Assembly (NCBI RefSeq): GCF_004683965.1
Contig: NZ_CP038436.1
Coordinates: 1,426,001-1,490,000 of the forward strand
Source: Nocardioides seonyuensis
GTDB taxonomy: Bacteria; Actinomycetota; Actinomycetes; Propionibacteriales; Nocardioidaceae
Length of the DNA: 64,000 nucleotides
Reading direction: 5' to 3'
Positions within the stretch are counted from its first letter, which is position 1; every line of letters begins with the position of its first letter. Below the pieces are notes generated by a model. That model was not told the DNA's origin. It worked only from the letters and a program-made list of their open reading frames with translations, and did not search any database. This document shows positions 1 to 64,000 of this stretch, piece after piece. Made by a program: the position numbers and the translations under genes.

Positions 1-816
1 GAGCCGCTGGCGGCCGACCTGGCGCAGGATGTCGGAGCCCATGTCGGCGTCGCTGGTGGACCGGGTGACGATGAGGCCGGTGGCGACCGAGAGGAGGAGC
101 GCCGGGATCTGGGAGACGAGGCCGTCGCCGACCGACAGCAGGCTGTAGGTGGAGATGGCGTCGCCGAAGGACATCCCCTTCTGGGCCATGCCCACGGCGA
201 AGCCGCCGATCAGGTTGACCAGGGTGATCACGATCGCGGCGATCGCGTCGCCCTTCACGAACTTGGACGCACCGTCCATGGCGCCGTAGAAGTCTGCCTC
301 CGCGTGCACCTCCATCCGCCGGATCCGCGCCTGGTCCTCGTCGATGAGGCCGGAGTTGAGGTCGGCGTCGATCGCCATCTGCTTGCCGGGCATCGCGTCG
401 AGGGTGAAGCGGGCGCCCACCTCGGCCACGCGCTCGGCACCCTTGGTGATGACGAAGAACTGGATGATCAGCAGGATCGCGAAGACGATGAGGCCGACGA
501 CCAGCGAGCCGCCGACGACGAAGTGGCCGAAGGTGTCGATGACCTTGCCTGCGTAGCCGTCGAGCAGCACCAGACGGGTGGCGCTGATGTTGAGGGCCAG
601 CCGGAACAGCGTCATCACGAGGATGACGGCGGGGAACGCGTTGAAGTCGAGGGGCCGGTGGACGAGCATCGCCACCATGAGCACCAGGATCGCGCCGACG
701 ATGTTGAGCGCGATGAGCATGTCGAGCACGACCGCCGGGAGCGGGACCACCAGCATCGCGATGATGAGCACGACACCGGCCGGGATCCCCAGCTGGGTCA
801 GGCGCTTGGCTTCCAC
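1..816 (-). CDS. flhA: Flagellar export gate protein FlhA, N-terminal part (runs off the left edge)
   Basis: These are the first 272 codons of FlhA, the large membrane subunit of the flagellar type III export gate; the rest lies outside the window. Translation from GTG at 816 begins VEAKRLTQLGIP and gives several hydrophobic segments, with the FHIPEP-family stretch DAMPGKQMAIDADLNSG near residue 140, which is diagnostic. The start is supported by GAAAGG a few bases upstream and by the absence of a better in-frame codon. The gene follows flhB with a 76-base gap. It appears to have its own sigma-28 type promoter, which overlaps the flhB stop codon, and a hairpin-rich leader. Family assignment is secure. 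Confidence 0.95.
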   Translation of the reverse strand, partial: MEAKRLTQLGIPAGVVLIIAMLVVPLPAVVLDMLIALNIVGAILVLMVAMLVHRPLDFNAFPAVILVMTLFRLALNISATRLVLLDGYAGKVIDTFGHFVVGGSLVVGLIVFAILLIIQFFVITKGAERVAEVGARFTLDAMPGKQMAIDADLNSGLIDEDQARIRRMEVHAEADFYGAMDGASKFVKGDAIAAIVITLVNLIGGFAVGMAQKGMSFGDAISTYSLLSVGDGLVSQIPALLLSVATGLIVTRSTSDADMGSDILRQVGRQRL

Positions 817-846
817 GTGGTGCCTTTCGGAGGGTCAGTCGCACTG

Positions 847-885
847 GGCGCCCTCCATGGCACCGGCTGACGCCGTCCTGGCATC
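847..885 (-). promoter_or_regulatory. flhA leader with two GGA-loop hairpins (candidate CsrA sites)
   Basis: Read on the minus strand, the predicted flhA leader opens seven bases after the -10 element with stem GATGCC/GGCGTC (one G-T pair) around loop AGGAC at 869-885. Four bases later comes stem GGTGCC/GGCGCC (one G-T pair) around loop ATGGAG at 847-864. CsrA/RsmA proteins bind GGA, best as A-N-GGA, shown in hairpin loops. csrA is encoded at 26468. Binding is inferred, not shown. Confidence 0.45.
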
Positions 886-892
886 AGGGGAT

Positions 893-922
893 TCATCGGC
901 TGGTCGCGCCGGGTCCTGAGGG
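893..922 (-). promoter_or_regulatory. Sigma-28 type promoter of flhA, inside the 3' end of flhB
   Basis: On the minus strand the site reads CCCTCAG (922-916), 15 bases, then GCCGATGA (900-893). The last three bases are the flhB stop codon. It matches the five other flagellar promoters in this window in both elements and in exact spacing. The predicted transcript start is near 886, about 70 bases before the flhA GTG. Confidence 0.7.
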
Positions 923-2095
923 TTTCGTGGCCGGCAGTGCCGCGGGGCGTGCCGCGGGGCGTACGGCGGGGCGCGCAGCCTGGCGACGGCGGCGGGCGGC
1001 CAGTGCGACCTCGGGCAGGTCGTCCCCCCGGCGGGGAGTGCTGTGCTGCCCGCCCTTCGCTCCGGCGTTGCGCCGGGAGATGACGAACGCGAGGACCTGC
1101 GCGACCGCGGCGTAGAGCTCGGCCGGGATCTCCTGGCCCACGACGGTCGAGCGGTGCAGGGCTCGCGCGAGGGGCACGTCGCGCACCAGCGGCACCCCGT
1201 GCTCCGTAGCCCGCTCACGGATGCTCTGCGCCACCGCGCCGGCACCCCGGGCGACCACGCGGGGGGCGCCGTTCTCGGCCTCGTAGCGCAGGGCCACCGC
1301 GACGTGGGTGGGGTTGACGAGGACCACGTCCGCGGTGGGGATGTCGGCCATCATGCGGCTGCGGGCGGCGGCGAGCTGCCGCGCGCGGATCGCGCCCTTG
1401 ATCAGCGGGTCGCCCTCGGTCTGCTTGTGCTCGCGCTTGACCTCGTCCTTGGTCATCCGGGTCTGCTTGCCGGTGCGGCGGCGCATCACCGCGTAGTCGG
1501 CCGCGGCCATCAGGATCCCTGCGAACGCCACGTTGCGGATGAGCGCGAACACCTCGTCCTGGACGACGTCGAGCACTGCCGAGATGGGGACCAGCCCCCC
1601 GATGAGCGGCACCATCGACCGGATGGCGGCGTACACCACCAGACCCACCACCGCGCTCTTGATCAGCACCTTGGCGCCCTCCCACAGGGCGTGGCCGCCG
1701 AAGGCCCTCTTGGCACCCTTGAAGAGGTTCAAGCTCTTCAACGACGGCTTGGCACTCTTGGACGCGACGTAGAAGCCGCCCTGCGCCAGGGCCGCCGAGA
1801 CGCCGAGGACCATCACACCCGAGCCGAGGATGACGAGCGTGAGCATCACGTGCTCGAAGCCCCGTCCGAGGAGAGCCGTGGCGTCTGCCACCTCGACGTC
1901 CCCCTGCACGGTGAAGCAGTCGCGCATGAGCTCGGCGAGCGCGGTCAGCTCGTGCCTCATCAGCGGCGGGAGCGCCATCGCGAACGCGAGCAGCGCCGCC
2001 CAGCCCCCGAACTCCTGGGTGCGCGCGACCTGTCCCTCCTTGCGGGACTCCTTGCGCTTCTTGGCCGTGGGCTTCTCGGTCTTCTCCTCGGACAT
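893..2095 (-). CDS. flhB: Flagellar export gate switch protein FlhB
   Basis: FlhB sits in the membrane next to FlhA and switches export from rod/hook to filament substrates after cleaving itself. The N terminus MSEEKTEKPTAKKRKESRKE is typical. Hydrophobic segments follow, and the autocleavage motif NPTH is at residues 261-264. The protein is 400 aa. Its last 55 or so residues are a low-complexity Arg/Pro/Ala tail beyond the usual domain, and the DNA coding that tail carries the flhA promoter. It lies three bases downstream of fliR in the fliM-to-flhB operon. Confidence 0.97.
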   Translation of the reverse strand: MSEEKTEKPTAKKRKESRKEGQVARTQEFGGWAALLAFAMALPPLMRHELTALAELMRDCFTVQGDVEVADATALLGRGFEHVMLTLVILGSGVMVLGVSAALAQGGFYVASKSAKPSLKSLNLFKGAKRAFGGHALWEGAKVLIKSAVVGLVVYAAIRSMVPLIGGLVPISAVLDVVQDEVFALIRNVAFAGILMAAADYAVMRRRTGKQTRMTKDEVKREHKQTEGDPLIKGAIRARQLAAARSRMMADIPTADVVLVNPTHVAVALRYEAENGAPRVVARGAGAVAQSIRERATEHGVPLVRDVPLARALHRSTVVGQEIPAELYAAVAQVLAFVISRRNAGAKGGQHSTPRRGDDLPEVALAARRRRQAARPAVRPAARPAALPATKPSGPGATSR

Positions 2096-2098
2096 CGC

Positions 2099-2872
2099 TC
2101 ACCCCCCGCCCACGAGCGTCCACTGGGCCTCGTTGGCCAGGTCGACGAGACGGGCGACGGCCTCCGGGAGCACCGGGAACGACAGCCCCAGCAGGAGCAG
2201 CGTGAGCCCGATCTTGGCGGGAAACATCACGTTGATGGCGTTGAGCTGGGGCGCCACCTTGGTGAGCATCGCCAGCCCGAGGTCGGCGACGAAGAGGACC
2301 GCCACCAGCGGCAGCGCGATCTGCACGGCGGTGAGGAAGAACATCCCGAACGCCGTGATCATCACGTGGGCCGCACCCTCGATCTCGGGCGACTCCCCCA
2401 GTGGCATCAGGTCGAAGGTCCGCAGCAGGCCACCGAGCACGAGGAGGTGGCCGCCGGAGGCGAAGAGCAGCATCACCGCCAGCATCTGGTGCATCTTCCC
2501 GAAGACGGTGTTCATGTTCATCGAGAGCGGGTCGAAGCCCTGGGCGAGCTGGAAGCCGCCGAACGTGTCCACCAGGGAGCCGGCAGTGGCGATGGCGGCG
2601 AGCAGCATGTACGTCACCAGGCCCAGGGCGGACCCGATGACGACCTGGGTCAGCGTCGTGACCAGGAGCTCGCCGGTCCCGGTCGGGATCGAGCCACCCT
2701 CGACCGAGGGCACCACCGCGAACGCCAGTCCCAGGGAGAGCACCACCTTCGCCGGCAGCGGAACCGACCGACCGGCGAAGGGCGGCACCAGGGCGAGCCA
2801 GGCGCCGATCCGCACCGAGGCCAGCAGGTAGGCCAGCAGCGGCTCGCCGGCGATGCTCAGGGTCAGGCCCAC
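2099..2872 (-). CDS. fliR: Flagellar export gate protein FliR
   Basis: FliR is a polytopic membrane protein of the export gate core, forming a channel with FliP and FliQ. The 257 aa are almost entirely hydrophobic. They include the family stretch LAQGFDPLSMNMNTVFGKMH and a C-terminal Gly-rich end. It is placed between fliQ and flhB with three-base gaps on both sides, the usual fliPQR-flhB order. No unusual feature is seen. Confidence 0.95.
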   Translation of the reverse strand: MGLTLSIAGEPLLAYLLASVRIGAWLALVPPFAGRSVPLPAKVVLSLGLAFAVVPSVEGGSIPTGTGELLVTTLTQVVIGSALGLVTYMLLAAIATAGSLVDTFGGFQLAQGFDPLSMNMNTVFGKMHQMLAVMLLFASGGHLLVLGGLLRTFDLMPLGESPEIEGAAHVMITAFGMFFLTAVQIALPLVAVLFVADLGLAMLTKVAPQLNAINVMFPAKIGLTLLLLGLSFPVLPEAVARLVDLANEAQWTLVGGG

Positions 2873-2875
2873 GGG

Positions 2876-3145
2876 TCAGCCCAGCAGGGTCGGGAGCAGG
2901 GCGAAGAGGTCCTGGGTGAAGTCGACCAGGGTCCGCAGCATCCAGCTCCCCGAGATCAGCAGGGCGATACCCACGCCGACGAGCTTGGGCACGAAGGCGA
3001 GGGTGAACTCCTGGATCTGCGTCATCGACTGGAAGAGCGAGATGGTGAAGCCGATGACCAGCGACGTCACGAGGATCGGCGCGGACAGCTTCAGCGCGAC
3101 CAGCATGGTCTGCAGGGCGATGTTGATGACGGTGGTGTCGGTCAT
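2876..3145 (-). CDS. fliQ: Flagellar export gate protein FliQ
   Basis: An 89-aa protein with two transmembrane helices around a short polar loop, the usual size and shape for FliQ. The family-typical TQIQEFTLAFVPK follows the first helix. It forms the export channel with FliP and FliR. It lies between fliP (six-base gap) and fliR (three-base gap), so translation is probably coupled. Confidence 0.95.
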   Translation of the reverse strand: MTDTTVINIALQTMLVALKLSAPILVTSLVIGFTISLFQSMTQIQEFTLAFVPKLVGVGIALLISGSWMLRTLVDFTQDLFALLPTLLG

Positions 3146-3151
3146 CGCGGC

Positions 3152-4015
3152 CTACTGATAGCTGGAGACGACGGAGGTGATGACAAGTCCCCACCCGTCG
3201 ACCAGCACGAAGAGGAGCAGCTTGAAGGGCAGCGACACCATGACCGGCGGCATCATCATCATGCCGAGCGCCATCAGGGCACCGCTGATGACGATGTCGA
3301 TCACCAGGAAGGGGATGAAGATGACGAAGCCGATGATGAACGCCTGCTTGAGCTCGCTCAGGATGAACGCCGGCACGAGGGTCGCCATCGACACGTCCTC
3401 CCGGTTCTCGGGGAGCTCGCGCTCGGCGACGTTGGTCAGCAGCCGCAGCTCCTCGTCGCCGGTCTGGCCAAGCATGAAGTCGCGCAGCGGCTCGACCCCG
3501 GAGTCGTAGGCCCGCGACGCGGTCTTGTCACCGTCGAGGAAGGGCTGCACGCCCTTGTCGTTCACCTCGCCGAGCACCGGCGCCATGATGAACAGCGAGA
3601 GGAACAGCGCGAGGCCGGCGAGCACCTGGTTGGGCGGGATGCCCTGGAGGCCGAGCGCGTTGCGGGTCAGGCCCAGCACGATGAGCACCTTGGTGAAGCT
3701 GGTGCAGGTGAGCAGGATCGCGGGCAGCAGCGACAGCAGCGAGAGCGCGAGGATCACCGTGACCGGCGTTCCGGGCTTGTCGGTCAGGCCGTCCAGCTCG
3801 ATGGTCACCGAGCTGTCCCCGCCCGTGCCCGGAGTCCGTGGCCCCCGGGGGCCACGCGGACCGTCCGGACCCACGAGGTCGGAGGCGCTGGGGTGTACGA
3901 CGACCGCGACGGACGAGCCGGCCGGCGCGGCCTGGGCGGGGGTCGCCAGGGGACCGAGCGAGAGGAACAGGCCGGCGAAGAGCGCGACGAGGAGACCCGA
4001 GAGGAGGCGGTTCAC
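3152..4015 (-). CDS. fliP: Flagellar export gate protein FliP with a Gly-Pro rich periplasmic insert
   Basis: FliP forms the core of the export channel. A cleavable signal peptide ends near AQAAP (residues 28-32). A variable segment containing GPRGPRGPR follows, then the conserved membrane region with LTCTSFTKVLIVLGLTRNAL and the C-terminal block MGMMMMPPVMVSLPFKLLLF. At 287 aa it is longer than many FliP proteins because of the 40-odd residue linker before the first conserved helix. The start overlaps the fliO stop by four bases (ATGA). Confidence 0.96.
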   Translation of the reverse strand: MNRLLSGLLVALFAGLFLSLGPLATPAQAAPAGSSVAVVVHPSASDLVGPDGPRGPRGPRTPGTGGDSSVTIELDGLTDKPGTPVTVILALSLLSLLPAILLTCTSFTKVLIVLGLTRNALGLQGIPPNQVLAGLALFLSLFIMAPVLGEVNDKGVQPFLDGDKTASRAYDSGVEPLRDFMLGQTGDEELRLLTNVAERELPENREDVSMATLVPAFILSELKQAFIIGFVIFIPFLVIDIVISGALMALGMMMMPPVMVSLPFKLLLFVLVDGWGLVITSVVSSYQ

Positions 4016-4449
4016 GAGGCTCGGTCCTTGGCTGCGGCCAACGCCTGCCGCCAGGTCTGGGGTGAGAGCAGGGAGCCGTTGAGGGGTCCGGCCTGGGCGC
4101 CGGCGCCCGAGCCGACCGGCTTGCGGCTGTTCGCGAGCGGGACCTGGATCGCGTCGTCCTCGAGGGCGACGTCCTCGGTCTCGAGAGCCACCGTCGTGAG
4201 CTCCAGCTCGTCGGGGTCCAGCTCGGTCAGCAGGCTGACCTGGTGGTCGGTGGTGCCCACGACGAGCACGCGGCTGCCGACGGTGATGACGGCGACCGAG
4301 GAGCTGCGGGAGAGCGGCTGGCGGTGCAGCACCTGCACCGGAGCGCCGGCGCGGCCGCCGTACCGCTTGCCCATGAAGCGGGCGAGCAGCAGCATCAGGC
4401 CGACGACGACCGCCAGGGAGGCGACCAGTCGGATGATCAGCTCGAGCAC
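4012..4449 (-). CDS. fliO: Flagellar biosynthesis protein FliO
   Basis: A 145-aa protein with one N-terminal transmembrane helix (about residues 5-24) followed by a cytoplasmic beta-rich domain containing RQPLSRSSSVAVITVGSRVL and VGTTDHQVSLL, as in FliO/FliZ proteins. FliO helps assemble the FliP ring. It is one base downstream of fliN and overlaps fliP by four bases. FliO is poorly conserved, so the call rests on both pattern and position. Confidence 0.9.
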   Translation of the reverse strand: MLELIIRLVASLAVVVGLMLLLARFMGKRYGGRAGAPVQVLHRQPLSRSSSVAVITVGSRVLVVGTTDHQVSLLTELDPDELELTTVALETEDVALEDDAIQVPLANSRKPVGSGAGAQAGPLNGSLLSPQTWRQALAAAKDRAS

Positions 4450-4450
4450 G

Positions 4451-5206
4451 TCAGCCGACAGCTGTCTCGTCGAGGATCTCGGTCACCCGCAGACCGAAGT
4501 TCTCGTCGACGACGACGACCTCACCACGTGCGATCAGGCGACCGTTGACGAGGAGGTCGGCGGGACTGCCGGCCGCGCGGTCGAGCTCGAGGACGGCACC
4601 CGGGGAGAGGGCGAGGAGCTCGCGGACCGTGAGGTGGGTCCGGCCGAGCTCGACGGTGACCTCCATGTCGACGCCGTGCAGCATCTCGATGCCGCGGCTG
4701 GCCGCCATGCCCTGGGCCGAGCCCATCGCGGGCGACTGCAGCACGGGGGGGACGCCGCCGGACTCGACGGCTGCCGCCGAGGCGGTCGCGGCGTCGGAGA
4801 CCAGCAGCGCGCCGGCGGGCGTACCGCCGCCGAGGAGCGGGACCAGCGCGAACGAGCCGCCGATCTCGGCGCCCACCTGGTCGAGGGAGACTTCGCGAGC
4901 GGTGCCGCACGAGGCTCCGAGGGCCGCGGCAGCCGCATCGAGGGCAGGCTGGGTGGCGGCCGCCAGGTCGAGACCGCCCATCGGGCTGGCCGCCAGCGCC
5001 TCGACGAGCTCGGCGCCGACGAGGACCGCCACGCGGGGGGCACCCGGCAGGAGCAGCTCGGCCACGGCAGCACCGGCGTACTCGGCGACAGCAGCGGCGT
5101 CGCCCACGACGGGCGCGCCGGCCACCAGCTGGGTCGGCGCGGGGAGCACCGCCGCGACGGCCTCGGCCGCTGCGCTGGTGACGGACTCGGGGAGGGTGGT
5201 GGTCAT
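4451..5206 (-). CDS. fliN: Flagellar C-ring protein FliN with a long N-terminal domain
   Basis: The C-terminal 75 residues, from about 172 (MLHGVDMEVTVELGRTHLTV), form a SpoA/FliN domain of the switch complex. They include LSPGAVLELDRAAGSPADL and the end VDENFGLRVTEI. The N-terminal 170 residues are Ala-rich and may be a degenerate CheC/FliY-like domain, as in FliY of Bacillus; I cannot see the CheC phosphatase motif. The protein is 251 aa, against about 140 for a minimal FliN. Its ATG overlaps the fliM stop (ATGA). Confidence 0.92.
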   Translation of the reverse strand: MTTTLPESVTSAAAEAVAAVLPAPTQLVAGAPVVGDAAAVAEYAGAAVAELLLPGAPRVAVLVGAELVEALAASPMGGLDLAAATQPALDAAAAALGASCGTAREVSLDQVGAEIGGSFALVPLLGGGTPAGALLVSDAATASAAAVESGGVPPVLQSPAMGSAQGMAASRGIEMLHGVDMEVTVELGRTHLTVRELLALSPGAVLELDRAAGSPADLLVNGRLIARGEVVVVDENFGLRVTEILDETAVG

Positions 5207-6159
5207 GCGTTCTCCTTGGACGTGCTGACGACGAGCGCCGCCAGCCGCGTGCCGTGGGTGCCGGGGGTGGCGTGGGCAAAGGTGGTGTCGCCGACCATGA
5301 CGTCCAGGGGCGCGGTCGACGGGTGGGAGAGCCGCAGCACGTCGCCGACGGCGAGGCTGCTCAGGGTGTCGGGGTCCAGGCGGGTCGGGCGGAAGCGGAC
5401 GGCGGCCTCGACAGGGACGCCGCGGAAGCGCCGGTCCACCTGCTCGGCGGCCAGCGCACGCTGGTCACGCTCGCGCGACGAGACGGGCGAGGGGGCAGCC
5501 GAGCGGACCAGGTGCGGGTGCAGGCCGGTGAAGGGCAGGGCCAGCGTCACGCGGTGGCTGCGCTCCTTGATGACCAGGTCGAAGGACGCCACGACCATCG
5601 TGTCGGACGGGCCGGCGACCTGGGCCAGCTGCGGGCTGTACTCGACCCCGATGCGCTGGGCGTCGGCCTCGACGATGGCGGCGAGGCTGTACTGCAGCTC
5701 GCCGAGGACACGGTCGAGCAGGCTCTGCACGACGGCGCTCTCGATGTCGGTGAGGGGGCGCAGCGGCTGCTCGTCCGCGCCCGGCCCTCCGAGCATGTGG
5801 TCGATGGTGCTCATCACCGCGGGCAGCGGCAGGTTGAGCAGCCCGAGGCCGGCGATCGGCTCGGCCGAGAACTTCACCAGGTAGGTGGTCGGGTCGAGCG
5901 TGTCGACGTACTCCGCGTACTGCTGCTGGGCGACGCCGAGGAGCTGGGTCGTGCAGACGGTGCGGAGCGCGGCCGTGAAGACGGTCGCCGACTGGCGCGC
6001 GAAGCTGTCCAGCGTCACCTGGAGCGTGCGGGAGTGCTCGCGGGAGAGCTGGATGGGGCGCCGGAAGTCATAGGGGGTCGGCTCCGCACCCGAGCCGGCG
6101 CGGCGGCGTGCTCGGGCGTCGCCGTACGACGTGCGGCGGGAGGAGTCGAGGAGCGTCAC
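5203..6159 (-). CDS. fliM: Flagellar motor switch protein FliM
   Basis: FliM forms the middle of the C-ring. The central domain starts at YDFRRPIQLSREHSRTL and contains YVDTLDPTTYLVKF and the loop SLMEP-like NLPLPAVMSTIDHMLGGPG. A C-terminal SpoA domain ends at residue 318. The extreme N terminus is Arg/Ala/Ser-rich and lacks the EIDALL motif that binds CheY-P in most FliM proteins. GTG at 6159 has no Shine-Dalgarno and lies exactly seven bases after a sigma-28 type -10 element, so the mRNA is probably leaderless. First gene of the fliM-N-O-P-Q-R-flhB operon. Confidence 0.96.
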   Translation of the reverse strand: MTLLDSSRRTSYGDARARRRAGSGAEPTPYDFRRPIQLSREHSRTLQVTLDSFARQSATVFTAALRTVCTTQLLGVAQQQYAEYVDTLDPTTYLVKFSAEPIAGLGLLNLPLPAVMSTIDHMLGGPGADEQPLRPLTDIESAVVQSLLDRVLGELQYSLAAIVEADAQRIGVEYSPQLAQVAGPSDTMVVASFDLVIKERSHRVTLALPFTGLHPHLVRSAAPSPVSSRERDQRALAAEQVDRRFRGVPVEAAVRFRPTRLDPDTLSSLAVGDVLRLSHPSTAPLDVMVGDTTFAHATPGTHGTRLAALVVSTSKENA

Positions 6160-6166
6160 GAGTCCC

Positions 6167-6196
6167 GTATCGGCCGCGGCGGCATGGACCTGAGGG
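6167..6196 (-). promoter_or_regulatory. Sigma-28 type promoter of the fliM operon (leaderless)
   Basis: Minus strand: CCCTCAG (6196-6190), 15 bases, GCCGATAC (6174-6167). Seven bases separate the -10 element from the GTG of fliM, so transcription should start at or next to the start codon. It lies in the 69-base gap between the fliL stop and fliM. Confidence 0.7.
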
Positions 6197-6228
6197 ATCC
6201 GCGCCCCGAACCGGACGGGTGAGTGGCG

Positions 6229-6669
6229 TCACTGGGTGACGAAGTCGGTGAAGTACACCTCCATCACGTCGCCGTGGTAGTCCTCGTGCAGAGCCTTCTC
6301 CAGCTTGTGCTTGTACTCCTCGCGGGTGTCCGACTTGACCAGGTCGGCGTGGTCGGCGCCGCTGAACAGGTCGATCACCGTGTCGAGCGCCGCGCTGCCG
6401 TCGACCTCGTGCGCGTCGGCCGTGAGCTGGAGGGCCACTCCGATCCGGAGGTAGTGGCCGCCGGCCAGGTTGACCTGGATCGCCTCCAGGGTGACGACCT
6501 CGCCCGCGACCGGCTCGGCGGCAGCTCCGCTCGGCTTGAGGAAGAACCACCAGCCCGCCGCCCCGGCGACGAGCAGCGCGACGACGATGATGATGAGCTT
6601 CTTCTTCTTGCCGCCCTTCGCCTCGTCCGCCGTCTCCGGCTCCGCTGGGCGGGTCATCGTGGTGCTCAT
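6229..6669 (-). CDS. fliL: Flagellar basal body-associated protein FliL
   Basis: A 146-aa single-pass membrane protein. A Lys-rich cytoplasmic start (GGKKKK) precedes a transmembrane helix at about residues 26-44, and the extracellular FliL domain follows with GGHYLRIGVALQL and DVMEVYFTDFVTQ at the C terminus. FliL rings surround the stator and support its function. Its ATG overlaps the motB stop (ATGA), so it belongs to the flbD-motA-motB-fliL operon. Confidence 0.94.
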   Translation of the reverse strand: MSTTMTRPAEPETADEAKGGKKKKLIIIVVALLVAGAAGWWFFLKPSGAAAEPVAGEVVTLEAIQVNLAGGHYLRIGVALQLTADAHEVDGSAALDTVIDLFSGADHADLVKSDTREEYKHKLEKALHEDYHGDVMEVYFTDFVTQ

Positions 6670-7565
6670 GACATTCCTCCGTCGATCTCTGGCTGGATGC
6701 TGGGGATGATGACCGGCCCGCCCGCGGGGGCGTCGTCCAGGAGCTCGCGGGCAGCAGCCGGCAGGTCGGAGAGGACGACGATGTCCACGCGCTTGTTCAC
6801 CCGCTGGGAGCCGGGCTTCGCGGGGTCGACGAGCGGGACCTCGTGGCCGAAGGCGGAGGCGCTGAGCCGCTTGCCGGGGATGCCGCCCCTCTCGTTGAGG
6901 TGGCGCAGCACCTCGATCGCCCGCGCCGAGGAGAGGTCCCAGTCGGTGGCGAAGTACTTGGGCTTCACGGGCACCTGGTTGGTGTGGCCGTCGATGCGCA
7001 GGTCCTCGTCGGCGCGCGAGAGCACGGGCGTGATCACGTCCAGGACCCGACGGCCACGACTGCTCAGCTCGGCCCGGTTGGGCTCGAAGACCACGTGCCG
7101 CGAGGTGAGGCTCAGGACGAGACCGCGCTCGTCGATGAGGCGCGTCACGTCGTCCTGCAGGCCGGCGCGCCGCAGGGCGGTGTCGAGCTCCTGGCCCAGC
7201 TGCTCGAGCCGGTCGCGCTCTGTCTTGGCGTCGGCCTCCACCCTCCGCTGGGCGGCCAGGGCCTTCTTCGCCTGCTCGGCGAGGGTGGTCGAGCCGCCGA
7301 AGTTCTCGGCGCGCACAGGAGCGACCGCCGAGGAGCCGGGGTGGTCCATGGTCGAGCTCGATCCCTGCATCACCGAGGTCGACTGCCCGAAGCCCGCGGC
7401 GAGCCCCGACTTGAGCTCGTTGAACTTCTTCTCGTCCACCGCGCTCATGGCGAACATGACGATGAAGAGCACCATCAGCAGCGTCACCATGTCGGCGTAG
7501 GTGACCAGCCACCGCTCGTGGTTCTCGTGCTCCTCATGGATCTCGGGCCGCTTCCTGGCTCCCAT
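6666..7565 (-). CDS. motB: Flagellar stator protein MotB
   Basis: MotB anchors the stator to peptidoglycan and carries the proton-binding Asp. From ATG at 7565 the 299-aa protein starts MGARKRPEIHEEHENHERWL. A single transmembrane helix has the key Asp in TYADMVTLLMVLF. The C-terminal OmpA-like domain has DGHTNQVPV and NKRVDIVVLSD. A longer frame opens at 7598, but the start at 7565, one base after the motA stop, fits the family better. The proton rather than sodium type is likely but unproven. Confidence 0.95.
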   Translation of the reverse strand: MGARKRPEIHEEHENHERWLVTYADMVTLLMVLFIVMFAMSAVDEKKFNELKSGLAAGFGQSTSVMQGSSSTMDHPGSSAVAPVRAENFGGSTTLAEQAKKALAAQRRVEADAKTERDRLEQLGQELDTALRRAGLQDDVTRLIDERGLVLSLTSRHVVFEPNRAELSSRGRRVLDVITPVLSRADEDLRIDGHTNQVPVKPKYFATDWDLSSARAIEVLRHLNERGGIPGKRLSASAFGHEVPLVDPAKPGSQRVNKRVDIVVLSDLPAAARELLDDAPAGGPVIIPSIQPEIDGGMS

Positions 7566-7566
7566 G

Positions 7567-8337
7567 TCAGGCGGCCTCGGCGTGGGCCTGCTGGGCAACT
7601 GGGAGCAGGGAGGTCAGCTTCTGGGCGATGATGCGGGAGTTGGAGCCTGCCTGGATGGCGGCGATCCCCTCGATGGCCAGCTCCATCCGGGTGGTCTCGA
7701 GGTCGCTGAGCCGCTTGAGCCGGGCGCTGATGGGCAGCCAGAGCGCGTTGGCCGAGCAGACGCCCCACAGCGTGGCGAGGAACGCCGCGGCGATCAGGTG
7801 CCCGAGCTCCTCGGGCTGGGCGAGGTTCTCGAGCACGTGGACCAGCCCCATGACCGTTCCGACGATGCCGATGGTGGGCGCGTAGGCGCCGGCGTCGGCG
7901 AAGAACTTCGCCGCCTGCTTGTCGTGCAGCTTCTTGGCGTGGACCTCGGCCTCGAGGATCTCCCGCACGTCGTCGGGGTCGGTGCCGTCGATCGCCATCG
8001 TCATCCCCTTCACCAGGAAGGGGTCGTCGACGTTCTTCAGCTCGTCCTCCAGCGCCAGCAGGCCCTCGCGGCGTGCTCGCTCTGCCAGCTTGACGATGAC
8101 CGGGACCAGCTCGGCGGAGTTGGCTGCCTTGGCGGTGAACGCCCGCTTGAGGGAGCCGATCGCCGCCTTGCCGTCGGCGACCGTCCCTCCCGCGAAGCAG
8201 ATGGCCAGGGTGGCTCCGAAGACCAGCAGCATCGGCGGGAGCAGGAGCAGCGACATCGGGTCGCCGCCCTCCATCATGTTGGAGGCGACGATGACGACGA
8301 AGGCGAGGATGATGCCGATCAGGGTTGCCGGATCCAT
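7567..8337 (-). CDS. motA: Flagellar stator protein MotA
   Basis: A 256-aa membrane protein starting MDPATLIGIILAFVVIVASN, with four hydrophobic segments and the cytoplasmic loop that contacts FliG. The conserved pair of late helices includes APTIGIVGTVMGLVHVLENL and AAAFLATLWGVCSANALWLP. It conducts ions with MotB. The start was set at 8337 because the upstream frame overlaps flbD and the TGATG junction with flbD is typical of coupling. Confidence 0.96.
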   Translation of the reverse strand: MDPATLIGIILAFVVIVASNMMEGGDPMSLLLLPPMLLVFGATLAICFAGGTVADGKAAIGSLKRAFTAKAANSAELVPVIVKLAERARREGLLALEDELKNVDDPFLVKGMTMAIDGTDPDDVREILEAEVHAKKLHDKQAAKFFADAGAYAPTIGIVGTVMGLVHVLENLAQPEELGHLIAAAFLATLWGVCSANALWLPISARLKRLSDLETTRMELAIEGIAAIQAGSNSRIIAQKLTSLLPVAQQAHAEAA

Positions 8338-8609
8338 CAGTGAACCCCCTCGGGCGTCGAGTCGGCGGAGACTGCGGAGAGGTGCGAGCGGCCGGCCGCG
8401 GGGCGTGCGTCGTCGGGCTGGGTGCTGCCCGCGATGATGCGGCTGCGCCAGGCGCACACACGCGAGACGATCTCGTCCATCGGCTCCATGACGACGTACT
8501 TCTTGTCGTCCACGAGCGTGACGATCGTGTCCGGGGTGCTGTCGAGTCGCTCGATCAGGTCGGCGTTCAGCACGAACGCCGTCCCTGAGAGTCGGGTCAA
8601 CAAGATCAT
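8337..8609 (-). CDS. flbD: Small flagellar protein of the FlbD family
   Basis: A 90-aa protein beginning MILLTRLSGTAFVLNADLIE, with TPDTIVTLVDDKKYVV, the FlbD-family core found next to motA in many Gram-positive flagellar clusters. The molecular role is not established. The last 35 residues are variable. It is the first gene of the flbD-motA-motB-fliL operon. Its Shine-Dalgarno-like AGGG lies in the loop of a small hairpin that matches the CsrA consensus, so its translation may be controlled. Confidence 0.85.
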   Translation of the reverse strand: MILLTRLSGTAFVLNADLIERLDSTPDTIVTLVDDKKYVVMEPMDEIVSRVCAWRSRIIAGSTQPDDARPAAGRSHLSAVSADSTPEGVH

Positions 8610-8613
8610 TTCG

Positions 8614-8658
8614 GCACCATCCCTGTGCGGTGTGACGAGACCCGTCCATGGGTCTCGT
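8614..8658 (-). promoter_or_regulatory. flbD leader with two GGA-loop hairpins (candidate CsrA sites)
   Basis: Minus strand: a perfect 9-bp stem ACGAGACCC/GGGTCTCGT with loop ATGGAC (8635-8658) starts six bases after the -10 element. A second stem GCAC/GTGC with loop AGGGATG (8614-8628) lies four bases before the ATG. The segment ACAGGGATG equals the core of the CsrA SELEX consensus ACARGGAUG as I remember it, and its AGGG is the likely Shine-Dalgarno. Two sites, one covering the ribosome site, is the classical repression layout. Confidence 0.55.
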
Positions 8659-8664
8659 GTCTCT

Positions 8665-8694
8665 TCATCGGTCGTGGTCGCGGCGACCTGAGGG
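8665..8694 (-). promoter_or_regulatory. Sigma-28 type promoter of the flbD-motA-motB-fliL operon
   Basis: Minus strand: CCCTCAG (8694-8688), 15 bases, ACCGATGA (8672-8665). The predicted start is near 8658, at the foot of the leader hairpin. It is separated from flgE by the terminator at 8711-8747. Confidence 0.7.
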
Positions 8695-8710
8695 AACGCC
8701 GCAGAAATGC

Positions 8711-8747
8711 CGGACGCCCCGACCGGACTCTTCCGGCGGGGCGTCCG
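8711..8747 (-). terminator. Terminator after flgE
   Basis: A perfect 10-bp inverted repeat CGGACGCCCC/GGGGCGTCCG, with further pairing of CCGG inside the loop, begins nine bases after the flgE stop codon. There is no run of T, as is common for actinobacterial terminators. It closes the long flgB-to-flgE operon. Confidence 0.75.
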
Positions 8748-8755
8748 TGCGCGGG

Positions 8756-9595
8756 TCAGCGCTTGATGTTGACGAGCTCCTCGAGGACCTGGTCGGAGGT
8801 CGTGATCACGCGCGAGCTCGCCTGGAACCCGCGCTGGGCGAGGATCAGGTTGGTGAACTCGGCGGCGAGGTCGACGTTCGACATCTCCAGGGCACCACCC
8901 AGCAGGCTGCCCCGGGCGCCCTCGCCGGCCACGCCGAGCTCGGGGTTCCCGGAGTTGGCGCTGGCGCGGAAGGCCGTCTCGCCGACCTTCTCCAGGCCGG
9001 CCGGGTTGGTGAAGTCGGCCACCGCGACGATGGCGATGTCGCGCTGGACGTCGTCGGTGAACGTGCCGCGCAGGACGCCGTCGCTGCCGATGGAGTACGA
9101 CGTCATCTCGACGCCGGCGGGCAGGGTGCCGGCGATGGCGTCGATGTTGATGTCGACGAGGGCGCCGCCGGGGTCGCCGGGCGCGTAGCCCTGGACCTTC
9201 TTGCCGCTGGGGGCGACCAGGTTGCCGGACTCGTCCCAGTTGAACGCACCGGCCCGGGTGTAGACGCGCTCGGCGCCCGACCCGAGGACGAACATCCCGT
9301 CGCCCTGGAGCATGAGGTCGGTCGAGCTGCCGGTGACCTGGGCCGAGCCCTGGGTGAAGTTGCCACGCGTCGCGGCCACCTGCACGCCGAGGCCGACCTG
9401 CAGCGGGTTGGTGCCGCCCTCGGTCGCGTTGGCGCCGGCGGCGCCGCGCATGACCTGGCTCAGGGTGTCCTGGAAGACGGTGGTGCTGGCCTTGAAGCCG
9501 ACGGTGTTGGCGTTGGCGATGTTGTTGCCGGTGACGTCGAGCATCGTCTGGTTGGCGCGAAGGCCGCTGATGCCGGAGAAGAGTGAGCGGAGCAT
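8756..9595 (-). CDS. flgE: Flagellar hook protein FlgE (short form)
   Basis: A 279-aa axial protein. The N-terminal rod/hook signature MLRSLFSGISGLRANQTMLD precedes NIANANTVGFKAS, and the C terminus has [20 protein letters not shown]. It builds the hook, joining rod and filament. It is much shorter than the enterobacterial hook protein (about 400 aa), so the outer hook domain is reduced. The start at 9595 was preferred to the longer frame because it gives the exact family N terminus. A FlgF/FlgG rod role is the main alternative, but the position after flgD favours FlgE. Confidence 0.88.
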   Translation of the reverse strand: MLRSLFSGISGLRANQTMLDVTGNNIANANTVGFKASTTVFQDTLSQVMRGAAGANATEGGTNPLQVGLGVQVAATRGNFTQGSAQVTGSSTDLMLQGDGMFVLGSGAERVYTRAGAFNWDESGNLVAPSGKKVQGYAPGDPGGALVDINIDAIAGTLPAGVEMTSYSIGSDGVLRGTFTDDVQRDIAIVAVADFTNPAGLEKVGETAFRASANSGNPELGVAGEGARGSLLGGALEMSNVDLAAEFTNLILAQRGFQASSRVITTSDQVLEELVNIKR

Positions 9596-9620
9596 GTCGG
9601 TGGTCCTTTCAGTCGCGGCG

Positions 9621-10121
9621 TCAGGCCGCGGTGCCGGCAGTGCCAGCGGGGTCGGTGGGGTCGGTCGGGACGGACTCGGTGGGTGTGGCGGGAGTGCCGG
9701 TGGAGGGGCTGCCGACGGAGAGGAGCTGCGCGAGCTTGACCTCGACACCGCCGATCCCGAAGACGGGGCCCTCGGCACCGAAGGTGACGTTGTCGATGGT
9801 TCCGGTGTGGGTCGTGACGCCGTCGGCGTCGACCCAGCTGACGGGCTTGCCGACCATCGCGCCGGCGCCGAACGCCATCTGGGTGCCGAGCAGCGCGCCG
9901 ACACCGTCGGCGACGTCCTGCATCTTCTCCAGGGCGGTGAACTGCGCCGACTGGGCGAGGAACTCCCCGGAGTCGGTGGGGTTCAACGGGTCCTGGTAGC
10001 GCAGCTGCGCCACCATGAGCTCGAGGAACATCTGCTTGTCCTCCTGCGCCTCCGTCGCCGACGGGGTGGCACTGGCGAACGCGTTGGACTGGGTCAACGC
10101 CTCTGTTGCCGAGATGCTCAC
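9621..10121 (-). CDS. flgD: Hook assembly scaffold FlgD
   Basis: FlgD caps the growing hook. The conserved N-terminal domain reads MFLELMVAQLRYQDPLNPTD and AQSAQFTALEKMQ. The C-terminal part has a short beta region and ends in a Pro/Thr-rich tail from about residue 140. GTG at 10121 is chosen because AGGAGG lies six bases upstream; a GTG at 10136 would place the start on the Shine-Dalgarno itself. 166 aa. It is 11 bases after fliK. Confidence 0.94.
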   Translation of the reverse strand: MSISATEALTQSNAFASATPSATEAQEDKQMFLELMVAQLRYQDPLNPTDSGEFLAQSAQFTALEKMQDVADGVGALLGTQMAFGAGAMVGKPVSWVDADGVTTHTGTIDNVTFGAEGPVFGIGGVEVKLAQLLSVGSPSTGTPATPTESVPTDPTDPAGTAGTAA

Positions 10122-10132
10122 GGGATCCCTCC

Positions 10133-11398
10133 TCACATGGTCAGGTCGATGCCTCGCGAGGCATCGGTGACCGGGTTGGGACGGAGCGGGTGTGCTCCGT
10201 CGGTGAGGCCGTCCCTGGCCGTCGATCCACCACGCGTCCGTGCGTGCTGGTCCTGGTCGTCGGTCCGGCCTCGGCCGGACGCGTTCGTGTCGCCGCCGCT
10301 GCCGAAGGCACCGGAGGAGTCGGGGTGGGCGGAGCGCTCGGGCGACGGCCAGCCCTGCTGGCTGCCCGGCGTGGCGCTCGGGAGGTCGCGCACGACGACG
10401 CGCGCGTCGCCGGTGCCGGCGAGCTCGAGGACCCGTCGCAGCTCGGGGGCACCCTCGAGGAGCGCCCGCTGGGCGTCGTCGCCGGCCGCGAGCCGGACGA
10501 GCACCTCGCCGTTGCGGACGGTCAGGGTGACCCGCACCTCGCCGAGCGCCTCGGGCTGCAGGAGCATGGTGACGTGGTGGACGCCGTTGCCGCGCGACAC
10601 CATCCGGGTGACCTCCGGCGCGAGCTGGGAGACGACCGGGACCGGGCGGGCGGCATCGGTGCCGGACGTGGTGGTCGGAGTCGTCGCCGGCGCGGACGCG
10701 GCGGCGGCCGGTGCGACTCCGGTGGGAGCCGGCGCCGGCGCGGGTGCCGCCTCGTTCTCCGACGCCCGTGCGGGGGCCGCGGCGGCGGGCGGCTGGTCGC
10801 CGGGCTCGCGCTGCGACGTGTCGGCGGACGCCGGTGCCGCGACGTCCGTGGTGGAGCCGGGGGTGCTCGTGGACGGGCCCTCGACTGCGGCGCCCTGGTC
10901 CGTGCCCGGCAGACCGGGCTGACCGGCGGCTGCGACGACGGCCGGGGTGGCTGTCGTCGAGGTGGACTGTGTCTGCGCGCGGGCGGTCGCGAGCGGGTCC
11001 CCGGCCACAGTGCCCTCGGCCGCGACCGTGCCCGAGTCGACCGACTCGTCGGCTGACGGGAGACCGCTCGGGGCGGCGGTGACGGGCGTGGGCACCAGCG
11101 GGGTGGCGAGCGTGGCCCAGAGGGGCGTCGCGACGGGAGCCACGACCTGCTCGTCTCCTGCGGCGGGCGTGCCCTCGGCGGCAGTCGGTTCGACCGTCTC
11201 CCCCTCGGACACGACGGGGGGTACGACGACCGCCTCGGCGGCACCGGTGCCGGCCGGGGTGGGCTGCCCCTCGCCCAGGAGGCTCGAGACCAGCGCGGCG
11301 AACGTGCCGTCGGCCGGGCCGCCCTCGGCCGCACCGGCCTCACCGGTCGACGTGGCGGGTGCGACGGTGGACGCCGTCGTCATGGGGGTGATGCTCAT
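10133..11398 (-). CDS. fliK: Flagellar hook-length control protein FliK
   Basis: A 421-aa protein. The first 270 residues are low complexity and rich in Ala, Pro, Thr, Gly and Val, which suits a secreted molecular ruler. The C-terminal switch domain holds HHVTMLLQPEALGEVRVTLT and VRNGEVLVRLAAGDDAQRAL, the Flg_hook block that contacts FlhB. The C-terminal tail after residue 360 is charged and disordered. Start MSITPMTTAS at 11398 overlaps the upstream hydrolase stop by four bases. Confidence 0.93.
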   Translation of the reverse strand: MSITPMTTASTVAPATSTGEAGAAEGGPADGTFAALVSSLLGEGQPTPAGTGAAEAVVVPPVVSEGETVEPTAAEGTPAAGDEQVVAPVATPLWATLATPLVPTPVTAAPSGLPSADESVDSGTVAAEGTVAGDPLATARAQTQSTSTTATPAVVAAAGQPGLPGTDQGAAVEGPSTSTPGSTTDVAAPASADTSQREPGDQPPAAAAPARASENEAAPAPAPAPTGVAPAAAASAPATTPTTTSGTDAARPVPVVSQLAPEVTRMVSRGNGVHHVTMLLQPEALGEVRVTLTVRNGEVLVRLAAGDDAQRALLEGAPELRRVLELAGTGDARVVVRDLPSATPGSQQGWPSPERSAHPDSSGAFGSGGDTNASGRGRTDDQDQHARTRGGSTARDGLTDGAHPLRPNPVTDASRGIDLTM

Positions 11399-12390
11399 GC
11401 GGCTCCTCCCCAGCTGGCCATGACCGACTGGACGTAGTTGCGGGTCTCGGGGTAGGGCGGGACGCCGTCGTAGCGCATGACGGCTCCGGGTCCGGCGTTG
11501 TAGGCGGCCAGGGCGAGGTCGACCTGGCCGAACCTCGTGAGCAGGTCGTTGAGGAGGCGGGCGGCGCCGTCGACGGCCTGGGGCGGGTCGAAGGGGTTGG
11601 CGACGCCGAGTCCGGCGGCGGTGCCGGGCATCAGCTGCATCAGGCCCTGGGCCCCTGCCGGGCTGACCGCGTCGGCGTCGAAGGCCGACTCCTGCCGCGC
11701 GACCGCGGCCAGCAGCGTCGGGTCGACCCCGTGCGTCGCACCGGCTGCCTCGAAGAGCGCGGCGTAGGGGGTGTCGGCGGAGACGCGGCCGCTGACCGCG
11801 CCCGCGGCGGCGACTGCGCCGGTCGGCGCCGAGGCACCCTCGGGCAGCACCCGCCGGATGTAGTCCGGGGGATTCGTCACGGGGACGACCTGGACGTGCC
11901 CGCCGGGACGGGGCGCCTCGATCATCTGGCCGTTGCCGATGTAGATCGCGATGTGGTCGGCTCCGACGTTGCGGCTGGAGTTGTCCCACGCGATGAGGTC
12001 GCCGGGCTGGGCCTGCGCCATGCTCGGGACTGCGGTGCCGGAGCGCGCCTGGTCGGCGGAGAGCCGCGGGAGCTCGATGCCGACCGCCTTGAAGGCCTGC
12101 TGCACCAGGCCGGAGCAGTCGACACCGCGCTGGGGGTCGTTGCCGCCCCAGACGTAGGGCAGGCCGAGCATCTCCTTGGCGTTGGCGACGACCTGCTGCC
12201 CCATCTCGCCACCGGCGCCTCCGGCGGGCAGTCCGCCGAGCGCGTCGCCGGCCGCGGGTGCGCCGACGGCCGTCCGGGAGAGGACACCGGAGAACGACGT
12301 AGTGCCGACCGTGGTCGAGCTCGAGCCGGGCAGGAGTGCGATCTGAGCCTGGATCTGTGCGATCCGGGCGGTCACGTCGGTGACGGTCAC
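11395..12390 (-). CDS. Flagellar peptidoglycan hydrolase: NlpC/P60 endopeptidase fused to a lytic transglycosylase
   Basis: A 331-aa protein with two cell-wall domains in one chain. An NlpC/P60 domain spans residues 62-175, with catalytic Cys92 in RGVDCSGL and His146 in GADHIAIYIG. An SLT domain spans about 205-325, with catalytic Glu234 in ARQESAFD, then GAQGLMQLMPGTAAGLG and LAAYNAGPGAV. It has no signal peptide, so it is probably exported by the flagellar apparatus, like the muramidase part of FlgJ in proteobacteria. It overlaps fliJ and fliK by four bases each. Function in opening the wall for the rod is inferred from domains and position. Confidence 0.9.
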   Translation of the reverse strand: MTVTDVTARIAQIQAQIALLPGSSSTTVGTTSFSGVLSRTAVGAPAAGDALGGLPAGGAGGEMGQQVVANAKEMLGLPYVWGGNDPQRGVDCSGLVQQAFKAVGIELPRLSADQARSGTAVPSMAQAQPGDLIAWDNSSRNVGADHIAIYIGNGQMIEAPRPGGHVQVVPVTNPPDYIRRVLPEGASAPTGAVAAAGAVSGRVSADTPYAALFEAAGATHGVDPTLLAAVARQESAFDADAVSPAGAQGLMQLMPGTAAGLGVANPFDPPQAVDGAARLLNDLLTRFGQVDLALAAYNAGPGAVMRYDGVPPYPETRNYVQSVMASWGGAA

Positions 12391-12857
12391 GACGTACCTT
12401 CCTGGTCGATGAGGGTGCGGCGGTCGCGCAGCCAGCGGCTGGCGACCAGGTCGTCGACCTCGGCGGTCTCGCGCCGGTCCCGCTCGGCGCGGCGCTCGGC
12501 CTCGCGCCGCTCCAGCAGGAGCTCGACGGCGGAGAGCCGGGTCTTGTCGTGCTGCCAGTGGGCCCGGGCGGCCGTGGTCACGGTGCCGGCGGTGGCGAGG
12601 GCCTTGTCAGCGAGGGTCACCTCGCCGGCCATGGCGGCGACGCCGAGGCGTCCGAGCGCGAACCGGGCCGGGTCGACCGTCTCGGGGAGGGTCGTCTGGG
12701 CGAGCCGGGTGCGTACGGCGTCCAGTCGACGCGCTGCCTCCCGCTCGTCGGCGGCGGCCCGGCCCAGGCCCAGCCGGCTGTCCTGCTCGCGCACGGAGCG
12801 CACACGGGCGACGGCGCGCATGCCGGCGTCCGGGTCGTTGTCTCGGGTCCGGGCCAT
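12387..12857 (-). CDS. fliJ: Flagellar export chaperone FliJ
   Basis: A 156-aa, almost wholly alpha-helical, charged protein with long coiled-coil stretches (ERREAERRAERDRRETAEVD near the C terminus). It is located directly after fliI. FliJ links the FliI ATPase ring to FlhA. ATG at 12857 overlaps the fliI stop by one base (TGATG); a GTG three bases earlier is possible. FliJ is weakly conserved, so the call leans on position and helical character. Confidence 0.85.
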   Translation of the reverse strand: MARTRDNDPDAGMRAVARVRSVREQDSRLGLGRAAADEREAARRLDAVRTRLAQTTLPETVDPARFALGRLGVAAMAGEVTLADKALATAGTVTTAARAHWQHDKTRLSAVELLLERREAERRAERDRRETAEVDDLVASRWLRDRRTLIDQEGTS

Positions 12858-14158
12858 CACGCCACCAGCTCACCGAGGAGTCGCCACGTGTCCGCGAGCG
12901 ACGTCTGGTCGTCCATGTCCTGGCGGAGGAACGAGTCGATGCCGGCCCTGCGGGCCAGTGCGACGTCGGCGTCGGGGTCGGCCCCCGGGACGTAGGCGCC
13001 GATCTCGACGAGCTCGCGCACGGATCGGTGGGCCGCCATCAGGCGACGCAGCCGGGTGGCGTCGGCGCGCTGCTCCTGGCCGGTGACGGCGGTGGTGCAG
13101 CGGGAGATCGACTCGAGCACGTCGATGCTGGGGAAGTGGCCAGCCGTGGCCAGCCGCCGCGAGAGGACGATGTGCCCGTCGAGGATCGACCGCGCGGTGT
13201 CGCCGATCGGGTCCTGCATGTCGTCGCCCTCCACGAGGACGGTGTAGAGGCCGGTGATGCTGCCGCGGTCGGAGGTGCCGGCCCGCTCGAGCAGCTGGGG
13301 CATGAGGGTGAACACGCTCGGCGGGTAGCCGCGGGTGGCCGGCGGCTCCCCCGCGGACAGGCCGATCTCGCGCTGGGCCATGGCGACGCGGGTGAGGCTG
13401 TCCATCATCAGGACGACGTGGCGCCCGTCGTCGCGGAACCACTCCGCGATGCGGGTGGCGACCGAGGCGGCACGGAGCCGCTCGACCGGCGGCGCGTCGG
13501 AGGTCGCGACGACCACGACGGATCGGGCGAGGCCCTCGGGGCCGATGTCGTTCTCGATGAACTCGCGCACCTCGCGGCCGCGCTCGCCCACCAGGGCGAT
13601 CACCGAGACCTCGGCGTCGGTGCCGCGCGCGACCATGGAGAGCAGGCTCGACTTGCCGACGCCCGAGCCGGCCATGATGCCGATGCGCTGTCCGCGGCCG
13701 ACCGGCGTCATGGCGTCCAGGGCGCGCACGCCCAGTCCGAGCTGGTGGTCGATGCGGGGACGGCTCAGCGCGGGCGGGGCCGAGTTGGTGACGCTGACCA
13801 GCGAGAGGTGGTCGATCGGCGGGCCGCCGTCGATCGGGCGGCCGAGGCCGTCGAGGACGCGCCCGCGCAGGCTGTCGCCGACGCGGACCCGCAGCGGGCC
13901 ACCGGTGTGGCGTACGACGTCGCTGACGCAGAGCCCGGCGGTGGCACCCAGCGGGAGGCACGTGAGGCCGGCCGGGCCGCTGGCCGCGACCTCGGCGAGC
14001 ACCTGGGTGCTGCCCTGAATGGCGACCAGGTCGCCCACGGCCGCGCGCAGGCCGGTGACCCGGACCTGCAGCCCGAGCAGCTCGGCCACCTGGCCCAGCA
14101 CCACGGGTGCGGTCGCTGCGAGGGCACGGGCCCTCGTCTCGTCGGTCAGGAGGGTCAC
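12857..14158 (-). CDS. fliI: Flagellum-specific ATPase FliI
   Basis: A 433-aa ATPase related to the F1 beta subunit that energises flagellar export. Walker A is GSGVGKSS at residues 164-171. Other marks are ALVGERGREVREF, the Walker B region HVVLMMDSLTR, and YTVLVEGDDMQDPIGDTARS. GTG at 14158 overlaps the fliH stop (GTGA). A longer frame reading upstream is only the antisense-rich 3' part of fliH and was not used. Confidence 0.97.
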   Translation of the reverse strand: MTLLTDETRARALAATAPVVLGQVAELLGLQVRVTGLRAAVGDLVAIQGSTQVLAEVAASGPAGLTCLPLGATAGLCVSDVVRHTGGPLRVRVGDSLRGRVLDGLGRPIDGGPPIDHLSLVSVTNSAPPALSRPRIDHQLGLGVRALDAMTPVGRGQRIGIMAGSGVGKSSLLSMVARGTDAEVSVIALVGERGREVREFIENDIGPEGLARSVVVVATSDAPPVERLRAASVATRIAEWFRDDGRHVVLMMDSLTRVAMAQREIGLSAGEPPATRGYPPSVFTLMPQLLERAGTSDRGSITGLYTVLVEGDDMQDPIGDTARSILDGHIVLSRRLATAGHFPSIDVLESISRCTTAVTGQEQRADATRLRRLMAAHRSVRELVEIGAYVPGADPDADVALARRAGIDSFLRQDMDDQTSLADTWRLLGELVA

Positions 14159-14808
14159 GACAGGACCTCGCGCAACCGCTCCAGGACGCCTTCGACCCGC
14201 AGGTCGACGACGTGGTCGTCGGCCTGGGCGACCGCGTCGGCGCGCTCGAGGGTGGGGTCCGCCACGACGGTGACCCCCAGCTCCCGGAGCTCGTCGGCGG
14301 CGAGCGCCACGTCGGGGTGCAGGCGCACCGAGCACACGTCGTGCTCGGGGAGGAGGCCTGCGACCCGGTCGACGACGTGCGCGGGGTCGGGCACGACGGA
14401 CCCCACGAGCTCGCGGGTCAGCTCCAGCGCCAGCTCCAGGGCCTGCTCGTCCACACGACGGCATACGTGCGCCAGCTCCTGCTGCGCGACCTCGGCGGCA
14501 CGACGCAGCGCCGCCAGGCACTCGGCGTGCTCCGCGGCACGAGTCCGCTCACGCTCCGCGGCGGCCTCGGTCTCCAGCTCGAGGGCGACCTCGGCGTCAC
14601 GGTGTCCCTGGGCCCATCCGGTCGCGTAGCCCTGCGCCCGAGCAGCGTTGCTGACCGAGTCGGCGAGCTCCTCGAGGAAGGGGTCGGCGCTGCCACTGCG
14701 ACCGCCGTCGTGACCGGCGGTGTCGTACCGCAGGTCGGGCATGCGGAGGTCCGTCACCCCGGCCGCGCCGGGGTCGCGCAGCACGAGGGTGTCACTCGAC
14801 GAACTCAT
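14155..14808 (-). CDS. fliH: FliI regulator / stator FliH
   Basis: A 217-aa protein. A disordered N terminus leads to a long helical segment rich in Glu/Arg/Ala (about residues 50-130), with GYATGWAQGHRDAEVALE, then a C-terminal domain like the peripheral stalk of ATP synthases (VCSVRLHPDVALAADELRE). FliH dimers hold FliI at the C-ring. ATG at 14808 lies inside the 3' end of fliG, overlapping it by 17 bases. Confidence 0.9.
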   Translation of the reverse strand: MSSSSDTLVLRDPGAAGVTDLRMPDLRYDTAGHDGGRSGSADPFLEELADSVSNAARAQGYATGWAQGHRDAEVALELETEAAAERERTRAAEHAECLAALRRAAEVAQQELAHVCRRVDEQALELALELTRELVGSVVPDPAHVVDRVAGLLPEHDVCSVRLHPDVALAADELRELGVTVVADPTLERADAVAQADDHVVDLRVEGVLERLREVLS

Positions 14809-15805
14809 CGTCGCCTCCTCGCCTGACCACGATCTCGCCGCTCTCCTCGAGCGTGCGGATGGTGCGGATGATCGCCTGCTGCGCCTCCTCGACCTGCGAG
14901 AGCCGGACGGAGCCGAGCATGTCGACCTCCTCGAGGACGTTCTGCGCGGCCCGCTCGGAGAGGTTGGTCGTGATCTTGTCGCGCACGGCCTCGCCGACTC
15001 CCTTGAGCGCGAGGGCCAGCTCGGCGCTGTCCACCTTGCGCAGCACCAGCTGCACGTCACGGTCGCCGAGGCTCACGATGTCCTCGAACATGAACATCCG
15101 GCTGCGGACCTCCTCGGCGAGGGCGGCGTCGAGCGCCTCGAGGCCCTCGACGATCTGCCGCTCGGTCGAGCGGTCGGCGCGGTTGATGATGTTCACCAGC
15201 GGCCCCACACCACCCACGCGCGACGACGAGGACGGGTGCAGCACCGAGGACAGGCGCCGCTCGAGCACCGTCTCCACGACGCCCACCGTGTCGGGGTTGG
15301 CGCGATCCATCACCGCGATGCGGTGGGCGATCTCGGCCTGCAGCTCCGGGGAGAGGCCCGACAGCACCAGGGACGCCTTCTCGGCGGACATGTGCGCGAG
15401 GACCAGGGCGATGACCTGCGGGTGCTCGTCGCGGATGAAGGAGCGCAGCTGCGCCGGGTCGGCCCGCTGGAGGAACTGGAACGGCAGCTGGATGGCCATG
15501 GCGTTGAGGCGTTGCAGCGCCTCCTCGGCCCGGTCCTCGCCGAGCGAGGCGCGCAGCAGCTCACGGGCGTACTCGATGCCGCCCTGGAGCATGTGCTCCC
15601 GCGCGCTCAGCAACGCGCCGAACTCCCCCATCACCTGGCGGATCTCGTCCGCCTCCACCGCGGCGAGCTGGGCGATCTCGGCGGAGATCGACTCGACCTC
15701 CTCCTCGCTCATGTGAGCGAGGACCTTCGCGGCATTCTCCTTGCCGAGCTTGACGAGCACGATCGCCGCCTTCCGGGCGCCGAGCCCGGCCACCACCGAC
15801 GTCAC
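14792..15805 (-). CDS. fliG: Flagellar motor switch protein FliG
   Basis: FliG couples the rotor to the stator. The 337-aa protein has the N-terminal domain (KAAIVLVKLGKENAAKVLAH), the middle EHPQ motif in IRDEHPQVIALVLAHM, and the C-terminal torque domain with charged residues and MFMFEDIVSLGDRDVQLVLR. Length and layout are standard. It overlaps the fliF stop by four bases. Confidence 0.97.
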   Translation of the reverse strand: MTSVVAGLGARKAAIVLVKLGKENAAKVLAHMSEEEVESISAEIAQLAAVEADEIRQVMGEFGALLSAREHMLQGGIEYARELLRASLGEDRAEEALQRLNAMAIQLPFQFLQRADPAQLRSFIRDEHPQVIALVLAHMSAEKASLVLSGLSPELQAEIAHRIAVMDRANPDTVGVVETVLERRLSSVLHPSSSSRVGGVGPLVNIINRADRSTERQIVEGLEALDAALAEEVRSRMFMFEDIVSLGDRDVQLVLRKVDSAELALALKGVGEAVRDKITTNLSERAAQNVLEEVDMLGSVRLSQVEEAQQAIIRTIRTLEESGEIVVRRGGDDEFVE

Positions 15806-17397
15806 GACCGCTCCACCAGCCAGCCGCGCAGGAGGGCAGCGACTTCATCCGGCTGGCGCTCGACCAGGGCGGCGAGCTCCTCGCGCATCTCCGTCTCGGC
15901 GCTCGACGGGACGGGTGCGGAGGAGAGCTGCAGCGCTGCCTCGGCGTCGAGGCGCTGCTGGGCAGCGAGGGCGGCACGGTCGGCCTGCTCCTGGCGAAGC
16001 TGCTCGACGACGTAGGACGTCGCCTCCTCGCGGGCGCTGCTGTTCTTGCGCGAACGGCGCCAGACGAGCCCCAGGAGCAGGAGCACGACGCCACCCAGCA
16101 CGCCGTTGCGGATCCAGGTGTTGCGGGCTGCAGCCGCGTCGGCCTCCTTGGCCGCCGCGAGGGCTGCCAGGTTGGCCTCCTCGACGGAGTTGTCGAAGGG
16201 CACGACGGAGGTCTGGATGGAGTCGCCGCGCTCGGTGTCGAGCCCGATCGCCGCGGCGACCAGGTCCTCGATCTCGGCCGGGTCGACAGCGACCTCGGCG
16301 TTGGTGTCGACGACGACGGCCGCGTGGAGGTTCTCGACCGAGCCCGGGGCGGCCTCGGCCTGCTCCACGACCTTGTCCACGCCGTTCTCGCGCACCGTGG
16401 CGGAGTTGTTGTAGCTGCCGTCAGCGCCCCCGCCGTTGGTCTCCAGCTGGGCGTCGGGCCCGACGACGCCGCTCGCCTGCCCGGCACCGGCCCCGCCCGA
16501 GTAGGTCTCCTTCTGCTTCGACTCAGCCAGGGTGGGGACCCGCTGCTGCCGGCCGTAGGTCGTGGACTCGGTGACCTTGCGGTCGAAGTCGAGCACCGCG
16601 GTGACCTGGACGGTGCTGTTGCCGGGGCCGAAGACCCGGTCGAGCATCGACTGCACCTTGCCGTTGAGCTGGTCCTGGTACTCCTGGACCTGACGGTACT
16701 GACCGCTCGCGGAGCCGTTGGCTCCCTCGCCGTCGGTCAGCACGCGGCCGGCCGAGTCGGTCACGGTGACCTTCGAGGGGTCGAGCCCGTCGATGCTGGA
16801 GGCGACCAGGTGGACGACGCCCTGGACCTGGTCGGCGCCGAGCTCGGTGCCGGCGTGGGTGTCGACGAGGATCGAGGCCGTGGCCGGCTCCTGCTCCTCG
16901 GCGAAGACCTGCTTGGGCGGCAGGGCGAGGTGGACCACGGCGGTGTCGACGCCGTCGATTGCCTCGACCGTGGCGGCGAGCTCGCCCTCCATCGCGCGCT
17001 TGAAGTCGGTCTGCTCCTTGAACTGCGAGGTCGAGATGTCCTGGCCGTCGAGCAGGGCGTAGCCACCCTCGCTGCTCTCGGAGGGCAGCCCCTCGCCGCT
17101 GAGGGCGATCCGGGTGGAGTAGACGTCCTTGCGCGGCACCGAGATCGTGCCGCCACCACCACCGATCTCGTACGGCACGCCGTCGGCGTCGAGCTGCTCG
17201 ACGACCGCGGCGGCGTCCTCGGACGACAGGTTCGTGTAGAGAGGGGCGTAGGACGGTGCCGACGCCCAGCGGAACACCATGAAGGCGGCGAGCAGCAGGG
17301 CCAGGGTCCCGACGACGGCAACGACCTTCTGGCCGGCGCTGAAGGCCTTGAAGGAGCTGAGGGGCCCCTCGAGCGCGCGCGTGACTCCGGTTCTCAT
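15802..17397 (-). CDS. fliF: Flagellar MS-ring protein FliF
   Basis: FliF forms the membrane ring on which the basal body is built. The 531-aa protein has a first transmembrane helix near residues 25-45 ([20 protein letters not shown]), ring-building motif regions including [20 protein letters not shown], a second helix near residues 425-445 ([15 protein letters not shown]), and a C-terminal tail for FliG binding. It overlaps fliE by four bases. Confidence 0.97.
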
Positions 17398-17711
17398 CCG
17401 ACCTGCATCCGCATGATCTCGGTGAACGCCTCGATGGCCTTGTTGCGCACGGCGACGGTCAGCTTGGTGGCGACCTCGGCCTCGGTCGCGGCGAGGGTGT
17501 AGTCGTGGATGTTGGGCAGGGTGCCGGAGGCGGCCTGGACGGCCAGCGAGTCAGCCTTGTCCTGCAGGCCCTCCAGGCGCTCGATGCCGTCGACCAGCAT
17601 GCTGCCGAACTCGCTGCTGGGGCCGCTGGTCGCCGCGGGCGCCGCCGACGGCGTCGCGACGGGTGCGACGTAGGGGGTGAACCCGATGCTCTCGATGCCG
17701 CTGACGCTCAT
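17394..17711 (-). CDS. fliE: Hook-basal body protein FliE
   Basis: A 105-aa helical protein linking the MS ring to the rod. The conserved block is [20 protein letters not shown] with the C-terminal [18 protein letters not shown]. It sits between flgC and fliF with four-base overlaps on both sides, the standard flgB-flgC-fliE-fliF order. Confidence 0.95.
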
Positions 17712-18103
17712 CGTCCCTGTCCGATCTGGATCGCTGCCGAGTAGGTGTCCTGGGCGGTCTTGGTGACGGTGACCGAGGCCTGGAAGCCGCGCTGGGCCTG
17801 GATGAGCGAGCTCATCTGGACGGTCATGTCGATGTCGGGCCGGCGGACCATTCCGTCGGCGTCCGCCAGCGGGTGGTCGGGGGCGTGGGTCAGCACGCCC
17901 TCGGCGTCGCTGAGGCGGATGCCGCTGACGTCGACGCCGCCCTCGGGACGGGCGGTCGCGACCACCATCTGGCCCTGGAACGCGTCCTCAGCGGTCGAGG
18001 TGACCGTGTTCGCGTTGGAGATGTTGTGGGCCAGCGAGTCGAGCCAGGTCTGGTGCATGCCCAGGCTGCTGTTGGCGATGCGCAGCATGTCGAAGGCGCC
18101 CAT
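17708..18103 (-). CDS. flgC: Proximal rod protein FlgC
   Basis: A 131-aa rod protein starting [20 protein letters not shown], with [13 protein letters not shown] and the C-terminal axial motif [20 protein letters not shown]. The start at 18103 is set by the one-base TGATG overlap with flgB; the longer open frame upstream is the shadow of flgB. Ordinary length. Confidence 0.95.
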
Positions 18104-18462
18104 CAGGCCGCACCTGCTGCGGTCCGGACCAGCGAGAAGCGGTCGGACACCGCGCGCGTCATCATCTGGTACTGGAACTGCGTCTGGACCGCCGAGAGCG
18201 TCTCCTGGCGCAGGTCGACGTTGTTGCCGTCGGTGCCGGCCGGGGCGTTGGACGGAAGCGTCGACGCGCTCACCCCGGAGGTGGGCATCTCGCCGCGCTG
18301 GAGGGCCGCGCTCAGGCTCGACTCGAAGTCGACGCTGACCGCCCGGAAGCCGGGGGTGTCGACGTTCGCGATGTTGTCGGCGATCACGCTCTGACGGGTC
18401 GCGAGGCCGTCGAGGGTCGTCGCAAGGACGGACGACACGGCATCTGGCATGCCAAAGGACAC
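18103..18462 (-). CDS. flgB: Proximal rod protein FlgB
   Basis: A 119-aa rod protein with the axial motif ATRQSVIADNIANVDTPGFR and the C-terminal TQFQYQMMTRAVSDRFSLVR. GTG at 18462 follows GGAGGAG by four bases; that Shine-Dalgarno lies in a small hairpin with loop TGGA. It is the first gene of the long flgB-to-flgE operon. Confidence 0.95.
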   Translation of the reverse strand: MSFGMPDAVSSVLATTLDGLATRQSVIADNIANVDTPGFRAVSVDFESSLSAALQRGEMPTSGVSASTLPSNAPAGTDGNNVDLRQETLSAVQTQFQYQMMTRAVSDRFSLVRTAAGAA

Positions 18463-18466
18463 GGGG

Positions 18467-18524
18467 TCTCCTCCAGGAGATCAGTGCCGGTCCTTCGGCG
18501 GGGGGGTGCGAGCGTTCCTTGCTC
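18467..18524 (-). promoter_or_regulatory. flgB leader with three GGA-loop hairpins (candidate CsrA sites)
   Basis: Minus strand, in order: GAGC/GCTC with loop AAGGAAC (18510-18524), which begins seven bases after the -10 element; GCCG/CGGC with loop AAGGAC (18486-18499); and TCTCC/GGAGA with loop TGGA (18467-18480), which contains the Shine-Dalgarno GGAGGAG. The stems are short (4-5 bp), so each alone is weak. The repeated GGA-in-loop pattern is the evidence. Confidence 0.45.
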
Positions 18525-18531
18525 TCGGTCC

Positions 18532-18561
18532 GAATCGGCGTCCCGTTGACGTGGCTGAGGG
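18532..18561 (-). promoter_or_regulatory. Sigma-28 type promoter of the flgB operon
   Basis: Minus strand: CCCTCAG (18561-18555), 15 bases, GCCGATTC (18539-18532). The predicted transcript start is near 18525, giving a leader of about 63 bases. It drives rod, MS-ring, switch, ATPase and hook genes. Confidence 0.7.
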
Positions 18562-18581
18562 AAACCCGCCGTGTTCTTCGA

Positions 18582-18603
18582 GGTCGGGACCATGGTCGGG
18601 ACC
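18582..18603 (-). promoter_or_regulatory. Paired GGTC-NN-GACC sites upstream of the flgB promoter
   Basis: Minus strand: GGTCCCGACC, AT, GGTCCCGACC. Each 10-mer is itself a dyad, GGTC-N2-GACC. The pair ends 20 bases before the -35 element. The same type of pair (GGTCCAGACC twice) lies upstream of the flgN promoter at 23099-23131, so a shared activator site is plausible. Confidence 0.4.
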
Positions 18604-18633
18604 CGCACCACCCGATCGGGCTATACGAGGTGA

Positions 18634-18951
18634 CTAGGCCGAGACGTCGAAGTACGCCGGCAGCCCCATCGGCTGGGAGGCGCGGGGGTACGGCGAGCCG
18701 TCCAGCTCGGCCTTCGCGGTCGCGGCCGCGCGCTCCAGCTGGGCCCTCACGAGCTGCTGGCGCTCGACGAGGCGTTGCGCCCGCTCGAGGAGGTCGTCGG
18801 GGAGCGGTCCCCGGACGACGGGCGGTCGCCACCTCAGGGCACGCGGGTCGTGCGTGGGATCGACGCCGCGCTCGAGGAGCCGGACGGCGTCGTCGAGGTC
18901 GCGCTCGAGGAGCTCGAGCGCCTGCGTCCAGGTGCGGTGCTCGGGGTTCAC
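18634..18951 (-). CDS. Small helical flagellar protein, FliT-like by position
   Basis: A 105-aa protein read from GTG at 18951, which overlaps the fliS stop (GTGA). It is mostly helical and charged at the start (WTQALELLERDLDDAVRLLE) with a second helix LLERAQRLVERQQLVRAQLE, and ends in a Pro-rich tail. I do not recognise a named domain. The slot after fliD and fliS is that of the FliD chaperone FliT, so that is the working guess. Confidence 0.65.
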   Translation of the reverse strand: MNPEHRTWTQALELLERDLDDAVRLLERGVDPTHDPRALRWRPPVVRGPLPDDLLERAQRLVERQQLVRAQLERAAATAKAELDGSPYPRASQPMGLPAYFDVSA

Positions 18952-19325
18952 GCGGACTTCGCGTTGTCCATGGCCGCCTGGCGCCAGGCGTCCGCCAGAC
19001 CGGTGACCAGGTCGAGGCAGTGGGTGGTCAGCGCGGCGTCGCGCTGCACGTTGGCCTGCACGAGCTGGACGAGGAGGTGGGAGTAGAGGCTGTTCAGCAT
19101 CTCCGCGCCGTCCCACAGTTCGGGTCGCAGGCTGCCCTGCAGCTCGGCCACGATGTCCTGGGCGTGGGTGAGGGCACCATGGGCGGCCGGGTGGTTGCCG
19201 GCCTCCTGGGCCTCGAGGGCCCGGCGGCAGTCCAGGACCAGCCTGTCGTACAGCATCACGAGCAGTCGCGAGGGGCTCGCGGTCTGCACCGAGGCCTGCA
19301 GGTAGGGGTTCGTGGTGGTGTTCAT
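18948..19325 (-). CDS. fliS: Flagellin export chaperone FliS
   Basis: A 125-aa helical protein beginning MNTTTNPYLQASVQTASPSR, then LLVMLYDRLVLDCRRALEAQ, the standard FliS start. It binds the C terminus of flagellin to prevent early assembly. It lies 12 bases after fliD. Ordinary length. Confidence 0.95.
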   Translation of the reverse strand: MNTTTNPYLQASVQTASPSRLLVMLYDRLVLDCRRALEAQEAGNHPAAHGALTHAQDIVAELQGSLRPELWDGAEMLNSLYSHLLVQLVQANVQRDAALTTHCLDLVTGLADAWRQAAMDNAKSA

Positions 19326-19337
19326 GGGGTGCCTTCC

Positions 19338-20693
19338 TTAGCTTCCCGATGATGACGCGAGGCTGGAGATCTGGCCGGCCAGCCACGAGGACTGGCTGTT
19401 CATCTGGCTCAGCGCGGTCTCGAGGGCGGTGAACTGGCGAGTGAGTGCGGTCCGTCGCAGCTCCAGTCGCAGGTCCCAGGCCTCGATGCCGTCGTTGAGC
19501 CTCTCGATCGTGCTGGTGCGGCCGGTGATGGCCTGGGTGAGCGTCCCGGTCGCCTTGTCGCTGGCGGCGGTGGCCACCTCGGCGACCCGGTCGAGGAACC
19601 CCGTCCCGTCGGCGGTGAGCCGCCGCTGCACGGCGTCCGGGTCGGCCTTGTAGGCCTCGCTCAGCTTGGCCTCGTCGAGGACCAGACGGCCGTTCTTGTC
19701 GGTCTGGATCCCCAGGGTGGAGAGGCTGGTGCCGTCGGTCGGGAAGACGGTGTCGAGGAGGCGGCCGCGCAGCTCGCGGACGCTGGAGTCACCGGCCAGC
19801 ATGCCCTTGGCCTTGGTCGCAGGGTTGTAGGAGGTGAGCGAGTCGATCTCCGTGAGCACGGAGTTGATGGCGTCGACGGCGGACTTCACCGACCGGATGG
19901 TGGCGGCCGGATCCAGTTTCAGCTCGATGTCGGCGAGGCCGGTGGCGGCTGCGCCGAGGGTGATGTCGACGCCGGGCACCAGGTCCTTGAACGTGTTGGT
20001 CGCCGAGGTGGCGACGATGCCACCGCCCACGGTGACCTGGGCGTCGCGGCCGACCCGGGTGCTCGCCCCACCGAGGATCGGTGAGGTCCCGTCGGCGGCG
20101 TCGCGGAGTGTGAAGTCTGACGAGGCACCGGTGGCGACCGACTCGACGACGAGGCGGAACTGGTCCTGGCCGGAGGCGTCGGCACCGACTCGTACGGCGG
20201 TGGCCCGAAGGCCGGTCTTGTTGGCGGGGTCGTTGATCGCGGTGACCAGGCCGCGGAGGGTGCCGTCGGTGGTCAGGTCCTGCGCCACCGTCCCGTCGAG
20301 CCGGTCGATCCTGACCGACGTCGGAACCGTGCCAGGAGCGTCGTAGCCCACGGCGCTGGCGTGCTCGAGCCGGTGGCTCAGAGCCGTGCGGTCGACCTGG
20401 ACGCTGAACGCCCCCGCCGCGGCGCTGGCCCCGACGGTGACGGTGACGTCCTTGAGGGAGGAGGTCGCGGTGAGCTTGCTCCACGCAGTCGGCTTGGCGA
20501 GGTCGGCGGCCGTGGTGGCCAGCGAGGCGAGGCGGCTGTTGAGGGTCTGCATCGCGTTGACGGCGCGCTGCTCGGTGCTCACCCGGGTCTGCATGCGCGA
20601 CTGGGGCACGGCCTCGAGCTGCATGAGCTGGTTGACGATCGAGACGGTGTCGAGTCCGCTCGCCAGTCCGCCGATGCTCGCGGATCCGCTCAT
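19338..20693 (-). CDS. fliD: Flagellar filament cap FliD
   Basis: FliD caps the filament and helps flagellin fold into place. The 451-aa protein starts MSGSASIGGLASGLDTVSIV with LMQLEAVPQSRM, both typical, and ends in a helical D0 domain (LRRTALTRQFTALETALSQM). GAGGAGG precedes the ATG closely. No sigma-28 match lies directly upstream, so it may depend on read-through from fliC. Confidence 0.95.
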   Translation of the reverse strand: MSGSASIGGLASGLDTVSIVNQLMQLEAVPQSRMQTRVSTEQRAVNAMQTLNSRLASLATTAADLAKPTAWSKLTATSSLKDVTVTVGASAAAGAFSVQVDRTALSHRLEHASAVGYDAPGTVPTSVRIDRLDGTVAQDLTTDGTLRGLVTAINDPANKTGLRATAVRVGADASGQDQFRLVVESVATGASSDFTLRDAADGTSPILGGASTRVGRDAQVTVGGGIVATSATNTFKDLVPGVDITLGAAATGLADIELKLDPAATIRSVKSAVDAINSVLTEIDSLTSYNPATKAKGMLAGDSSVRELRGRLLDTVFPTDGTSLSTLGIQTDKNGRLVLDEAKLSEAYKADPDAVQRRLTADGTGFLDRVAEVATAASDKATGTLTQAITGRTSTIERLNDGIEAWDLRLELRRTALTRQFTALETALSQMNSQSSWLAGQISSLASSSGS

Positions 20694-20731
20694 GATGCCT
20701 CCTCAGGACTGACGGGACATGCGTCCCGGAC

Positions 20732-20774
20732 GGACGACGGGCGGGCCAGGGGGGAGGGGGCCCACCCGTCGTCC
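20732..20774 (-). terminator. Terminator after flagellin fliC
   Basis: A 14-bp stem with one mismatch (GGACGACGGGCGGG against CCCACCCGTCGTCC in plus-strand reading) and a 15-base loop begins 35 bases after the fliC stop. A second small stem CGGGAC/GTCCCG lies at 20713-20728, before fliD. It probably limits read-through of the abundant fliC transcript into fliD. Confidence 0.7.
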
Positions 20775-20808
20775 ACGGGGGATGCTGGTTGCTCTAGCTG
20801 GCTAGTCG

Positions 20809-21987
20809 TCAGCGGAGCAGAGACAGCACACCCTGGGGGGCCTGGTTGGCCTGGGCGAGCATCGCGGTGCCCGCCTGCGACAGGATCTGCGCCCGAGTGA
20901 AGCTCATCATCTCCTGAGCCATGTCGGTGTCGCGGATCCGGCTCTCGGAGGCCGACAGGTTCTCGACGGCCACGTTGAGGTTGTTGATGGTGTGCTCGAA
21001 CCGGTTCTGCATGGCACCCAGGCCGGCGCGAGCGGTGGAGACGTTCTTGATCTGCGCGTCGACCGTCTTGATCGCGGCCTGGGCTCCGTCAGCGGTGCTG
21101 AAGTCCAGTCCGGTGCCGGGACCTGCGACGACCGCGGTGGACGCCGCGGCGCCCGTACCTGCGGCGGCGTGGGTGCCGGCGGCGGCGCCACCGAACACGG
21201 CCGCGCCGTCCTTGGCGGTGACGACCAGCTGGTTGTCCTTGTTCACCGAGGCGCTGAGCTCCCCGGAGAACGCGGCGTCCTTGTTGAGGGCGTCAGCCAG
21301 CTCACCGACCGTCTTGTAGGTGCCAGCGGCACCCAGGTTGGCGGTGGTGATGGTGGTGTCGACGTTGTTGCCGCCCACGACACTGCGGGTGCTGAACGTC
21401 ATCGTGCCGGTCACGTCGGTCGGGGTGAGGACGTCCATGGTGGCACCGGTGGTGGGAGCGCTCAGGGTGTTGGAGATGCCCTTGACGTTCGCACCGGACA
21501 GGTCGACCGAGATGCGGCTGTTGGCGTCGCCGTCGGCACCGACCTGGAAGTGCATCGTGCCGGCGGAGCCGTCGAGCAGCTTGGCACCGTTGAAGTTGGT
21601 CGAGTCGCCGATCCGACCGAGCTCCTTGACGAGGCTGTCGGCCTCGGTCTTGATGTTGGCGCGAGCCTCGGTGTTGTTGCTGTCGTTGGCGCCCTGGACA
21701 CCCAGGTCACGCAGACGCTGCAGGATCGAGTGGACCTCGGTCAGCGCACCTTCTGCGGTCTGGACGACCGAGATGCCGTCCTGCGCGTTGCGGGCGGCGA
21801 CCTTGAGGCCACCGACCTGCGAGCGCAGGCCCTCGGAGATGGCCAGGCCGGCGGCGTCGTCGGCGGCCCGGTTGATGCGGAATCCGCTCGACAGCTTCTC
21901 GAGCGACTTGGACATCTGGCCCTGCGTGACCGACAGGTTGCGGTACGAGTTGAAGGCGTCGATGTTCTGGTTGATGCGGAGACCCAT
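20809..21987 (-). CDS. fliC: Flagellin FliC
   Basis: The filament subunit, 392 aa. The N-terminal D0/D1 reads MGLRINQNIDAFNSYRNLSV with LSSGFRINRAADDAAGLAIS and the TLR5-type stretch LQRLRDLGVQGAND. The C-terminal D1/D0 has RIRDTDMAQEMMSFTRAQIL and ends in LLR. The middle region (about residues 180-300) is variable. It is the only flagellin gene in the window. AAAGGA precedes the ATG. It is transcribed alone from a sigma-28 type promoter and followed by a strong terminator. Confidence 0.98.
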   Translation of the reverse strand: MGLRINQNIDAFNSYRNLSVTQGQMSKSLEKLSSGFRINRAADDAAGLAISEGLRSQVGGLKVAARNAQDGISVVQTAEGALTEVHSILQRLRDLGVQGANDSNNTEARANIKTEADSLVKELGRIGDSTNFNGAKLLDGSAGTMHFQVGADGDANSRISVDLSGANVKGISNTLSAPTTGATMDVLTPTDVTGTMTFSTRSVVGGNNVDTTITTANLGAAGTYKTVGELADALNKDAAFSGELSASVNKDNQLVVTAKDGAAVFGGAAAGTHAAAGTGAAASTAVVAGPGTGLDFSTADGAQAAIKTVDAQIKNVSTARAGLGAMQNRFEHTINNLNVAVENLSASESRIRDTDMAQEMMSFTRAQILSQAGTAMLAQANQAPQGVLSLLR

Positions 21988-22021
21988 GATGGATTCCTTT
22001 CCTAGGGAGTCTGATGGAGCT

Positions 22022-22041
22022 GGAGTCCGTCCGTGGACTCC
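22022..22041 (-). promoter_or_regulatory. fliC leader hairpin with ACGGAC loop (candidate CsrA site)
   Basis: Minus strand: a perfect 7-bp stem GGAGTCC/GGACTCC with hexaloop ACGGAC, starting ten bases after the -10 element. The Shine-Dalgarno region AGGAAAGGA (about 21995-22005) offers a second GGA site. The layout resembles the hag leader of Bacillus, where CsrA represses flagellin and FliW relieves it. Confidence 0.55.
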
Positions 22042-22051
22042 GTCGAGGTGC

Positions 22052-22081
22052 TGATCGGTCAGCCCCTCATTGGTCTGAGGA
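22052..22081 (-). promoter_or_regulatory. Sigma-28 type promoter of fliC
   Basis: Minus strand: TCCTCAG (22081-22075), 15 bases, ACCGATCA (22059-22052). The predicted start is near 22045, at the foot of the leader hairpin. As flagellin is the classical FliA target, this site anchors the reading of the other five. Confidence 0.75.
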
Positions 22082-22134
22082 TTTCGGCAGAACTTCTTTG
22101 CGGACTTCGTTCCGCCCTCTTCGGGTGGTGTGGA

Positions 22135-22977
22135 TCAGGCGCTGGTGGCGAAGCGTGCAGCGGCGGGGCGCACCACGGCGTGGCGCTCGGCGACGGCCGC
22201 GTAGTAGGCCTCGCGGCGGCGGGCGGCGACGCCCTCCGGGCGCTCGTGACGCTGCACGAGGTGCGGGTCGAGCTGGGAGTTGATGCCGTCGCGCAGCAGG
22301 ACCATGGCCTCGGCACGCAGCTGGGAGACCCTGGACTCGCTCACGCCGAGCTCGGCGGCCAGCTCGGCCATCGGGCGCTCTGCGAGGAAGTAGCCCTCGA
22401 CGACGATGCGCAGCTTCGCGGGGAGCTCGGCCACGGCGTCACCGAGGTAGCTCAGCAGCTCGTCGTGCTCGAGCGCCTGCTCGGGGGTCGGGGTCCGCGA
22501 CGGGAGGACCTCGGCGAAGGAGCCCTGCTCCTCGCCGGCCTCCAGGGAGAGGACCTGGGCCCGGGCGATGTCCTCCTTGTTGGCGAGAACCTCCTCGAGG
22601 GGCATGCCGAGCGCACCGGCGACCTCCTTGTCGGTAGGGGTGCGGCCGAGCGAGTAGGTGAGCCTCGTGCGGGTCTCGTCCAGGTCGCGAGCACGACGTC
22701 GTACTCCCCTTGTGGCCCAGTCCACGCCGCGCAGCTCGTCGAGCAATGCACCGCGCACCCGGGTGGCGGCGTAGCGGGCGAACGGCACCCCGCGCTCGGC
22801 GTCGTAGGCCTGGGCGGCCTGGACCAGCGCCGTGAGACCGGCGGAGGTCAGGTCGTCGCGGTCGACGTGGCCGGGGACCCTGGCGAGGGTCTCTCGCACG
22901 AGGTGTCCCACGAGCGGGATGTTGGAGGTCACCAGGTCGTCGACGGTGATGTCGCGAGGGCTGTCTGTCGGCTGCAC
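22135..22977 (-). CDS. fliA: Flagellar RNA polymerase sigma factor FliA (sigma-28)
   Basis: A sigma-70 family factor of the FliA/SigD/WhiG type. Region 2 reads DLTSAGLTALVQAAQAYDAE and FARYAATRVRGALLDELR, region 3 follows, and region 4 has LAAELGVSESRVSQLRAEAM. The frame is open far upstream, but homology starts at about DLVTSNIPLVGHLVRE, so GTG at 22977 is chosen (280 aa). No good Shine-Dalgarno is seen there, so a leaderless mRNA is possible. No sigma-28 type site precedes it. No flgM-like anti-sigma gene is in the window. Confidence 0.93.
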   Translation of the reverse strand: MQPTDSPRDITVDDLVTSNIPLVGHLVRETLARVPGHVDRDDLTSAGLTALVQAAQAYDAERGVPFARYAATRVRGALLDELRGVDWATRGVRRRARDLDETRTRLTYSLGRTPTDKEVAGALGMPLEEVLANKEDIARAQVLSLEAGEEQGSFAEVLPSRTPTPEQALEHDELLSYLGDAVAELPAKLRIVVEGYFLAERPMAELAAELGVSESRVSQLRAEAMVLLRDGINSQLDPHLVQRHERPEGVAARRREAYYAAVAERHAVVRPAAARFATSA

Positions 22978-23096
22978 AAGACAGATACTTGGGTCCTTCT
23001 TTACACAAAGTTGATGAAACCTTTGATTTCCCAGGCCCCGCGGACCAACTGGGGACCGGGGTCCCGGGGGACCATGACCCGAACGGGCCATGCCGG

Positions 23097-23131
23097 GTGG
23101 TCCAGACCTGTTCCCCGACGTGGTCCAGACC
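23097..23131 (+). promoter_or_regulatory. Two GTGGTCCAGACC direct repeats upstream of the flgN promoter
   Basis: GTGGTCCAGACC occurs at 23097-23108 and again at 23120-23131, a 23-base period. The core GGTCCAGACC is a dyad GGTC-N2-GACC, as in the pair near flgB. The second copy ends 12 bases before the -35 element. Nearby 23041-23080 is rich in other GGTCCC/GGGACC pieces. A regulator site is inferred. Confidence 0.4.
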
Positions 23132-23143
23132 GTGGGGACCAAC

Positions 23144-23173
23144 CCCTCAGGTGTCGTCCCCGGCGTCCGATGG
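23144..23173 (+). promoter_or_regulatory. Sigma-28 type promoter of the flgN-flgK-flgL-fliW-csrA operon
   Basis: CCCTCAG (23144-23150), 15 bases, TCCGATGG (23166-23173). The predicted start is near 23180, about 50 bases before flgN. Unlike four other flagellar leaders here, I see no GGA-loop hairpin at its 5' end. That fits an operon that encodes CsrA and FliW themselves. Confidence 0.65.
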
Positions 23174-23231
23174 GGATCTCGTGACAGTCAGCGACGCTGC
23201 CCGCTCGGGCACAGAGAGAGGAGGCTCCGCC

Positions 23232-23717
23232 ATGGAGGCGATCGAGAGGCTCTCCCTGGTGCTCTGGCGTGAGCGCGAGCTCCTGGAGGACCTGCACTTC
23301 CGGCTGGAAGTCGAGCAGCTCGTGCTCTCGAGCGGCCGCAGCACGTGGCTGGCGCACGCCGCCCGTGACATCGACAGCCTGCTGGCCAAGATCCGCGAGA
23401 CCGAGGTCCTGCGCGCCGTTGCCGCCGACGCCGCCGCCGCCTCGGTGGGCATGGCCGACAACCCGAGCCTGGCCGCGCTGGCCGAGGCCGCGGACGAGCC
23501 GTGGTCCACGATCCTCGACGAGCACCGTCAGGCGTTCGTGGCGGTGACCGCCGAGATCACCACGCTGGCCGACTCCAACCGCCACCTCGTCTCGGCGGGC
23601 TACCGCTCCGCCCGCGAGACCCTGCTCTCCCTGGGCGACTCGACCGACGGCTACGACGCCGCCGGCACCGCCACCGCGGAGCCGATGCGCTACCGCCTCG
23701 TGGACCGGAGCCTGTGA
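23232..23717 (+). CDS. flgN: FlgN-like hook-filament junction chaperone
   Basis: A 161-aa, mainly helical protein starting MEAIERLSLVLWRERELLED, with LEVEQLVLSSGRSTWL and a late helix. This is the usual look of FlgN-domain chaperones that deliver FlgK and FlgL. It lies directly before flgK with one base between them. The ATG at 23232 follows GAGAGGAGG. Sequence conservation of FlgN is low, so the name rests partly on position. Confidence 0.75.
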   Translation: MEAIERLSLVLWRERELLEDLHFRLEVEQLVLSSGRSTWLAHAARDIDSLLAKIRETEVLRAVAADAAAASVGMADNPSLAALAEAADEPWSTILDEHRQAFVAVTAEITTLADSNRHLVSAGYRSARETLLSLGDSTDGYDAAGTATAEPMRYRLVDRSL

Positions 23718-23718
23718 C

Positions 23719-25119
23719 GTGACCGGCACCTTCAGCTCGGTCTCCTCGGCCCTGAGCGCGCTGCGCTACAACCAGGTCGTGATGGACGTCGCGAGCGGCA
23801 ACATCGCCAACGTCGCCACCGACGGGTACGCCCGCCGCCGAGTCATCGGCGAGTCCGTCGGCGCACCCGACAAGCCCGCCATGTGGAGTCGCTACGACGG
23901 CCACGGCGACGGCGTCCGCGTCGGCTCCCTCGACCGGATGGTCGACCCGCTGCTCGACCTGCGGGCACGTCGCGAGCACGGCAACCAGAGCTTCCTCGAC
24001 ACGCGGGCCGCCTCCCTCGCCCGGATCGAGACCGGCCTCGGCGAGCCCGCCGGCGAAGGCATCTCCGCTGCCATCGCCGAGTTCGGCGCCTCCCTGCACG
24101 ACCTCTCCAACCACCCCGACACCAGCTCGGTGCGCACCCAGGTGCTCGCCAACGCCCAGGGCCTCGCCGACGCGGTCGCGGTCCAGCGCCGCAACATCGA
24201 GGCTGAGGAGGGCGACCAGCGGATGGCGCTGCTCGCCGACATCGACGAGACCAACGCCCTCGCCAAGGACCTCGCCGCGACCAACGAGGCGATCAACGCC
24301 GCACGCCTCTCCGGCACGGATGCCTCGGCATTGCTCGACGCCCGGGACTCGATGGCCCTGCGCCTGGCCGACCTCACCGGCGGCACCGCCAAGGAGAACG
24401 GCAAGGGCGGCCTCGACGTGACCGTCGGTGGCGTCGACCTGGTGACGGGCAACAAGGCCGGACGCATCGACGTGGCGTCCGGGGTCGCGCCCGACGGCAC
24501 CGCCGATGGCGGCCCCCTCGTGCTCACCGCCACCGCCCCCGGTGGTTCGCCCACCGCGGTCACCGGCCTGCGCGGCGAGATCGGCGGCGAGGTCACGCTG
24601 CTCACCGTCACCCTGCCCGGTCTGCGCGCCGACCTCCAGGGCTTCGCGCAGCAGCTCGCCGACAGTGTCAACGCCGCCCACCAGGCCGGTTTCGACGCCG
24701 CTGGTGCGGCTGGCGTACCCCTCTTCGGCGTCGACCCGGCCGCTCCGGGTGGACCGCTGGTGCTGCTGGTCTCCGACCCGCAGGCGCTGGCGGCCTCCGG
24801 CATCGGCGGCGGCCCCAACCGTGACGGTGGCAACGCCAAGGCCCTGGCCACCTCGCTCTCAGGACCCGAACGCGCCTATCAGCAGCTGGTCACCGGGTTC
24901 GGTGTCGCCGTGGCGTCCACCCGCCAGCAGGCGGCGACCCAGCAGAACCTGACCACCCAGGTCGACGGCGCCCGTGAGCAGCTCTCCGGGGTGAACCTCG
25001 ACGAGGAGATGGTGACCATGATGCAGGCCCAGCGGAGCTACGAGGCTGCCGCGCGCGTGATGACCACGCTCGACTCGGTGCTCGACACCCTGATCAACCG
25101 GACCGGGCTGGTGCGCTGA
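23719..25119 (+). CDS. flgK: Hook-filament junction protein FlgK
   Basis: FlgK (HAP1) joins hook and filament. The 466-aa protein starts at GTG with GTFSSVSSALSALRYNQVVM and NIANVATDGYARRRV, and ends in LDEEMVTMMQAQRSYEAAAR and MTTLDSVLDTLIN, the axial C-terminal motif. It overlaps flgL by one base (TGATG). Confidence 0.96.
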   Translation: MTGTFSSVSSALSALRYNQVVMDVASGNIANVATDGYARRRVIGESVGAPDKPAMWSRYDGHGDGVRVGSLDRMVDPLLDLRARREHGNQSFLDTRAASLARIETGLGEPAGEGISAAIAEFGASLHDLSNHPDTSSVRTQVLANAQGLADAVAVQRRNIEAEEGDQRMALLADIDETNALAKDLAATNEAINAARLSGTDASALLDARDSMALRLADLTGGTAKENGKGGLDVTVGGVDLVTGNKAGRIDVASGVAPDGTADGGPLVLTATAPGGSPTAVTGLRGEIGGEVTLLTVTLPGLRADLQGFAQQLADSVNAAHQAGFDAAGAAGVPLFGVDPAAPGGPLVLLVSDPQALAASGIGGGPNRDGGNAKALATSLSGPERAYQQLVTGFGVAVASTRQQAATQQNLTTQVDGAREQLSGVNLDEEMVTMMQAQRSYEAAARVMTTLDSVLDTLINRTGLVR

Positions 25120-26015
25120 TGAACGTCAACCGCGTGACCCAGTCGATGCTCGGGGACCGGTCGATGGCCAACCTCCAGAGTGGTCTCAAGCGTCTCGCCG
25201 ACCTCCAGGAGCACCTCTCGACCGGGCGGGTCCTCAACCGCCCCTCCGACAACCCGGCCGACGCCGGCTCCGCCATGCGGCTGCGGTCGTCGCTGCGCGC
25301 AGAGCAGCAGCACGCCCGCAACGCCGACGACGGCCTCGGCTGGCTCAACACGATCGACTCGTCACTGCAGACCGCGGGCGACTCCGTACGACGTGCGCGT
25401 GAGCTCGCGCTGCAGGGCGCCAACGCCGCCGGCGGGCCCCAGGCTCGCGAGGCGCTCGCCACCGAGGTCGACCAGATCCGCGCCGGACTGCTGTCCACGG
25501 CCAACACCACCTACCTGGGGCGGCCCGTGTTCGGCGGCACGACGATGGGCAACGTGGCCTTCACCGACAACGCGGGGGTCGTCACGTTCACCGGCGACTC
25601 CAACCCGGTCAACCGCACCGTGGCGGACGGCGTCGTCGTCAACGTCGCCCAGGAGGGGACGGCCGCGTTCGGCACCGACGCCGACAACGTGTTCGCGCAC
25701 CTCAGCGCCCTCTCGGCGGCACTCCGCGCCGGTGACACCGCCGGTATCTCCACCGGGATCGACGCCCTCGCGGCCGACGAGAAGCAGGTCGTCGTCGCCC
25801 GGGCCGACATCGGCGCACGCACCGTGCGCGTCGAGCAGGCCACCACGCGCGCGGGCGATTCCGAGCTGTCCCTCACCAATGCGTTGGCCGAGATCGAGAA
25901 CGCCGACCTGCCGCGTACCGTGGTCGACCTGAAGATGCAGGAGGTGGCCTACCAGGCCTCCCTCGCAGCGACAGCGCGTGTGCTGCAGCCGAGCCTGGTG
26001 GACTTCCTGCGATGA
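25119..26015 (+). CDS. flgL: Hook-filament junction protein FlgL
   Basis: FlgL (HAP3), related to flagellin. The 298-aa protein begins MNVNRVTQSMLGDRSMANLQ, with LQEHLSTGRVLNRPSDNPAD, and has a helical C terminus VVDLKMQEVAYQASLAATAR. It is translationally coupled to flgK and precedes fliW. Confidence 0.95.
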   Translation: MNVNRVTQSMLGDRSMANLQSGLKRLADLQEHLSTGRVLNRPSDNPADAGSAMRLRSSLRAEQQHARNADDGLGWLNTIDSSLQTAGDSVRRARELALQGANAAGGPQAREALATEVDQIRAGLLSTANTTYLGRPVFGGTTMGNVAFTDNAGVVTFTGDSNPVNRTVADGVVVNVAQEGTAAFGTDADNVFAHLSALSAALRAGDTAGISTGIDALAADEKQVVVARADIGARTVRVEQATTRAGDSELSLTNALAEIENADLPRTVVDLKMQEVAYQASLAATARVLQPSLVDFLR

Positions 26016-26047
26016 TCGCCACGATGCACAGACCCACCAGGAGCGTC

Positions 26048-26434
26048 ATGCAGGAGATCCCCGTCATCGAGCTGGTGCAGCCCATGCCCGGCTTCCCCGA
26101 CCTGGCCCGCTTCGCCCTTGTCCAGGTCGACGACGCCGGCGTCCTGTGCAGCCTCACCTCGCTCGACCAGCCCGGCCTGCGCTTCCTCGTCGTACCCCCT
26201 GCGGCGTTCTTCCCCGACTACACCCCCGAGGTCGAGGAGGCGGTGCTCAGCGAGCTCGGCTCCGAGTCGGTCGACGACCTGGTCGTCCTCTGCGTCCTCA
26301 CCGCCGGGGAGTCCCTGGCGACGACCACGGCCAACCTCGCAGCCCCCGTCGTGGTCGACACCGCGAACCACCGTGCCGTCCAGGTCGTGCTCGACGACCC
26401 GGCACTCTCGGTCGCCACGCCGCTCATCGCGTGA
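26048..26434 (+). CDS. fliW: Flagellar assembly factor FliW (CsrA antagonist)
   Basis: FliW binds either flagellin or CsrA, and in Bacillus it frees flagellin mRNA from CsrA when filament assembly proceeds. The protein begins MQEIPVIELVQPMPGFPDL and has LRFLVVPPAAFFPDYTPEV and VVVDTANHRAVQVVLDD, typical of FliW. ATG at 26048 has CCAGGAG five bases upstream. The frame opens earlier at 26012, where an ATGA overlap with flgL exists, so 12 extra residues are possible. 128 aa as called. csrA follows 33 bases later. Confidence 0.9.
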   Translation: MQEIPVIELVQPMPGFPDLARFALVQVDDAGVLCSLTSLDQPGLRFLVVPPAAFFPDYTPEVEEAVLSELGSESVDDLVVLCVLTAGESLATTTANLAAPVVVDTANHRAVQVVLDDPALSVATPLIA

Positions 26435-26467
26435 GCGCGAGCAACGCCCGACGGGTACCGTGACCGC

Positions 26468-26716
26468 ATGCTGGTCTTGAGTCGCCGCGCAGGCGAGAGT
26501 GTCGTGATCGGTGACGACGTGACCATCTCGGTGCTCGAGGTGCGTGGCGACGTCGTCCGCATCGGCATCGACGCACCACGGTCAGTGGCGGTCCACCGCG
26601 CCGAGCTGCTCGCGCAGCTCGAGCAGTCCAACAAGGAGGCCGCCTCGCCGAGCACCAACGCCGTCGACTCGCTCCTCGAGGCCCTCCGCAGCCGGAACGG
26701 CTCCGCCGACTCCTGA
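26468..26716 (+). CDS. csrA: Carbon storage regulator CsrA (post-transcriptional regulator)
   Basis: An 82-aa RNA-binding protein. The start MLVLSRRAGESVVIGDDVTI carries Leu4, Arg6 and Arg7, and VAVHRAEL carries the second half of the RNA-binding face (VHR). The core matches CsrA/RsmA closely. The last 25 residues are a disordered tail that E. coli CsrA lacks. It is encoded after fliW at the end of a flagellar operon, and four flagellar leaders in this window show candidate GGA-loop targets. Confidence 0.97.
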   Translation: MLVLSRRAGESVVIGDDVTISVLEVRGDVVRIGIDAPRSVAVHRAELLAQLEQSNKEAASPSTNAVDSLLEALRSRNGSADS

Positions 26717-26740
26717 CCGGCGGCTTGGGCCCTCCGGCGG

Positions 26741-26824
26741 AATCACCGGTTACCCGGTGACCCACCGGGTTATCGACCGTTGCAACGGGCTGGAAGCGCG
26801 GCGACCACCGGGTAACCGGTGATT
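26741..26824. repeat. Perfect 19-bp inverted repeat between csrA and the response regulator gene
   Basis: AATCACCGGTTACCCGGTG at 26741-26759 is repeated inverted at 26806-26824 with 46 bases between. Each arm is itself a near-palindrome (CACCGG-TTA-CCCGGTG), and a third partial copy CACCGGGTTA lies at 26763-26772. The region lies between convergent genes, so a bidirectional terminator is possible, but the nested symmetry looks like protein sites. A short palindrome GCCCCGCGGGGC at 26840-26851 may end the minus-strand gene. Confidence 0.6.
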
Positions 26825-26863
26825 GCGACCCACAAGAACGCCCCGCGGGGCCAGCCCGCGCGG

Positions 26864-27526
26864 TCAGCCGCGATAGCGGGAGGCGAGCACCGCGGCCTGG
26901 GTGCGCCCCTGGACGCCCAGCTTGGCGAACAGCGTCGTGACGTGGTTCTTCACGGTCTTCTCGGCGAGGTAGAGCCGCTCGCCGATCTGCTTGTTGGTCA
27001 GGCCGTCGGTGATCAGCTCGAGGATCGCGGCCTGCGTGGCGGTGAGCGAGGCCATGGCGTCGGGCGCTGCCGCCTGCTCGATCTTGCGCAGCTCGATGAC
27101 GCGCATCGCGATGTGGGGCTGGATCAGCGACCAGCCCTGGCCCACCCAGCGCACGCCCTTGACGAGGTCCTCCACCGACGACTGCTTGTGGAGGTAGCCG
27201 CTGGCGCCGGCGAGGTAGGCGCTCACCATCATGTCCTCGTCGTCCTCCTCGCCGTGGACGACGACCTTGATCGTGGGGTCCAGCGAGCGGATCTGACGGC
27301 ACAGGTCGATGCCGTTGCCGTCGGGCAGCTCGACGTCGAGGACCGCGACGTCGGGCGACAGCTCGAGGACCTCGGTCAACGCCTCGGAGACCCGTCCCGA
27401 CTCGCCGGCGACCTGGAGGTCCTGCTCGGCCTCGAGGAAGGACCGGACACCACGACGGATCATCACGTGGTCGTCGAGCAGGTAGACACGGATCGTGTCC
27501 TTCACTGCGCTCTGCGGCATCGACAC
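26864..27526 (-). CDS. NarL/FixJ-type response regulator with an atypical receiver
   Basis: A 220-aa two-domain regulator. The receiver domain (residues 10-130) has the acidic pair LLDDH, phospho-acceptor Asp64 in AVLDVELPDGNG, and Lys114 in SGYLHK. The usual Thr/Ser after strand 4 is replaced by Gly92 in VVVHGEEDDE. A LuxR-type HTH (residues 155-215) has LTATQAAILELITDGLTNKQ and KTVKNHVTTLFAKLGV. No kinase gene is adjacent. It lies convergent to the flagellar operon, so a role in motility is possible but unproven. Confidence 0.92.
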   Translation of the reverse strand: MSMPQSAVKDTIRVYLLDDHVMIRRGVRSFLEAEQDLQVAGESGRVSEALTEVLELSPDVAVLDVELPDGNGIDLCRQIRSLDPTIKVVVHGEEDDEDMMVSAYLAGASGYLHKQSSVEDLVKGVRWVGQGWSLIQPHIAMRVIELRKIEQAAAPDAMASLTATQAAILELITDGLTNKQIGERLYLAEKTVKNHVTTLFAKLGVQGRTQAAVLASRYRG

Positions 27527-27602
27527 CCGACTCTTCCCGACAAGACTGGTTCTTTACCTTAAAGTCCGGCGGCAAGATGCGTGGTCGATCCCCCGAAGCC
27601 GC

Positions 27603-28517
27603 TCAAAGTGTGCGTGCCGGCTCCGCCGCCGGCACGGGTACGACGACGGTGGGGCGTCGTCGTACGGTCGCCCAGAGGACGCCGCCGACCACGAGCACCC
27701 CACCGGCCAGCTCGAGCAGCGTGGGCGACTGGTCGAGCAGCACCCAGCCGGCGAGGATCCCGGTGACGGGGACGAGCATCGAGAAGGGCGCGACCACACC
27801 GGCGGCGTGGCGTGCCATCAGCCAGACCCAGATGCCCGAGCCCACGACCGTGCCGGCCACCACCGTGTAGGCCAGCCCGAGCCACGCCAGCACGGCGGCG
27901 GGGGAGACAGAGGAGGCGAGTGCGTCGCCGATCTGCTGGGGTCCTTCGACCACGAGCGACAGCGCGAACATCGGCACCGGCGGCACGACTGACATCCACA
28001 GCGTGAGGTGGAGAGGGTTGGGCGCCGCCGCCTGGCGGCTGGCCAGGTTGCCGAAGGCCCAGCCCAGGCCGCCCAGCACGACCAGCAGGAAGGGCCACCA
28101 GCTCGTGGCGCTGGCGCGGGACACCCCGACCAGCGCGAGCCCCGCGACGGCCACGACGACGCCGAGGACCTGCCGGGGCGTGATGCGCTCACGAAGCAGC
28201 GCGGCCCCGAGGGCGACCGTGAAGGGAGCCGAGGCCTGCAGCACGAGGGACGCGAGGCCGGCCGGGAAGCCGGCGGCCATCCCGAGGTAGAGCCCAATGA
28301 ACTGGAGGGTCCCGAAGCCCAGGCCGTACCCCACCAGCCAGCGCAGGGGCACGTCGGGACGTGGGATGAGCAGGACCGCGGGGACCGCGATCACGAGGAA
28401 GCGGAGCCCGACCAGGAACAGCGGCGGGAACTGCTGGAGCGAGGCGTGGATCGCCATGAAATTGAGCCCCCACAGGACGGACACGAGGACCGCGAGCAGG
28501 ACGTGGCGCAAGGGCAT
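27603..28517 (-). CDS. DMT-family transporter (EamA domains)
   Basis: A 304-aa protein with about ten transmembrane helices in two EamA repeats, including VSVLWGLNFMAIHASLQQFP at the start and GILAGWVLLDQSPTLLELAG in the second repeat. The family exports amino acids and other small metabolites. Divergent from a LysR gene 71 bases away, which is the usual pairing of exporter and regulator. Substrate unknown. Confidence 0.9.
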   Translation of the reverse strand: MPLRHVLLAVLVSVLWGLNFMAIHASLQQFPPLFLVGLRFLVIAVPAVLLIPRPDVPLRWLVGYGLGFGTLQFIGLYLGMAAGFPAGLASLVLQASAPFTVALGAALLRERITPRQVLGVVVAVAGLALVGVSRASATSWWPFLLVVLGGLGWAFGNLASRQAAAPNPLHLTLWMSVVPPVPMFALSLVVEGPQQIGDALASSVSPAAVLAWLGLAYTVVAGTVVGSGIWVWLMARHAAGVVAPFSMLVPVTGILAGWVLLDQSPTLLELAGGVLVVGGVLWATVRRRPTVVVPVPAAEPARTL

Positions 28518-28588
28518 GGGTCAAGGCTTAGCGTGACTACTCTTCACGTCCATCGAATTCTTCCGAAGGCATTGATTAGGCTGCCTAC

Positions 28589-29479
28589 ATGAACGTGGCG
28601 CACCTCGAGCTCCTGCGCGAGCTCGCCGCCCGCGGCAGCCTCGCCGCCGTGGCCGCTGCCACCCAGCGGACCCCGTCCGCGCTGTCCCAACAGCTGCGCA
28701 CCGCCGAGCGCGAGCTGGGCGTGGCGCTGGTCGAGCCCGTCGGCCGCGGGCTCCGGTTGACCGCCGAGGGTCGGCTACTCGCCGACAGCGCCGACGAGGT
28801 GACGGCCGTGATCGCGCAGGTGCAGGGGCGGCTCGACGCAGCCATCGGGCAACCACGCGGCACGGTGCGGATCGGCACGTTGCCCTCGGCGGGCACCGCT
28901 CTGCTGCCGCCGCTCCTCGAGCGGCTGGCGGGCTCGGAGATCGAGGTCGACCTGGACGACTTCGACCTTGCGGAGGCCGACTACGCAGCTCGGACGCTCG
29001 ACGTCGACATCGTCATCGCCCACAGCCTCACCGGCCGCTTCCCTCCCGGGACAGACCACCTCACCTGCAGGGTGCTGGCCCACGAGCCCATCGACGTCGC
29101 CATGCCGTCGGACCATCCCCTCGCCGCCCACGACCGGCTGCGACCCGAGCACCTGCACGGCACCACGTGGATCGGGGTGCCGGTCGGCTACCCCTTCGAC
29201 ACGATCCTCCAAGCCGTGGAGCGCGCGAACGGCGAGCGCCTGGAGAGGTGGGTGCGGCTGCGCGACAACCGGATCATCGAGGCGCTCGTCCGGCAGGGGG
29301 CGGGGCTGGCGCTGCTGCCCCGCTTCACGACGCCGCTCGGCGACGGGCTCACCACCCGCCCGCTGCTCGGCGTGCGCGCCGAGCGCACGATCTCGGCGCT
29401 GTGCCGCCCCGACCGCCACGCCCGTCTCGCCGTACGACACGTCGTAGACGAGCTCGTCGCCATCGGCGGCGGCCTCTGA
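28589..29479 (+). CDS. LysR-family transcriptional regulator
   Basis: A 296-aa regulator. The N-terminal winged helix has HLELLRELAARGSLAAVAAA and TPSALSQQLRTAERELGVAL, and the C-terminal LysR substrate domain follows from about residue 90. It is divergent from the DMT exporter. The shared 71-base gap contains the short dyad CTTCCGAAG and T-rich sequence suitable for a LysR site. It probably regulates the exporter; the inducer is unknown. Confidence 0.92.
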   Translation: MNVAHLELLRELAARGSLAAVAAATQRTPSALSQQLRTAERELGVALVEPVGRGLRLTAEGRLLADSADEVTAVIAQVQGRLDAAIGQPRGTVRIGTLPSAGTALLPPLLERLAGSEIEVDLDDFDLAEADYAARTLDVDIVIAHSLTGRFPPGTDHLTCRVLAHEPIDVAMPSDHPLAAHDRLRPEHLHGTTWIGVPVGYPFDTILQAVERANGERLERWVRLRDNRIIEALVRQGAGLALLPRFTTPLGDGLTTRPLLGVRAERTISALCRPDRHARLAVRHVVDELVAIGGGL

Positions 29480-29508
29480 GCCGGAGCCACTGCACTACCC
29501 TCGCGGCC

Positions 29509-30453
29509 ATGAGCGCCATCGAGGGAGTCAGCGAGATCTTCGACCCCGAGGCCTGGGACGTCGTACCCGGCTTCGAGGACCTGACCGACCTGACCTACCA
29601 CCGGGCCCGCGAGCACGGCACGGTCCGCATCGCCTTCGACCGCCCCGACGTGCTCAACGCCTTCCGCCCGCACACGGTCGACGAGCTGCTCCGCACCCTC
29701 GACCACGCCCGCATGAGCGCCGACGTCGGGTGCGTGATCCTCACCGGCAACGGCCCCAGCGCCAAGAACGGCAAGTGGGCCTTCTGCACCGGCGGCGACC
29801 AGCGCATCCGCGGCAGGGCCGGCTACCAGTACGAGGACAAGGCCATCGGGGCCGACGACACCGGCGCAGAGGAGCCGAGCGTCATCGACAAGGCCAGGCT
29901 CGCGCGCCTGCACATCCTCGAGTGCCAGCGCCTCATCCGCTTCATGCCCAAGGTCGTCATCTGCGTCGTGCCCGGCTGGGCCGCCGGCGGGGGGCACAGC
30001 CTCCACGTCGTGTGCGACCTGACCCTCGCCTCGCGCGAGCACGCCCGCTTCAAGCAGACCGACGCCGACGTCGGCTCCTTCGACGGCGGCTACGGCTCGG
30101 CCTACCTCGCCCGCCAGGTCGGGCAGAAGTTCGCCCGCGAGATCTTCTTCCTCGCCGAGGAGTACGACGCCGACACGATGCACCGCATGGGTGCGGTCAA
30201 CCGGGTGGTCGAGCACGCCGAGCTCGAGAGGGTCGCTCTCGACTGGGGGCGCAAGATCAACGGCAAGAGCCCGACCGCCCAGCGGATGCTGAAGTACTCC
30301 TTCAACCTCCTCGACGACGGACTCGTCGGCCAGCAGCTCTTCGCCGGTGAGACCACGCGGCTGGCCTACATGACCGACGAGGCGCAGGAGGGTCGCGACC
30401 AGTTCCTCGAGAAGCGCGAGCCGGACTGGTCGCCCTACCCCTGGTACTACTGA
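29509..30453 (+). CDS. menB: 1,4-dihydroxy-2-naphthoyl-CoA synthase MenB
   Basis: MenB closes the second ring of menaquinone from o-succinylbenzoyl-CoA. The 314-aa crotonase-fold protein has DRPDVLNAFRPHTVDELL, FCTGGDQRIRG, AGYQY, the oxyanion region WAAGGGHSLHVVCDLTLASR, and the C terminus DWSPYPWYY. Length and C terminus match mycobacterial MenB as I recall it. A short gap follows the LysR gene, but a separate promoter is likely. Other men genes are not in the window. The start at 29509 replaces a longer frame that overlaps the LysR gene. Confidence 0.96.
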   Translation: MSAIEGVSEIFDPEAWDVVPGFEDLTDLTYHRAREHGTVRIAFDRPDVLNAFRPHTVDELLRTLDHARMSADVGCVILTGNGPSAKNGKWAFCTGGDQRIRGRAGYQYEDKAIGADDTGAEEPSVIDKARLARLHILECQRLIRFMPKVVICVVPGWAAGGGHSLHVVCDLTLASREHARFKQTDADVGSFDGGYGSAYLARQVGQKFAREIFFLAEEYDADTMHRMGAVNRVVEHAELERVALDWGRKINGKSPTAQRMLKYSFNLLDDGLVGQQLFAGETTRLAYMTDEAQEGRDQFLEKREPDWSPYPWYY

Positions 30454-30457
30454 TCTG

Positions 30458-30482
30458 AGGCTCTGGCGCGGGCCAGGAGCCT
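30458..30482. terminator. Bidirectional terminator between menB and a convergent gene
   Basis: Stem AGGCTC-TGGC (30458-30467) pairs with GCCA-G-GAGCCT (30472-30482) with one bulged base and a four-base loop GCGG. It begins five bases after the menB stop and lies just beyond the stop of the convergent gene at 30494. Confidence 0.65.
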
Positions 30483-30493
30483 GGTGGCGAAGA

Positions 30494-30901
30494 TCACTCC
30501 TGTGCGACGACGCGGACCGCGTCGGGCTCGAACCGCAGCTCCACGAGCGTCCAGCAGTCGTCGGACAGCGTCGCCACAGCAGCATCGCACCCGGGGCAGA
30601 CGCGGTTCGGGCCATCGCACCCGTCGTGACCGCAGCAGCCGCTGTTCCGGCGAGGCTCGGGGTGAGGCTCGAGATCAGGCGCATCCAGGGGGTTGGTGAC
30701 CAGGCAGCCGAGTGTGCCTGCCGGTGCACCGTCCGCGGTCAGGAGCCTCGGTCCCGGGTCGATCGCCCATGTGCCGACCTCGAGCGTGGGTTCGTAGCTG
30801 ACCTCGTCGACCGGCTTCGCCACCGGAAGGGTCGGGAGCTGGGTCATCGATCTCGTCAGTGCGCGATCGCAGACCGCGCACCGGAAGACCTGCTCACCCA
30901 T
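30494..30901 (-). CDS. Cysteine-rich hypothetical protein with zinc-ribbon-like motifs
   Basis: A 135-aa protein I do not recognise. It begins MGEQVFRCAVCDRALT, with a CxxC pair, and later has GCCGHDGCDGPNRVCPGC, rich in Cys and His, which could bind zinc. The middle (PRLLTADGAPAGTLGCLVTN) is unremarkable. The C terminus VELRFEPDAVRVVAQE is beta-like. It stands alone between convergent menB and a divergent MFS gene. The frame looks real from its codon third-position GC and lack of overlap, but no function can be given. Confidence 0.7.
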   Translation of the reverse strand: MGEQVFRCAVCDRALTRSMTQLPTLPVAKPVDEVSYEPTLEVGTWAIDPGPRLLTADGAPAGTLGCLVTNPLDAPDLEPHPEPRRNSGCCGHDGCDGPNRVCPGCDAAVATLSDDCWTLVELRFEPDAVRVVAQE

Positions 30902-31032
30902 GCCGACATTCTCGCGTCACAGTGCCCCGACGGGCGACTGGATATGTCGGGGCCGGTGGTTCCGAGGTTCGACATCGGCTCACGCTGATCCGAACTGAAA
31001 CACCGGCGGGACGACGTCAGTTGGACTGACTC

Positions 31033-32433
31033 GTGGCCACCACGACATCCGCACCCGCCGCAGTAGCCGCTCACGCCCACGAGGACGAGAGCCCGGTCGG
31101 CCTCCGACTGCTCCTGCTTCTGGCGTTCATCGCCGCTGCGTCGCCTCTGGCGATCGACCTCTACCTCGCGAGCTTCCCCGCGATCCAGCGCGACCTGGCC
31201 ACGACCCCGGGCATGGTCCAGCTGACGCTGACGTCGTATCTCGTCGGCATCTCGATCGGCCAGCCGTTGTGGGGGCCCGTCTCGGACCGGTTCGGTCGCC
31301 GCTCGACACTGCTGGTCAGCAACGCGATCACGGTCGCGTCGTCGTTCCTCGTCGTGCTGGCCCCGACGATCGAGGTGCTCGTCGCGGCCCGCTTCGTGCA
31401 GGCGCTCTCGGCCGCGTCGGGGATGGTCATCGCCCGGGCCATGGTCGCGGACCTGGCGCAGGGGTACGCCGGCGTTCGCGCCCTCGCCCTGATGATGACG
31501 ATCCACGGCATCACGCCCGTCGTCGCGCCGGCCATCGGAGGGGTGCTGGCGACGTTCGCGCCGTGGCGAGGCGTGCTCGCCGTGCTCACGGTGGTCGTGA
31601 CCGTGCAGCTCGTCGTCACGATCCTGCTCGTTCCCGAGACGCTTCCGCCCCAGCGAAGATCAGACCGGGTCCACCTCGGAGGTCTCGCGCGAGTGCTCGC
31701 CCGGACGGGGTACTTCACCTACGCCCTCACGCTTGGCTTCGCCGTGGCCACGATGATGGCGTACATCGCGAGCGCGTCGTTCGTCTACCAGGACGTCCTG
31801 GGCTTTGCGCCGCTCGCCTTCGGGATCACGTTCACTCTGAACGCCTTCGGCATGGTCGCCGGCGGGCTGCTGTCCGCGAGGCTCGCACGCGGGCACGTGC
31901 ACCCGGCGCGAACGGTCGGCGTGGCACTGCCGAGCATGGTCGTCTGCTGCCTGCTGGTGGTGGGCGCGGCCCTCTCGCCCTGGCCGGTGCTGCTCGTCGT
32001 CCCCATGTTCGGCACCACGTTCTTCAGCAACCTCGTGATGGGCAACTGCATGGGCCTGGCGATGGAGCAGGCGCGCGGCATGCAGGGAGCGGGGTCGGCC
32101 ATGCTCGGCCTCTTCATGTTCGGGATCAGCGCCGTCGTCACCCCGATCTCGGGCCTGGTGGGAGGCGTCGACTCGGCAGTTCCCATGGGTGTCGTGATGA
32201 CTGTCATGGCGTTGTGCGCGAGCGCGTCGTTCGTGGTCGGACGTCGCGTGGTCAACCGCGACCCCGCCAGCGAGAGGCCGCCTTCGCGTGAGGCATCGGA
32301 TCGCCGTGCGCAGAACTCACCACCTCAATGTCCAGTAAGTCTATCGTCTTTATGGAGGACATCGTTCCTCCACCGCTCCCCGCACCAACCACCGCCAACC
32401 GCCCTTGCACGTCAGGAGACACCAGGTCCATGA
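31033..32433 (+). CDS. MFS drug-resistance transporter, Bcr/CflA type
   Basis: A 466-aa transporter with twelve predicted helices. The family mark PLAIDLYLASFPAIQRDLAT is in helix 1, then QPLWGPVSDRFGRRSTLLVS and ALSAASGMVIARAMVADL. The conserved part ends near residue 415. The remaining 50 residues are a Pro/Ser-rich tail that runs through an AT-richer stretch and stops only at the ATGA of the next gene. Members usually end near 400 aa, so the tail may be the result of a lost stop codon. Substrate unknown. Confidence 0.88.
   Translation: MATTTSAPAAVAAHAHEDESPVGLRLLLLLAFIAAASPLAIDLYLASFPAIQRDLATTPGMVQLTLTSYLVGISIGQPLWGPVSDRFGRRSTLLVSNAITVASSFLVVLAPTIEVLVAARFVQALSAASGMVIARAMVADLAQGYAGVRALALMMTIHGITPVVAPAIGGVLATFAPWRGVLAVLTVVVTVQLVVTILLVPETLPPQRRSDRVHLGGLARVLARTGYFTYALTLGFAVATMMAYIASASFVYQDVLGFAPLAFGITFTLNAFGMVAGGLLSARLARGHVHPARTVGVALPSMVVCCLLVVGAALSPWPVLLVVPMFGTTFFSNLVMGNCMGLAMEQARGMQGAGSAMLGLFMFGISAVVTPISGLVGGVDSAVPMGVVMTVMALCASASFVVGRRVVNRDPASERPPSREASDRRAQNSPPQCPVSLSSLWRTSFLHRSPHQPPPTALARQETPGP
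32326..32365 (+). promoter_or_regulatory. AT-richer putative promoter region of the sulfur transport operon
   Basis: A stretch with TAAGTCTATCG (32336-32346) and CTTTATGG is flanked by the inverted pair ATGTCC (32328-32333) and GGACAT (32357-32362). It has clearly lower GC than its surroundings and lies about 70-100 bases before the lipoprotein start. It partly resembles ATAGTCTAGTG in the operator near the ROK gene (40351-40361). The call is tentative. Confidence 0.3.
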
Positions 32434-33464
32434 AGATCGCCAGCCCCGGATCCCGCCGCCGGCCCACCGCCCTCGTCGCACTGCTTCTCGCTGCCGTGGT
32501 CGGGCTGACCTCGTGCAGCGCGGCTGCTGGAGGCGACGGCGGCGAGGAGCAGACCACCATCCGCTACCAGAGCTACGCCGGCGCGGTCGACCCCTTCCTC
32601 CTCGCAGACGCCCTCGGCGAGTTCGAGGGCCTCACCCTCGAGCGCGTCGGCGACATCACCGGCGGACCGCAGGCGCTGCAGGCGCTGGTCTCCAAGCAGA
32701 CCGACATCGGCGGCTCCGCGTTCTACGGCGCCATCGCCCAGCTCGTCGGCACCGGCGCACCGATCAAGGCCGTCGTGCCGTCGTACGGCTCCAACGAGAA
32801 GAGCAACTCCAAGATCGTCGCCCTCAAGGACTCGGGCATCAAGACGGCCAAGGACCTCATCGGCAAGAAGGTCGCGGTCAACACCCTCGGCGCCAACAAC
32901 GAGGCCGTGCTCGACACGTGGTTCGACCAGGAGGGCCTGAGCGAGGAGGAGCAGGACCAGATCACCCTGGTGCCGCTGCCGCCGCTCAACACCCCTGAGG
33001 CGCTCGGCAAGGGGCAGGTCGACGCCGCGGTCCTGTCCTTCATCAGCTACAAGGCGACCGTCGCGCAGTACGACGTCGTAGAGCTCACCTCCGACGTCGA
33101 GGTCGTCGGTGGGCCCTACACCGGAGGCGCCCTGACCCTTCGCAACGAGTTCATCGAGCGCAACCCCGAGACCTCGCAACAGCTGGTGGAGGGCGTCGCG
33201 ACGGCCATCGAGTTCATCGAGACCCACTCGCCCGAGGAGCTCTTCGACGTCTACTTCCCCTACCTCGAGGAGCAGGGGTTCGCCGACTACATCCCGGCGA
33301 TCGAGGCGAACTTCCCAGGCACCCTGGGCCTGGAGCCGAAGCCCGCGATCGCCGACGAGGACATCCAGCGCTGGGTCGACTGGCTCGACAGCCGGGGCGA
33401 CATCGACGGAGGCGAGCTCGACGTCAGCGACGTCTACACCAACGAGTTCAACCCGAACGCCTGA
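32430..33464 (+). CDS. ABC transporter substrate-binding lipoprotein, sulfonate/taurine (SsuA/TauA) type
   Basis: A 344-aa lipoprotein. A signal peptide is followed by lipobox GLTSC with Cys29. The mature part has TIRYQSYAGAVDPFLLADAL, SKQTDIGGSAFYGAIAQLVG and the NMT1/SsuA-like fold pattern GKKVAVNTLGANNEAVLD. ATG at 32430 overlaps the MFS stop and has AGGAG upstream; a longer frame from 32328 would spoil the signal peptide. It starts a transport operon with the ATPase and permease downstream. The sulfonate substrate is inferred from the two monooxygenases next door. Confidence 0.88.
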   Translation: MKIASPGSRRRPTALVALLLAAVVGLTSCSAAAGGDGGEEQTTIRYQSYAGAVDPFLLADALGEFEGLTLERVGDITGGPQALQALVSKQTDIGGSAFYGAIAQLVGTGAPIKAVVPSYGSNEKSNSKIVALKDSGIKTAKDLIGKKVAVNTLGANNEAVLDTWFDQEGLSEEEQDQITLVPLPPLNTPEALGKGQVDAAVLSFISYKATVAQYDVVELTSDVEVVGGPYTGGALTLRNEFIERNPETSQQLVEGVATAIEFIETHSPEELFDVYFPYLEEQGFADYIPAIEANFPGTLGLEPKPAIADEDIQRWVDWLDSRGDIDGGELDVSDVYTNEFNPNA

Positions 33465-33472
33465 CCCTCCCG

Positions 33473-33517
33473 CCCCGGCTGCCTCGCCGGGGCCCCCTGC
33501 CGGGCCTCACGCCCGGC
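33473..33517 (+). terminator. Two stem-loops after the binding-protein gene (attenuator or 3' stabiliser)
   Basis: Stem CCCCGGC/GCCGGGG with loop TGCCTC at 33473-33492 and stem GCCGGGC/GCCCGGC with loop CTCAC at 33499-33517 follow the lipoprotein stop by eight bases. The 156-base gap to the ATPase gene is much larger than other gaps in the operon. Such structures often raise binding-protein mRNA over that of the membrane parts. Confidence 0.6.
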
Positions 33518-33620
33518 CCTCGTACCGCCCGGGGACGGGGACCGGTCGCCTGCTCACGCAGCAGACGGCCGGCCCCGGGCATCACGTCCTGCACCACTGA
33601 CACCACCTCAGGAGAGCAGC

Positions 33621-34451
33621 ATGAGTTCACGCATCGAGCTGAGCCACGTAGGACAGACGTTCTGGGTCCGCGGCGACGAAGACAAGCAGCTGCGCGAGTT
33701 CGTCGCCCTCGACGACCTCAACCTGGAGGTCGCGGCCGGTGAGTTCCTCACCGTCGTCGGCCCCTCCGGCTGCGGCAAGTCCACCGTCCTCGACCTGGTT
33801 GCCGGGCTCGCCGAGCCCAGCTCCGGCCGGCTCACCGTCGACGGCAAGCCGATCACCGGACCCGGCCTCGACCGCAGCGTCGTGTTCCAGCAGTACACCC
33901 TCCTCCCCTGGCGCACGGCGGCGGCGAACATCGAGTTCGCACTCGAGGCCAAGGGCGGGATGAGCAAGAAGCAGCGCGCCGAGCGCGCCCGCGACTACCT
34001 GGACCTGGTCGGGCTGACGGAGTTCGCCAACCGCTACCCCCACGAGCTGTCCGGCGGCATGAAGCAGCGCGTCGCGATCGCCCGCAGCCTGTCCTACGAG
34101 CCCGAGGTGCTCCTCATGGACGAGCCGTTCGGCGCGCTGGACGCCCAGACCCGCGAGCGCCTCCAGGAGGAGCTGATCGGCATCTGGAGCCGTACGGGCA
34201 CGACGGTCATCTTCATCACCCACGACATCGACGAGGCCGTGTTCCTCGGCCAGCGCGTCGCGGTGATGAGCGCGCGGCCGGGTCGGATCAAGGAGGTCAT
34301 CGCCATCGACCTCGACCGCGACCCCAGCGGGGAGACCGACGTGCGTGCCTCACGCGACTTCGCGACCTACCGCCACCACATCTGGTCGCTGCTGCGCCAG
34401 CTGCACCACGAGACCGACGAGACCACGACCGAGGAGCTCGCACATGCCTAG
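33621..34451 (+). CDS. ABC transporter ATPase, SsuB/TauB type
   Basis: A 276-aa ATPase with Walker A GPSGCGKST, Q-loop VFQQYTLLPW, signature LSGGMKQRVAIARSL, Walker B VLLMDEPFGALD and switch His in FITHDIDEA. The closest families are the nitrate/sulfonate/taurine importers. GGAGAGCAGC precedes the ATG. It overlaps the permease gene by eight bases. Confidence 0.93.
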   Translation: MSSRIELSHVGQTFWVRGDEDKQLREFVALDDLNLEVAAGEFLTVVGPSGCGKSTVLDLVAGLAEPSSGRLTVDGKPITGPGLDRSVVFQQYTLLPWRTAAANIEFALEAKGGMSKKQRAERARDYLDLVGLTEFANRYPHELSGGMKQRVAIARSLSYEPEVLLMDEPFGALDAQTRERLQEELIGIWSRTGTTVIFITHDIDEAVFLGQRVAVMSARPGRIKEVIAIDLDRDPSGETDVRASRDFATYRHHIWSLLRQLHHETDETTTEELAHA

Positions 34452-35286
34452 CCTGATCGCCGAGAAGACCGAGGCACGCCCCAACCCCCGCCAGGAAGAG
34501 GCTGCCAAGGCGAAGGGGGTCTCGCTGAAGAAGGGACGGGCGGTGACGCTCGCCCGTGGCCTGGCCGGCCTCCTGGCGCTCGCCCTCGTCTGGGAGGTCG
34601 CCCCTCGCCTCCAGCTCGTGGACCCCTACTTCATCCCCCCGCTGCACGTCGTCCTGCAGGAGTGGTGGTCGATGGCACTCGACGGCGAGCTGTGGAAGCA
34701 CATCCGAGCCAGCCTGGTGCGCTCGGTGATCGGCTTCGGGCTCGCGATCGCCGTCGCGATCCCGCTGGGAGCGGCGATCGCCTGGTACCGCCCGGTGCGC
34801 GAGTTCTTCACACCGGTGCTGGAGATCTTCCGCAACACCGCTGCGCTCGCGCTGCTGCCGGTCTTCATGCTCGTGCTCGGCATCGGGGAGACCTCGAAGA
34901 TCGCGATCGTCCTCTACGCCTGCTTCTTCCCGATCCTGCTCTCGACGGTCACCGGCGTCGCGAACGTCGACCCGCAGCTCCTGCGGTCGGCACGGGTGCT
35001 CGGGCTCTCCCCCGTCGCGACGTTCCGCAAGGTGGTGTTCCCCGCAGCGATCCCGACCATCTTCACCGGGGTCCGGATCTCCGGCGCCGCGGCGATCCTC
35101 GTGCTCATCGCCGCCGAGATGATCGGCGCCACCGCCGGCCTCGGGTTCCTCATCAACTACGCCCAGTACAACTTCCTGATCCCCAAGATGTACGCCGCGA
35201 TCATCACCACCTCGGCCATCGGCGTCGGCGTCAACTACGGGCTCGTCGCCCTCGAGCGCCGCTTCTCGCGCTGGCGCCCGGAGTGA
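34444..35286 (+). CDS. ABC transporter permease, SsuC/TauC type
   Basis: A 280-aa membrane protein. A Lys-rich N terminus precedes about six helices, with the EAA-type loop RSARVLGLSPVATFRKVVFP and ISGAAAILVLIAAEMIGATA. The start MPSLIAEKTE at 34444 overlaps the ATPase stop by eight bases; the longer frame from 34345 is the ATPase gene in another frame. It completes an SsuABC-like importer. Confidence 0.93.
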   Translation: MPSLIAEKTEARPNPRQEEAAKAKGVSLKKGRAVTLARGLAGLLALALVWEVAPRLQLVDPYFIPPLHVVLQEWWSMALDGELWKHIRASLVRSVIGFGLAIAVAIPLGAAIAWYRPVREFFTPVLEIFRNTAALALLPVFMLVLGIGETSKIAIVLYACFFPILLSTVTGVANVDPQLLRSARVLGLSPVATFRKVVFPAAIPTIFTGVRISGAAAILVLIAAEMIGATAGLGFLINYAQYNFLIPKMYAAIITTSAIGVGVNYGLVALERRFSRWRPE

Positions 35287-35348
35287 CCCGGACGCCTCCT
35301 CCCGCACCCGACTGCCGTACGCCCCTCCGACACCACCAGGAGACACCC

Positions 35349-36710
35349 ATGTCCCACCGCCAGCTCAGCCTCAACGCGTTCCTCCACGACACCGGCCACC
35401 ACGAGGCCTCGTGGCGCCACCCCGACTCCTCGGTCGAACGCGCCCACGACATCGACTTCTACATCGAGATCGCCCAGAAGGCGGAGGCCGCCAAGCTCGA
35501 CGGCATCTTCTTCGCCGACGTCCCGGGGATGTGGGCGGCGACCCCCTACCGCCCCACTGCCCACCTCGAGCCGATCACGCGGCTCGCCGCCATCGCGGCG
35601 CGGACCGAGCGGATCGGCCTGATCGCGACCGCCTCGACGACGTTCTACGAGCCCTACAACCTGGCCCGGCTCTTCTCCGGCCTCGACATCCTCTCGCGGG
35701 GACGGGCCGGCTGGAACATCGTGACCACCCAGTCCGACGCCGTGGCGCGCAACTTCAGCCTCAAGGAGATCCCGAGCGCGGAGGAGCGCTACCAGCGTGC
35801 GCAGGAGTTCCTGGACGTCGTCACCAAGCTGTGGGACAGCTGGGAGGACGACGCGATCCTCGCCGACCGGGAGTCGGGTCTCTACTTCGACCCCGAGAAG
35901 GTGCACGCGATCAACCACGTCGGGAGGCACCACCAGGTCGAGGGGGCGCTCGCGGCGCCGCGCTCACCGCAGGGTCGCCCCGTCTACGTGCAGGCGGGCT
36001 CCTCCAACGACGGCAGGGTGTTCGCCGCACGCAACGCCGAGGCGATCTTCACCGCGCACCAGACCATCGAGGACGCAAAGGCGTTCTACGACGACATCAA
36101 GAGCCGCACCCGGACGTTCGGCCGAAACCCCGACCACGTGAAGATCCTGCCCGGCATCAGCCCGTTCCTGGGCGACACCGAGGCCGAGGCCAGGGAGCTC
36201 CAGGAGTACGTCGACTCGCTCACCGTGCCGGCGTACGGCCTGGGCCAGCTCGAGGGCATCGCCGGCGTCTCGCTGCGCCACCTCGAGCTCGACGAGGCCG
36301 TCCCGGTCGAGCTGTTCGCGGGCAGCGGCGACGTGCTCGACAACAACCGCAGCCGGCTCCAGGTGGTGGCCAACATCGTCGAGCGCGACCGGCCCACCCT
36401 GCGCCAGCTGCTGCACCGGCTCGCTGGCGCCCGCGGCCACAACGTCGTGGCCGGCACGCCGGTCCAGGTCGCCGACGTCATCACCGAGTGGTTCGAGGGC
36501 GGTGCCGCCGACGGCTTCAACGTGATGCCGCCGCTCTACCCGCAGCTCCTCGACGCGTTCACCGACGGGGTCGTTCCGATCCTGCAGGAGCGCGGCATCT
36601 TCCGGACCGAGTACGCCGGCTCCACGCTGCGCGAGCACTACGGCCTGCCCCGTCCCGATTCCATCTACTCAGACGCGGCCGGCCGCTCCGACGCCGTCGC
36701 GACCGCCTGA
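35349..36710 (+). CDS. FMNH2-dependent monooxygenase, NtaA/SnaA/DszA family (first copy)
   Basis: A 453-aa bacterial-luciferase-like monooxygenase. Family marks are LNAFLHDTGHHEASWRHPDS, FFADVPGMW, HLEPITRLAAIAARTERIGL, GRAGWNIVTTQSDAVARNFS and AGSSNDGRVFAARNAEAIF. These enzymes cleave C-S or C-N bonds with reduced flavin from a separate reductase. Next to an SsuABC-type importer and an SsuR-like regulator, desulfonation or sulfone cleavage is likely. Its closest functional analogues may be SeuA/SeuB of Corynebacterium. The exact substrate is unknown. Confidence 0.88.
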   Translation: MSHRQLSLNAFLHDTGHHEASWRHPDSSVERAHDIDFYIEIAQKAEAAKLDGIFFADVPGMWAATPYRPTAHLEPITRLAAIAARTERIGLIATASTTFYEPYNLARLFSGLDILSRGRAGWNIVTTQSDAVARNFSLKEIPSAEERYQRAQEFLDVVTKLWDSWEDDAILADRESGLYFDPEKVHAINHVGRHHQVEGALAAPRSPQGRPVYVQAGSSNDGRVFAARNAEAIFTAHQTIEDAKAFYDDIKSRTRTFGRNPDHVKILPGISPFLGDTEAEARELQEYVDSLTVPAYGLGQLEGIAGVSLRHLELDEAVPVELFAGSGDVLDNNRSRLQVVANIVERDRPTLRQLLHRLAGARGHNVVAGTPVQVADVITEWFEGGAADGFNVMPPLYPQLLDAFTDGVVPILQERGIFRTEYAGSTLREHYGLPRPDSIYSDAAGRSDAVATA

Positions 36711-36725
36711 CAGGAGAACCCAGAG

Positions 36726-38063
36726 ATGACCCAGAAGCAGCTTCACCTCAACGCGTTCCTCATGGACAGCGGTCACCACGAGGCGTCGTGGCGGTTGCCG
36801 GACTCCGATCCCGGTGCCGCGCTCGACGTCCAGCACTACGTGCGACTCGCCCAGATCGCCGAGGCGGCGAAGTTCGACTCGATCTTCCTGGCCGACGGCT
36901 CGGTCGCCATGGGCACCGGTGAGTTCCGGGCGTCGGGCCAGTTCGAGCCGCTGACCATCCTCACGGCCATCGCCGGGGCGACCGAGCGGATCGGCCTGAT
37001 CGCGACGGCGTCGACGACCTACAACGAGCCCTACGCGCTGGCGCGGCGCCTCGCGTCGGTCGACCACGTCTCCAAGGGTCGCGCCGGCTGGAACATCGTC
37101 ACCTCCGCCACCCACGAGGAGGCCGCGAACTTCTCTCTGGCCGAGCGACCCCTGCAGGCCACACGCTACGAGCGCGCGGACGAGTTCCTGACGGTGGCCA
37201 AGAAGCTCTGGGACTCGTGGGGTGACGGGCACTTCCTCGGGGACAAGGAGGGCGGCCGCTGGGGCGATCCCGCGCAGCTGCGGGCGATCGACCACGTGGG
37301 CACGCACTTCCGCGTCGCCGGCCCGCTCAACGTCCCCCGCCCGGTCCAGGGCTACCCGCTCCTGGTGCAGGCCGGCGCGTCGGAGCAGGGCAAGGCGTTC
37401 GCCGCCAAGCACGCCGAGGCGATCTTCGTCGCCCACCAGACCCTCGAGCAGGGGCAGGCGTTCTACGCCGACATCAAGGCGCGGGTCGCCGCCGAGGGCC
37501 GCAACCCCGACCACGTCCTCGTGCTCCCGGGGCTGGTCCCGATCCTCGGTGCCACCGAGGCCGAGGCGACCGTCATGGCCCAGGAGCTCGACGACCTGCG
37601 GATCCCCGAGTACGGCCTACGTCAGCTCGCCACGTTCCTCGACATCGACGCGGCAACGATCGACCTCGACGCACCACTGCCGCGCGAGGTCGTCGAGCAG
37701 GAGGTCCGCGAGGGCTTCGACTCCCGCGCCCGGCTGGTCATCGACCTGGCCCACCGGGAGAACCTCACGGTGCGCCAGCTGCTCGGCCGGCTCGGCGGCG
37801 GCCGTGGCCACAACGTCGTCATCGGCACGCCCGAGCAGATCGCCGACCAGATGGAGACCTGGTTCACCAAGGGGGCTGCCGACGGCTTCAACGTCATGGG
37901 CGCGTCGCTGCCCTCGGGGCTCGAGGCGTTCGTCGAGACGGTGGTGCCGATCCTGCGCGAGCGCGGGCTCTTCCGCAGCGAGTACTCCGGCACGACGCTG
38001 CGGGAGAACTACGGCCTGCCGCGACCGGTCAACCAGTTCGACGTCGAGGTGGCCAATGCCTGA
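36726..38063 (+). CDS. FMNH2-dependent monooxygenase, NtaA/SnaA/DszA family (second copy)
   Basis: A 445-aa paralogue of the preceding gene, with LNAFLMDSGHHEASWRLPDS, IFLADGSVAMGTG, FEPLTILTAIAGATERIGLI, GRAGWNIVTSATHEEAANFS and QAGASEQGKAFAAKHAEAIF. It starts at an ATG with CAGGAGA upstream, 15 bases after the first copy, so the two are cotranscribed. The two copies may act on different sulfur compounds or on successive steps. It overlaps the reductase gene by eight bases. Confidence 0.88.
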   Translation: MTQKQLHLNAFLMDSGHHEASWRLPDSDPGAALDVQHYVRLAQIAEAAKFDSIFLADGSVAMGTGEFRASGQFEPLTILTAIAGATERIGLIATASTTYNEPYALARRLASVDHVSKGRAGWNIVTSATHEEAANFSLAERPLQATRYERADEFLTVAKKLWDSWGDGHFLGDKEGGRWGDPAQLRAIDHVGTHFRVAGPLNVPRPVQGYPLLVQAGASEQGKAFAAKHAEAIFVAHQTLEQGQAFYADIKARVAAEGRNPDHVLVLPGLVPILGATEAEATVMAQELDDLRIPEYGLRQLATFLDIDAATIDLDAPLPREVVEQEVREGFDSRARLVIDLAHRENLTVRQLLGRLGGGRGHNVVIGTPEQIADQMETWFTKGAADGFNVMGASLPSGLEAFVETVVPILRERGLFRSEYSGTTLRENYGLPRPVNQFDVEVANA

Positions 38064-38580
38064 GAGCCCCGCCACTCCAGGCACCGTGGCTGTCGTCGTC
38101 GGCAACCCCAAGCCTGCCTCCCGCACGCTGGACGCCGCAACGCACGTGGCGCGCGAGCTCGCCGGACGCGAGCCCGACCTGGTCGTCGACCTCGCCACGC
38201 TCGGGCCGGGCGTGCTCGACTGGGCCGACCCGGAGACGGGGAGGCTCGTCGACCTCGTGGGCAAGGCCGGACTCGTCGTGGTCGCCTCGCCCACCTACAA
38301 GGGCACCTACACCGGGCTGCTGAAGCTGTTCCTCGACCGGTTCGCCGGTGGCACCGGGCTCACCGGGGTCGCCGTACCCCTGCTGCTCGGCGCTTCTCCC
38401 GCCCATGCGCTCGCGCCCGAGCTCACCCTGCGTCCGGTGCTCACCGAGATCGGTGCGACCGTCCCGGGCCGGGCGCTCTACGTCCTCGACAAGCAGTACG
38501 ACGACCCGGCCGCCTACGCCGACTGGCTCGCCGCCACCCGCCCGATCGTGTCCTCCCTACTGAAGCAGGAGCTCCGATGA
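38056..38580 (+). CDS. NADPH-dependent FMN reductase (SsuE/SsuI type)
   Basis: A 174-aa flavodoxin-fold reductase. The N-terminal phosphate-binding stretch is VVVGNPKPASRTLDAATHVA, and the family motif is VVASPTYKGTYTGLLKLFLD. It should supply FMNH2 to the two monooxygenases. ATG at 38056 overlaps the upstream stop by eight bases; its stop overlaps the next start by four. Confidence 0.9.
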   Translation: MPESPATPGTVAVVVGNPKPASRTLDAATHVARELAGREPDLVVDLATLGPGVLDWADPETGRLVDLVGKAGLVVVASPTYKGTYTGLLKLFLDRFAGGTGLTGVAVPLLLGASPAHALAPELTLRPVLTEIGATVPGRALYVLDKQYDDPAAYADWLAATRPIVSSLLKQELR

Positions 38581-39086
38581 CCCTCGCGTTCCCCACCAAC
38601 CAGGACCTCGACCCGATGCGACTGCGCGAGGCGTTCGGGTCGTTCCCGACCGGTGTCGTCGCGGTGGCCGCCGAGGTGGACGGACAGCTCCTCGGCCTCG
38701 CGGCCAGCAGCTTCACCAGCGTCAGCCTCGAACCGGCGCTGGTGTCGATCAACCTCGCCACCACCTCGAAGACCTGGCCCGACCTGCGGCGAGCCGCCCA
38801 CCTCGGGCTCACCGTCCTCGCCGACCACCACGGCCCGTTGTGCCGCCAGCTCGCGGGACCGGTCGACCAACGGTTCACCGACGTGGCTCACACCGTCACG
38901 CCCGAGGGCGCGGTGATCATCGACGACGGGCTCGCGGGCTTCGACACGACGGTCTACCGCGAGGTCGACGCCGGTGACCACGTACTGGTGCTGCTGGAGC
39001 TTCACGCCGTCGACCACGGCAGCAGCTCGCTCTCGCCGCTGGTGTTCCACCGAAGCCAGTTCGGGACCCTGGCCCCGGCCATCTGA
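38577..39086 (+). CDS. Flavin reductase, HpaC/SnaC/DszD-like
   Basis: A 169-aa FMN-binding split-barrel protein with LREAFGSFPTGVVAVAAEVD, GLAASSFTSVSLEPALVSIN and LLELHAVDHG. The family reduces FMN with NAD(P)H for two-component monooxygenases. It is coupled by four bases to the SsuE-type reductase, so the operon has two reductases of different folds. It is the last gene before a bidirectional terminator. Confidence 0.88.
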   Translation: MTLAFPTNQDLDPMRLREAFGSFPTGVVAVAAEVDGQLLGLAASSFTSVSLEPALVSINLATTSKTWPDLRRAAHLGLTVLADHHGPLCRQLAGPVDQRFTDVAHTVTPEGAVIIDDGLAGFDTTVYREVDAGDHVLVLLELHAVDHGSSSLSPLVFHRSQFGTLAPAI

Positions 39087-39104
39087 TCCTCGACCGACCC
39101 ACGC

Positions 39105-39143
39105 GGTGCCCTCGCCTGTCAGCTCGTGACAGGAGAGGGCACC
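39105..39143. terminator. Bidirectional terminator between the sulfur operon and the ROK gene
   Basis: A long stem: GGTGCCCTC, one mismatch, CCTGTCA, loop GCTCG, TGACAGG, one mismatch, GAGGGCACC. It starts 18 bases after the flavin reductase stop and includes the stop codon of the convergent ROK gene. With 16 paired bases it is among the strongest hairpins in the window. Confidence 0.8.
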
Positions 39144-40279
39144 GTGGCATGTGTGGCAGCCGCCAGCGGGTCGTCGTACACCGGGCCGAGAGCGATCGTG
39201 CACGCTGCGATGGCCTGGATCCCCGACCCGAACCGTGTGAACGACAGGGGCACCTCCCCCAGCGCGGTCGCCTCGTGGAAGGCCCGCGTGATGTCCTCCA
39301 GGACCGCGGCACACCCGGTGAAGGCCTGACCGACGAGGACCACCCGGTCGGGAGCGATCATGTCCCGGACCGCGGCAGCGACCTCACCGAGAGCCCGCGC
39401 ACGAGCGCGCAGCAGTGCCCTGATCCCGGGCTCTGCGACGGCGGCGTAGACGGCGTCGATCGTGGGCGCGGACACCAGCCCGGTCGCGGCGGCCGCCGCG
39501 ACCACCGAGGCGTCGCCGGCAGCCGCCTCGAGGCAGCCGGTGCGACCGCAGGAACAGCGCTCGGACGACCCGGTCGGGAAGTGGGTGAGGCTCCCGACCC
39601 GGGAGACCTCCGTCTGCACGCCCTTGTCGACGGCCACCGCGAAGCCCACGGTGTCCCGGGCGTAGACGTAGAGCGTCACGCCCGGCGTCCCGTGCCGTCG
39701 GTGCAGGAACTCGCTGGCAGCCACTGCGGCGATGTGGTCGGCCGTGGCGACGTCGAGGCCGGTGAGGTCGTGCAGCGCCGCCCCGAGCGACTCGTGGTCC
39801 AGCCCGAGCTCGCGGAACGGAGCGACCAGCCCGGCCGAGAGCGGTGTGCGGCCGGGGGCGCGCCCCAGGAGCCGGGCAGCGCTCCGGCTCAGCTCCAGCA
39901 GGTCGGGGCTCTCACCGCTGCGCCGCTCGTGCGTCTGGCTGTCGAGCACGCGTCCGGTCAGGTCTCCGAGGGCGACCGTCGCGATCCGGCGCCCGAGGTG
40001 CACCCCTATCGTCACGAACCGGTCGGGGTTCACCTCGACCGGCACCCCCGGCCGCCCCACCCCGCCGAGTCGGGTGCGGTCGGGCCTCTCGCGCAGGATG
40101 CCGACCTCGGCGAGCTGGCCGACCACGCGGCCGACGGTCGCCACGCTGAGCGCGGTCCGCACGGCGATCTCGTCGCGGTGCACGACCCCTCCGGCGCGGA
40201 CCTGCTCGAGCACCTGGGCCGCCGTCGAGCCGAGGCTGCCGCGAGTGACGGTGATCATCGGCGATGGGCGCACGCACAC
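39119..40279 (-). CDS. ROK-family transcriptional regulator, SsuR-like
   Basis: A 386-aa regulator. The N-terminal winged HTH has RDEIAVRTALSVATVGRVVG, and a ROK domain follows with zinc-type motif CSCGRTGCLEAAAG and HLGRRIATVALGDLTGRV. GTG at 40279 has AGGAAGG close upstream; an ATG at 40258 is the alternative. In Corynebacterium glutamicum the sulfonate regulator SsuR is, as I recall, a ROK protein, and here the gene lies at the end of a sulfonate-type operon, so it probably controls that operon and the divergent FAD gene. Confidence 0.85.
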   Translation of the reverse strand: MCVRPSPMITVTRGSLGSTAAQVLEQVRAGGVVHRDEIAVRTALSVATVGRVVGQLAEVGILRERPDRTRLGGVGRPGVPVEVNPDRFVTIGVHLGRRIATVALGDLTGRVLDSQTHERRSGESPDLLELSRSAARLLGRAPGRTPLSAGLVAPFRELGLDHESLGAALHDLTGLDVATADHIAAVAASEFLHRRHGTPGVTLYVYARDTVGFAVAVDKGVQTEVSRVGSLTHFPTGSSERCSCGRTGCLEAAAGDASVVAAAAATGLVSAPTIDAVYAAVAEPGIRALLRARARALGEVAAAVRDMIAPDRVVLVGQAFTGCAAVLEDITRAFHEATALGEVPLSFTRFGSGIQAIAACTIALGPVYDDPLAAATHATVPSPVTS

Positions 40280-40346
40280 CTGCCTTCCTCTCCCTTGAGC
40301 CTCCCCGGGCGCGGCGGGCAGCGCCCTCCTCTGTCCCGGTCGGACG

Positions 40347-40368
40347 ACTGATAGTCTAGTGATTCAGT
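40347..40368. promoter_or_regulatory. Dyad ACTGA-N4-CTAG-N4-TCAGT, probable operator between the ROK and FAD genes
   Basis: The dyad ACTGA (40347-40351), CTAG (40356-40359), TCAGT (40364-40368) is exact and lies in a sharply AT-richer 50-base stretch in the 115-base divergent gap. It is 27 bases before the FAD gene start and 68 bases before the ROK start. Binding by the adjacent ROK regulator is the natural inference. TTAAGAT a few bases on could be a -10 region for the plus-strand gene. Confidence 0.5.
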
Positions 40369-40394
40369 TAAGATAGAAGAGAAAGAGGTCGTTC

Positions 40395-43196
40395 GTGGAC
40401 ACGTCTCACCACAATCCGCGTGTCGTCGTCATCGGGGCGGGAGCGGCCGGCTCCCTTGCCGCGCTCCACCTCACACGTGAGGCGAGCCGTCGTACGACGT
40501 CGTTGGAGATCGTGCTGGTCGACACGGCCGACCGCTGGGCGCGCGGCACCGCCTTCGGCACGACCGACGAGCAGCACCTGCTCAACGTCCCGGCCGCCGG
40601 CATGAGCGCGTTGCCGCAGGACCCCAGCCACTTCGTCACCTGGCGCCGCAACCACGGGATGGGTGCCGAGGCCTACAGCTTCGCGCCCCGACGGGACTTC
40701 GGCCGCTACCTCGACGAGACCTTGACCGCGGCGCTGCGCCAGGCAGAGGGCGAGGTGTCCGTCGCTCACCACCGCACGCGGGCGGTCTCCTGTCGCAGGC
40801 TCGCGGAGGACGAGGCCCGTGCCGTCGTCATCACCGCCGACGGCCACGAGCTCGTCGCCGACGCCGTGGTGATCGCCCCGGGACTGCCCGCGGCGGGACA
40901 CGAGTGGGCACCCGACCCGCTCCGCACCTCGGCGTTCTTCGTCCCCGACCCGTGGGCGCCGGGAGCCCTCGACGTCGTGCGCCGCGACCGGGTCGGGCCG
41001 GGCGACGTCCTGGTCGTCGGCACGGGACTCACCATGGTCGACGTCACCCTGAGCCTCACCGACGAGACCACCCGCCCGGACCGCGTCGTGCGCGCGATCT
41101 CCCGCAGCGGCCGGGTTCCCGCAACCCACGCGCCGACGCTCAAGCCGGCCGCGATCCCCGACATCCGAGACTGGGGCCACACCCTGGAGGAGATCCGCGC
41201 CCGCTCCGTCGAGCACATCGCGGGTGTCCAGAGCGCCACCGGGGACTGGCGGCCGGCAGTCGACGGGCTCCGATTCCAGGTGGCCCAGCTGTGGGAGCGA
41301 CTCAGCGAGAGCGACCGCGAGCTGTTCCTCGCCCAGGACGCGGGCCGCTGGAACGTCCTTCGCCACCGGGCGGCACCCTCCAGCCGTGTCGTGCTCCGCG
41401 AGCTCTCCCGTGCCGGCCGGCTCCACGTCGAGAGCGGCCAGGTGCAGGACGCGGAGCCCCTCCCCCGGGGCGGCCTGCGCGTCACCCTCGCCGACGGAAG
41501 CGCGCACGACGTGGGGTGGGTGGTCAACTGCACCGGGCCCCGAGGCGACATCCGCACGCTCGGCAACCCGCTCCTCGACGACCTGCTCCGCCCACGCGAG
41601 GACGGTGCCCTGGCAACCCTCGCGACCTCTGGGTTGGGCGTGCGCACTGTCAACGGCCGTCTCGTCGACGAGCACGGCTCGACCGCAGCACCGCTGTGGA
41701 CGCTGGGTGCGCTGAGGCGTGGAGAGCTGTGGGAGTCCACGGCCGTTCCCGAGATCCGCTCGCAGGCCCTCGCGCTCGCCACCGACGTGCTCGACACGGT
41801 CGCCCCCCTGCCCCGGCGCCTGGAGAACGGCCGCCTGGTCCCCGGCACCCACCCGGTCGCCCGACCGCGCGACCCGCTGGGCCTGGCGCTCTCCACCACG
41901 GCCGAGGCCGCTGCCGTCTACAACCAGGGGCTGGAGCGCGTGATGCTCCTGCAGGACGGGGGCGAGAAGCTGATCCGTGAGGCGACCGAGCTCGACCCCG
42001 ACTTCGCACTCGCCCACGCCGCCCTGGCGATGCTCGCCCACGAGGCGGGCGCCGCAGGCGACGTGCGGGCCTCCCTCGCGGCCGCCCGCAACGCCATCAC
42101 CCGACGAGGCGACGAACGCGAGCGCAGCATGGTCGACGTCGTGAACCTCAGGGTCGCCGACGCTCGCAACGCCGGCGCCCAGGCCCTTCTGGGGCACATC
42201 GCGGACCACCCGCGAGACGTGCTCGCGGTGTCGGCCGCCGTACCCACCATCGCCTTCTCCGGGATCATCGACGTGCAGCAGGACGCATGGGACCTCGTCG
42301 AGCGGCTCGCCCCGTCCTACGGCGACCACTGGTGGTTCATCTCCCTGCTCGCCTTCACCAGGCAGGACCAGGGCCGCTTCGACGAGGCCGGCCTGCTCGC
42401 GGAGAGCGCACTGTCCTGCGAGCCGTCCTCCGGCCACGCCGTGCACGCTCTCACGCACGTGCTCTACGAGACCGGGCAGCACGAGACTGGACGCGAGTGG
42501 CTCGAGCACTGGATCGCCGAGAGCGGCCGGTCTGCCAGTCATCGCGCCCACTTCTCCTGGCACGCGGCACTCCACGACCTCGCTCTCGGAGACAGCGAGG
42601 GCGTACGACGTCGCTACTACTCCCAGCTCGCGCCCCCGGCGGTGGACGGCGTGCGAGCACTCGTCGACTCGGCGTCCCTGCTGTGGCGCTGGCAGGTCAC
42701 GACCACCGACTGGTTCGACACAGAGTCGGCGCCTCCACCGGTCGAACCGGTGCTGGCTGCCGTCGACGACGACCTCCTGGACCACCCGGCCAGCCCGTTC
42801 GTCGGCCTCCACGCCGCCCTCGCCCACGCGGCTTCGGGCGACCTCGACCGGCTGTCCCGGCTCGAGGTCCGCTGCCGCGCCGCCGACGAGGCGCCCACCC
42901 GCGAGGTGGTCGGCCCGGTGTGCGGCGCACTGGTCGCCGCCGGCGAGAAGCGCTGGGACGACGCGGTGGACGCGCTGGAGGCGGCGCTGCCGCACCTGGT
43001 CACCGTCGGCGGGTCGGCAGCGCAACGCGAGATCGTCGAGGAGACCCTGGTGCTCGCGCTGGCGCGCAGTGGTCGTTTCGATCGCGCGTCCGCCCTCGTG
43101 GACGCCCGGCTCGACAGGCGCCCCTCGCCCCTCGACGAACGGCGGCGGGTCGTGCTCGAGCAGTCGGACCGGGCCGAGGTGACAATGGCCCCATGA
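40395..43196 (+). CDS. Fusion of an FAD/NAD(P)-binding oxidoreductase with a TTC38-like TPR domain
   Basis: A 933-aa protein. Residues 1-490 form an FAD/NAD(P) oxidoreductase with VVVIGAGAAGSLAALHL, HLLNVPAAGMSALPQDPSHF, the second Rossmann motif VLVVGTGLTMVDVTLSL and WVVNCTGPRGDIRTL. From about residue 495 it turns into an all-helical TPR region matching the eukaryotic and bacterial TTC38 family: LDPDFALAHAALAMLAHEAG, HAVHALTHVLYETGQHETG, HFSWHAALHDLALGD and VGGSAAQREIVEETL. The reading frame is continuous and codon use is even. Start GTG has AGAGG upstream. It is coupled to a sirtuin gene. Function unknown; divergent from the ROK gene. Confidence 0.85.
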   Translation: MDTSHHNPRVVVIGAGAAGSLAALHLTREASRRTTSLEIVLVDTADRWARGTAFGTTDEQHLLNVPAAGMSALPQDPSHFVTWRRNHGMGAEAYSFAPRRDFGRYLDETLTAALRQAEGEVSVAHHRTRAVSCRRLAEDEARAVVITADGHELVADAVVIAPGLPAAGHEWAPDPLRTSAFFVPDPWAPGALDVVRRDRVGPGDVLVVGTGLTMVDVTLSLTDETTRPDRVVRAISRSGRVPATHAPTLKPAAIPDIRDWGHTLEEIRARSVEHIAGVQSATGDWRPAVDGLRFQVAQLWERLSESDRELFLAQDAGRWNVLRHRAAPSSRVVLRELSRAGRLHVESGQVQDAEPLPRGGLRVTLADGSAHDVGWVVNCTGPRGDIRTLGNPLLDDLLRPREDGALATLATSGLGVRTVNGRLVDEHGSTAAPLWTLGALRRGELWESTAVPEIRSQALALATDVLDTVAPLPRRLENGRLVPGTHPVARPRDPLGLALSTTAEAAAVYNQGLERVMLLQDGGEKLIREATELDPDFALAHAALAMLAHEAGAAGDVRASLAAARNAITRRGDERERSMVDVVNLRVADARNAGAQALLGHIADHPRDVLAVSAAVPTIAFSGIIDVQQDAWDLVERLAPSYGDHWWFISLLAFTRQDQGRFDEAGLLAESALSCEPSSGHAVHALTHVLYETGQHETGREWLEHWIAESGRSASHRAHFSWHAALHDLALGDSEGVRRRYYSQLAPPAVDGVRALVDSASLLWRWQVTTTDWFDTESAPPPVEPVLAAVDDDLLDHPASPFVGLHAALAHAASGDLDRLSRLEVRCRAADEAPTREVVGPVCGALVAAGEKRWDDAVDALEAALPHLVTVGGSAAQREIVEETLVLALARSGRFDRASALVDARLDRRPSPLDERRRVVLEQSDRAEVTMAP

Positions 43197-43876
43197 AGAT
43201 CGTCGTACTCACCGGAGCCGGCATCTCGGCCGAGAGCGGGCTCGCGACCTTCCGCGACGCCGACGGCCTCTGGGAGGGGCACGACCCGATGAGGGTGGCC
43301 ACGCCGGAGGCCTTCGCCGCCGAGCCGGATCTCGTCCACCGGTTCTACGACCAGCGCCGCGCCCGGCTGGCCCGCGTCGAGCCGAACGCCGCCCACCGGG
43401 CGCTGGCCCGGCTGGAGGCGTCCGTCGGCGACGACCTGCTCGTCGTCACCCAGAACGTCGACGACCTGCACGAGCGCGCCGGCAGCGAGCGCGTGCACCA
43501 CATGCACGGACGGCTGCGTTCTGCGTGGTGCGTCGCCTGCGGCGAGCGGCACGACTGGGAGGAGACGCTGGGCGACCGGCCGCCGTGCCCCGCCTGCGGA
43601 TCAGCGTCGCTGCGCCCGGACGTCGTGTGGTTCGGCGAGATCCCCTACGGCATGGACGCTGTGGAGGAGGCGCTGTGGGAGTGCGACCTCTTCGTCGCCA
43701 TCGGCACCTCAGGCCAGGTCTATCCGGCGGCCGCGTTCGTCCACTGGGCGCGCCACGACACCCTCGAGCTCAACCTCGACGCTAGCAGCACGAGCAGCGA
43801 CTTCGCGCAGGCTCGGCGCGGCCCCGCGACCGAGCTGGTCCCGGCGTGGGTCGACGAGCTGCTTGGCTCTGCGTAA
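43193..43876 (+). CDS. cobB: Sirtuin (Sir2/CobB-type NAD-dependent protein deacylase)
   Basis: A 227-aa class III sirtuin with GAGISAESGLATFRDADGLW, TQNVDDLHERAG, catalytic His in HHMHGRL, two CxxC zinc pairs (CVACGERH, CPACG), and GTSGQVYPAAAFV. FYDQRRARL holds the Tyr-xx-Arg pair typical of SIRT5/CobB enzymes that remove succinyl or malonyl groups. ATG at 43193 overlaps the FAD-TPR stop (ATGA), an unusual partner for a sirtuin. Confidence 0.94.
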   Translation: MKIVVLTGAGISAESGLATFRDADGLWEGHDPMRVATPEAFAAEPDLVHRFYDQRRARLARVEPNAAHRALARLEASVGDDLLVVTQNVDDLHERAGSERVHHMHGRLRSAWCVACGERHDWEETLGDRPPCPACGSASLRPDVVWFGEIPYGMDAVEEALWECDLFVAIGTSGQVYPAAAFVHWARHDTLELNLDASSTSSDFAQARRGPATELVPAWVDELLGSA

Positions 43877-43909
43877 CTCGTTGTTCAAATGTGCGTCGAC
43901 AGGCTGGTG

Positions 43910-43923
43910 CAACACCTGTGTTG
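43910..43923. promoter_or_regulatory. 14-bp palindrome upstream of the Tat-exported protein gene
   Basis: CAACACCTGTGTTG is a perfect palindrome 18 bases before the ATG of the following gene, inside the only 64-base gap after the sirtuin. TTGTTCAAATG at 43880-43890 is locally AT-rich. It could be an operator; nothing else supports it. Confidence 0.25.
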
Positions 43924-43940
43924 TCCGGCAGGCTCTCCCC

Positions 43941-44633
43941 ATGCCGGAGCCCTCGAACACCGTCCCCCGCCGGGCCGTGACCAAGGCGGCCGCGTGGAGC
44001 GTGCCCGCGGTCGGAGTCATCACGGCAGCGCCCGCCTTCGCGGCGAGTCCGTCGCTTCCTCCGTTCGTCGGCAGCCGCCTGCTGACCTACCGCGTCTGGG
44101 CCAAGCCCAACGGCGTGGTGCCGCTCCCGTCCCAGCCCGGCCCGCCCTACACCACGCCACCGGGGACTGTGGACCTCGGGATCTGGACCGTCCACACCTC
44201 CCCCGGGACGTTCCGCACCTTCCCGCCAGACGACTTGAGCCTGCACCGGTGGGTCGTCGAGATGACGATGTCCCCGGAGGGGATCGACCTCCTGCGCGCC
44301 TTCGGGGTGGCCGAAGTTCGCGGTTCGATGGTCCACAACTTCACCGTCGCCGGGGACGTGGTGGCGCCCGGAAGTCGCACGGCAGAGCTCACGATCTGGC
44401 AGCCGGTCCCGGCGGAGGGCGACATCCTCCTGACAGCGCGTGGCGAGACAGCGTGGGAGACGCCCACCGCAGACTACGGCTCCTTCCTCACCTTCCCCGG
44501 TTCGTGGACGGCCACCCTCACCACGGAGGGCTCCATTTTCATCGACACCATCGGTTTCGCCGCGGCCCTCGATCCGGGGGGCCAAGAGGTCTACGCCGGC
44601 CCGACGCTCATCTACCCCTACATCGTCGACTGA
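43941..44633 (+). CDS. Tat-exported hypothetical protein
   Basis: A 230-aa protein with a twin-arginine signal: PRRAVTKAAAWSVPAVGVIT followed by APAFAAS, a pattern common in actinobacterial surface proteins. The mature part is beta-rich (TAELTIWQPVPAEGDILLTA, SWTATLTTEGSIFIDTIGFA) and has no cysteine or clear catalytic motif. I do not recognise it. The ATG at 43941 was chosen over an upstream frame that overlaps the sirtuin because it gives an intact signal peptide. It is convergent to the ATP-grasp gene. Confidence 0.8.
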   Translation: MPEPSNTVPRRAVTKAAAWSVPAVGVITAAPAFAASPSLPPFVGSRLLTYRVWAKPNGVVPLPSQPGPPYTTPPGTVDLGIWTVHTSPGTFRTFPPDDLSLHRWVVEMTMSPEGIDLLRAFGVAEVRGSMVHNFTVAGDVVAPGSRTAELTIWQPVPAEGDILLTARGETAWETPTADYGSFLTFPGSWTATLTTEGSIFIDTIGFAAALDPGGQEVYAGPTLIYPYIVD

Positions 44634-44660
44634 GCTCCAGGAGGTCGCCCAGCGCCGATC

Positions 44661-45701
44661 TCAGCTCGTGGCGAGGCGCGCGTTGTCGATCTCGGGGTAG
44701 TGCTGCCGGATCCGGACCTTGCGCTCGAGCTCGCCGATGATCACCGGCGCGAAGTCGACTTCGGTGAGCTCCTTGGCGCTGCCCAGCCCACCGGGGCTGA
44801 AGACGTTGATCTCCATGAGCTTGTCGCCGACGATGTCGAGACCGACCAGGAACATCCCGTCGGCGACGAGCTTGGGTCGCACGGCCTCGACCATCGCGAG
44901 CATGGCGTCGGTGACGGCGACCTTGACCGCCTTGCCGCCGGCCGACATGTTCGAGCGCACGTCGTCGGAGCCGGGCGTACGACGGAAGGCGGCGTAGGCA
45001 CCCTCGTGCTCGAGCGGCTCCCCGTTCATCACGAAGAGCCGGGTGTCGCCCTTCTTGGCCTCGGGGAGGTACTCCTGGGCGACGATGTAGCCGTCGCGGG
45101 AGATCGCCTCGATGATCTGGTTGAGGTTGGGGCTCTCCTTGCGGTTGATCAGGAAGACCCCGCTGCCGCCCGAGCCCTGCAGCGGCTTGAGCACGGCCCT
45201 GCCGCCGAGGTCGTCCACGAACGAGGTGATGAGCGCCTCGTCGCGGGAGATGAGGGTGCGTGGGCGCACCACCTCGGGGAAGTGCTGGAAGTAGGCCTTC
45301 GACAGCGCGTTGGCCAGGCTGGTCGGGTCGTTGACGACGAGCACACCCGCGCTGGCGATCAGCTGCCCGAAGGCCACACCGGCGTTGTTGGCCCAGGGTG
45401 CGGACTCGGCGTCGTCGGCAGGGTCGTTGCGGAGCATGACGACGTCGAACTCCTCCAATCCGATGTGCTGCTCGCAGTCGGGCTTCTGCACGTCGTCGAG
45501 GTGGCGCTTGAGCGAGCGGTAGTTCTTGCCCTGCGCCATGCGGGCGTGGGCGCTCAGGCTGCCGTCGGGCTCGTAGGAGAAGTCGCCGATGCCCATGAAC
45601 CACGCCTCGTGGCCCATGCTCCGGGCGGCCATCGCCAGCCGGTTGGTGGTGTAGCGCGGGTCCTCGGTGGCGATGTCGTTGACGACGAAGCCGATCTTCA
45701 T
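44661..45701 (-). CDS. ATP-grasp ligase resembling glutathione synthetase
   Basis: A 346-aa protein beginning MKIGFVVNDIATEDPRYTTN. It has the GSH-synthetase N-domain features FDVVMLRNDPA and the ATP-grasp core RAVLKPLQGSGGSGVFLIN, VAQEYLPEAKKGDTRLFVMN and the metal-binding LMEINVFSPGGLGS. Actinobacteria usually make mycothiol, not glutathione, so another amide-bond product is likely. It is the last gene of a three-gene unit with a DUF1704 peptidase and an N-formylglutamate amidohydrolase homologue, all coupled by one- to four-base overlaps. Confidence 0.88.
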   Translation of the reverse strand: MKIGFVVNDIATEDPRYTTNRLAMAARSMGHEAWFMGIGDFSYEPDGSLSAHARMAQGKNYRSLKRHLDDVQKPDCEQHIGLEEFDVVMLRNDPADDAESAPWANNAGVAFGQLIASAGVLVVNDPTSLANALSKAYFQHFPEVVRPRTLISRDEALITSFVDDLGGRAVLKPLQGSGGSGVFLINRKESPNLNQIIEAISRDGYIVAQEYLPEAKKGDTRLFVMNGEPLEHEGAYAAFRRTPGSDDVRSNMSAGGKAVKVAVTDAMLAMVEAVRPKLVADGMFLVGLDIVGDKLMEINVFSPGGLGSAKELTEVDFAPVIIGELERKVRIRQHYPEIDNARLATS

Positions 45702-46864
45702 GGTGTCCCTTCCAGGAGCTGGTCGAGCTCATCGGTGTCGGCCGCCGCCGCGATCCGGTCGAGCGCGGCGGGGTCTGTCAGGTAGCGCGGCGAGATGCGG
45801 GCGGGCTCGAGCACACCCTTCTCGTCCAGCTCGGTCACCAGGGGCAGGTCTGCCAGTGAGAACTTACCCAGGCAGAGCAGTTCCAGACTCCCGCCGCCGC
45901 GCACGTGCTCGAGCAGGTCCACCAGGCCCCGCAGGTAGATGGCGTCCTTCGTGACCCCTCCCGAGCGGTAGGCGCGCATGACGGTCGTGAAGGCGCTGTG
46001 CTCGGGGAAGCCCGCATCCACCAGGGCGTCGTGCGCCTCGGCGAACGTCGCGCCCGACACCAGCCGGTGCACCGTGAGCACGCGACCCGCGAGCTGGCGC
46101 AGGCGGAAGGCCGTGAGACCGCCGCAGGCGATCTCGGCGAGCACGGCCATCCCCTCCTGGGTCTCGTCGTAGCCCGCCAGCCCGGCGCCGAGCACCTTCA
46201 CCTGCTGGGCGGAGCCGTTGACCTGGGTGACGAGGTGGGTGCCGACCTCGTGGTGGAGCAGCGCCTCGGCCCGGACCCGCTGGACGGCCGACTCGGGCCC
46301 CACCAGGAGCGTGTCGCCGGAGACCATGACCCCGTTGACGTCCGGCCGGATCTCGGCGTGCATCTCGATCTCGGGGTCCTGCTCCCGGTAGCGGTCGATC
46401 TCGTCGAGCGCGAGCTGGAGGAAGTCCTCGGCGTCGAGGACGTCACCGGCCGGTTCCGAGGCGGGCACGGCCGCCAGCAGCGCCTCGGCCTGACGGTTCA
46501 GCGCGGGCGAGACGCCGCCGTACAGCTCGATGCTGAGGCCGAGGAAGTCGTCGGTGTCGCGGGCGCGCAGCATCTCCACCTGGAGCTCCATCTCGCGGTG
46601 CTTGGCCCGCAGCAGGTGCGCCAGGGTGGTGTCCTCGACGGAGCCGACGTCGATCCTCTCCAGCTCCGCGGCCACCACGTCCGGGTCGACCTCGAGGCTG
46701 CGATAGGCGAACTCCGGCTCCTCGACGTCGCCGCCGAGGAAGTCCTCGCGGACGTCCTCGGCGTCGACGGGCGTGATCTCGAGGAGGAACCGCATGCTTG
46801 CCGAGAGCTGGGCGAGCGCGTGGTCCACCGCCCGATCGCCGGCACTGAGCACCGAAGAGCCCAT
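45698..46864 (-). CDS. DUF1704 / QEGLA-type putative zinc metallopeptidase
   Basis: A 388-aa protein of the 'flavohemoglobin expression-modulating QEGLA motif' family. The zinc site is HHEVGTHLV with ETQEGMAVLAEI (QEGMA here for QEGLA) some 30 residues later. The related eukaryotic DUF1704 proteins (MATCAP) are tubulin tyrosine carboxypeptidases, so a carboxypeptidase-like activity is a fair guess. The start at 46864 is set by the TGATG overlap with the upstream gene. It sits in the middle of the coupled trio. Confidence 0.85.
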   Translation of the reverse strand: MGSSVLSAGDRAVDHALAQLSASMRFLLEITPVDAEDVREDFLGGDVEEPEFAYRSLEVDPDVVAAELERIDVGSVEDTTLAHLLRAKHREMELQVEMLRARDTDDFLGLSIELYGGVSPALNRQAEALLAAVPASEPAGDVLDAEDFLQLALDEIDRYREQDPEIEMHAEIRPDVNGVMVSGDTLLVGPESAVQRVRAEALLHHEVGTHLVTQVNGSAQQVKVLGAGLAGYDETQEGMAVLAEIACGGLTAFRLRQLAGRVLTVHRLVSGATFAEAHDALVDAGFPEHSAFTTVMRAYRSGGVTKDAIYLRGLVDLLEHVRGGGSLELLCLGKFSLADLPLVTELDEKGVLEPARISPRYLTDPAALDRIAAAADTDELDQLLEGTP

Positions 46865-47652
46865 CAGAGCCGGCCCAACTCCTCGTGCAGTCCCGGCAGG
46901 GTCGCGGCGAGCGCCGCCCGGGCGCGGTCGAGGGCGGCCTCGTCGACCTCGCCGGTCCACTCGTCCATGAACGTCTTCTTGAACTCCAGGGCCAGGACGC
47001 ACCCGACCCGCGGGTAGCGGTCGTGCACCCACCAGGCAAGCCCCCGACCCTCGAAGACGACGTTCTCCCGGGCGTCCACCGACCCGGCGCCCAGGTGGGC
47101 CGCGCACAGGTCGGCGACGAATCTCTCCACCAGGGGCTCGAAGACGTCGAGGTCGACGCTCCCGGTGCCGACGTTGACCTCGGGGTTCTCCTCAACCGGC
47201 GCCGGCGGCTGGTCCGCGCCGTCACGGCGGTGGTTGTAGGAGTGCACGTCGAGGAGGACGAAGGGGCCGCGCGCAGCGACCTCGTCGAGGCGGGCGGCGA
47301 GCTGGTCGTAGAAGGTGTCGTAGGTGGCCAGGCTCTGCTCGTACTGCTCGTCCGGCAGCTCGCCGCCGCGCCACACCTTCAGCCCCCAGCAGTCCTCGGG
47401 GATGCGGTAGATCGCTTCCCGGCGGGGACGGTTGAGGTCGCACTCGAACCGCGAGCGGTGCGTCACGACGCGGTCGGGCACGACGTCGGCGATGCGGTCG
47501 GTGTGGGGGTCCTCCTCGCGCAGCCGCTCGGCCTCGTCGAGCACCATCAGCTCGGCGAGGTCGGGGCGCACCTCGTGCCCTGCGTGGACCGAGGTGGCCA
47601 CGACCTGCCCTGTCCAGTCGCCGAGGAACTGGACAATCTCGTCGTCAGCCAT
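46864..47652 (-). CDS. N-formylglutamate amidohydrolase family protein
   Basis: A 262-aa hydrolase of the HutG/FGase type with VVATSVHAGHEVRPDLAELM at the start, YDQLAARLDEVAARGPFVLL and the metal-site stretch DVHSYNHRRDG, and later CVLALEFKKTFMDEWTG. The histidine pathway is not represented nearby, so another N-acyl or peptide-like substrate is more likely. It is the first gene of the trio; the 36-base gap before it holds no clear promoter. Confidence 0.85.
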   Translation of the reverse strand: MADDEIVQFLGDWTGQVVATSVHAGHEVRPDLAELMVLDEAERLREEDPHTDRIADVVPDRVVTHRSRFECDLNRPRREAIYRIPEDCWGLKVWRGGELPDEQYEQSLATYDTFYDQLAARLDEVAARGPFVLLDVHSYNHRRDGADQPPAPVEENPEVNVGTGSVDLDVFEPLVERFVADLCAAHLGAGSVDARENVVFEGRGLAWWVHDRYPRVGCVLALEFKKTFMDEWTGEVDEAALDRARAALAATLPGLHEELGRL

Positions 47653-47688
47653 GTCTCTTGCCTAGCCGATGGGTGGTTGGTTCACAAC

Positions 47689-49206
47689 TCAGCTGTGCTG
47701 AGGGAAGCCGAGGTTGAGACCGCCGTGGCTGGGGTCGAGCCAACGCTGGGTGATGGCCTTCTCGCGGGTGAAGAAGTCCACCCCGTGCGGTCCGTAGGCC
47801 TTGGCGTCCCCGAACAGCGAGGCCTTCCAGCCGCCGAAGGAGTGGTAGGCGACGGGCACCGGGATCGGCACGTTGATACCGACCATGCCGGCCTCGACCT
47901 CACGCTGGAAGCGCCGCGCGGCACCACCGTCGTTGGTGAAGATGGCGCTGCCGTTGCCGTAGGGACCGGAGTTGATGAGCTCGATTCCCTCGGGGTAGCC
48001 GGACACCCGCACGACCGACAGCACCGGGCCGAAGATCTCGTCGGTGTAGGCGCTCGACGAGGTCGGCACCTTGTCCAGCAGGGTCGGGCCCATCCAGAAG
48101 CCCTCCGAATCGCCGTCCACCTCGTCCCCCCTGCCGTCGACCACGACGCTCGCACCGTCGGCGGAAGCCACGTCGACGTACGACGCCACCTTGTCGCGGT
48201 GCTCGCGGGTGATCAGCGGGCCCATGTCGCACCCGCGCCGGCCGTCGCCGACCTTCAAGGTGGCCATCCGCTCGCGGATCTTCTCGATGAGCGGGTCGGC
48301 CACCGTGTCCACCGCGAGCACGACGCTCACGGCCATGCAGCGCTCCCCGGCCGAGCCGAAGCCGGCGTTGACGGCTGAGTCGGCGACCAGGTCGAGGTCG
48401 GCGTCCGGCAGGACGAGCATGTGGTTCTTGGCGCCGCCGAGGGCCTGGACCCGCTTGCCGTGGGCAGTTCCGGTCTCGTAGACGTAGCGGGCGATCGGGG
48501 TCGACCCGACGAAGGAGATCGAGGCGACGTCGGGGTGCACCAGGAGGGCGTCGACGGCCTCCTTGTCGCCGTGGACGACGTTGAAGACGCCGGGTGGCAG
48601 GCCCGCCTCGGTCATCAGCTCCGCCATCCAGTTGGCAGCCGAGGGGTCCTTCTCGCTCGGCTTGAGCACGACGCAGTTGCCGGTCGCGATGGCGATGGGG
48701 AAGAACCACATCGGCACCATGGCGGGGAAGTTGAAGGGGCTGATGATCCCGACGACCCCGAGCGGCTGCTTGAGAGAGAACACGTCGACGTCGGTCGAGA
48801 CGTTCTCCGACATCGAGCCCTTGATGAGGTGGGGCAGCGAGCAGGCGAACTCGACCACCTCGAGGCCGCGGGCGATCTCGCCACCCGCGTCGGAGAGGAC
48901 CTTGCCGTGCTCGGAGGTGAGGATCTCGGCGAGCTCCCCCTGTCTGCTGGCGAGCAGCTCGCGGAAGGCGAACATCACCGACTGCCGCTTGGCGATGGAG
49001 GCCTGCCCCCAGGAGGAGAAGGCCTTCTTGGCCACGCCGACCGCCGTGTCGACGTCGGCGGCCGAGCCGAGCCGGACGTGTCGCTGGACGACCCCGCGGG
49101 CGGGGTCGAAGACGTCACCCGTCCGCTCGGAGCTGCCGGCGCTGGGGACGCCGTCGATCCAGTGGTCGAGGACGGGCAGGTCGCTGGTCGTGCTGGGGGT
49201 CGTCAT
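47689..49206 (-). CDS. mmsA: CoA-acylating (methyl)malonate-semialdehyde dehydrogenase
   Basis: A 505-aa aldehyde dehydrogenase. Typical MmsA marks are QPLGVVGIISPFNFPAMVPM, WFFPIAIATGNCVVLKPSE, catalytic Cys in GSAGERCMAVS, and SFGGWKASLFGD near the end. It oxidises malonate or methylmalonate semialdehyde to acetyl- or propionyl-CoA, the last step after transamination of beta-alanine or beta-aminoisobutyrate. ATG at 49206 overlaps the aminotransferase stop (ATGA). Last gene of the pyrimidine operon. Confidence 0.94.
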   Translation of the reverse strand: MTTPSTTSDLPVLDHWIDGVPSAGSSERTGDVFDPARGVVQRHVRLGSAADVDTAVGVAKKAFSSWGQASIAKRQSVMFAFRELLASRQGELAEILTSEHGKVLSDAGGEIARGLEVVEFACSLPHLIKGSMSENVSTDVDVFSLKQPLGVVGIISPFNFPAMVPMWFFPIAIATGNCVVLKPSEKDPSAANWMAELMTEAGLPPGVFNVVHGDKEAVDALLVHPDVASISFVGSTPIARYVYETGTAHGKRVQALGGAKNHMLVLPDADLDLVADSAVNAGFGSAGERCMAVSVVLAVDTVADPLIEKIRERMATLKVGDGRRGCDMGPLITREHRDKVASYVDVASADGASVVVDGRGDEVDGDSEGFWMGPTLLDKVPTSSSAYTDEIFGPVLSVVRVSGYPEGIELINSGPYGNGSAIFTNDGGAARRFQREVEAGMVGINVPIPVPVAYHSFGGWKASLFGDAKAYGPHGVDFFTREKAITQRWLDPSHGGLNLGFPQHS

Positions 49207-50531
49207 GAGAGCTCCTTGGTGAGCAGGGTGAGTGCGTCGTCGTAGATGGCCAGAGCAGTTCCGGCCTCGTCGTCGGTGACCACGCAAGGTGGCACCACGT
49301 GGATGCGGTTGTCGGCCACGAAGGGCAGCAGGCCACGCTCGAGCAGCAGGGCCTTGGCGCGGCCGACGACCGCCGGGGCCACCGGCTCCCGGGACTCGGG
49401 ATCGGAGACCAGCTCGAGCGCCCAGAAGACGCCGGCGCCCCGAGCCTCCCCGACCAGGTCGTGCTTCTCGGCCAGCTCGGCGAGACCGGGTCCGAGCACG
49501 TCGCGACCGATGCGTGCGGCGTTGTCGACGATGCCCTCGTCGGCCATCGCGTCGATCGAGGCGACGATCGAGGCCATCGCGAGCGGATGCCCGCTGTAGG
49601 TGAGTCCGCCCGGGAACACGATGTCGTCGAAGTGGGCCGCGATCGGGTCGCTGATGACCACGCCACCGACCGGGACGTACCCGGAGTTGACGCCCTTCGC
49701 GAACGTGATCAGGTCGGGGACGACGTCGTAGGCGTCGAAGGCGAACCACTGGCCCGTGCGGCCGAACCCGGCCATCACCTCGTCGAGGATGAGCATGATC
49801 CCGTGCTTGTCAGCGAGGGCCCGCACCCCCTCGAGGTAGCCCGGCGGCGGCATCAGCACCCCGGCGGTGCCGGGCACCGTCTCGAGGAGGATCGCGGCGA
49901 CGGAGGCAGGGCCCTCGGACTCGACGACACGCGTCAGGTGGCGCAGCGCCCGCTCGCTCTCCTCCTCCGGCGTGGTCGCCCAGAACTCCGAGCGGTAGAG
50001 ATAGGGGCCGAACACGTGCACGTGCCCGCGGGCGTACTCGTTGGGCACCCGCCGCCAGTCGCCCGTCGCCACGACCGCCGCGCCGGTGTTGCCGTGATAG
50101 CTGCGATAGGTCGAGACGACCTTGTCGCGCCCGGTGAACTGCCGGGCCATCCGGATGGCGTTCTCGTTGGCGTCGGCGCCGCCGTTGGTGAAGAACACCT
50201 TGGTGAAGCCGTCCGGGGCCAGGTCGACGATCCGGCGTGCCGCCTCGCCGCGGGCGAGGTTGGCGGTGGGCGGGGAGATCGTCGTCAGGAGCGCCGCCTG
50301 CTCCTGGATGGCCGCGACGATCCGCGGGTGCTGGTGTCCGATGTTGACGTTGACGAGCTGGCTGGAGAAGTCCAGCCACTCGCGACCCGCGTGGTTCCAC
50401 ACGCGGCAGCCGAGGCCACCGGCCACCACCATCGGGGAGAGGGCTGCCTGCGCCGACCACGAGTGGAAGACGTGGGCCCGGTCGAGCTCGACGGTGTGGC
50501 CGTCGAGGTCCCCCGGCACTGGCTCTGTCAT
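49203..50531 (-). CDS. Class III aminotransferase, probable beta-alanine/beta-aminoisobutyrate:pyruvate type
   Basis: A 442-aa PLP enzyme of the omega-aminotransferase group with NIGHQHPRIVAAIQEQAALL, FFTNGGADANENAIRMARQF, ILDEVMAGFGRTGQWFAFD and the PLP Lys in ITFAKGVNSGYVPVGG. In this operon it should turn beta-alanine, made from uracil, into malonate semialdehyde for the next enzyme. The start at 50531 (MTEPVPGDL) is preferred to an upstream frame overlapping the binding-protein gene. Confidence 0.9.
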   Translation of the reverse strand: MTEPVPGDLDGHTVELDRAHVFHSWSAQAALSPMVVAGGLGCRVWNHAGREWLDFSSQLVNVNIGHQHPRIVAAIQEQAALLTTISPPTANLARGEAARRIVDLAPDGFTKVFFTNGGADANENAIRMARQFTGRDKVVSTYRSYHGNTGAAVVATGDWRRVPNEYARGHVHVFGPYLYRSEFWATTPEEESERALRHLTRVVESEGPASVAAILLETVPGTAGVLMPPPGYLEGVRALADKHGIMLILDEVMAGFGRTGQWFAFDAYDVVPDLITFAKGVNSGYVPVGGVVISDPIAAHFDDIVFPGGLTYSGHPLAMASIVASIDAMADEGIVDNAARIGRDVLGPGLAELAEKHDLVGEARGAGVFWALELVSDPESREPVAPAVVGRAKALLLERGLLPFVADNRIHVVPPCVVTDDEAGTALAIYDDALTLLTKELS

Positions 50532-50544
50532 CGCTGCTCTCCTT

Positions 50545-51711
50545 CTACTCGCCGGCCTCGTTGAGGGTGACCTCGATGGGTTCGTAGTCGGCACCATCCA
50601 CGTCGACGTCCTCCTCACGGAGCTCCTCGAGCGCCTGCTCGACGTACTCGTTGGTGTACGCCGTCTCCGGCGGCTCCTCGCTGATGATCGTCGCGCCCGT
50701 CTCGTTCTCGGTGTTCAGCGCGATGTCGACCGTCTGGTCCCAGGCCGCCTGGTCGATGACCCCGACGCCGTTGGTCGAGGGCCAGATCAGCTTGTTGACC
50801 TCGTTGGTCATCCACAGCTGGTGGCTCGTCCCGAGCTGTGACCCGGCCGCGGTGACGGCGTCGGCTCCGGCCTGCGGGTCGTCCCTGACGAACTCCCAGC
50901 CCTTGATGGAGGCCTTGATGAAGGCGACCGTCTGCTCCTGGTAGGCCTCGTCCTCGAGCTGGTCGGTGGAGGCCCAGATGGCGTCCTGGAGCATGGCGGT
51001 GCCCACCTCGTTCCAGTCGATGACGTTGAGGTCCTCGGGCTGGTAGAGCTCGCCCGTGTCGGGGTTGACGCTCTCGAGGACCTGGGCGTACTCGTTGTAG
51101 GTCATCGCCTGGGCCGCGTCGATGTCACCGGCGAGGAAGGCGTTCATGTCGAAGGCCTGCTGGACCAGGTTGATGTCCTCGAGCTGGACGCCGGCCTGCT
51201 GCATCCCGGCGAAGAGCTCCCACTCGTTGCCGAAGCCCCAGCTGCCGACGTTCTTGCCGGCGAGGTCCTCGGGGGTCTCGATGCCCTGCTCCTTGAAGGA
51301 GATCTGGGTGGTCGCACTCCGCTCGAAGATCTGGGCGACGTTGGTGATGCCGGCACCCTGCTCGATCGAGCCGAGCACCTTGGGGACCCACGAGATGGCG
51401 TAGTCGACGTCGCCGGCCGCGAGGACGTCCTGCGGAACGATGTCGGGGCCGCCCTCCTCGATGGTCACGTCAAGGCCCTCGTCCTCGTAGAAGCCCTGCT
51501 CGACCGCGGCGTAGTAGCCCGCGAACTGGGCCTGCGCGACCCACTGCAGCTGGAGCGAGACGGGGGTGAGGTCTCCGTCGCCGCCTTCTCCCTCGCCGGC
51601 CGAACCGTCGTCGTCGCCCCCCGAGCAGCCCGCGAGGACCAGGGCCAGGGTCGCGACGCCGGCAGCGAGGCGGAACCGGGAGCGGGTCCCGGGTCGTCGT
51701 GTGGCTCTCAT
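50545..51711 (-). CDS. ABC transporter substrate-binding lipoprotein, NMT1/THI5-like
   Basis: A 388-aa lipoprotein with lipobox VLAGC (Cys29) and a Gly/Asp-rich linker, then VSLQLQWVAQAQFAGYYAAV, EGLDVTIEEGGPDIVPQDVL and GSWGFGNEWELFAGMQQAGV. THI5/ThiY-like proteins bind pyrimidines such as hydroxymethylpyrimidine, which fits the surrounding pyrimidine genes. A nucleobase or dihydropyrimidine ligand is inferred. Confidence 0.88.
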   Translation of the reverse strand: MRATRRPGTRSRFRLAAGVATLALVLAGCSGGDDDGSAGEGEGGDGDLTPVSLQLQWVAQAQFAGYYAAVEQGFYEDEGLDVTIEEGGPDIVPQDVLAAGDVDYAISWVPKVLGSIEQGAGITNVAQIFERSATTQISFKEQGIETPEDLAGKNVGSWGFGNEWELFAGMQQAGVQLEDINLVQQAFDMNAFLAGDIDAAQAMTYNEYAQVLESVNPDTGELYQPEDLNVIDWNEVGTAMLQDAIWASTDQLEDEAYQEQTVAFIKASIKGWEFVRDDPQAGADAVTAAGSQLGTSHQLWMTNEVNKLIWPSTNGVGVIDQAAWDQTVDIALNTENETGATIISEEPPETAYTNEYVEQALEELREEDVDVDGADYEPIEVTLNEAGE

Positions 51712-51757
51712 GTGTTCTCCTCAGGGTGGGCGTGCGGATGTTGTGGGCGTTCAGGTG

Positions 51758-52567
51758 TCAGGACGTGGGCGTGTGCCGGGAGGCCCAGAGCTCCACGAGC
51801 AGCGTGGCGACGTAGAAGGAGAGACCCAGGACGATCGACCCGACGACGTAGGCCCAGGCGAGCGCGTAGTTGCTGCTGGAGGCGGCGGTGGTGATCGACT
51901 TTCCCAGGCCGCCGACGGGCCCGCCGAAGTACTCCGCGATCAGGGCCGAGATGACCGCCAGCGAGGAGGCGACGCGCAGGCCCGTGAAGACGTACGGCGT
52001 CGCCGTGGGCAGCGTGACCGTGCGCGCGACCTGCGTCGGAGTCGCGGCGTAGGCGGCCATCAGCTCACGGTGGACCGACGACACCTGGCGCAGCCCGCGC
52101 AGGGTGTTGAGGTAAACGGGGATGCAGACCGCGAGGGCGGCGATGATGATCCGGCCGGTGTCCACGGCTGCGCCGAACATCGTGTAGAGCACCGGTGCCA
52201 GGGCGACGATCGGCACGACCGAGAGCGCGGCGACGACCGGCACGGCCATCTGGTCGGCCACCTTGCTGGCGCTGGCCAGGACTGCTCCGAGGATGCCGAC
52301 GACGGCCCCGAGGAGCATGCCGATCAGCGCGTTGCGACCGGTGACCACCATGCCGCTGACGATGGACTCGCGCGCCGCGACCAGCTGGTCCCAGATGGCC
52401 GAGGGGGCCGGGACGATGTAGGGGTCGATCTCCAGACCGGTCACGGCGACCTGCCACAGGCCGAGGGAGGCAACGCCGACCACCAGCGGTGCGACCACCG
52501 TGCCGACGCGGACCTCGGGCAGCGGGAGGGCCCGCCGGGTGTCGCGCGTGGTTGCGGAGTCGCTCAT
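51758..52567 (-). CDS. ABC transporter permease (first of two)
   Basis: A 269-aa permease of the SsuC/ThiX class with about six helices, VVGVASLGLWQVAVTGLEID near the start and the EAA-type loop MAAYAATPTQVARTVTLPTA. The ATG overlaps the ATPase stop by four bases (ATGA). It is separated from the binding-protein gene by 46 bases. Confidence 0.92.
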   Translation of the reverse strand: MSDSATTRDTRRALPLPEVRVGTVVAPLVVGVASLGLWQVAVTGLEIDPYIVPAPSAIWDQLVAARESIVSGMVVTGRNALIGMLLGAVVGILGAVLASASKVADQMAVPVVAALSVVPIVALAPVLYTMFGAAVDTGRIIIAALAVCIPVYLNTLRGLRQVSSVHRELMAAYAATPTQVARTVTLPTATPYVFTGLRVASSLAVISALIAEYFGGPVGGLGKSITTAASSSNYALAWAYVVGSIVLGLSFYVATLLVELWASRHTPTS

Positions 52568-53439
52568 CGGGTCTCACCGCCTCGCGGCTGCGGGGAGCCG
52601 TGCAGGTGCTCGCGCACCCTGGCGACGGTGTGGAAGAAGTCGGGGACGTCACGGACGTCGTCGGTGCGGTCGTGGGAGGTCCCCATCTGGTCGCCGCCCG
52701 CCCGTACGACGTCGACGACCCGGCCGGGCCGTGGGGACATGACGACCACCCGGTCGGACAGGAAGACCGCCTCGGGGATCGAGTGGGTGACGAACAGGAC
52801 GGCGGCACCGGTCTCCCGGCAGATCCGCACGAGCTCGTTCTGCATCCGTTCGCGGGTGATCTCGTCGAGGGCGCCGAACGGCTCGTCCATCAGCAGCAGC
52901 CGCGGGCTCTCCGCCAGCGCGCGGGCGATGGCGACGCGCTGCTGCATGCCTCCCGAGAGCTGCTCGGGATAGGCCTTGGGGAAGTCCTCGAGCCCCACCA
53001 GCTCGAGCAGCTCGGCGCAGCGACGGCGCCTCTCGTCGCTCGCCACCCCGTGGAGCTTCAGCGGCAGCTCGATGTTGGCAGCCACCGTGCGCCACGGCAG
53101 GAGCCCGGCCTGCTGGAAGGCGATGCCGTAGTCCTGGTCGAGCCGAGCCTGGCGCGCCGTCTTGCCGAAGACCTCGACCGTGCCGGCGGTCGGCGTGTCC
53201 AGGTCGGCGACCAGCCGCAGCAGGGTGCTCTTGCCGCACCCGCTCGGCCCGATCAGCGACACGAACTCACCCGCCTCGACCGTCAGGTCGATGCCGCTGA
53301 GCGCCACGACGTCGTTGCGGCGGGTGGTGAACACCCGGTCGACCCCGGTGATCTCGATCGCGTGCGCGGTGGACGTGCGCGGGGCGGGGGACCGACTCAT
53401 CGACTCGCTCTCGGTGGGTGCCCTGGAAGGTCTCGGCAT
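52564..53439 (-). CDS. ABC transporter ATPase
   Basis: A 291-aa ATPase with Walker A GPSGCGKST, Q-loop AFQQAGLLPW, signature LSGGMQQRVAIARAL, Walker B LLLMDEPFGALD and VTHSIPEAVF. The 30 residues before the domain are disordered; ATG at 53439 is chosen for its one-base overlap with the upstream permease (TGATG), though an internal ATG 14 codons later is possible. It should serve both flanking permeases. Confidence 0.93.
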   Translation of the reverse strand: MPRPSRAPTESESMSRSPAPRTSTAHAIEITGVDRVFTTRRNDVVALSGIDLTVEAGEFVSLIGPSGCGKSTLLRLVADLDTPTAGTVEVFGKTARQARLDQDYGIAFQQAGLLPWRTVAANIELPLKLHGVASDERRRRCAELLELVGLEDFPKAYPEQLSGGMQQRVAIARALAESPRLLLMDEPFGALDEITRERMQNELVRICRETGAAVLFVTHSIPEAVFLSDRVVVMSPRPGRVVDVVRAGGDQMGTSHDRTDDVRDVPDFFHTVARVREHLHGSPQPRGGETR

Positions 53440-54320
53440 CAGCTGCTCCCGGTCATCCGGAAGGGGCGCAGCCCGAGGCCGAGGAGGCCGACCGCGCCAG
53501 CGGCCACGAGGCCGACGGCCACGGCGCCGAAGATGGGGGCCCAGGCCTTGGCGGGGTCTCCGCCTGCCGACTGGGCGTACTCGACGACCATCCGGCCGAT
53601 GCCGCCCCGCAGGCCGATGGACACCTCCGCGACGACTGTGCCGATCACGGCGCTCGCGGCTCCGAGCCGGAGGGCGGGCAGCAGGAACGGCACGCTCGCC
53701 GGAAGCCGCAGGGTCGCCAGGGACCGCCACCAGCCCACGCCGTAGACGTGCATGAGCTCGAGGTGCGTGCGGGCCGGGGACTTCAGCCCTCGCAGTGCCC
53801 CGACCGCGACCGGGAAGAAGGCGAGGTAGGCGGCGATCAGCGCGACAGAGTGCTCGTTCTCCCAGCTGAACGAGCCGAGGCTCAGACCCGAGCCCCACCG
53901 CCTCACGAGGGGGGCGATCGCGATCAGCGGAACCGTCTGGCTCAGGACGATCCAGGGCAGCAGCCCCGACTCGGCCAGGCGGAAGCGGCTCATCAGCAGC
54001 GCCAGCAGCAGGCCCACGACGACGCCGATCAACCACCCGCGGGTGGCGATGCCCAGCGTGAAGAGGCTGGCCTCGGTGACGGCGCCGAGCGCGGACGGGG
54101 CACCGGGGGCGCCGGTCGCCGGCTCGAACAGGCGCTGGACCATCTCCCACGAGTGAGGCATCGCGAGGTCGGTCGCCCGCGGCAGGACCAGCAGTCGCTC
54201 GCCGACACGCAGCCCCTCCGCGGGACCGAAGGCCTTGTAGAGGTCCCATGCGGCGGCGAGCAGGAGGACTCCGAGGAGTCCCATCCCTGCTGCCCGCAGC
54301 CGACCCCGCATCCGCGTCAC
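53439..54320 (-). CDS. ABC transporter permease (second of two)
   Basis: A 293-aa permease with an N-terminal helix, an external loop, then five or so helices with ALLMSRFRLAESGLLPWIVL and the EAA-type loop LMHVYGVGWWRSLATLRLPA. Start GTG at 54320 overlaps the upstream stop (GTGA); ATG at 54311 is an alternative. Two different permease genes with one ATPase suggest a heterodimeric channel. Confidence 0.9.
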   Translation of the reverse strand: MTRMRGRLRAAGMGLLGVLLLAAAWDLYKAFGPAEGLRVGERLLVLPRATDLAMPHSWEMVQRLFEPATGAPGAPSALGAVTEASLFTLGIATRGWLIGVVVGLLLALLMSRFRLAESGLLPWIVLSQTVPLIAIAPLVRRWGSGLSLGSFSWENEHSVALIAAYLAFFPVAVGALRGLKSPARTHLELMHVYGVGWWRSLATLRLPASVPFLLPALRLGAASAVIGTVVAEVSIGLRGGIGRMVVEYAQSAGGDPAKAWAPIFGAVAVGLVAAGAVGLLGLGLRPFRMTGSS

Positions 54321-55345
54321 GCCTTCGCGGTCACGTGCTCGCGCAGGGCCGGCACGATCGTCTCGCCATAGACACGGAGGGTCTCCTCCTTGTTGTCGTG
54401 CTGGAGATACCCCGCGAACTGGTCGACGCCGATGTCCTTGAGCTCCTTGAGCTTGGCGACGTGGTCCTCGGCGGTGCCGAGGACGCAGAAGCGGTCGACG
54501 ATCTCGTCTGGGACGAAATCGGTGTGGGTGTTGCCGGCCTGCCCGTGCTCGTTGTAGTCGTAGCCTTCCCGGCCCTTGATGTAGTCGGTGAGCGCCTGGG
54601 GGACGGTCCCGGAGTCGCCGTACTTGGCCACGATGTCGGCCACGTGGTTGCCGACCATGCCGCCGAACCAGCGACTCTGCTCGCGCATGTGCTCCCACGA
54701 CTCCGGGGTGTCCTCACCGACGTACATCGGCGCCGCGACGCAGAACGTGATGGCGTCGGGGTCGCGGCCCGCCTTCTCGGCGGCATCGCGCACCGACCCG
54801 ATCATCCACTTCGCGATGTCGACGTCGGCGAGCTGCAGGATGAAGCCGTCGCCGACCTCGCCGGCCGCCTTGAGCGCGAGCGGTCCGTAGGCCGCCACCC
54901 AGACCTCGAGGGAGGAGGTGCGCGCCCACGGGAACTGCAGGGTCGTGCCGTTGAGCTCGACGGGGCGGCAGTTGGCCAGCTCGCGGATGACGTGGGTCGC
55001 CTCGCGGACCTCCTTGAGCGTGGTCGGCTTGCCGTTGAGCACCCGCACCGCCGAGTCGCCGCGGCCGATGCCGCAGACGGTCCGGTTGCCGTACATCTCG
55101 TTGAGGGTCGCGAAGACCGAGGCCGTCACCGTCCAGTCACGAGTTGCCGGGTTGGTGACCATCGGACCGACCGTCACCCGGTGGGTGGCAGCCAGGATCG
55201 CGGAGTAGATGACGTAGGGCTCCTGCCAGAGCAGGTGGGAGTCGAAGGTCCACACGTGGTCGAAGCCGTGCTCCTCCGCCTGCTGGGCCAGGCCCACGGT
55301 GCGCCAGGCCGGCGGATTGGTCTGCAGTACGACGCCGAAGTCCAT
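54317..55345 (-). CDS. LLM-class, probably F420-dependent, oxidoreductase
   Basis: A 342-aa luciferase-like TIM barrel beginning MDFGVVLQTNPPAWRTVGLA, with HVWTFDSHLLWQEPYVIYSA, RDWTVTASVFATLNEMYGNR and GIGRGDSAVRVLNGKP. It resembles the F420-binding subgroup (TIGR03842-like, from memory) rather than FMN monooxygenases. It is locked in the operon between dihydropyrimidinase and the transporter. Since no dihydropyrimidine dehydrogenase is present, reduction of uracil or thymine with F420H2 is a tempting role; a RutA-like oxidation is the other option. Confidence 0.85.
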   Translation of the reverse strand: MDFGVVLQTNPPAWRTVGLAQQAEEHGFDHVWTFDSHLLWQEPYVIYSAILAATHRVTVGPMVTNPATRDWTVTASVFATLNEMYGNRTVCGIGRGDSAVRVLNGKPTTLKEVREATHVIRELANCRPVELNGTTLQFPWARTSSLEVWVAAYGPLALKAAGEVGDGFILQLADVDIAKWMIGSVRDAAEKAGRDPDAITFCVAAPMYVGEDTPESWEHMREQSRWFGGMVGNHVADIVAKYGDSGTVPQALTDYIKGREGYDYNEHGQAGNTHTDFVPDEIVDRFCVLGTAEDHVAKLKELKDIGVDQFAGYLQHDNKEETLRVYGETIVPALREHVTAKA

Positions 55346-55371
55346 CTCGGGCTCCTTCTGGACGGGGTGGG

Positions 55372-56802
55372 CTAGGAGAGGTACTGCGTCAGACCGCGCT
55401 TGAGGAACTTGCCGTGGCCGGCGCGGCCGTGGAAGGCACCGTCCGAGACGACGACCGAGCCGCGAGAGATGACGACGTCCACGTGCCCGTCGATCTCGAA
55501 CCCCTCCCACGCGGAGTGGTCCATGTTCATGTGGTGCGTCTGCTCGTAGCCGATCGAGGTGTGGCCGTTCGGGTCGTAGACGACGATGTCTGCGTCCGCG
55601 CCGGGCGCGATGACTCCCTTGGTGCCGTGGAGCCCGAACATGCGGGCCGGAGTGGTCGAGGTGAGCTCGACCCAGCGTTCGAGGGTCAGCTCACCGGTGA
55701 CGACGCCCTGGTAGAGCAGGTCCATGCGGTGCTCGATGGACCCGATGCCGTTGGGGATCGCGCGGAAGTCTCCACGGCCCAGCTCCTTCTGGTCCTTCAT
55801 GCAGAAGGGGCAGTGGTCGGTCGAGACCATCTGCAGGTCGTTGGTGCGCAGGCCCGCCCACATGGCGTCCTGGTGGCCCTCGGCGCGGGAGCGCAACGGC
55901 GTGGAGCAGACCCATTTGGCGCCCTCGAAGCCGTCCTCGCCGCCGGCCCCGAGCTGCTCCTCGAGGGAGAGGTAGAGGTATTGCGGACAGGTCTCGCCGA
56001 AGACGTTCTTCCCGCGGTCGCGGGCCGCTGCGAGCTGGGCGACGGCCTGCTTGGCGCTGACGTGCACGACGTAGAGCGGAGCGTTGGTGAGGTCGGCCAG
56101 CATGATCGCGCGGTGCGTGGCCTCCTCCTCCATCTGCCAGGCGCGGGCGATGCCGTGGAAGTAGGGGCCGGTCTTGCCCTGGTTGTAGAGCTGCTCGGCG
56201 AGGACGTCGATGGCCGGGCCGTTCTCGGCGTGCATCATCGTCATCAGGCCGAGCTCGGCGGCCTTCTGCATCGCCTTGAGGATCTGCGCGTCGTCGGAGT
56301 AGAAGACCCCGGGGTAGGCCATGAACAGCTTGTAGCTGGTGATGCCCTCGTCGACGAGGGTCTCCATCGCCTTGAGCGACTGCTCGTCCACGCCGCCGAT
56401 GATCTGGTGGAAGCCGTAGTCGACCGCGCAGTTGCCGCCCGCCTTCTCGTGCCAGGCAGCCAGTCCGGTCTCCACGGCCTCGCCGTACTTCTGCACCGCG
56501 AAGTCGATGATCGAGGTCGTGCCGCCCCAGGCCGCTGCGGTGGTGCCGGTCTCGAAGGTGTCGCTGGCCTGGGTGCCGCCGAAGGGCAGCTCCATGTGGG
56601 TGTGGGCGTCGATGCCACCCGGGATGACGTACTTGTCCGTCGCGTCGACCACGCGGTCCACCGAGGAGGCGAGGTCGGCGCCGAGCGCGGTGGACCCCGG
56701 CTCGACCAGTGCGACGATCCTCTCCCCGTCGACCAGCACGTCGGCGCGGGTCCGGCCGGTGGCACTGACGACAGTGCCTCCGCTGATCAGCAACGTGCTC
56801 AT
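55372..56802 (-). CDS. hydA: Dihydropyrimidinase
   Basis: A 476-aa cyclic amidohydrolase. Metal-site marks are GGIDAHTHMELPFGGTQASD, the carbamylated Lys in ITSYKLFMAYPG, MMHAENG, VVHVSAKQA and the Asp in STDHCPFCMK. It opens dihydrouracil to N-carbamoyl-beta-alanine. Length is typical. It follows the ureidopropionase gene by ten bases. Confidence 0.95.
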   Translation of the reverse strand: MSTLLISGGTVVSATGRTRADVLVDGERIVALVEPGSTALGADLASSVDRVVDATDKYVIPGGIDAHTHMELPFGGTQASDTFETGTTAAAWGGTTSIIDFAVQKYGEAVETGLAAWHEKAGGNCAVDYGFHQIIGGVDEQSLKAMETLVDEGITSYKLFMAYPGVFYSDDAQILKAMQKAAELGLMTMMHAENGPAIDVLAEQLYNQGKTGPYFHGIARAWQMEEEATHRAIMLADLTNAPLYVVHVSAKQAVAQLAAARDRGKNVFGETCPQYLYLSLEEQLGAGGEDGFEGAKWVCSTPLRSRAEGHQDAMWAGLRTNDLQMVSTDHCPFCMKDQKELGRGDFRAIPNGIGSIEHRMDLLYQGVVTGELTLERWVELTSTTPARMFGLHGTKGVIAPGADADIVVYDPNGHTSIGYEQTHHMNMDHSAWEGFEIDGHVDVVISRGSVVVSDGAFHGRAGHGKFLKRGLTQYLS

Positions 56803-56812
56803 CCCGTCCCCC

Positions 56813-57661
56813 TCAGGCCTCGGCGATCGTGGTGTAGCTGTCGGGCCGCCGGTCGCGGTAGAACTGCCAGTCGTCGCGCATCTGCTGGACCATGTCGAGG
56901 TCGATGTCGCGGACCATCAGCTCCTCCTTGTCATCGGCTCCGCGGTCGCCGACGAAGTTGCCGCGGGGGTCGATGACCTGGCTCGTGCCGTAGAAGTCGA
57001 CGGCCTCGTCGCCGTACTCGTTGTCCTCGAGCCCCACCCGGTTGGGCTGGAGCACGAAGTAGCCGTTGGCGACAGCGGCGCACGGGCCCTCGACCTCCCA
57101 GAGGCGGTTGGAGAGGCCGGGCTTGGTGGCGTTGGGGTTGAAGACCATGTGTGCCCCGCGGAGCCCCAGCTCGCGCCACCCCTCGGGGAAGTGGCGGTCG
57201 TAGCAGATGTAGACCCCGACCTTGCCGACGGCGGTGTCGAAGACCGGGTAGCCGAGGTTGCCGGGGCGGAAGTAGAACTTCTCCCAGAACTTCTCGAGGT
57301 TGGGGATGTGGTTCTTGCGGTAGCTGCCCAGGATCGTGCCGTCGGCGTCCACCACGACCGCGGTGTTGTAGTAGACGCCCGTCTGCGCCTCCTCGTAGAT
57401 CGGCAGGATCATCACCATCTCGAGCTCCTTGGCCAGCGCCGCGAAGCGTTGCACGATGGGGCCGTCGGCCGGCTCGGCGTAGCGGTAGTACTTCTGGTCC
57501 TGGGTGATCCCGAAGTAGGGCCCGTAGAACAGCTCCTGGAAGCAGATGACCTGAGCCCCCTGCGCCTTGGCATCGCGGGCGAACTGCTCGTGCTTGTCGA
57601 GCATGGACTCCTTGTCGCCGGTCCACGTGGTCTGGCTGATCGCTGCCCGCACGGTCGTCAT
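56813..57661 (-). CDS. Nitrilase-family N-carbamoyl-beta-alanine amidohydrolase (beta-ureidopropionase)
   Basis: A 282-aa carbon-nitrogen hydrolase. The catalytic triad is Glu in VICFQELFYGPYFG, Lys in GSYRKNHIPN and Cys in VYICYDRHFPEGW. It is close in pattern to beta-ureidopropionase, which releases beta-alanine, CO2 and ammonia. It is the first gene of the pyrimidine operon, facing the MocR regulator across 111 bases. Confidence 0.93.
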   Translation of the reverse strand: MTTVRAAISQTTWTGDKESMLDKHEQFARDAKAQGAQVICFQELFYGPYFGITQDQKYYRYAEPADGPIVQRFAALAKELEMVMILPIYEEAQTGVYYNTAVVVDADGTILGSYRKNHIPNLEKFWEKFYFRPGNLGYPVFDTAVGKVGVYICYDRHFPEGWRELGLRGAHMVFNPNATKPGLSNRLWEVEGPCAAVANGYFVLQPNRVGLEDNEYGDEAVDFYGTSQVIDPRGNFVGDRGADDKEELMVRDIDLDMVQQMRDDWQFYRDRRPDSYTTIAEA

Positions 57662-57694
57662 GACGGTCTCCCTCGGGGTGTGACGCAGGTCTCA

Positions 57695-57723
57695 TTGGAA
57701 CGTTATCCTGTGACTTGAACATT
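57695..57723. promoter_or_regulatory. Imperfect direct repeat in the MocR/pyrimidine divergent gap
   Basis: TTGGAACGTT (57695-57704) and CTTGAACATT (57714-57723) are similar 10-mers about two helical turns apart, in the AT-richest part of the 111-base gap. MocR/GabR-type regulators bind paired direct repeats. The region should also hold both divergent promoters. Confidence 0.4.
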
Positions 57724-57772
57724 TAGCGAGCCCTTTCCCCGGACTTCCTTCTCTGCGCTAGACAGGACTCTC

Positions 57773-59110
57773 GTGGCCAGCTCCCCCGACCTCTCGGCGC
57801 TCGAGGACCGCACTCCCCAGGGCATCGCGGGCACCTTCGCGCGGGCGGTGCGCTCCGGCGAGCTGGTCCCCGGCGACCGGTTGCCGACCGTCCGCGCGGT
57901 GGCGGCCGAGCTGGGGGTCAGTCCCGCCACGGTCAGCGCCGCGTGGCAGGCGCTGCGGCGCACCGGGGTGGTCGTCTCCCGTGGGCGGTCGGGCACCTTC
58001 GTGCTCGACACCCCCCGCACCTGGCTCACCCCGCGCCAGCAGGGACTCGTGGCGGGTCCGACCGAGCAGGTCCGGCTGGACCTCTCCCGCGGCACGCCCG
58101 ATCCCACGCTGCTCCCAGCCCTCGGTCCCGCGTTGGGCCGGGTGTCCACGCCGGCCTTCACCGGGGTCTACCAGGACGAGCCGGTCCTGCCGGCCCTGCG
58201 CCAGCTGCTGCTGGGCAGCTGGCCCAGCCCGGTCGAGGCGCTGACGGTCGTGAACGGCGCGATGGACGGGATCAACCGCACGCTCGAGCTGGTGGTCCGG
58301 CTGGGCGACCGGGTGGTGCTGGAGTCACCCGGCTACCCGATGTTCTACGACCTCGTCGAGTCACTGGGCGCCGAGATCATCCCAGTGGAGCTGGACCGCC
58401 ACGGGATCCGGCCGACATCCCTGCGGACGGCCCTGGAGGCGTCGCCGGTCGCCGTCGTGCTGCAGCCCCGGGCCCACAACCCCACCGGCGTCGCGATGAC
58501 CGGCGTCCGCGCGCAGACGCTGGCCGGCGTGCTCCGGAGGGCCCCCGCATGTCCCTGGATCGTCGAGGACGACCACTCGGGGTCCATCAGCACCAGGCCC
58601 GACGTCTCGCTGGGCAACCACCTTCCCGACCGCACGGTGCACGTGCGCAGTTTCTCCAAGTCCCACGGACCCGACCTCCGGATCGCGGCCCTGGGCGGTC
58701 CCGCCTCCTTGGTGGACTCCCTCGTCGGACGGCGGATGCTCGGCCCCGGGTGGACCTCCCGGATGCTCCAGACCATCCTGCACGACCTGCTCACCGAGGC
58801 ACGCTCGCTCGACGAGGTCAGCGAGGCGAGGCGACAGTACTTCGGTCGCCAACGCGACCTGGTCGCACATCTCGCCGAGCTCGGACTGCACCTGCCCGCG
58901 CCCGACGGCATCAACCTGTGGCTCCCGGTCCGTGACGAGCGCGCTGCCCTGGCCCACCTCGCCGCTGCGGGGATCCGTGCGGCCCCCGGCAGCCCCTTCT
59001 TCCCCGGCCCGGCGGCCCCTCCCCATGTCAGGGTCACGTCCGGGCTCGTGGCGCCGGAGCATGCCGCCACCGTGGCCGCCGCGCTGGTGGGCGCGACGAG
59101 GGCTGGGTGA
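57773..59110 (+). CDS. MocR/GabR-type regulator: GntR HTH fused to an aminotransferase fold
   Basis: A 445-aa protein. The N-terminal GntR HTH has GIAGTFARAVRSGELVPGDR and AAELGVSPATVSAAWQALRR. The C-terminal fold-type I aminotransferase domain has HNPTGVAMTG, IVEDDHSGSIS and a PLP Lys in VRSFSKSHGPDLRIAALGG. Start GTG at 57773. It is divergent from the pyrimidine operon, which it probably controls in response to a PLP-reactive amine such as beta-alanine. The effector is inferred. Confidence 0.93.
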   Translation: MASSPDLSALEDRTPQGIAGTFARAVRSGELVPGDRLPTVRAVAAELGVSPATVSAAWQALRRTGVVVSRGRSGTFVLDTPRTWLTPRQQGLVAGPTEQVRLDLSRGTPDPTLLPALGPALGRVSTPAFTGVYQDEPVLPALRQLLLGSWPSPVEALTVVNGAMDGINRTLELVVRLGDRVVLESPGYPMFYDLVESLGAEIIPVELDRHGIRPTSLRTALEASPVAVVLQPRAHNPTGVAMTGVRAQTLAGVLRRAPACPWIVEDDHSGSISTRPDVSLGNHLPDRTVHVRSFSKSHGPDLRIAALGGPASLVDSLVGRRMLGPGWTSRMLQTILHDLLTEARSLDEVSEARRQYFGRQRDLVAHLAELGLHLPAPDGINLWLPVRDERAALAHLAAAGIRAAPGSPFFPGPAAPPHVRVTSGLVAPEHAATVAAALVGATRAG

Positions 59111-59218
59111 CGCCGGCCGCCATGCAGGTGCATCTCGGCAAACTCGCCAACTCCGCTGTGGTGCGCCGGCAGGCGTGGTCGAATGTCCGGAGCCGTCGGA
59201 CGAACAGAGGGATTCACT

Positions 59219-59935
59219 GTGCTGGGCAACAAGGGGGCACGGCGTGCCATCGCCGTGGGAGTGCTGGGGGCCGTCCTGTCCTCGTGCGGGACCATCGAGG
59301 AGCTCACCAAGAGCGACTTCGCCAAGCAGGAGCCCGAGGCGATCGCCCAGTCGGCGGTCAAGGCCATCAAGGACATCGAGACGGTCAGGCTCACCGGCCC
59401 GCACCAGGAGAACGGACGGGAGCTCTTCCTCGACATGTGGGTGAGTCGGTCCGGCGACTGCCGGGGCACCTTGCGCGAGAGCGGCAACAACGTCGACGTC
59501 CGGCGCGTCGACGAGAAGATCTGGTTCAAGGGTGACACCGGCTTCTTCAACATGGTCGGGAAGAGCCAGGTGCCGCGCGCAGCGCTGGAGAAGCTGAGCA
59601 CGCACTGGGTGGCCCTGGACGACGCCGCCAGCCGCAAGGCGTTCAGCAAGTTCTGCGACCTCGACAAGCTGTTCAAGGACGTGGACACGCTGACGGACGT
59701 CGACGGTGTCACGGTCGGGGACGAGGTCGACCTCGACGGCCGCGCAGCCGTCGAGATGAGCTCCACCCCCGGTGGGGCCTACACCGAGCGCATCTGGGTC
59801 TCCAGCGAGGCACCGCACTACATCCTCAAGGCATCCACCGACGAGGCTCGCCAAAGGGGCACCTTCGCCTTCTCCGAGTTCAACGAGGAGGTCGTCGTGA
59901 CGAAGCCGGCCTCCAAGGAGATCTACACCCCCTGA
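59219..59935 (+). CDS. LppX/LprG-like lipoprotein, first of three tandem copies
   Basis: A 238-aa protein from GTG at 59219, with Arg residues, a hydrophobic core and lipobox VLSSC. The mature part has SAVKAIKDIETVRLTGPHQE, KIWFKGDTGFF and ERIWVSSEAPHYILKAST, a pattern like the LppX/LprAFG beta-barrel-half lipoproteins of mycobacteria. It shares the layout 'GDxxFW/F', 'C-D-x-D' and 'PHY-K' with the next two genes. Function unknown; lipid carriage is one possibility. Confidence 0.75.
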   Translation: MLGNKGARRAIAVGVLGAVLSSCGTIEELTKSDFAKQEPEAIAQSAVKAIKDIETVRLTGPHQENGRELFLDMWVSRSGDCRGTLRESGNNVDVRRVDEKIWFKGDTGFFNMVGKSQVPRAALEKLSTHWVALDDAASRKAFSKFCDLDKLFKDVDTLTDVDGVTVGDEVDLDGRAAVEMSSTPGGAYTERIWVSSEAPHYILKASTDEARQRGTFAFSEFNEEVVVTKPASKEIYTP

Positions 59936-59966
59936 CAGGCGGGGGTGCCGGACGAGAGGCAGGAAC

Positions 59967-60728
59967 GTGCAGGGCGTACGACCAAGGCTGGCCGGCGCGA
60001 TCGCGGTGATGACGTTGAGCGGCTGCGCGGTGGTCGACGACCTCCGATACCCCTACGCCGGCGAGGACGCGGGCGCGATCTTCGTCGACGCCGCGTCGGC
60101 CACCTCCGACACCCGCACACTGCGCGTCTCCGGCTTCGTCGACCCCGAGGGCAAGGGCAAGGCGACCATCGACTTCAGCCTCATGACGGGCACCGGGGGG
60201 CACTGCAGCGGCGAGGTCAGCCTGGACACTGCGTCGTTCGACGTCCTCACCACGCCGGACGGATCGTTCCTGAGGGGCAGCGCGTGGAGCTGGCAGAAGC
60301 TGAGCCTGCTCACGGAACAGCCGATGCCCGCACGGTCTCGAGTCCTGGAGGGACGCTGGGTCAAGAAGTCCGACACCGTGCCGCTGGACCCCGTACCACT
60401 GTGCCGGCTCATGGCCGACCTACTCACCGAGGAGGAGCAGTCAGCCGTCGACGAGGGCGAGCCGCCGAGCAACCTCGTGCTGGTGAACGAAGGGCTCGGC
60501 GAGGCGGCGGGTGAGAAGGCGGTCAGGCTGCAGGTGACTGACGAGGACAGCGTGACGGACGCGTGGGTCTCCCTCGAAGAGCCTCACTACTTCGTCAAGA
60601 TGGTTCAGGAGGACGCGCACGCGCGGGTGCAGGTGGTGCTCTCCGACTTCGACCTCCCGGCCGAGTTCGACACCCCACCGCACACGGAGGTCCTCGACCT
60701 CGGAGACCGCCCCGGCGCGCAGGCCTGA
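59967..60728 (+). CDS. LppX/LprG-like lipoprotein, second of three tandem copies
   Basis: A 253-aa protein with a short signal (RPRLAGAIAVMTLSGC) giving lipobox TLSGC. The mature region has TSDTRTLRVSGFVDPEGKGK, GHCSGEVSL, PVPLCRLMADLL and DAWVSLEEPHYFVKMVQED, matching its neighbours in order of motifs. The late DFDLPAEFDTPP resembles EFDRELDITPP of the third copy. It lies 31 bases after the first copy. Confidence 0.75.
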   Translation: MQGVRPRLAGAIAVMTLSGCAVVDDLRYPYAGEDAGAIFVDAASATSDTRTLRVSGFVDPEGKGKATIDFSLMTGTGGHCSGEVSLDTASFDVLTTPDGSFLRGSAWSWQKLSLLTEQPMPARSRVLEGRWVKKSDTVPLDPVPLCRLMADLLTEEEQSAVDEGEPPSNLVLVNEGLGEAAGEKAVRLQVTDEDSVTDAWVSLEEPHYFVKMVQEDAHARVQVVLSDFDLPAEFDTPPHTEVLDLGDRPGAQA

Positions 60729-60789
60729 CAATTCGCTGCTGACGCCGCTGGAGTCCGCTCATGGACGTCCCCCCGTGGACTCTGGTGGA

Positions 60790-61548
60790 ATGGCGCGGAC
60801 GAGGGAGACCACCATGACCGTCTCGGGACTGGCAGTCGCGGTGCTGGCCGCGTCCGCCCCCCTGCTGCTGGCCGCGTGCTCGGCGAGCACTGACGCCACC
60901 CGCGAGGAGCCGGTTCCGCAGGACCCACGAGCCCTCGCCCTCGACGCCTTCGACGAGATGCGCGAGCTCGAGTCGCTCAGGATGGCGGGCACGTTCACGA
61001 CCGCCGACGGCGTCATCGCGATGGACGTCCGCATTCGGTCCGACGGCCAGTGCGAGGGCGAGTTCGAGATGGGTCGCGGCACCGCGAGGTTCGTCAAGGA
61101 CGACCAAGGGGCCTGGATCAAGGGTGACGAGCGGTTCTGGCGGGCGACCCTCGACACCCCCAAGGAGGCCCGGGTCGTCATCGCGCTGGTGGGCTCGAAG
61201 TGGGCCAGGCCACCTTCGGACGCCATGCTCGGGCCGCTGTGCGACTTCGACCAGGTCCTCGACACCTTCGACCCGAAGCTCTTCGACGACGGATCGGTGA
61301 GCCAGGGCGACGTCGAGGTGGTCGGGGACGTCGAGACCGTCCCCGTCAAGGAGAAGTCCTTCGGCATCTGGACCACCATCTGGATCTCGGTCGCCGAGCC
61401 CCACAGGGTCGTCAAGATGATCACCCCTTCGGGCGACGACCCGGGGAGGGTCGAGTTCAGCGAGTTCGACCGCGAGCTCGACATCACCCCGCCCGACGAG
61501 GACGTCGTCGTGGACCTCAGGGGCGACGCGCCCGAGCGCGTCGTGTGA
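60790..61548 (+). CDS. LppX/LprG-like lipoprotein, third of three tandem copies
   Basis: A 252-aa protein with signal peptide and lipobox LLAAC. The mature part has EMRELESLRMAGTFTTADGV, QCEGEFEMGRG, AWIKGDERFW, GPLCDFDQVLD and TTIWISVAEPHRVVKMI. ATG at 60790 is used because it keeps the basic n-region (ARTRETT). ATG at 60814 has a better Shine-Dalgarno (GAGGGAG) but no basic residue. It is convergent to the M15 peptidase. Confidence 0.72.
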   Translation: MARTRETTMTVSGLAVAVLAASAPLLLAACSASTDATREEPVPQDPRALALDAFDEMRELESLRMAGTFTTADGVIAMDVRIRSDGQCEGEFEMGRGTARFVKDDQGAWIKGDERFWRATLDTPKEARVVIALVGSKWARPPSDAMLGPLCDFDQVLDTFDPKLFDDGSVSQGDVEVVGDVETVPVKEKSFGIWTTIWISVAEPHRVVKMITPSGDDPGRVEFSEFDRELDITPPDEDVVVDLRGDAPERVV

Positions 61549-61574
61549 GCAGCACCTTCGTCACCGACGCGCTC
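61534..61574. terminator. Bidirectional terminator between the lipoprotein and peptidase genes
   Basis: GAGCGCGTCG (61534-61543) pairs with CGACGCGCTC (61565-61574), a perfect 10-bp stem with a 21-base loop. It spans the stop codons of both convergent genes. Confidence 0.55.
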
Positions 61575-62442
61575 ACAACCCGTTGCGGCTGAAGTGCTGG
61601 TAGTCCAGTGAGCGGCGCCAGTCGCCGCCCCACTCCCAGCCGATCGAGGCGAACGCCTCGACGACCGGCCCGTCGGCGGTGATCATGCCGGGACGCACCT
61701 CGTCGCGCCGCAGGTAGGACGACGCCAGCTCCGGCAGCAGGACCTGTCCCTTCGCGTACGGGTTCTGGAACGTGTTGACGTCGATGGCGAGCCCGTAGGC
61801 GTGCTGGGAGAAGTACGACGTCCCGGTCGATGCCCGGCACACGAACGCGCCCGTCCCGTTGCCGTCGCCCGTGGGCGGTGCTTCGGGGTCCCACGTCGGC
61901 ACCACGACGACCTGCTCCATGGGGAAGCGCGCGCGGTAGAGCCGGCCGAACACCTTCGCGACGTCCCGGGCCACCGTGCGGTGGACGAGCAGCTCCCCGG
62001 TGTGGCGTCGGGCGTCGAACCCCCAGAACGCCAGTCGCACCCAGGCGAGATCGCGGCGCCCCACCGGGCAGCCGGGCCGCCAGGTCGAGCGGCGGATCAC
62101 GTGCCGGGGTGCGGGTACGACGACACGAGCGGCGTAGCCCTCGCCGGGCAGCGCAGGCAGCCGGTCGGGCAGCGTCCACCCCCGGGTCCGCAGGGCAGGG
62201 GGCGTGCGTCGTACCTCGCCGTAGCCGGTCGCAGGGTCGACCGGGAGCTCGCGGGTGCCCAGCCACGACGGCGGCCTGCTGCCGAGTCCCGAGCTGGGTG
62301 CCACGAGCGTGCCGTCGGTGCGCGGCTGCAGGACGGTGCGGGCGTACTCGCGTGCACCTGTCACGACAGGTGCGGGCGCGCCCAGGGACAGCGTGACGGC
62401 CTGCACGAGCAGGCCGGCGAGCGCCGCAGACAGAGCCATCAC
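61573..62442 (-). CDS. M15-family (VanY-like) D,D-carboxypeptidase, secreted
   Basis: A 289-aa protein with an N-terminal hydrophobic signal. The C-terminal zinc peptidase domain has SQHAYGLAIDVNTFQNPY, holding the His and Asp zinc ligands, and FASIGWEWGGDWRRSLDYQH with the last His. The family trims D-Ala from peptidoglycan stems. The segment before it (about residues 40-150) is unassigned. It is 49 bases from the kinase gene on the same strand. Confidence 0.85.
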   Translation of the reverse strand: MMALSAALAGLLVQAVTLSLGAPAPVVTGAREYARTVLQPRTDGTLVAPSSGLGSRPPSWLGTRELPVDPATGYGEVRRTPPALRTRGWTLPDRLPALPGEGYAARVVVPAPRHVIRRSTWRPGCPVGRRDLAWVRLAFWGFDARRHTGELLVHRTVARDVAKVFGRLYRARFPMEQVVVVPTWDPEAPPTGDGNGTGAFVCRASTGTSYFSQHAYGLAIDVNTFQNPYAKGQVLLPELASSYLRRDEVRPGMITADGPVVEAFASIGWEWGGDWRRSLDYQHFSRNGL

Positions 62443-62491
62443 CCCAACGTACGCCGGAAGGGTTGGTCAGGGAGGCGCGACCACATCAGCG

Positions 62492-64000
62492 TCAGCGTGG
62501 GGTGCGACGCCGGTCGTCCATGGCCGGGAACATCAGGCGCACGGTGGTGCCCCTGCCCAGCTCGGACTCGACGCTGACCTGACCCTCGTGGCGCTCCACC
62601 ACCCCCTTGACGATGTCGAGGCCGAGCCCGGTCCCCGGCCGGGCGAGTGCCTCGGGGTTGGACGAGCGGAAGAAGGGCGTGAACAGGGCGGCCTGGTCGT
62701 CCACGGAGATGCCGAGCCCTTCGTCACGACAGGCGAGGACGAGCCACGGCCCCTCCCGTCGCAGCGAGACGGACACGTGGCCACCCGGGTCGGAGTACTT
62801 CACCGCGTTGTCCACGACGTTGGTCAGGGCGCCGCTCAGCTGGTCGGGATCGCCGCGGGTCAGGCAGACCGTCGCCGGCTCGTCCATCTCGAGGGTCACC
62901 CCAGCGCGGGACGCCACCGCCTCCATGGCGTTGGTCACCTCCTGCACCAGGGTCCCCACGTCGACGGTGACGCGGAACTGGTCGCGGTCGGGATCGCTGA
63001 CCCGGGCCAGGGTCGTGAGGTCGTTGACCATGCCCATCATGCGTACGACACCGCGCTCGATGGCCTCGAGCCGCTGTGCCGCCTCCGCGGGGAGGCCGTC
63101 GGCCATCGCCAGCAGCTCGGCGTTGGCCCGGATGATCGTGAGCGGCGTCTTGAGCTCGTGGGTGATGGTGTTGTGGAACGACCGGCGCAGCTCCTCGTGC
63201 CAGTTGAGCTGCTCGAGCAGGTCGCGCTCTCGGTGGGTGGCCCGGGCGTCGACGATCTTGCGCCCCAGGTCGTGGCCGAAGTCGAGGACTGCCTCGCTCT
63301 CCGCGTCGGTCCAGCGCCGGCCCTCCCACCCTCGCGCGATCAGCATGAGCCCCAGGGCGGTGCCCGATGCCCCGACCGGGGCGAGCACGACCGTGCGAGC
63401 GTCGACATCGTCCAGCATGGCGTCCAGGGCCGCCCCGATCGAGCGCAGCTCGTCGTCGCCCCAGACCTCGCCGGGTTCGACCACCACCACATGGTGCGAG
63501 GAGCAGGCGCGCTCCGCGGCGTCAGCCAGGGCGTCGCACTCTTCCGGGGACAGGCAGCGGCTCATCGGCCCGGTCCACCCCGCCCCGAAGACGTGCACCT
63601 CGAACGCAGTCGCGTCGAACGCGCCTCCCAGCTCTTCGACGGCCCGGCTCACCAGAGCCTCCTCGTCGTGGCGGACGTCCGGGGTGTGCAGGAGCCGGCG
63701 TACGACGGAGGTCATCCGCACGCTCTGGGCGAGCCGCTCGTGCTCCACGATGATGAGCAGGCACCGCAGGGAGAGCCGCAGGGCCTCGTCGACCTGCTCG
63801 GGCACCGCTGGACCGCCCTCCGCCGAACGCGCGGGACCGAGGTAGACGATCGCGCGCAGGTCGCCGTCCTCGTCGCGGACCGCCCGCACCAGCAGCTCAC
63901 CGCACCCCGGGCCCTCGGCCCTGAACCAGACGTCGTCCCCGTCGGGCTCCCCCTCGTCGAGGTCGACCCGCACCCGCTGGCGGAGCTCCTCGGTGTCGCG
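62492..64000 (-). CDS. Soluble sensor histidine kinase (5' end outside the window)
   Basis: At least 500 aa, open to the right edge (a GTG at 63973 is possible, but the frame continues upstream as coding-like sequence). A GAF-like region lies in the middle (AVEELGGAFDATAFEVHVFG). The HisKA domain has the phospho-His in NTITHELKTPLTIIRANAEL, then the N box NVVDNAVKYSDPG, DEGLGIS and GTGLGLDIVKGVVERHEGQV. No transmembrane helix is seen. No response regulator gene is within view on this side. Confidence 0.9.
   Translation of the reverse strand, partial: RDTEELRQRVRVDLDEGEPDGDDVWFRAEGPGCGELLVRAVRDEDGDLRAIVYLGPARSAEGGPAVPEQVDEALRLSLRCLLIIVEHERLAQSVRMTSVVRRLLHTPDVRHDEEALVSRAVEELGGAFDATAFEVHVFGAGWTGPMSRCLSPEECDALADAAERACSSHHVVVVEPGEVWGDDELRSIGAALDAMLDDVDARTVVLAPVGASGTALGLMLIARGWEGRRWTDAESEAVLDFGHDLGRKIVDARATHRERDLLEQLNWHEELRRSFHNTITHELKTPLTIIRANAELLAMADGLPAEAAQRLEAIERGVVRMMGMVNDLTTLARVSDPDRDQFRVTVDVGTLVQEVTNAMEAVASRAGVTLEMDEPATVCLTRGDPDQLSGALTNVVDNAVKYSDPGGHVSVSLRREGPWLVLACRDEGLGISVDDQAALFTPFFRSSNPEALARPGTGLGLDIVKGVVERHEGQVSVESELGRGTTVRLMFPAMDDRRRTPR

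Follow-up and report, generated by a model that had tools for sequence, protein, structure and literature searches.

The CsrA-FliW pair is known above all for flagellin homeostasis. In Bacillus subtilis, csrA and fliW accompany flagella, CsrA has a C-terminal extension of the kind bound by FliW, the flagellin leader carries two CsrA sites, one of them on the Shine-Dalgarno sequence, and the available text gives hag as the flagellar target (PMC7652899, PMC6529632). An sRNA-related role of Bacillus CsrA is named in the reference list of PMC7652899. In Escherichia coli, two CsrA sites lie near the 5' end of the flhDC mRNA, which encodes a transcription factor, and CsrA protects this mRNA (PMC7652899). 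In Campylobacter jejuni, two ANGGA stem-loops are conserved in the flagellin leader with compensatory changes, and one of them lies on the ribosome-binding site; CsrA binds many flagellar mRNAs and is antagonised by FliW. According to the accessible portion of that report, flaA is dominant and the leader of flgB shows no enrichment (PMC4894983). For an actinobacterial flagellar island with csrA, a CsrA site overlapping the Shine-Dalgarno sequence was proposed in 2008 on the flagellin transcript of Kineococcus radiotolerans; as given in excerpts of the paper, the proposal concerns flagellin only, was made by similarity to one Bacillus site, and comes without hairpins, other operons or a comparative test (PMC2587704).

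Here we describe four flagellar leaders of the soil actinobacterium Nocardioides seonyuensis that begin with GGA-loop hairpins; the species belongs to a different phylum from C. jejuni. As in B. subtilis, csrA and fliW accompany the flagellar genes, CsrA has the C-terminal extension, and fliC has a candidate site on its Shine-Dalgarno sequence; unlike in B. subtilis, four operons are concerned. The flgB and flhA leaders place two predicted sites as flhDC does, here on structural operons. In contrast to C. jejuni, the flgB, flhA and flbD-mot leaders have conserved hairpins, flgB being the most regular across the class. A first-pass annotation of this DNA had set these operons against Bacillus, with flagellin as the main target. 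That contrast overstates the novelty, because C. jejuni already offers an example of a flagellar regulon under CsrA-FliW that is broad (PMC4894983). The arrangement described here is new in its form, not in its kind.

Hairpins in the leaders of flhA, flbD, flgB and fliC

The window, the whole stretch of DNA analysed, comprises 64,000 nt of N. seonyuensis (NZ_CP038436.1, 1,426,001-1,490,000, forward strand), and all coordinates below refer to it. Its flagellar island includes the following genes and promoters.

1..816, minus strand: flhA, 5' part, FHIPEP export protein (Pfam PF00771)
895..920, minus strand: sigma28-like promoter of flhA, CTCA-N17-CCGAT (exact pattern match)
8340..8609, minus strand: flbD (Pfam PF06289)
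8667..8692, minus strand: sigma28-like promoter of flbD (pattern match)
18106..18462, minus strand: flgB, rod protein (Pfam PF00460)
18534..18559, minus strand: sigma28-like promoter of flgB (pattern match)
20812..21987, minus strand: fliC, flagellin (Pfam PF00669 and PF00700)
22054..22079, minus strand: sigma28-like promoter of fliC (pattern match)
22138..22977, minus strand: FliA-like sigma factor (sigma-70 regions 2, 3, 4)
23146..23231, plus strand: flgN promoter and leader, promoter type as in the four leaders (pattern match; FlgN by Pfam)
26012..26434, plus strand: fliW (Pfam PF02623)
26468..26716, plus strand: csrA (Pfam PF02599)

Downstream of flbD and on the same strand are motA, motB and fliL (MotA, MotB and FliL by Pfam). 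Pfam bears out the earlier statement that fliW-csrA lie in the same island as flagellar genes, with fliW (PF02623) and flagellin (PF00669, PF00700) both found there. The leaders contain the following elements.

867..887, minus strand: flhA hairpin 1, 8 bp stem, CTGATGCC-AGGAC-GGCGTCAG (stem search; consensus fold of 28 family leaders)
847..864, minus strand: flhA hairpin 2, 6 bp stem, loop ATGGAG (stem search; consensus fold)
8635..8658, minus strand: flbD hairpin 1, 9 bp stem, ACGAGACCC-ATGGAC-GGGTCTCGT (stem search; consensus fold of 52 distinct family leaders)
8614..8628, minus strand: flbD hairpin 2, 4 bp, Shine-Dalgarno GGA in the loop (stem search; consensus fold)
18510..18524, minus strand: flgB hairpin 1, GAGC-AAGGAAC-GCTC, only 4 bp (stem search; arms-only regex, 105/113 leaders)
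18486..18499, minus strand: flgB hairpin 2, GCCG-AAGGAC-CGGC, 4 bp (stem search; arms-only regex, 105/113 leaders)
22022..22041, minus strand: fliC hairpin, 7 bp stem, GGAGTCC-ACGGAC-GGACTCC (stem search; top genome match of model R1, whose training set includes this sequence)
21995..22003, minus strand: fliC Shine-Dalgarno AGGAAAGGA, candidate second CsrA site (sequence; GGA-to-GGA spacing in relatives)

The first-pass annotation had reported GGA-loop stems at the 5' end of all four leaders, and all four are present as stated. It placed them 6-10 bases after the -10 element. Counted from the last base of CCGAT, the stems start after 7, 8, 9 and 12 nt in flhA, flbD, flgB and fliC, so that the range is right for the first three and too short for fliC. 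The 5'-end loops carry A-N-GGA in flbD, flgB and fliC and AGGA in flhA, and the A-N-GGA loop site is mostly closed by C-G pairs. The further GGA-loop stems announced for three leaders are those at 847-864 (flhA), 8614-8628 (flbD) and 18486-18499 (flgB); the fliC leader in the window has no second GGA-loop hairpin, and a GGA-bearing Shine-Dalgarno sequence stands in its place.

The caution that short stems arise by chance in GC-rich DNA is justified: GGA-loop stems without the A-N-GGA rule (loops of 3-8 nt, at least 6 bp) give 74 lines for 73 distinct places in the window. With A-N-GGA or AGGA loops of 5-7 nt and stems of at least 6 bp, only 5 hairpins are found in 128,000 nt of strand; four of the five fall within the 272 nt of the four leaders, where the rest of the sequence predicts 0.002. 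When stems of at least 4 bp are allowed, the four leaders hold 7 of 30 (0.049 expected). Folding energies of single leaders (z of -3.6 for flhA, -2.1 for flbD, -0.4 for fliC and +0.6 for flgB) were set aside as proof, the last two being not unusual. Folding energy alone is weak evidence, so the case stands on conservation.

A genome scan with model R1 scored 150 of 1758 first-look candidates and lists 11 matches. Three are in leaders (fliC, flhA hairpin 2 and a response regulator); the other eight fall inside long open frames and resemble coding sequence. This list is not a census, because of the fraction scored and because the flbD hairpin, which reaches 23.5 bits with the model in the window, is missing from it.

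Conservation, covariation and spacing in relatives

Besides this genome, the family sample has 82 genomes with FliF, of which we fetched 80; short contigs there reduce the number of fliC and flbD leaders. For flhA, a leader was obtained from 28 of 30 loci. Hairpin counts were set against the mean of 40 dinucleotide shuffles, with the permuted cores AGG and GAG as further controls. This comparison uses 28/29 leaders for flhA, 52/61 for flbD, 69/79 for flgB, 53/57 for fliC and 39/49 for flgN, after leaving out those without a promoter match or too short. A GGA hairpin of at least 5 bp is present in 20/28 leaders of flhA (shuffle mean 2.3), 36/52 of flbD (2.4), 45/69 of flgB (3.5) and 43/53 of fliC (3.1). 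The shuffle control proposed in the first pass thus leaves all four far above the shuffle means, and the permuted cores also give much lower counts.

RNAalifold, run on stem-blind MAFFT alignments, recovers the hairpins in the family leaders of all four genes. Close to the fliC and flgB start codons it predicts additional helices. A lack of stem and loop conservation in relatives had been named as what would refute the proposal, and relatives do show conservation: the loops are invariant at GGA, and covariation is seen in the fliC, flbD and flhA stems. The family keeps the pattern throughout the four leaders, and the class sample keeps it for flgB and fliC. The pairs beyond the required four are paired in 123, 112 and 105 of 153 windows, a count that took the longest-stem site per leader and so mildly favours outer pairs. 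On the FliF tree, the five outer fliC pairs change state 6, 5, 5, 3 and 4 times. The pooled covariation draws on 45/48 windows, picked to be diverse and to have at least 4 bp of inner stem, which biases the inner pairs. Counts of G.U versus A.C (4 versus 5 in fliC, 7 versus 10 in flbD hairpin 1, 22 versus 15 in flhA) do not separate RNA from DNA, and we rejected them as proof of RNA.

Over the class, the pattern is most regular in the flgB leader. A regex specifying only the arms of its two hairpins, picked after the leaders had been inspected, matches 105/113 leaders class-wide; 8 of 34 leaders outside the family lack a match. All 210 loops so defined contain GGA, and 202 of the 210 contain A-N-GGA. 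Double hairpins elsewhere in the 116 loci have GGA in both loops in 6 of 484 cases. The loop of site 1 varies from 5 to 9 nt with GGA constant throughout. The GAGC/GCTC arms are invariant in 38 aligned leaders, which were selected by those arms, and covariation in flgB is weak because the arms hardly vary within the class. In 12 flgB leaders from outside the class, counted without a shuffle control, four have a hairpin, which we take as a lead only. For flbD the pattern outside the family is weak, with stems of at least 4 bp in 8/15 leaders (shuffle mean 5.2, maximum 9) and of at least 5 bp in 7/15 (mean 2.3, maximum 5).

CsrA bridges sites 10-63 nt apart, as described in PMC7652899. The distance from GGA to GGA is 17-28 nt in the 105 flgB leaders, a spacing that suits one CsrA dimer; it has a median of 27 nt (19-69) in 72/77 fliC leaders and of 23.5 nt (16-79) in 66/76 flbD leaders. 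Two predicted sites within dimer reach are thus found in flgB, fliC and flbD. A candidate site overlapping the ribosome-binding site is present in fliC and flbD; flgB has none, and in the family a median of 30 nt (20-77) separates the end of its hairpin 2 from the start codon.

Not every flagellar operon is covered by the predicted regulon. The leader of flgN, our negative control, should from the order of genes also serve fliW and csrA; it has the same promoter type but no consensus structure by RNAalifold on the stem-blind family alignment; GGA hairpins of at least 5 bp occur in 8/39 leaders (shuffle mean 2.0, maximum 6), with 5 for AGG and 6 for GAG. The N. seonyuensis leaders of cheA and of a response regulator also combine a sigma28-like promoter with an A-N-GGA hairpin. 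Thirty CheA loci give 26 mapped starts including the one here. The promoter pattern is found at 22 of the remaining 25, where some matches are doubtful (too close to the mapped start) and loci of 50-57% identity may not be orthologues. Between promoter and start, none of them has a GGA hairpin of at least 4 bp, and cheA was therefore dropped from the regulon; at one locus a GGA hairpin overlaps the -10 element.

The csrA gene is found in 83/83 FliF-bearing genomes of the family sample and in 49/51 of the class sample, 15 genomes being common to both. The two exceptions are 80% and 63% complete, and the 394 class genomes include no flagellate of good completeness without csrA. CsrA here aligns to a CsrA chain of PDB entry 5dmb (residues 2-79), and the alignment keeps R44 and also L4, which we take to be an RNA-binding residue. 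A role of R44 in RNA binding is described in the literature.

Alternative explanations and a predicted CsrA regulon

That the hairpins are chance stems in GC-rich DNA would agree with how common general GGA-loop stems are in the window. A-N-GGA hairpins in the leaders lie far above expectation, shuffles and permuted cores score much lower, and the conservation of the hairpins contradicts this explanation, which we hold to be extremely improbable. The dyads could be DNA operators just downstream of the promoters, for a transcription factor controlling flagellar operons. They do adjoin the -10 element, the flgB arms are invariant (in leaders chosen by those arms), and the G.U and A.C counts are compatible with DNA. 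A conserved half-site at fixed spacing, as an operator would have, is lacking in the arms of fliC, flbD and flhA, which vary and covary around a fixed central GGA, and in the flgB spacing, with 5-9 nt between the arms. The arms are also unlike from operon to operon, and the flbD Shine-Dalgarno sequence carries another such element, all of which makes operators very unlikely. We give similarly little credence to 5'-end mRNA stabilisers or start-site features independent of CsrA, with GGA as a by-product. The position at the very 5' end and the strong flhA, flbD and fliC stems are what such elements would show, but several stems have just 4 bp, no hairpin is conserved in the flgN leader, which shares the promoter type, and GGA is present in every arm-defined flgB loop while other loop positions and the loop length vary.

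The reading that we prefer, with a probability of about 85%, is a conserved CsrA regulon that spans the operons for export, motor, rod and filament and is presumably controlled by FliW. It rests on conservation, covariation, spacing and co-occurrence with csrA, and the conserved predicted sites support the wide four-operon regulon proposed in the first pass. A variant is that CsrA binds, but that the non-flagellin leaders mainly respond on loss of FliW or titrate CsrA and do little to regulate the genes they precede. For C. jejuni, it is described that FlaG, FlaB and FlgI barely changed on csrA deletion despite their CsrA-bound leaders, and loss of fliW lowered all three, as far as the available text reports (PMC4894983). 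We consider this variant unlikely: the regular two-site flgB leader across the class sample points to a function for which this leader itself was selected, and the C. jejuni flgB leader is unenriched (1.6x and 0.7x; PMC4894983).

Under the preferred CsrA regulon, the hairpins would be RNA elements with which four flagellar mRNAs offer CsrA binding sites at their 5' ends, and in each leader one CsrA dimer would occupy two sites, mostly separated by 17-30 nt. For fliC and flbD, the pair would be a hairpin and the Shine-Dalgarno GGA; with the second site on the ribosome-binding site, CsrA would be expected to repress translation, as it does at hag of Bacillus. For flgB and flhA, the pair would be two hairpins, and since both lie upstream of the ribosome-binding site, either repression or mRNA protection is possible. 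FliW, encoded beside csrA, would relieve CsrA during flagellin export. CsrA binding, FliW control and the direction of control are what we infer from sequence comparison, and the sign of control may differ between operons. FlgM was not found in this genome. The available text of PMC10746217 reports the non-FlgFG actinobacterial classes to be without FlgM, and the class of this genome is probably one of them. A possible but doubtful extension starts from the at least five leaders on one sigma28-type promoter: assembly order in flagellated Actinomycetes would be set post-transcriptionally, CsrA at the 5' end protecting or activating the mRNAs of the early rod (flgB) and export (flhA) genes and blocking the ribosome sites on those of flagellin (fliC) and the motor (flbD) until FliW reverses this once flagellin is exported, in place of a transcriptional hierarchy.

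If this is true, a single RNA-binding protein would stand in for the usual transcriptional hierarchy in a group that seems to be without FlgM. Conserved two-site leaders on the rod, export and motor operons would make CsrA-FliW a controller of much of the flagellar machine. These leaders would form an old, naturally replicated set of predicted CsrA sites, and they allow a direct test of whether the order of flagellar assembly can be set after transcription.

Hairpins and promoters in the flagellar island

The genome containing the window is 3.97 Mb, and by Pfam its flagellar island includes flhA, flbD, motA, motB, fliL, flgB, fliC, a FliA-like sigma factor, flgN, fliW and csrA. The CsrA protein has 82 aa with a C-terminal extension, and retains L4 and R44; its residues 2-79 align to chain D of PDB entry 5dmb, the CsrA-FliW complex. 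The sigma factor is encoded in the island although FlgM (PF04316) was not found in this genome at E 0.001; an excerpt of PMC10746217 reports the non-FlgFG actinobacterial classes as being without FlgM. Four leaders of the island carry hairpins with GGA in the loop (window positions):

867-887 and 847-864, minus strand, flhA leader hairpins
8635-8658 and 8614-8628, minus strand, flbD leader hairpins
18510-18524 and 18486-18499, minus strand, flgB leader hairpins
22022-22041, minus strand, fliC leader hairpin

These leaders and that of flgN, our negative control, have in common the promoter CTCA-N17-CCGAT, a sigma28-like sequence. The genome has 47 matches to it, compared with 16 for the control pattern read backwards. 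In the window, hairpins that combine an A-N-GGA or AGGA loop (5-7 nt) with a stem of at least 6 bp number five in 128 kb of strand, and four of these fall within the four leaders. A GGA hairpin of at least 5 bp follows within 110 nt of 7/47 promoter-like sites (flhA, flbD, fliC, cheA, a response regulator and two others), a count that does not include flgB, whose stems are 4 bp. For flhA in this one genome, the minimum-energy fold of the leader (814-890, minus strand) retains hairpin 1, but the GGUGCC that forms the 5' arm of hairpin 2 is paired instead with the GGCACC directly before the start codon. This alternative pairing could mask the site of ribosome binding and act as a competitor of hairpin 2.

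Two of the sites belong to signaling genes. The cheA leader (locus L255, 4748-4819; genome 2308747-2308818) has a sigma28-like promoter and the hairpin GTACCC-ACGGAA-GGGTGC. Of 25 further CheA loci for which the start was mapped, most contain the promoter pattern, and none has the GGA hairpin between promoter and start. About 1.7 Mb away from the island, at L244 3423-3513 (genome 3216422-3216512), a sigma28-like promoter and the hairpin CCGCC-ACGGAT-GGCGG precede the gene of a single-domain response regulator; next comes that of a GAF/PAS histidine kinase.

Conservation of the leaders in Nocardioidaceae

We read the stretches around FliF, the marker for flagellated genomes, from 80 of the 82 other FliF-bearing family genomes, and 30 flhA loci. 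The named relatives retrieved with the FliF of this genome are chiefly Nocardioides, with one Marmoricola, one Aeromicrobium and one unclassified Propionibacteriales genome. A looser form of the promoter is found for flhA (29/29), flbD (52/61), flgB (69/79), fliC (53/57) and flgN (39/49), and is near-absent for fliA (0/26), fliD (2/56), flgE (0/72), fliW (0/15) and csrA (0/32).

The first-pass annotation proposed a wide CsrA-FliW regulon from the 5'-end hairpins, and both the chance of such stems and their conservation come out in its favor. Treating related genomes as separate leaders, GGA hairpins of at least 5 bp occur in 20/28 flhA, 36/52 flbD, 45/69 flgB and 43/53 fliC leaders, against shuffle means of 2.3 to 3.5. 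For flgN, there are 8/39 (shuffle mean 2.0, maximum 6), against 5 and 6 for the permuted cores AGG and GAG. RNAalifold on stem-blind MAFFT alignments places consensus hairpins where expected in flhA, flbD, flgB and fliC, and none in flgN. Each of the seven fliC pairs forms in 44/52 to 52/52 sequences; the outer five vary on both sides, with 6, 5, 5, 3 and 4 state changes on the FliF tree. Over family and class, 153/182 fliC, flbD and flhA leaders have an A-N-GGA loop on a stem of at least 4 bp; taking one site per leader, that with the longest stem, the three pairs beyond the required four are formed in 123, 112 and 105 of the 153.

The flgB double hairpin and csrA across Actinomycetes

Among 36 class loci outside the family, GGA hairpins with stems of at least 5 bp occur in 29/34 flgB leaders (mean of 30 shuffles 3.7, maximum 9), 14/20 fliC leaders (2.4, maximum 6) and, as a weak signal, 7/15 flbD leaders (2.3, maximum 5); flgN has 1/11 (1.2, maximum 5). 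Because the flgB arms vary little within the class, the case for flgB rests on an invariant loop rather than on covariation. An arms-only pattern in which GGA is not required, GAGC-N5..9-GCTC ... GCC-N5..9-GG(C/T), matches 105/113 flgB leaders, 79/79 in the family (this genome included) and 26/34 outside it. GGA is present in 210/210 of their loops, and in both loops of 6/484 matches to the same double pattern elsewhere in 116 loci. Spacing between the two GGAs is 17-28 nt, with 18 or 19 nt in 56/105.

The csrA gene tracks flagella almost perfectly in the class. In the family sample (245 genomes, FliF in 83, csrA in 86), csrA is found in 83/83 FliF genomes; in the class sample (394 genomes; FliF in 51, 15 of them shared with the family sample; csrA in 56), it is in 49/51, and the two exceptions are 80% and 63% complete. 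Thus neither sample has a flagellate of good completeness without csrA. csrA without FliF occurs in 3/245 family genomes (G100, G113, G143) and 7/394 class genomes (G252, G343, G467, G523, G564, G567, G577); four of these seven, all in one genus, have a lower-scoring csrA.

The phylum sample has FliF in 51/296 genomes, 48 of them outside the class. Of 12 flgB leaders read there, given as raw counts, four (L290, L291, L294, L297) have A-N-GGA hairpins of at least 5 bp within the last 150 nt, that of L291 in an AT-rich leader. R2, a two-hairpin search model for flgB-type leaders, has as its top two matches in 48 kb the flgB leaders of L296 (18.7 bits, E 0.009; stem only 4 bp) and L290 (18.3 bits, E 0.011). 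As a lead, these leaders suggest that the link between CsrA and the rod operon may predate the class.

Proposed CsrA control and known systems

CsrA of C. jejuni targets numerous flagellar mRNAs, and compensatory changes are seen in the two ANGGA stem-loops of the flaA leader (PMC4894983, in part). According to the same excerpt, the C. jejuni flgB leader is not CsrA-enriched (1.6x and 0.7x), in contrast to the conserved double GGA hairpin here. For Kineococcus flagellin, a CsrA site was put forward in 2008 (excerpt of PMC2587704). The open-literature matches listed, with subscription papers mostly outside, include no CsrA targets in actinobacterial rod, export or motor operons.

CsrA dimers span two sites 10-63 nt apart (PMC7652899, in part). 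The fliC hairpin lies a median 27 nt from the Shine-Dalgarno GGA (72/77 leaders), and the flbD hairpin 23.5 nt (66/76). In both, a CsrA dimer would join the hairpin site to the Shine-Dalgarno GGA, and because the second GGA is at the Shine-Dalgarno, translation would be expected to be repressed, as for Bacillus hag. In flgB, hairpin 2 ends 20-77 nt (family median 30) upstream of the start codon, which probably leaves the ribosome site accessible. The E. coli flhDC mRNA has two sites near its 5' end, as predicted here for flgB, and is protected by CsrA (PMC7652899, same excerpt). From this precedent and the probably free flgB ribosome site, we infer that the direction of CsrA control may differ between early and late flagellar operons.
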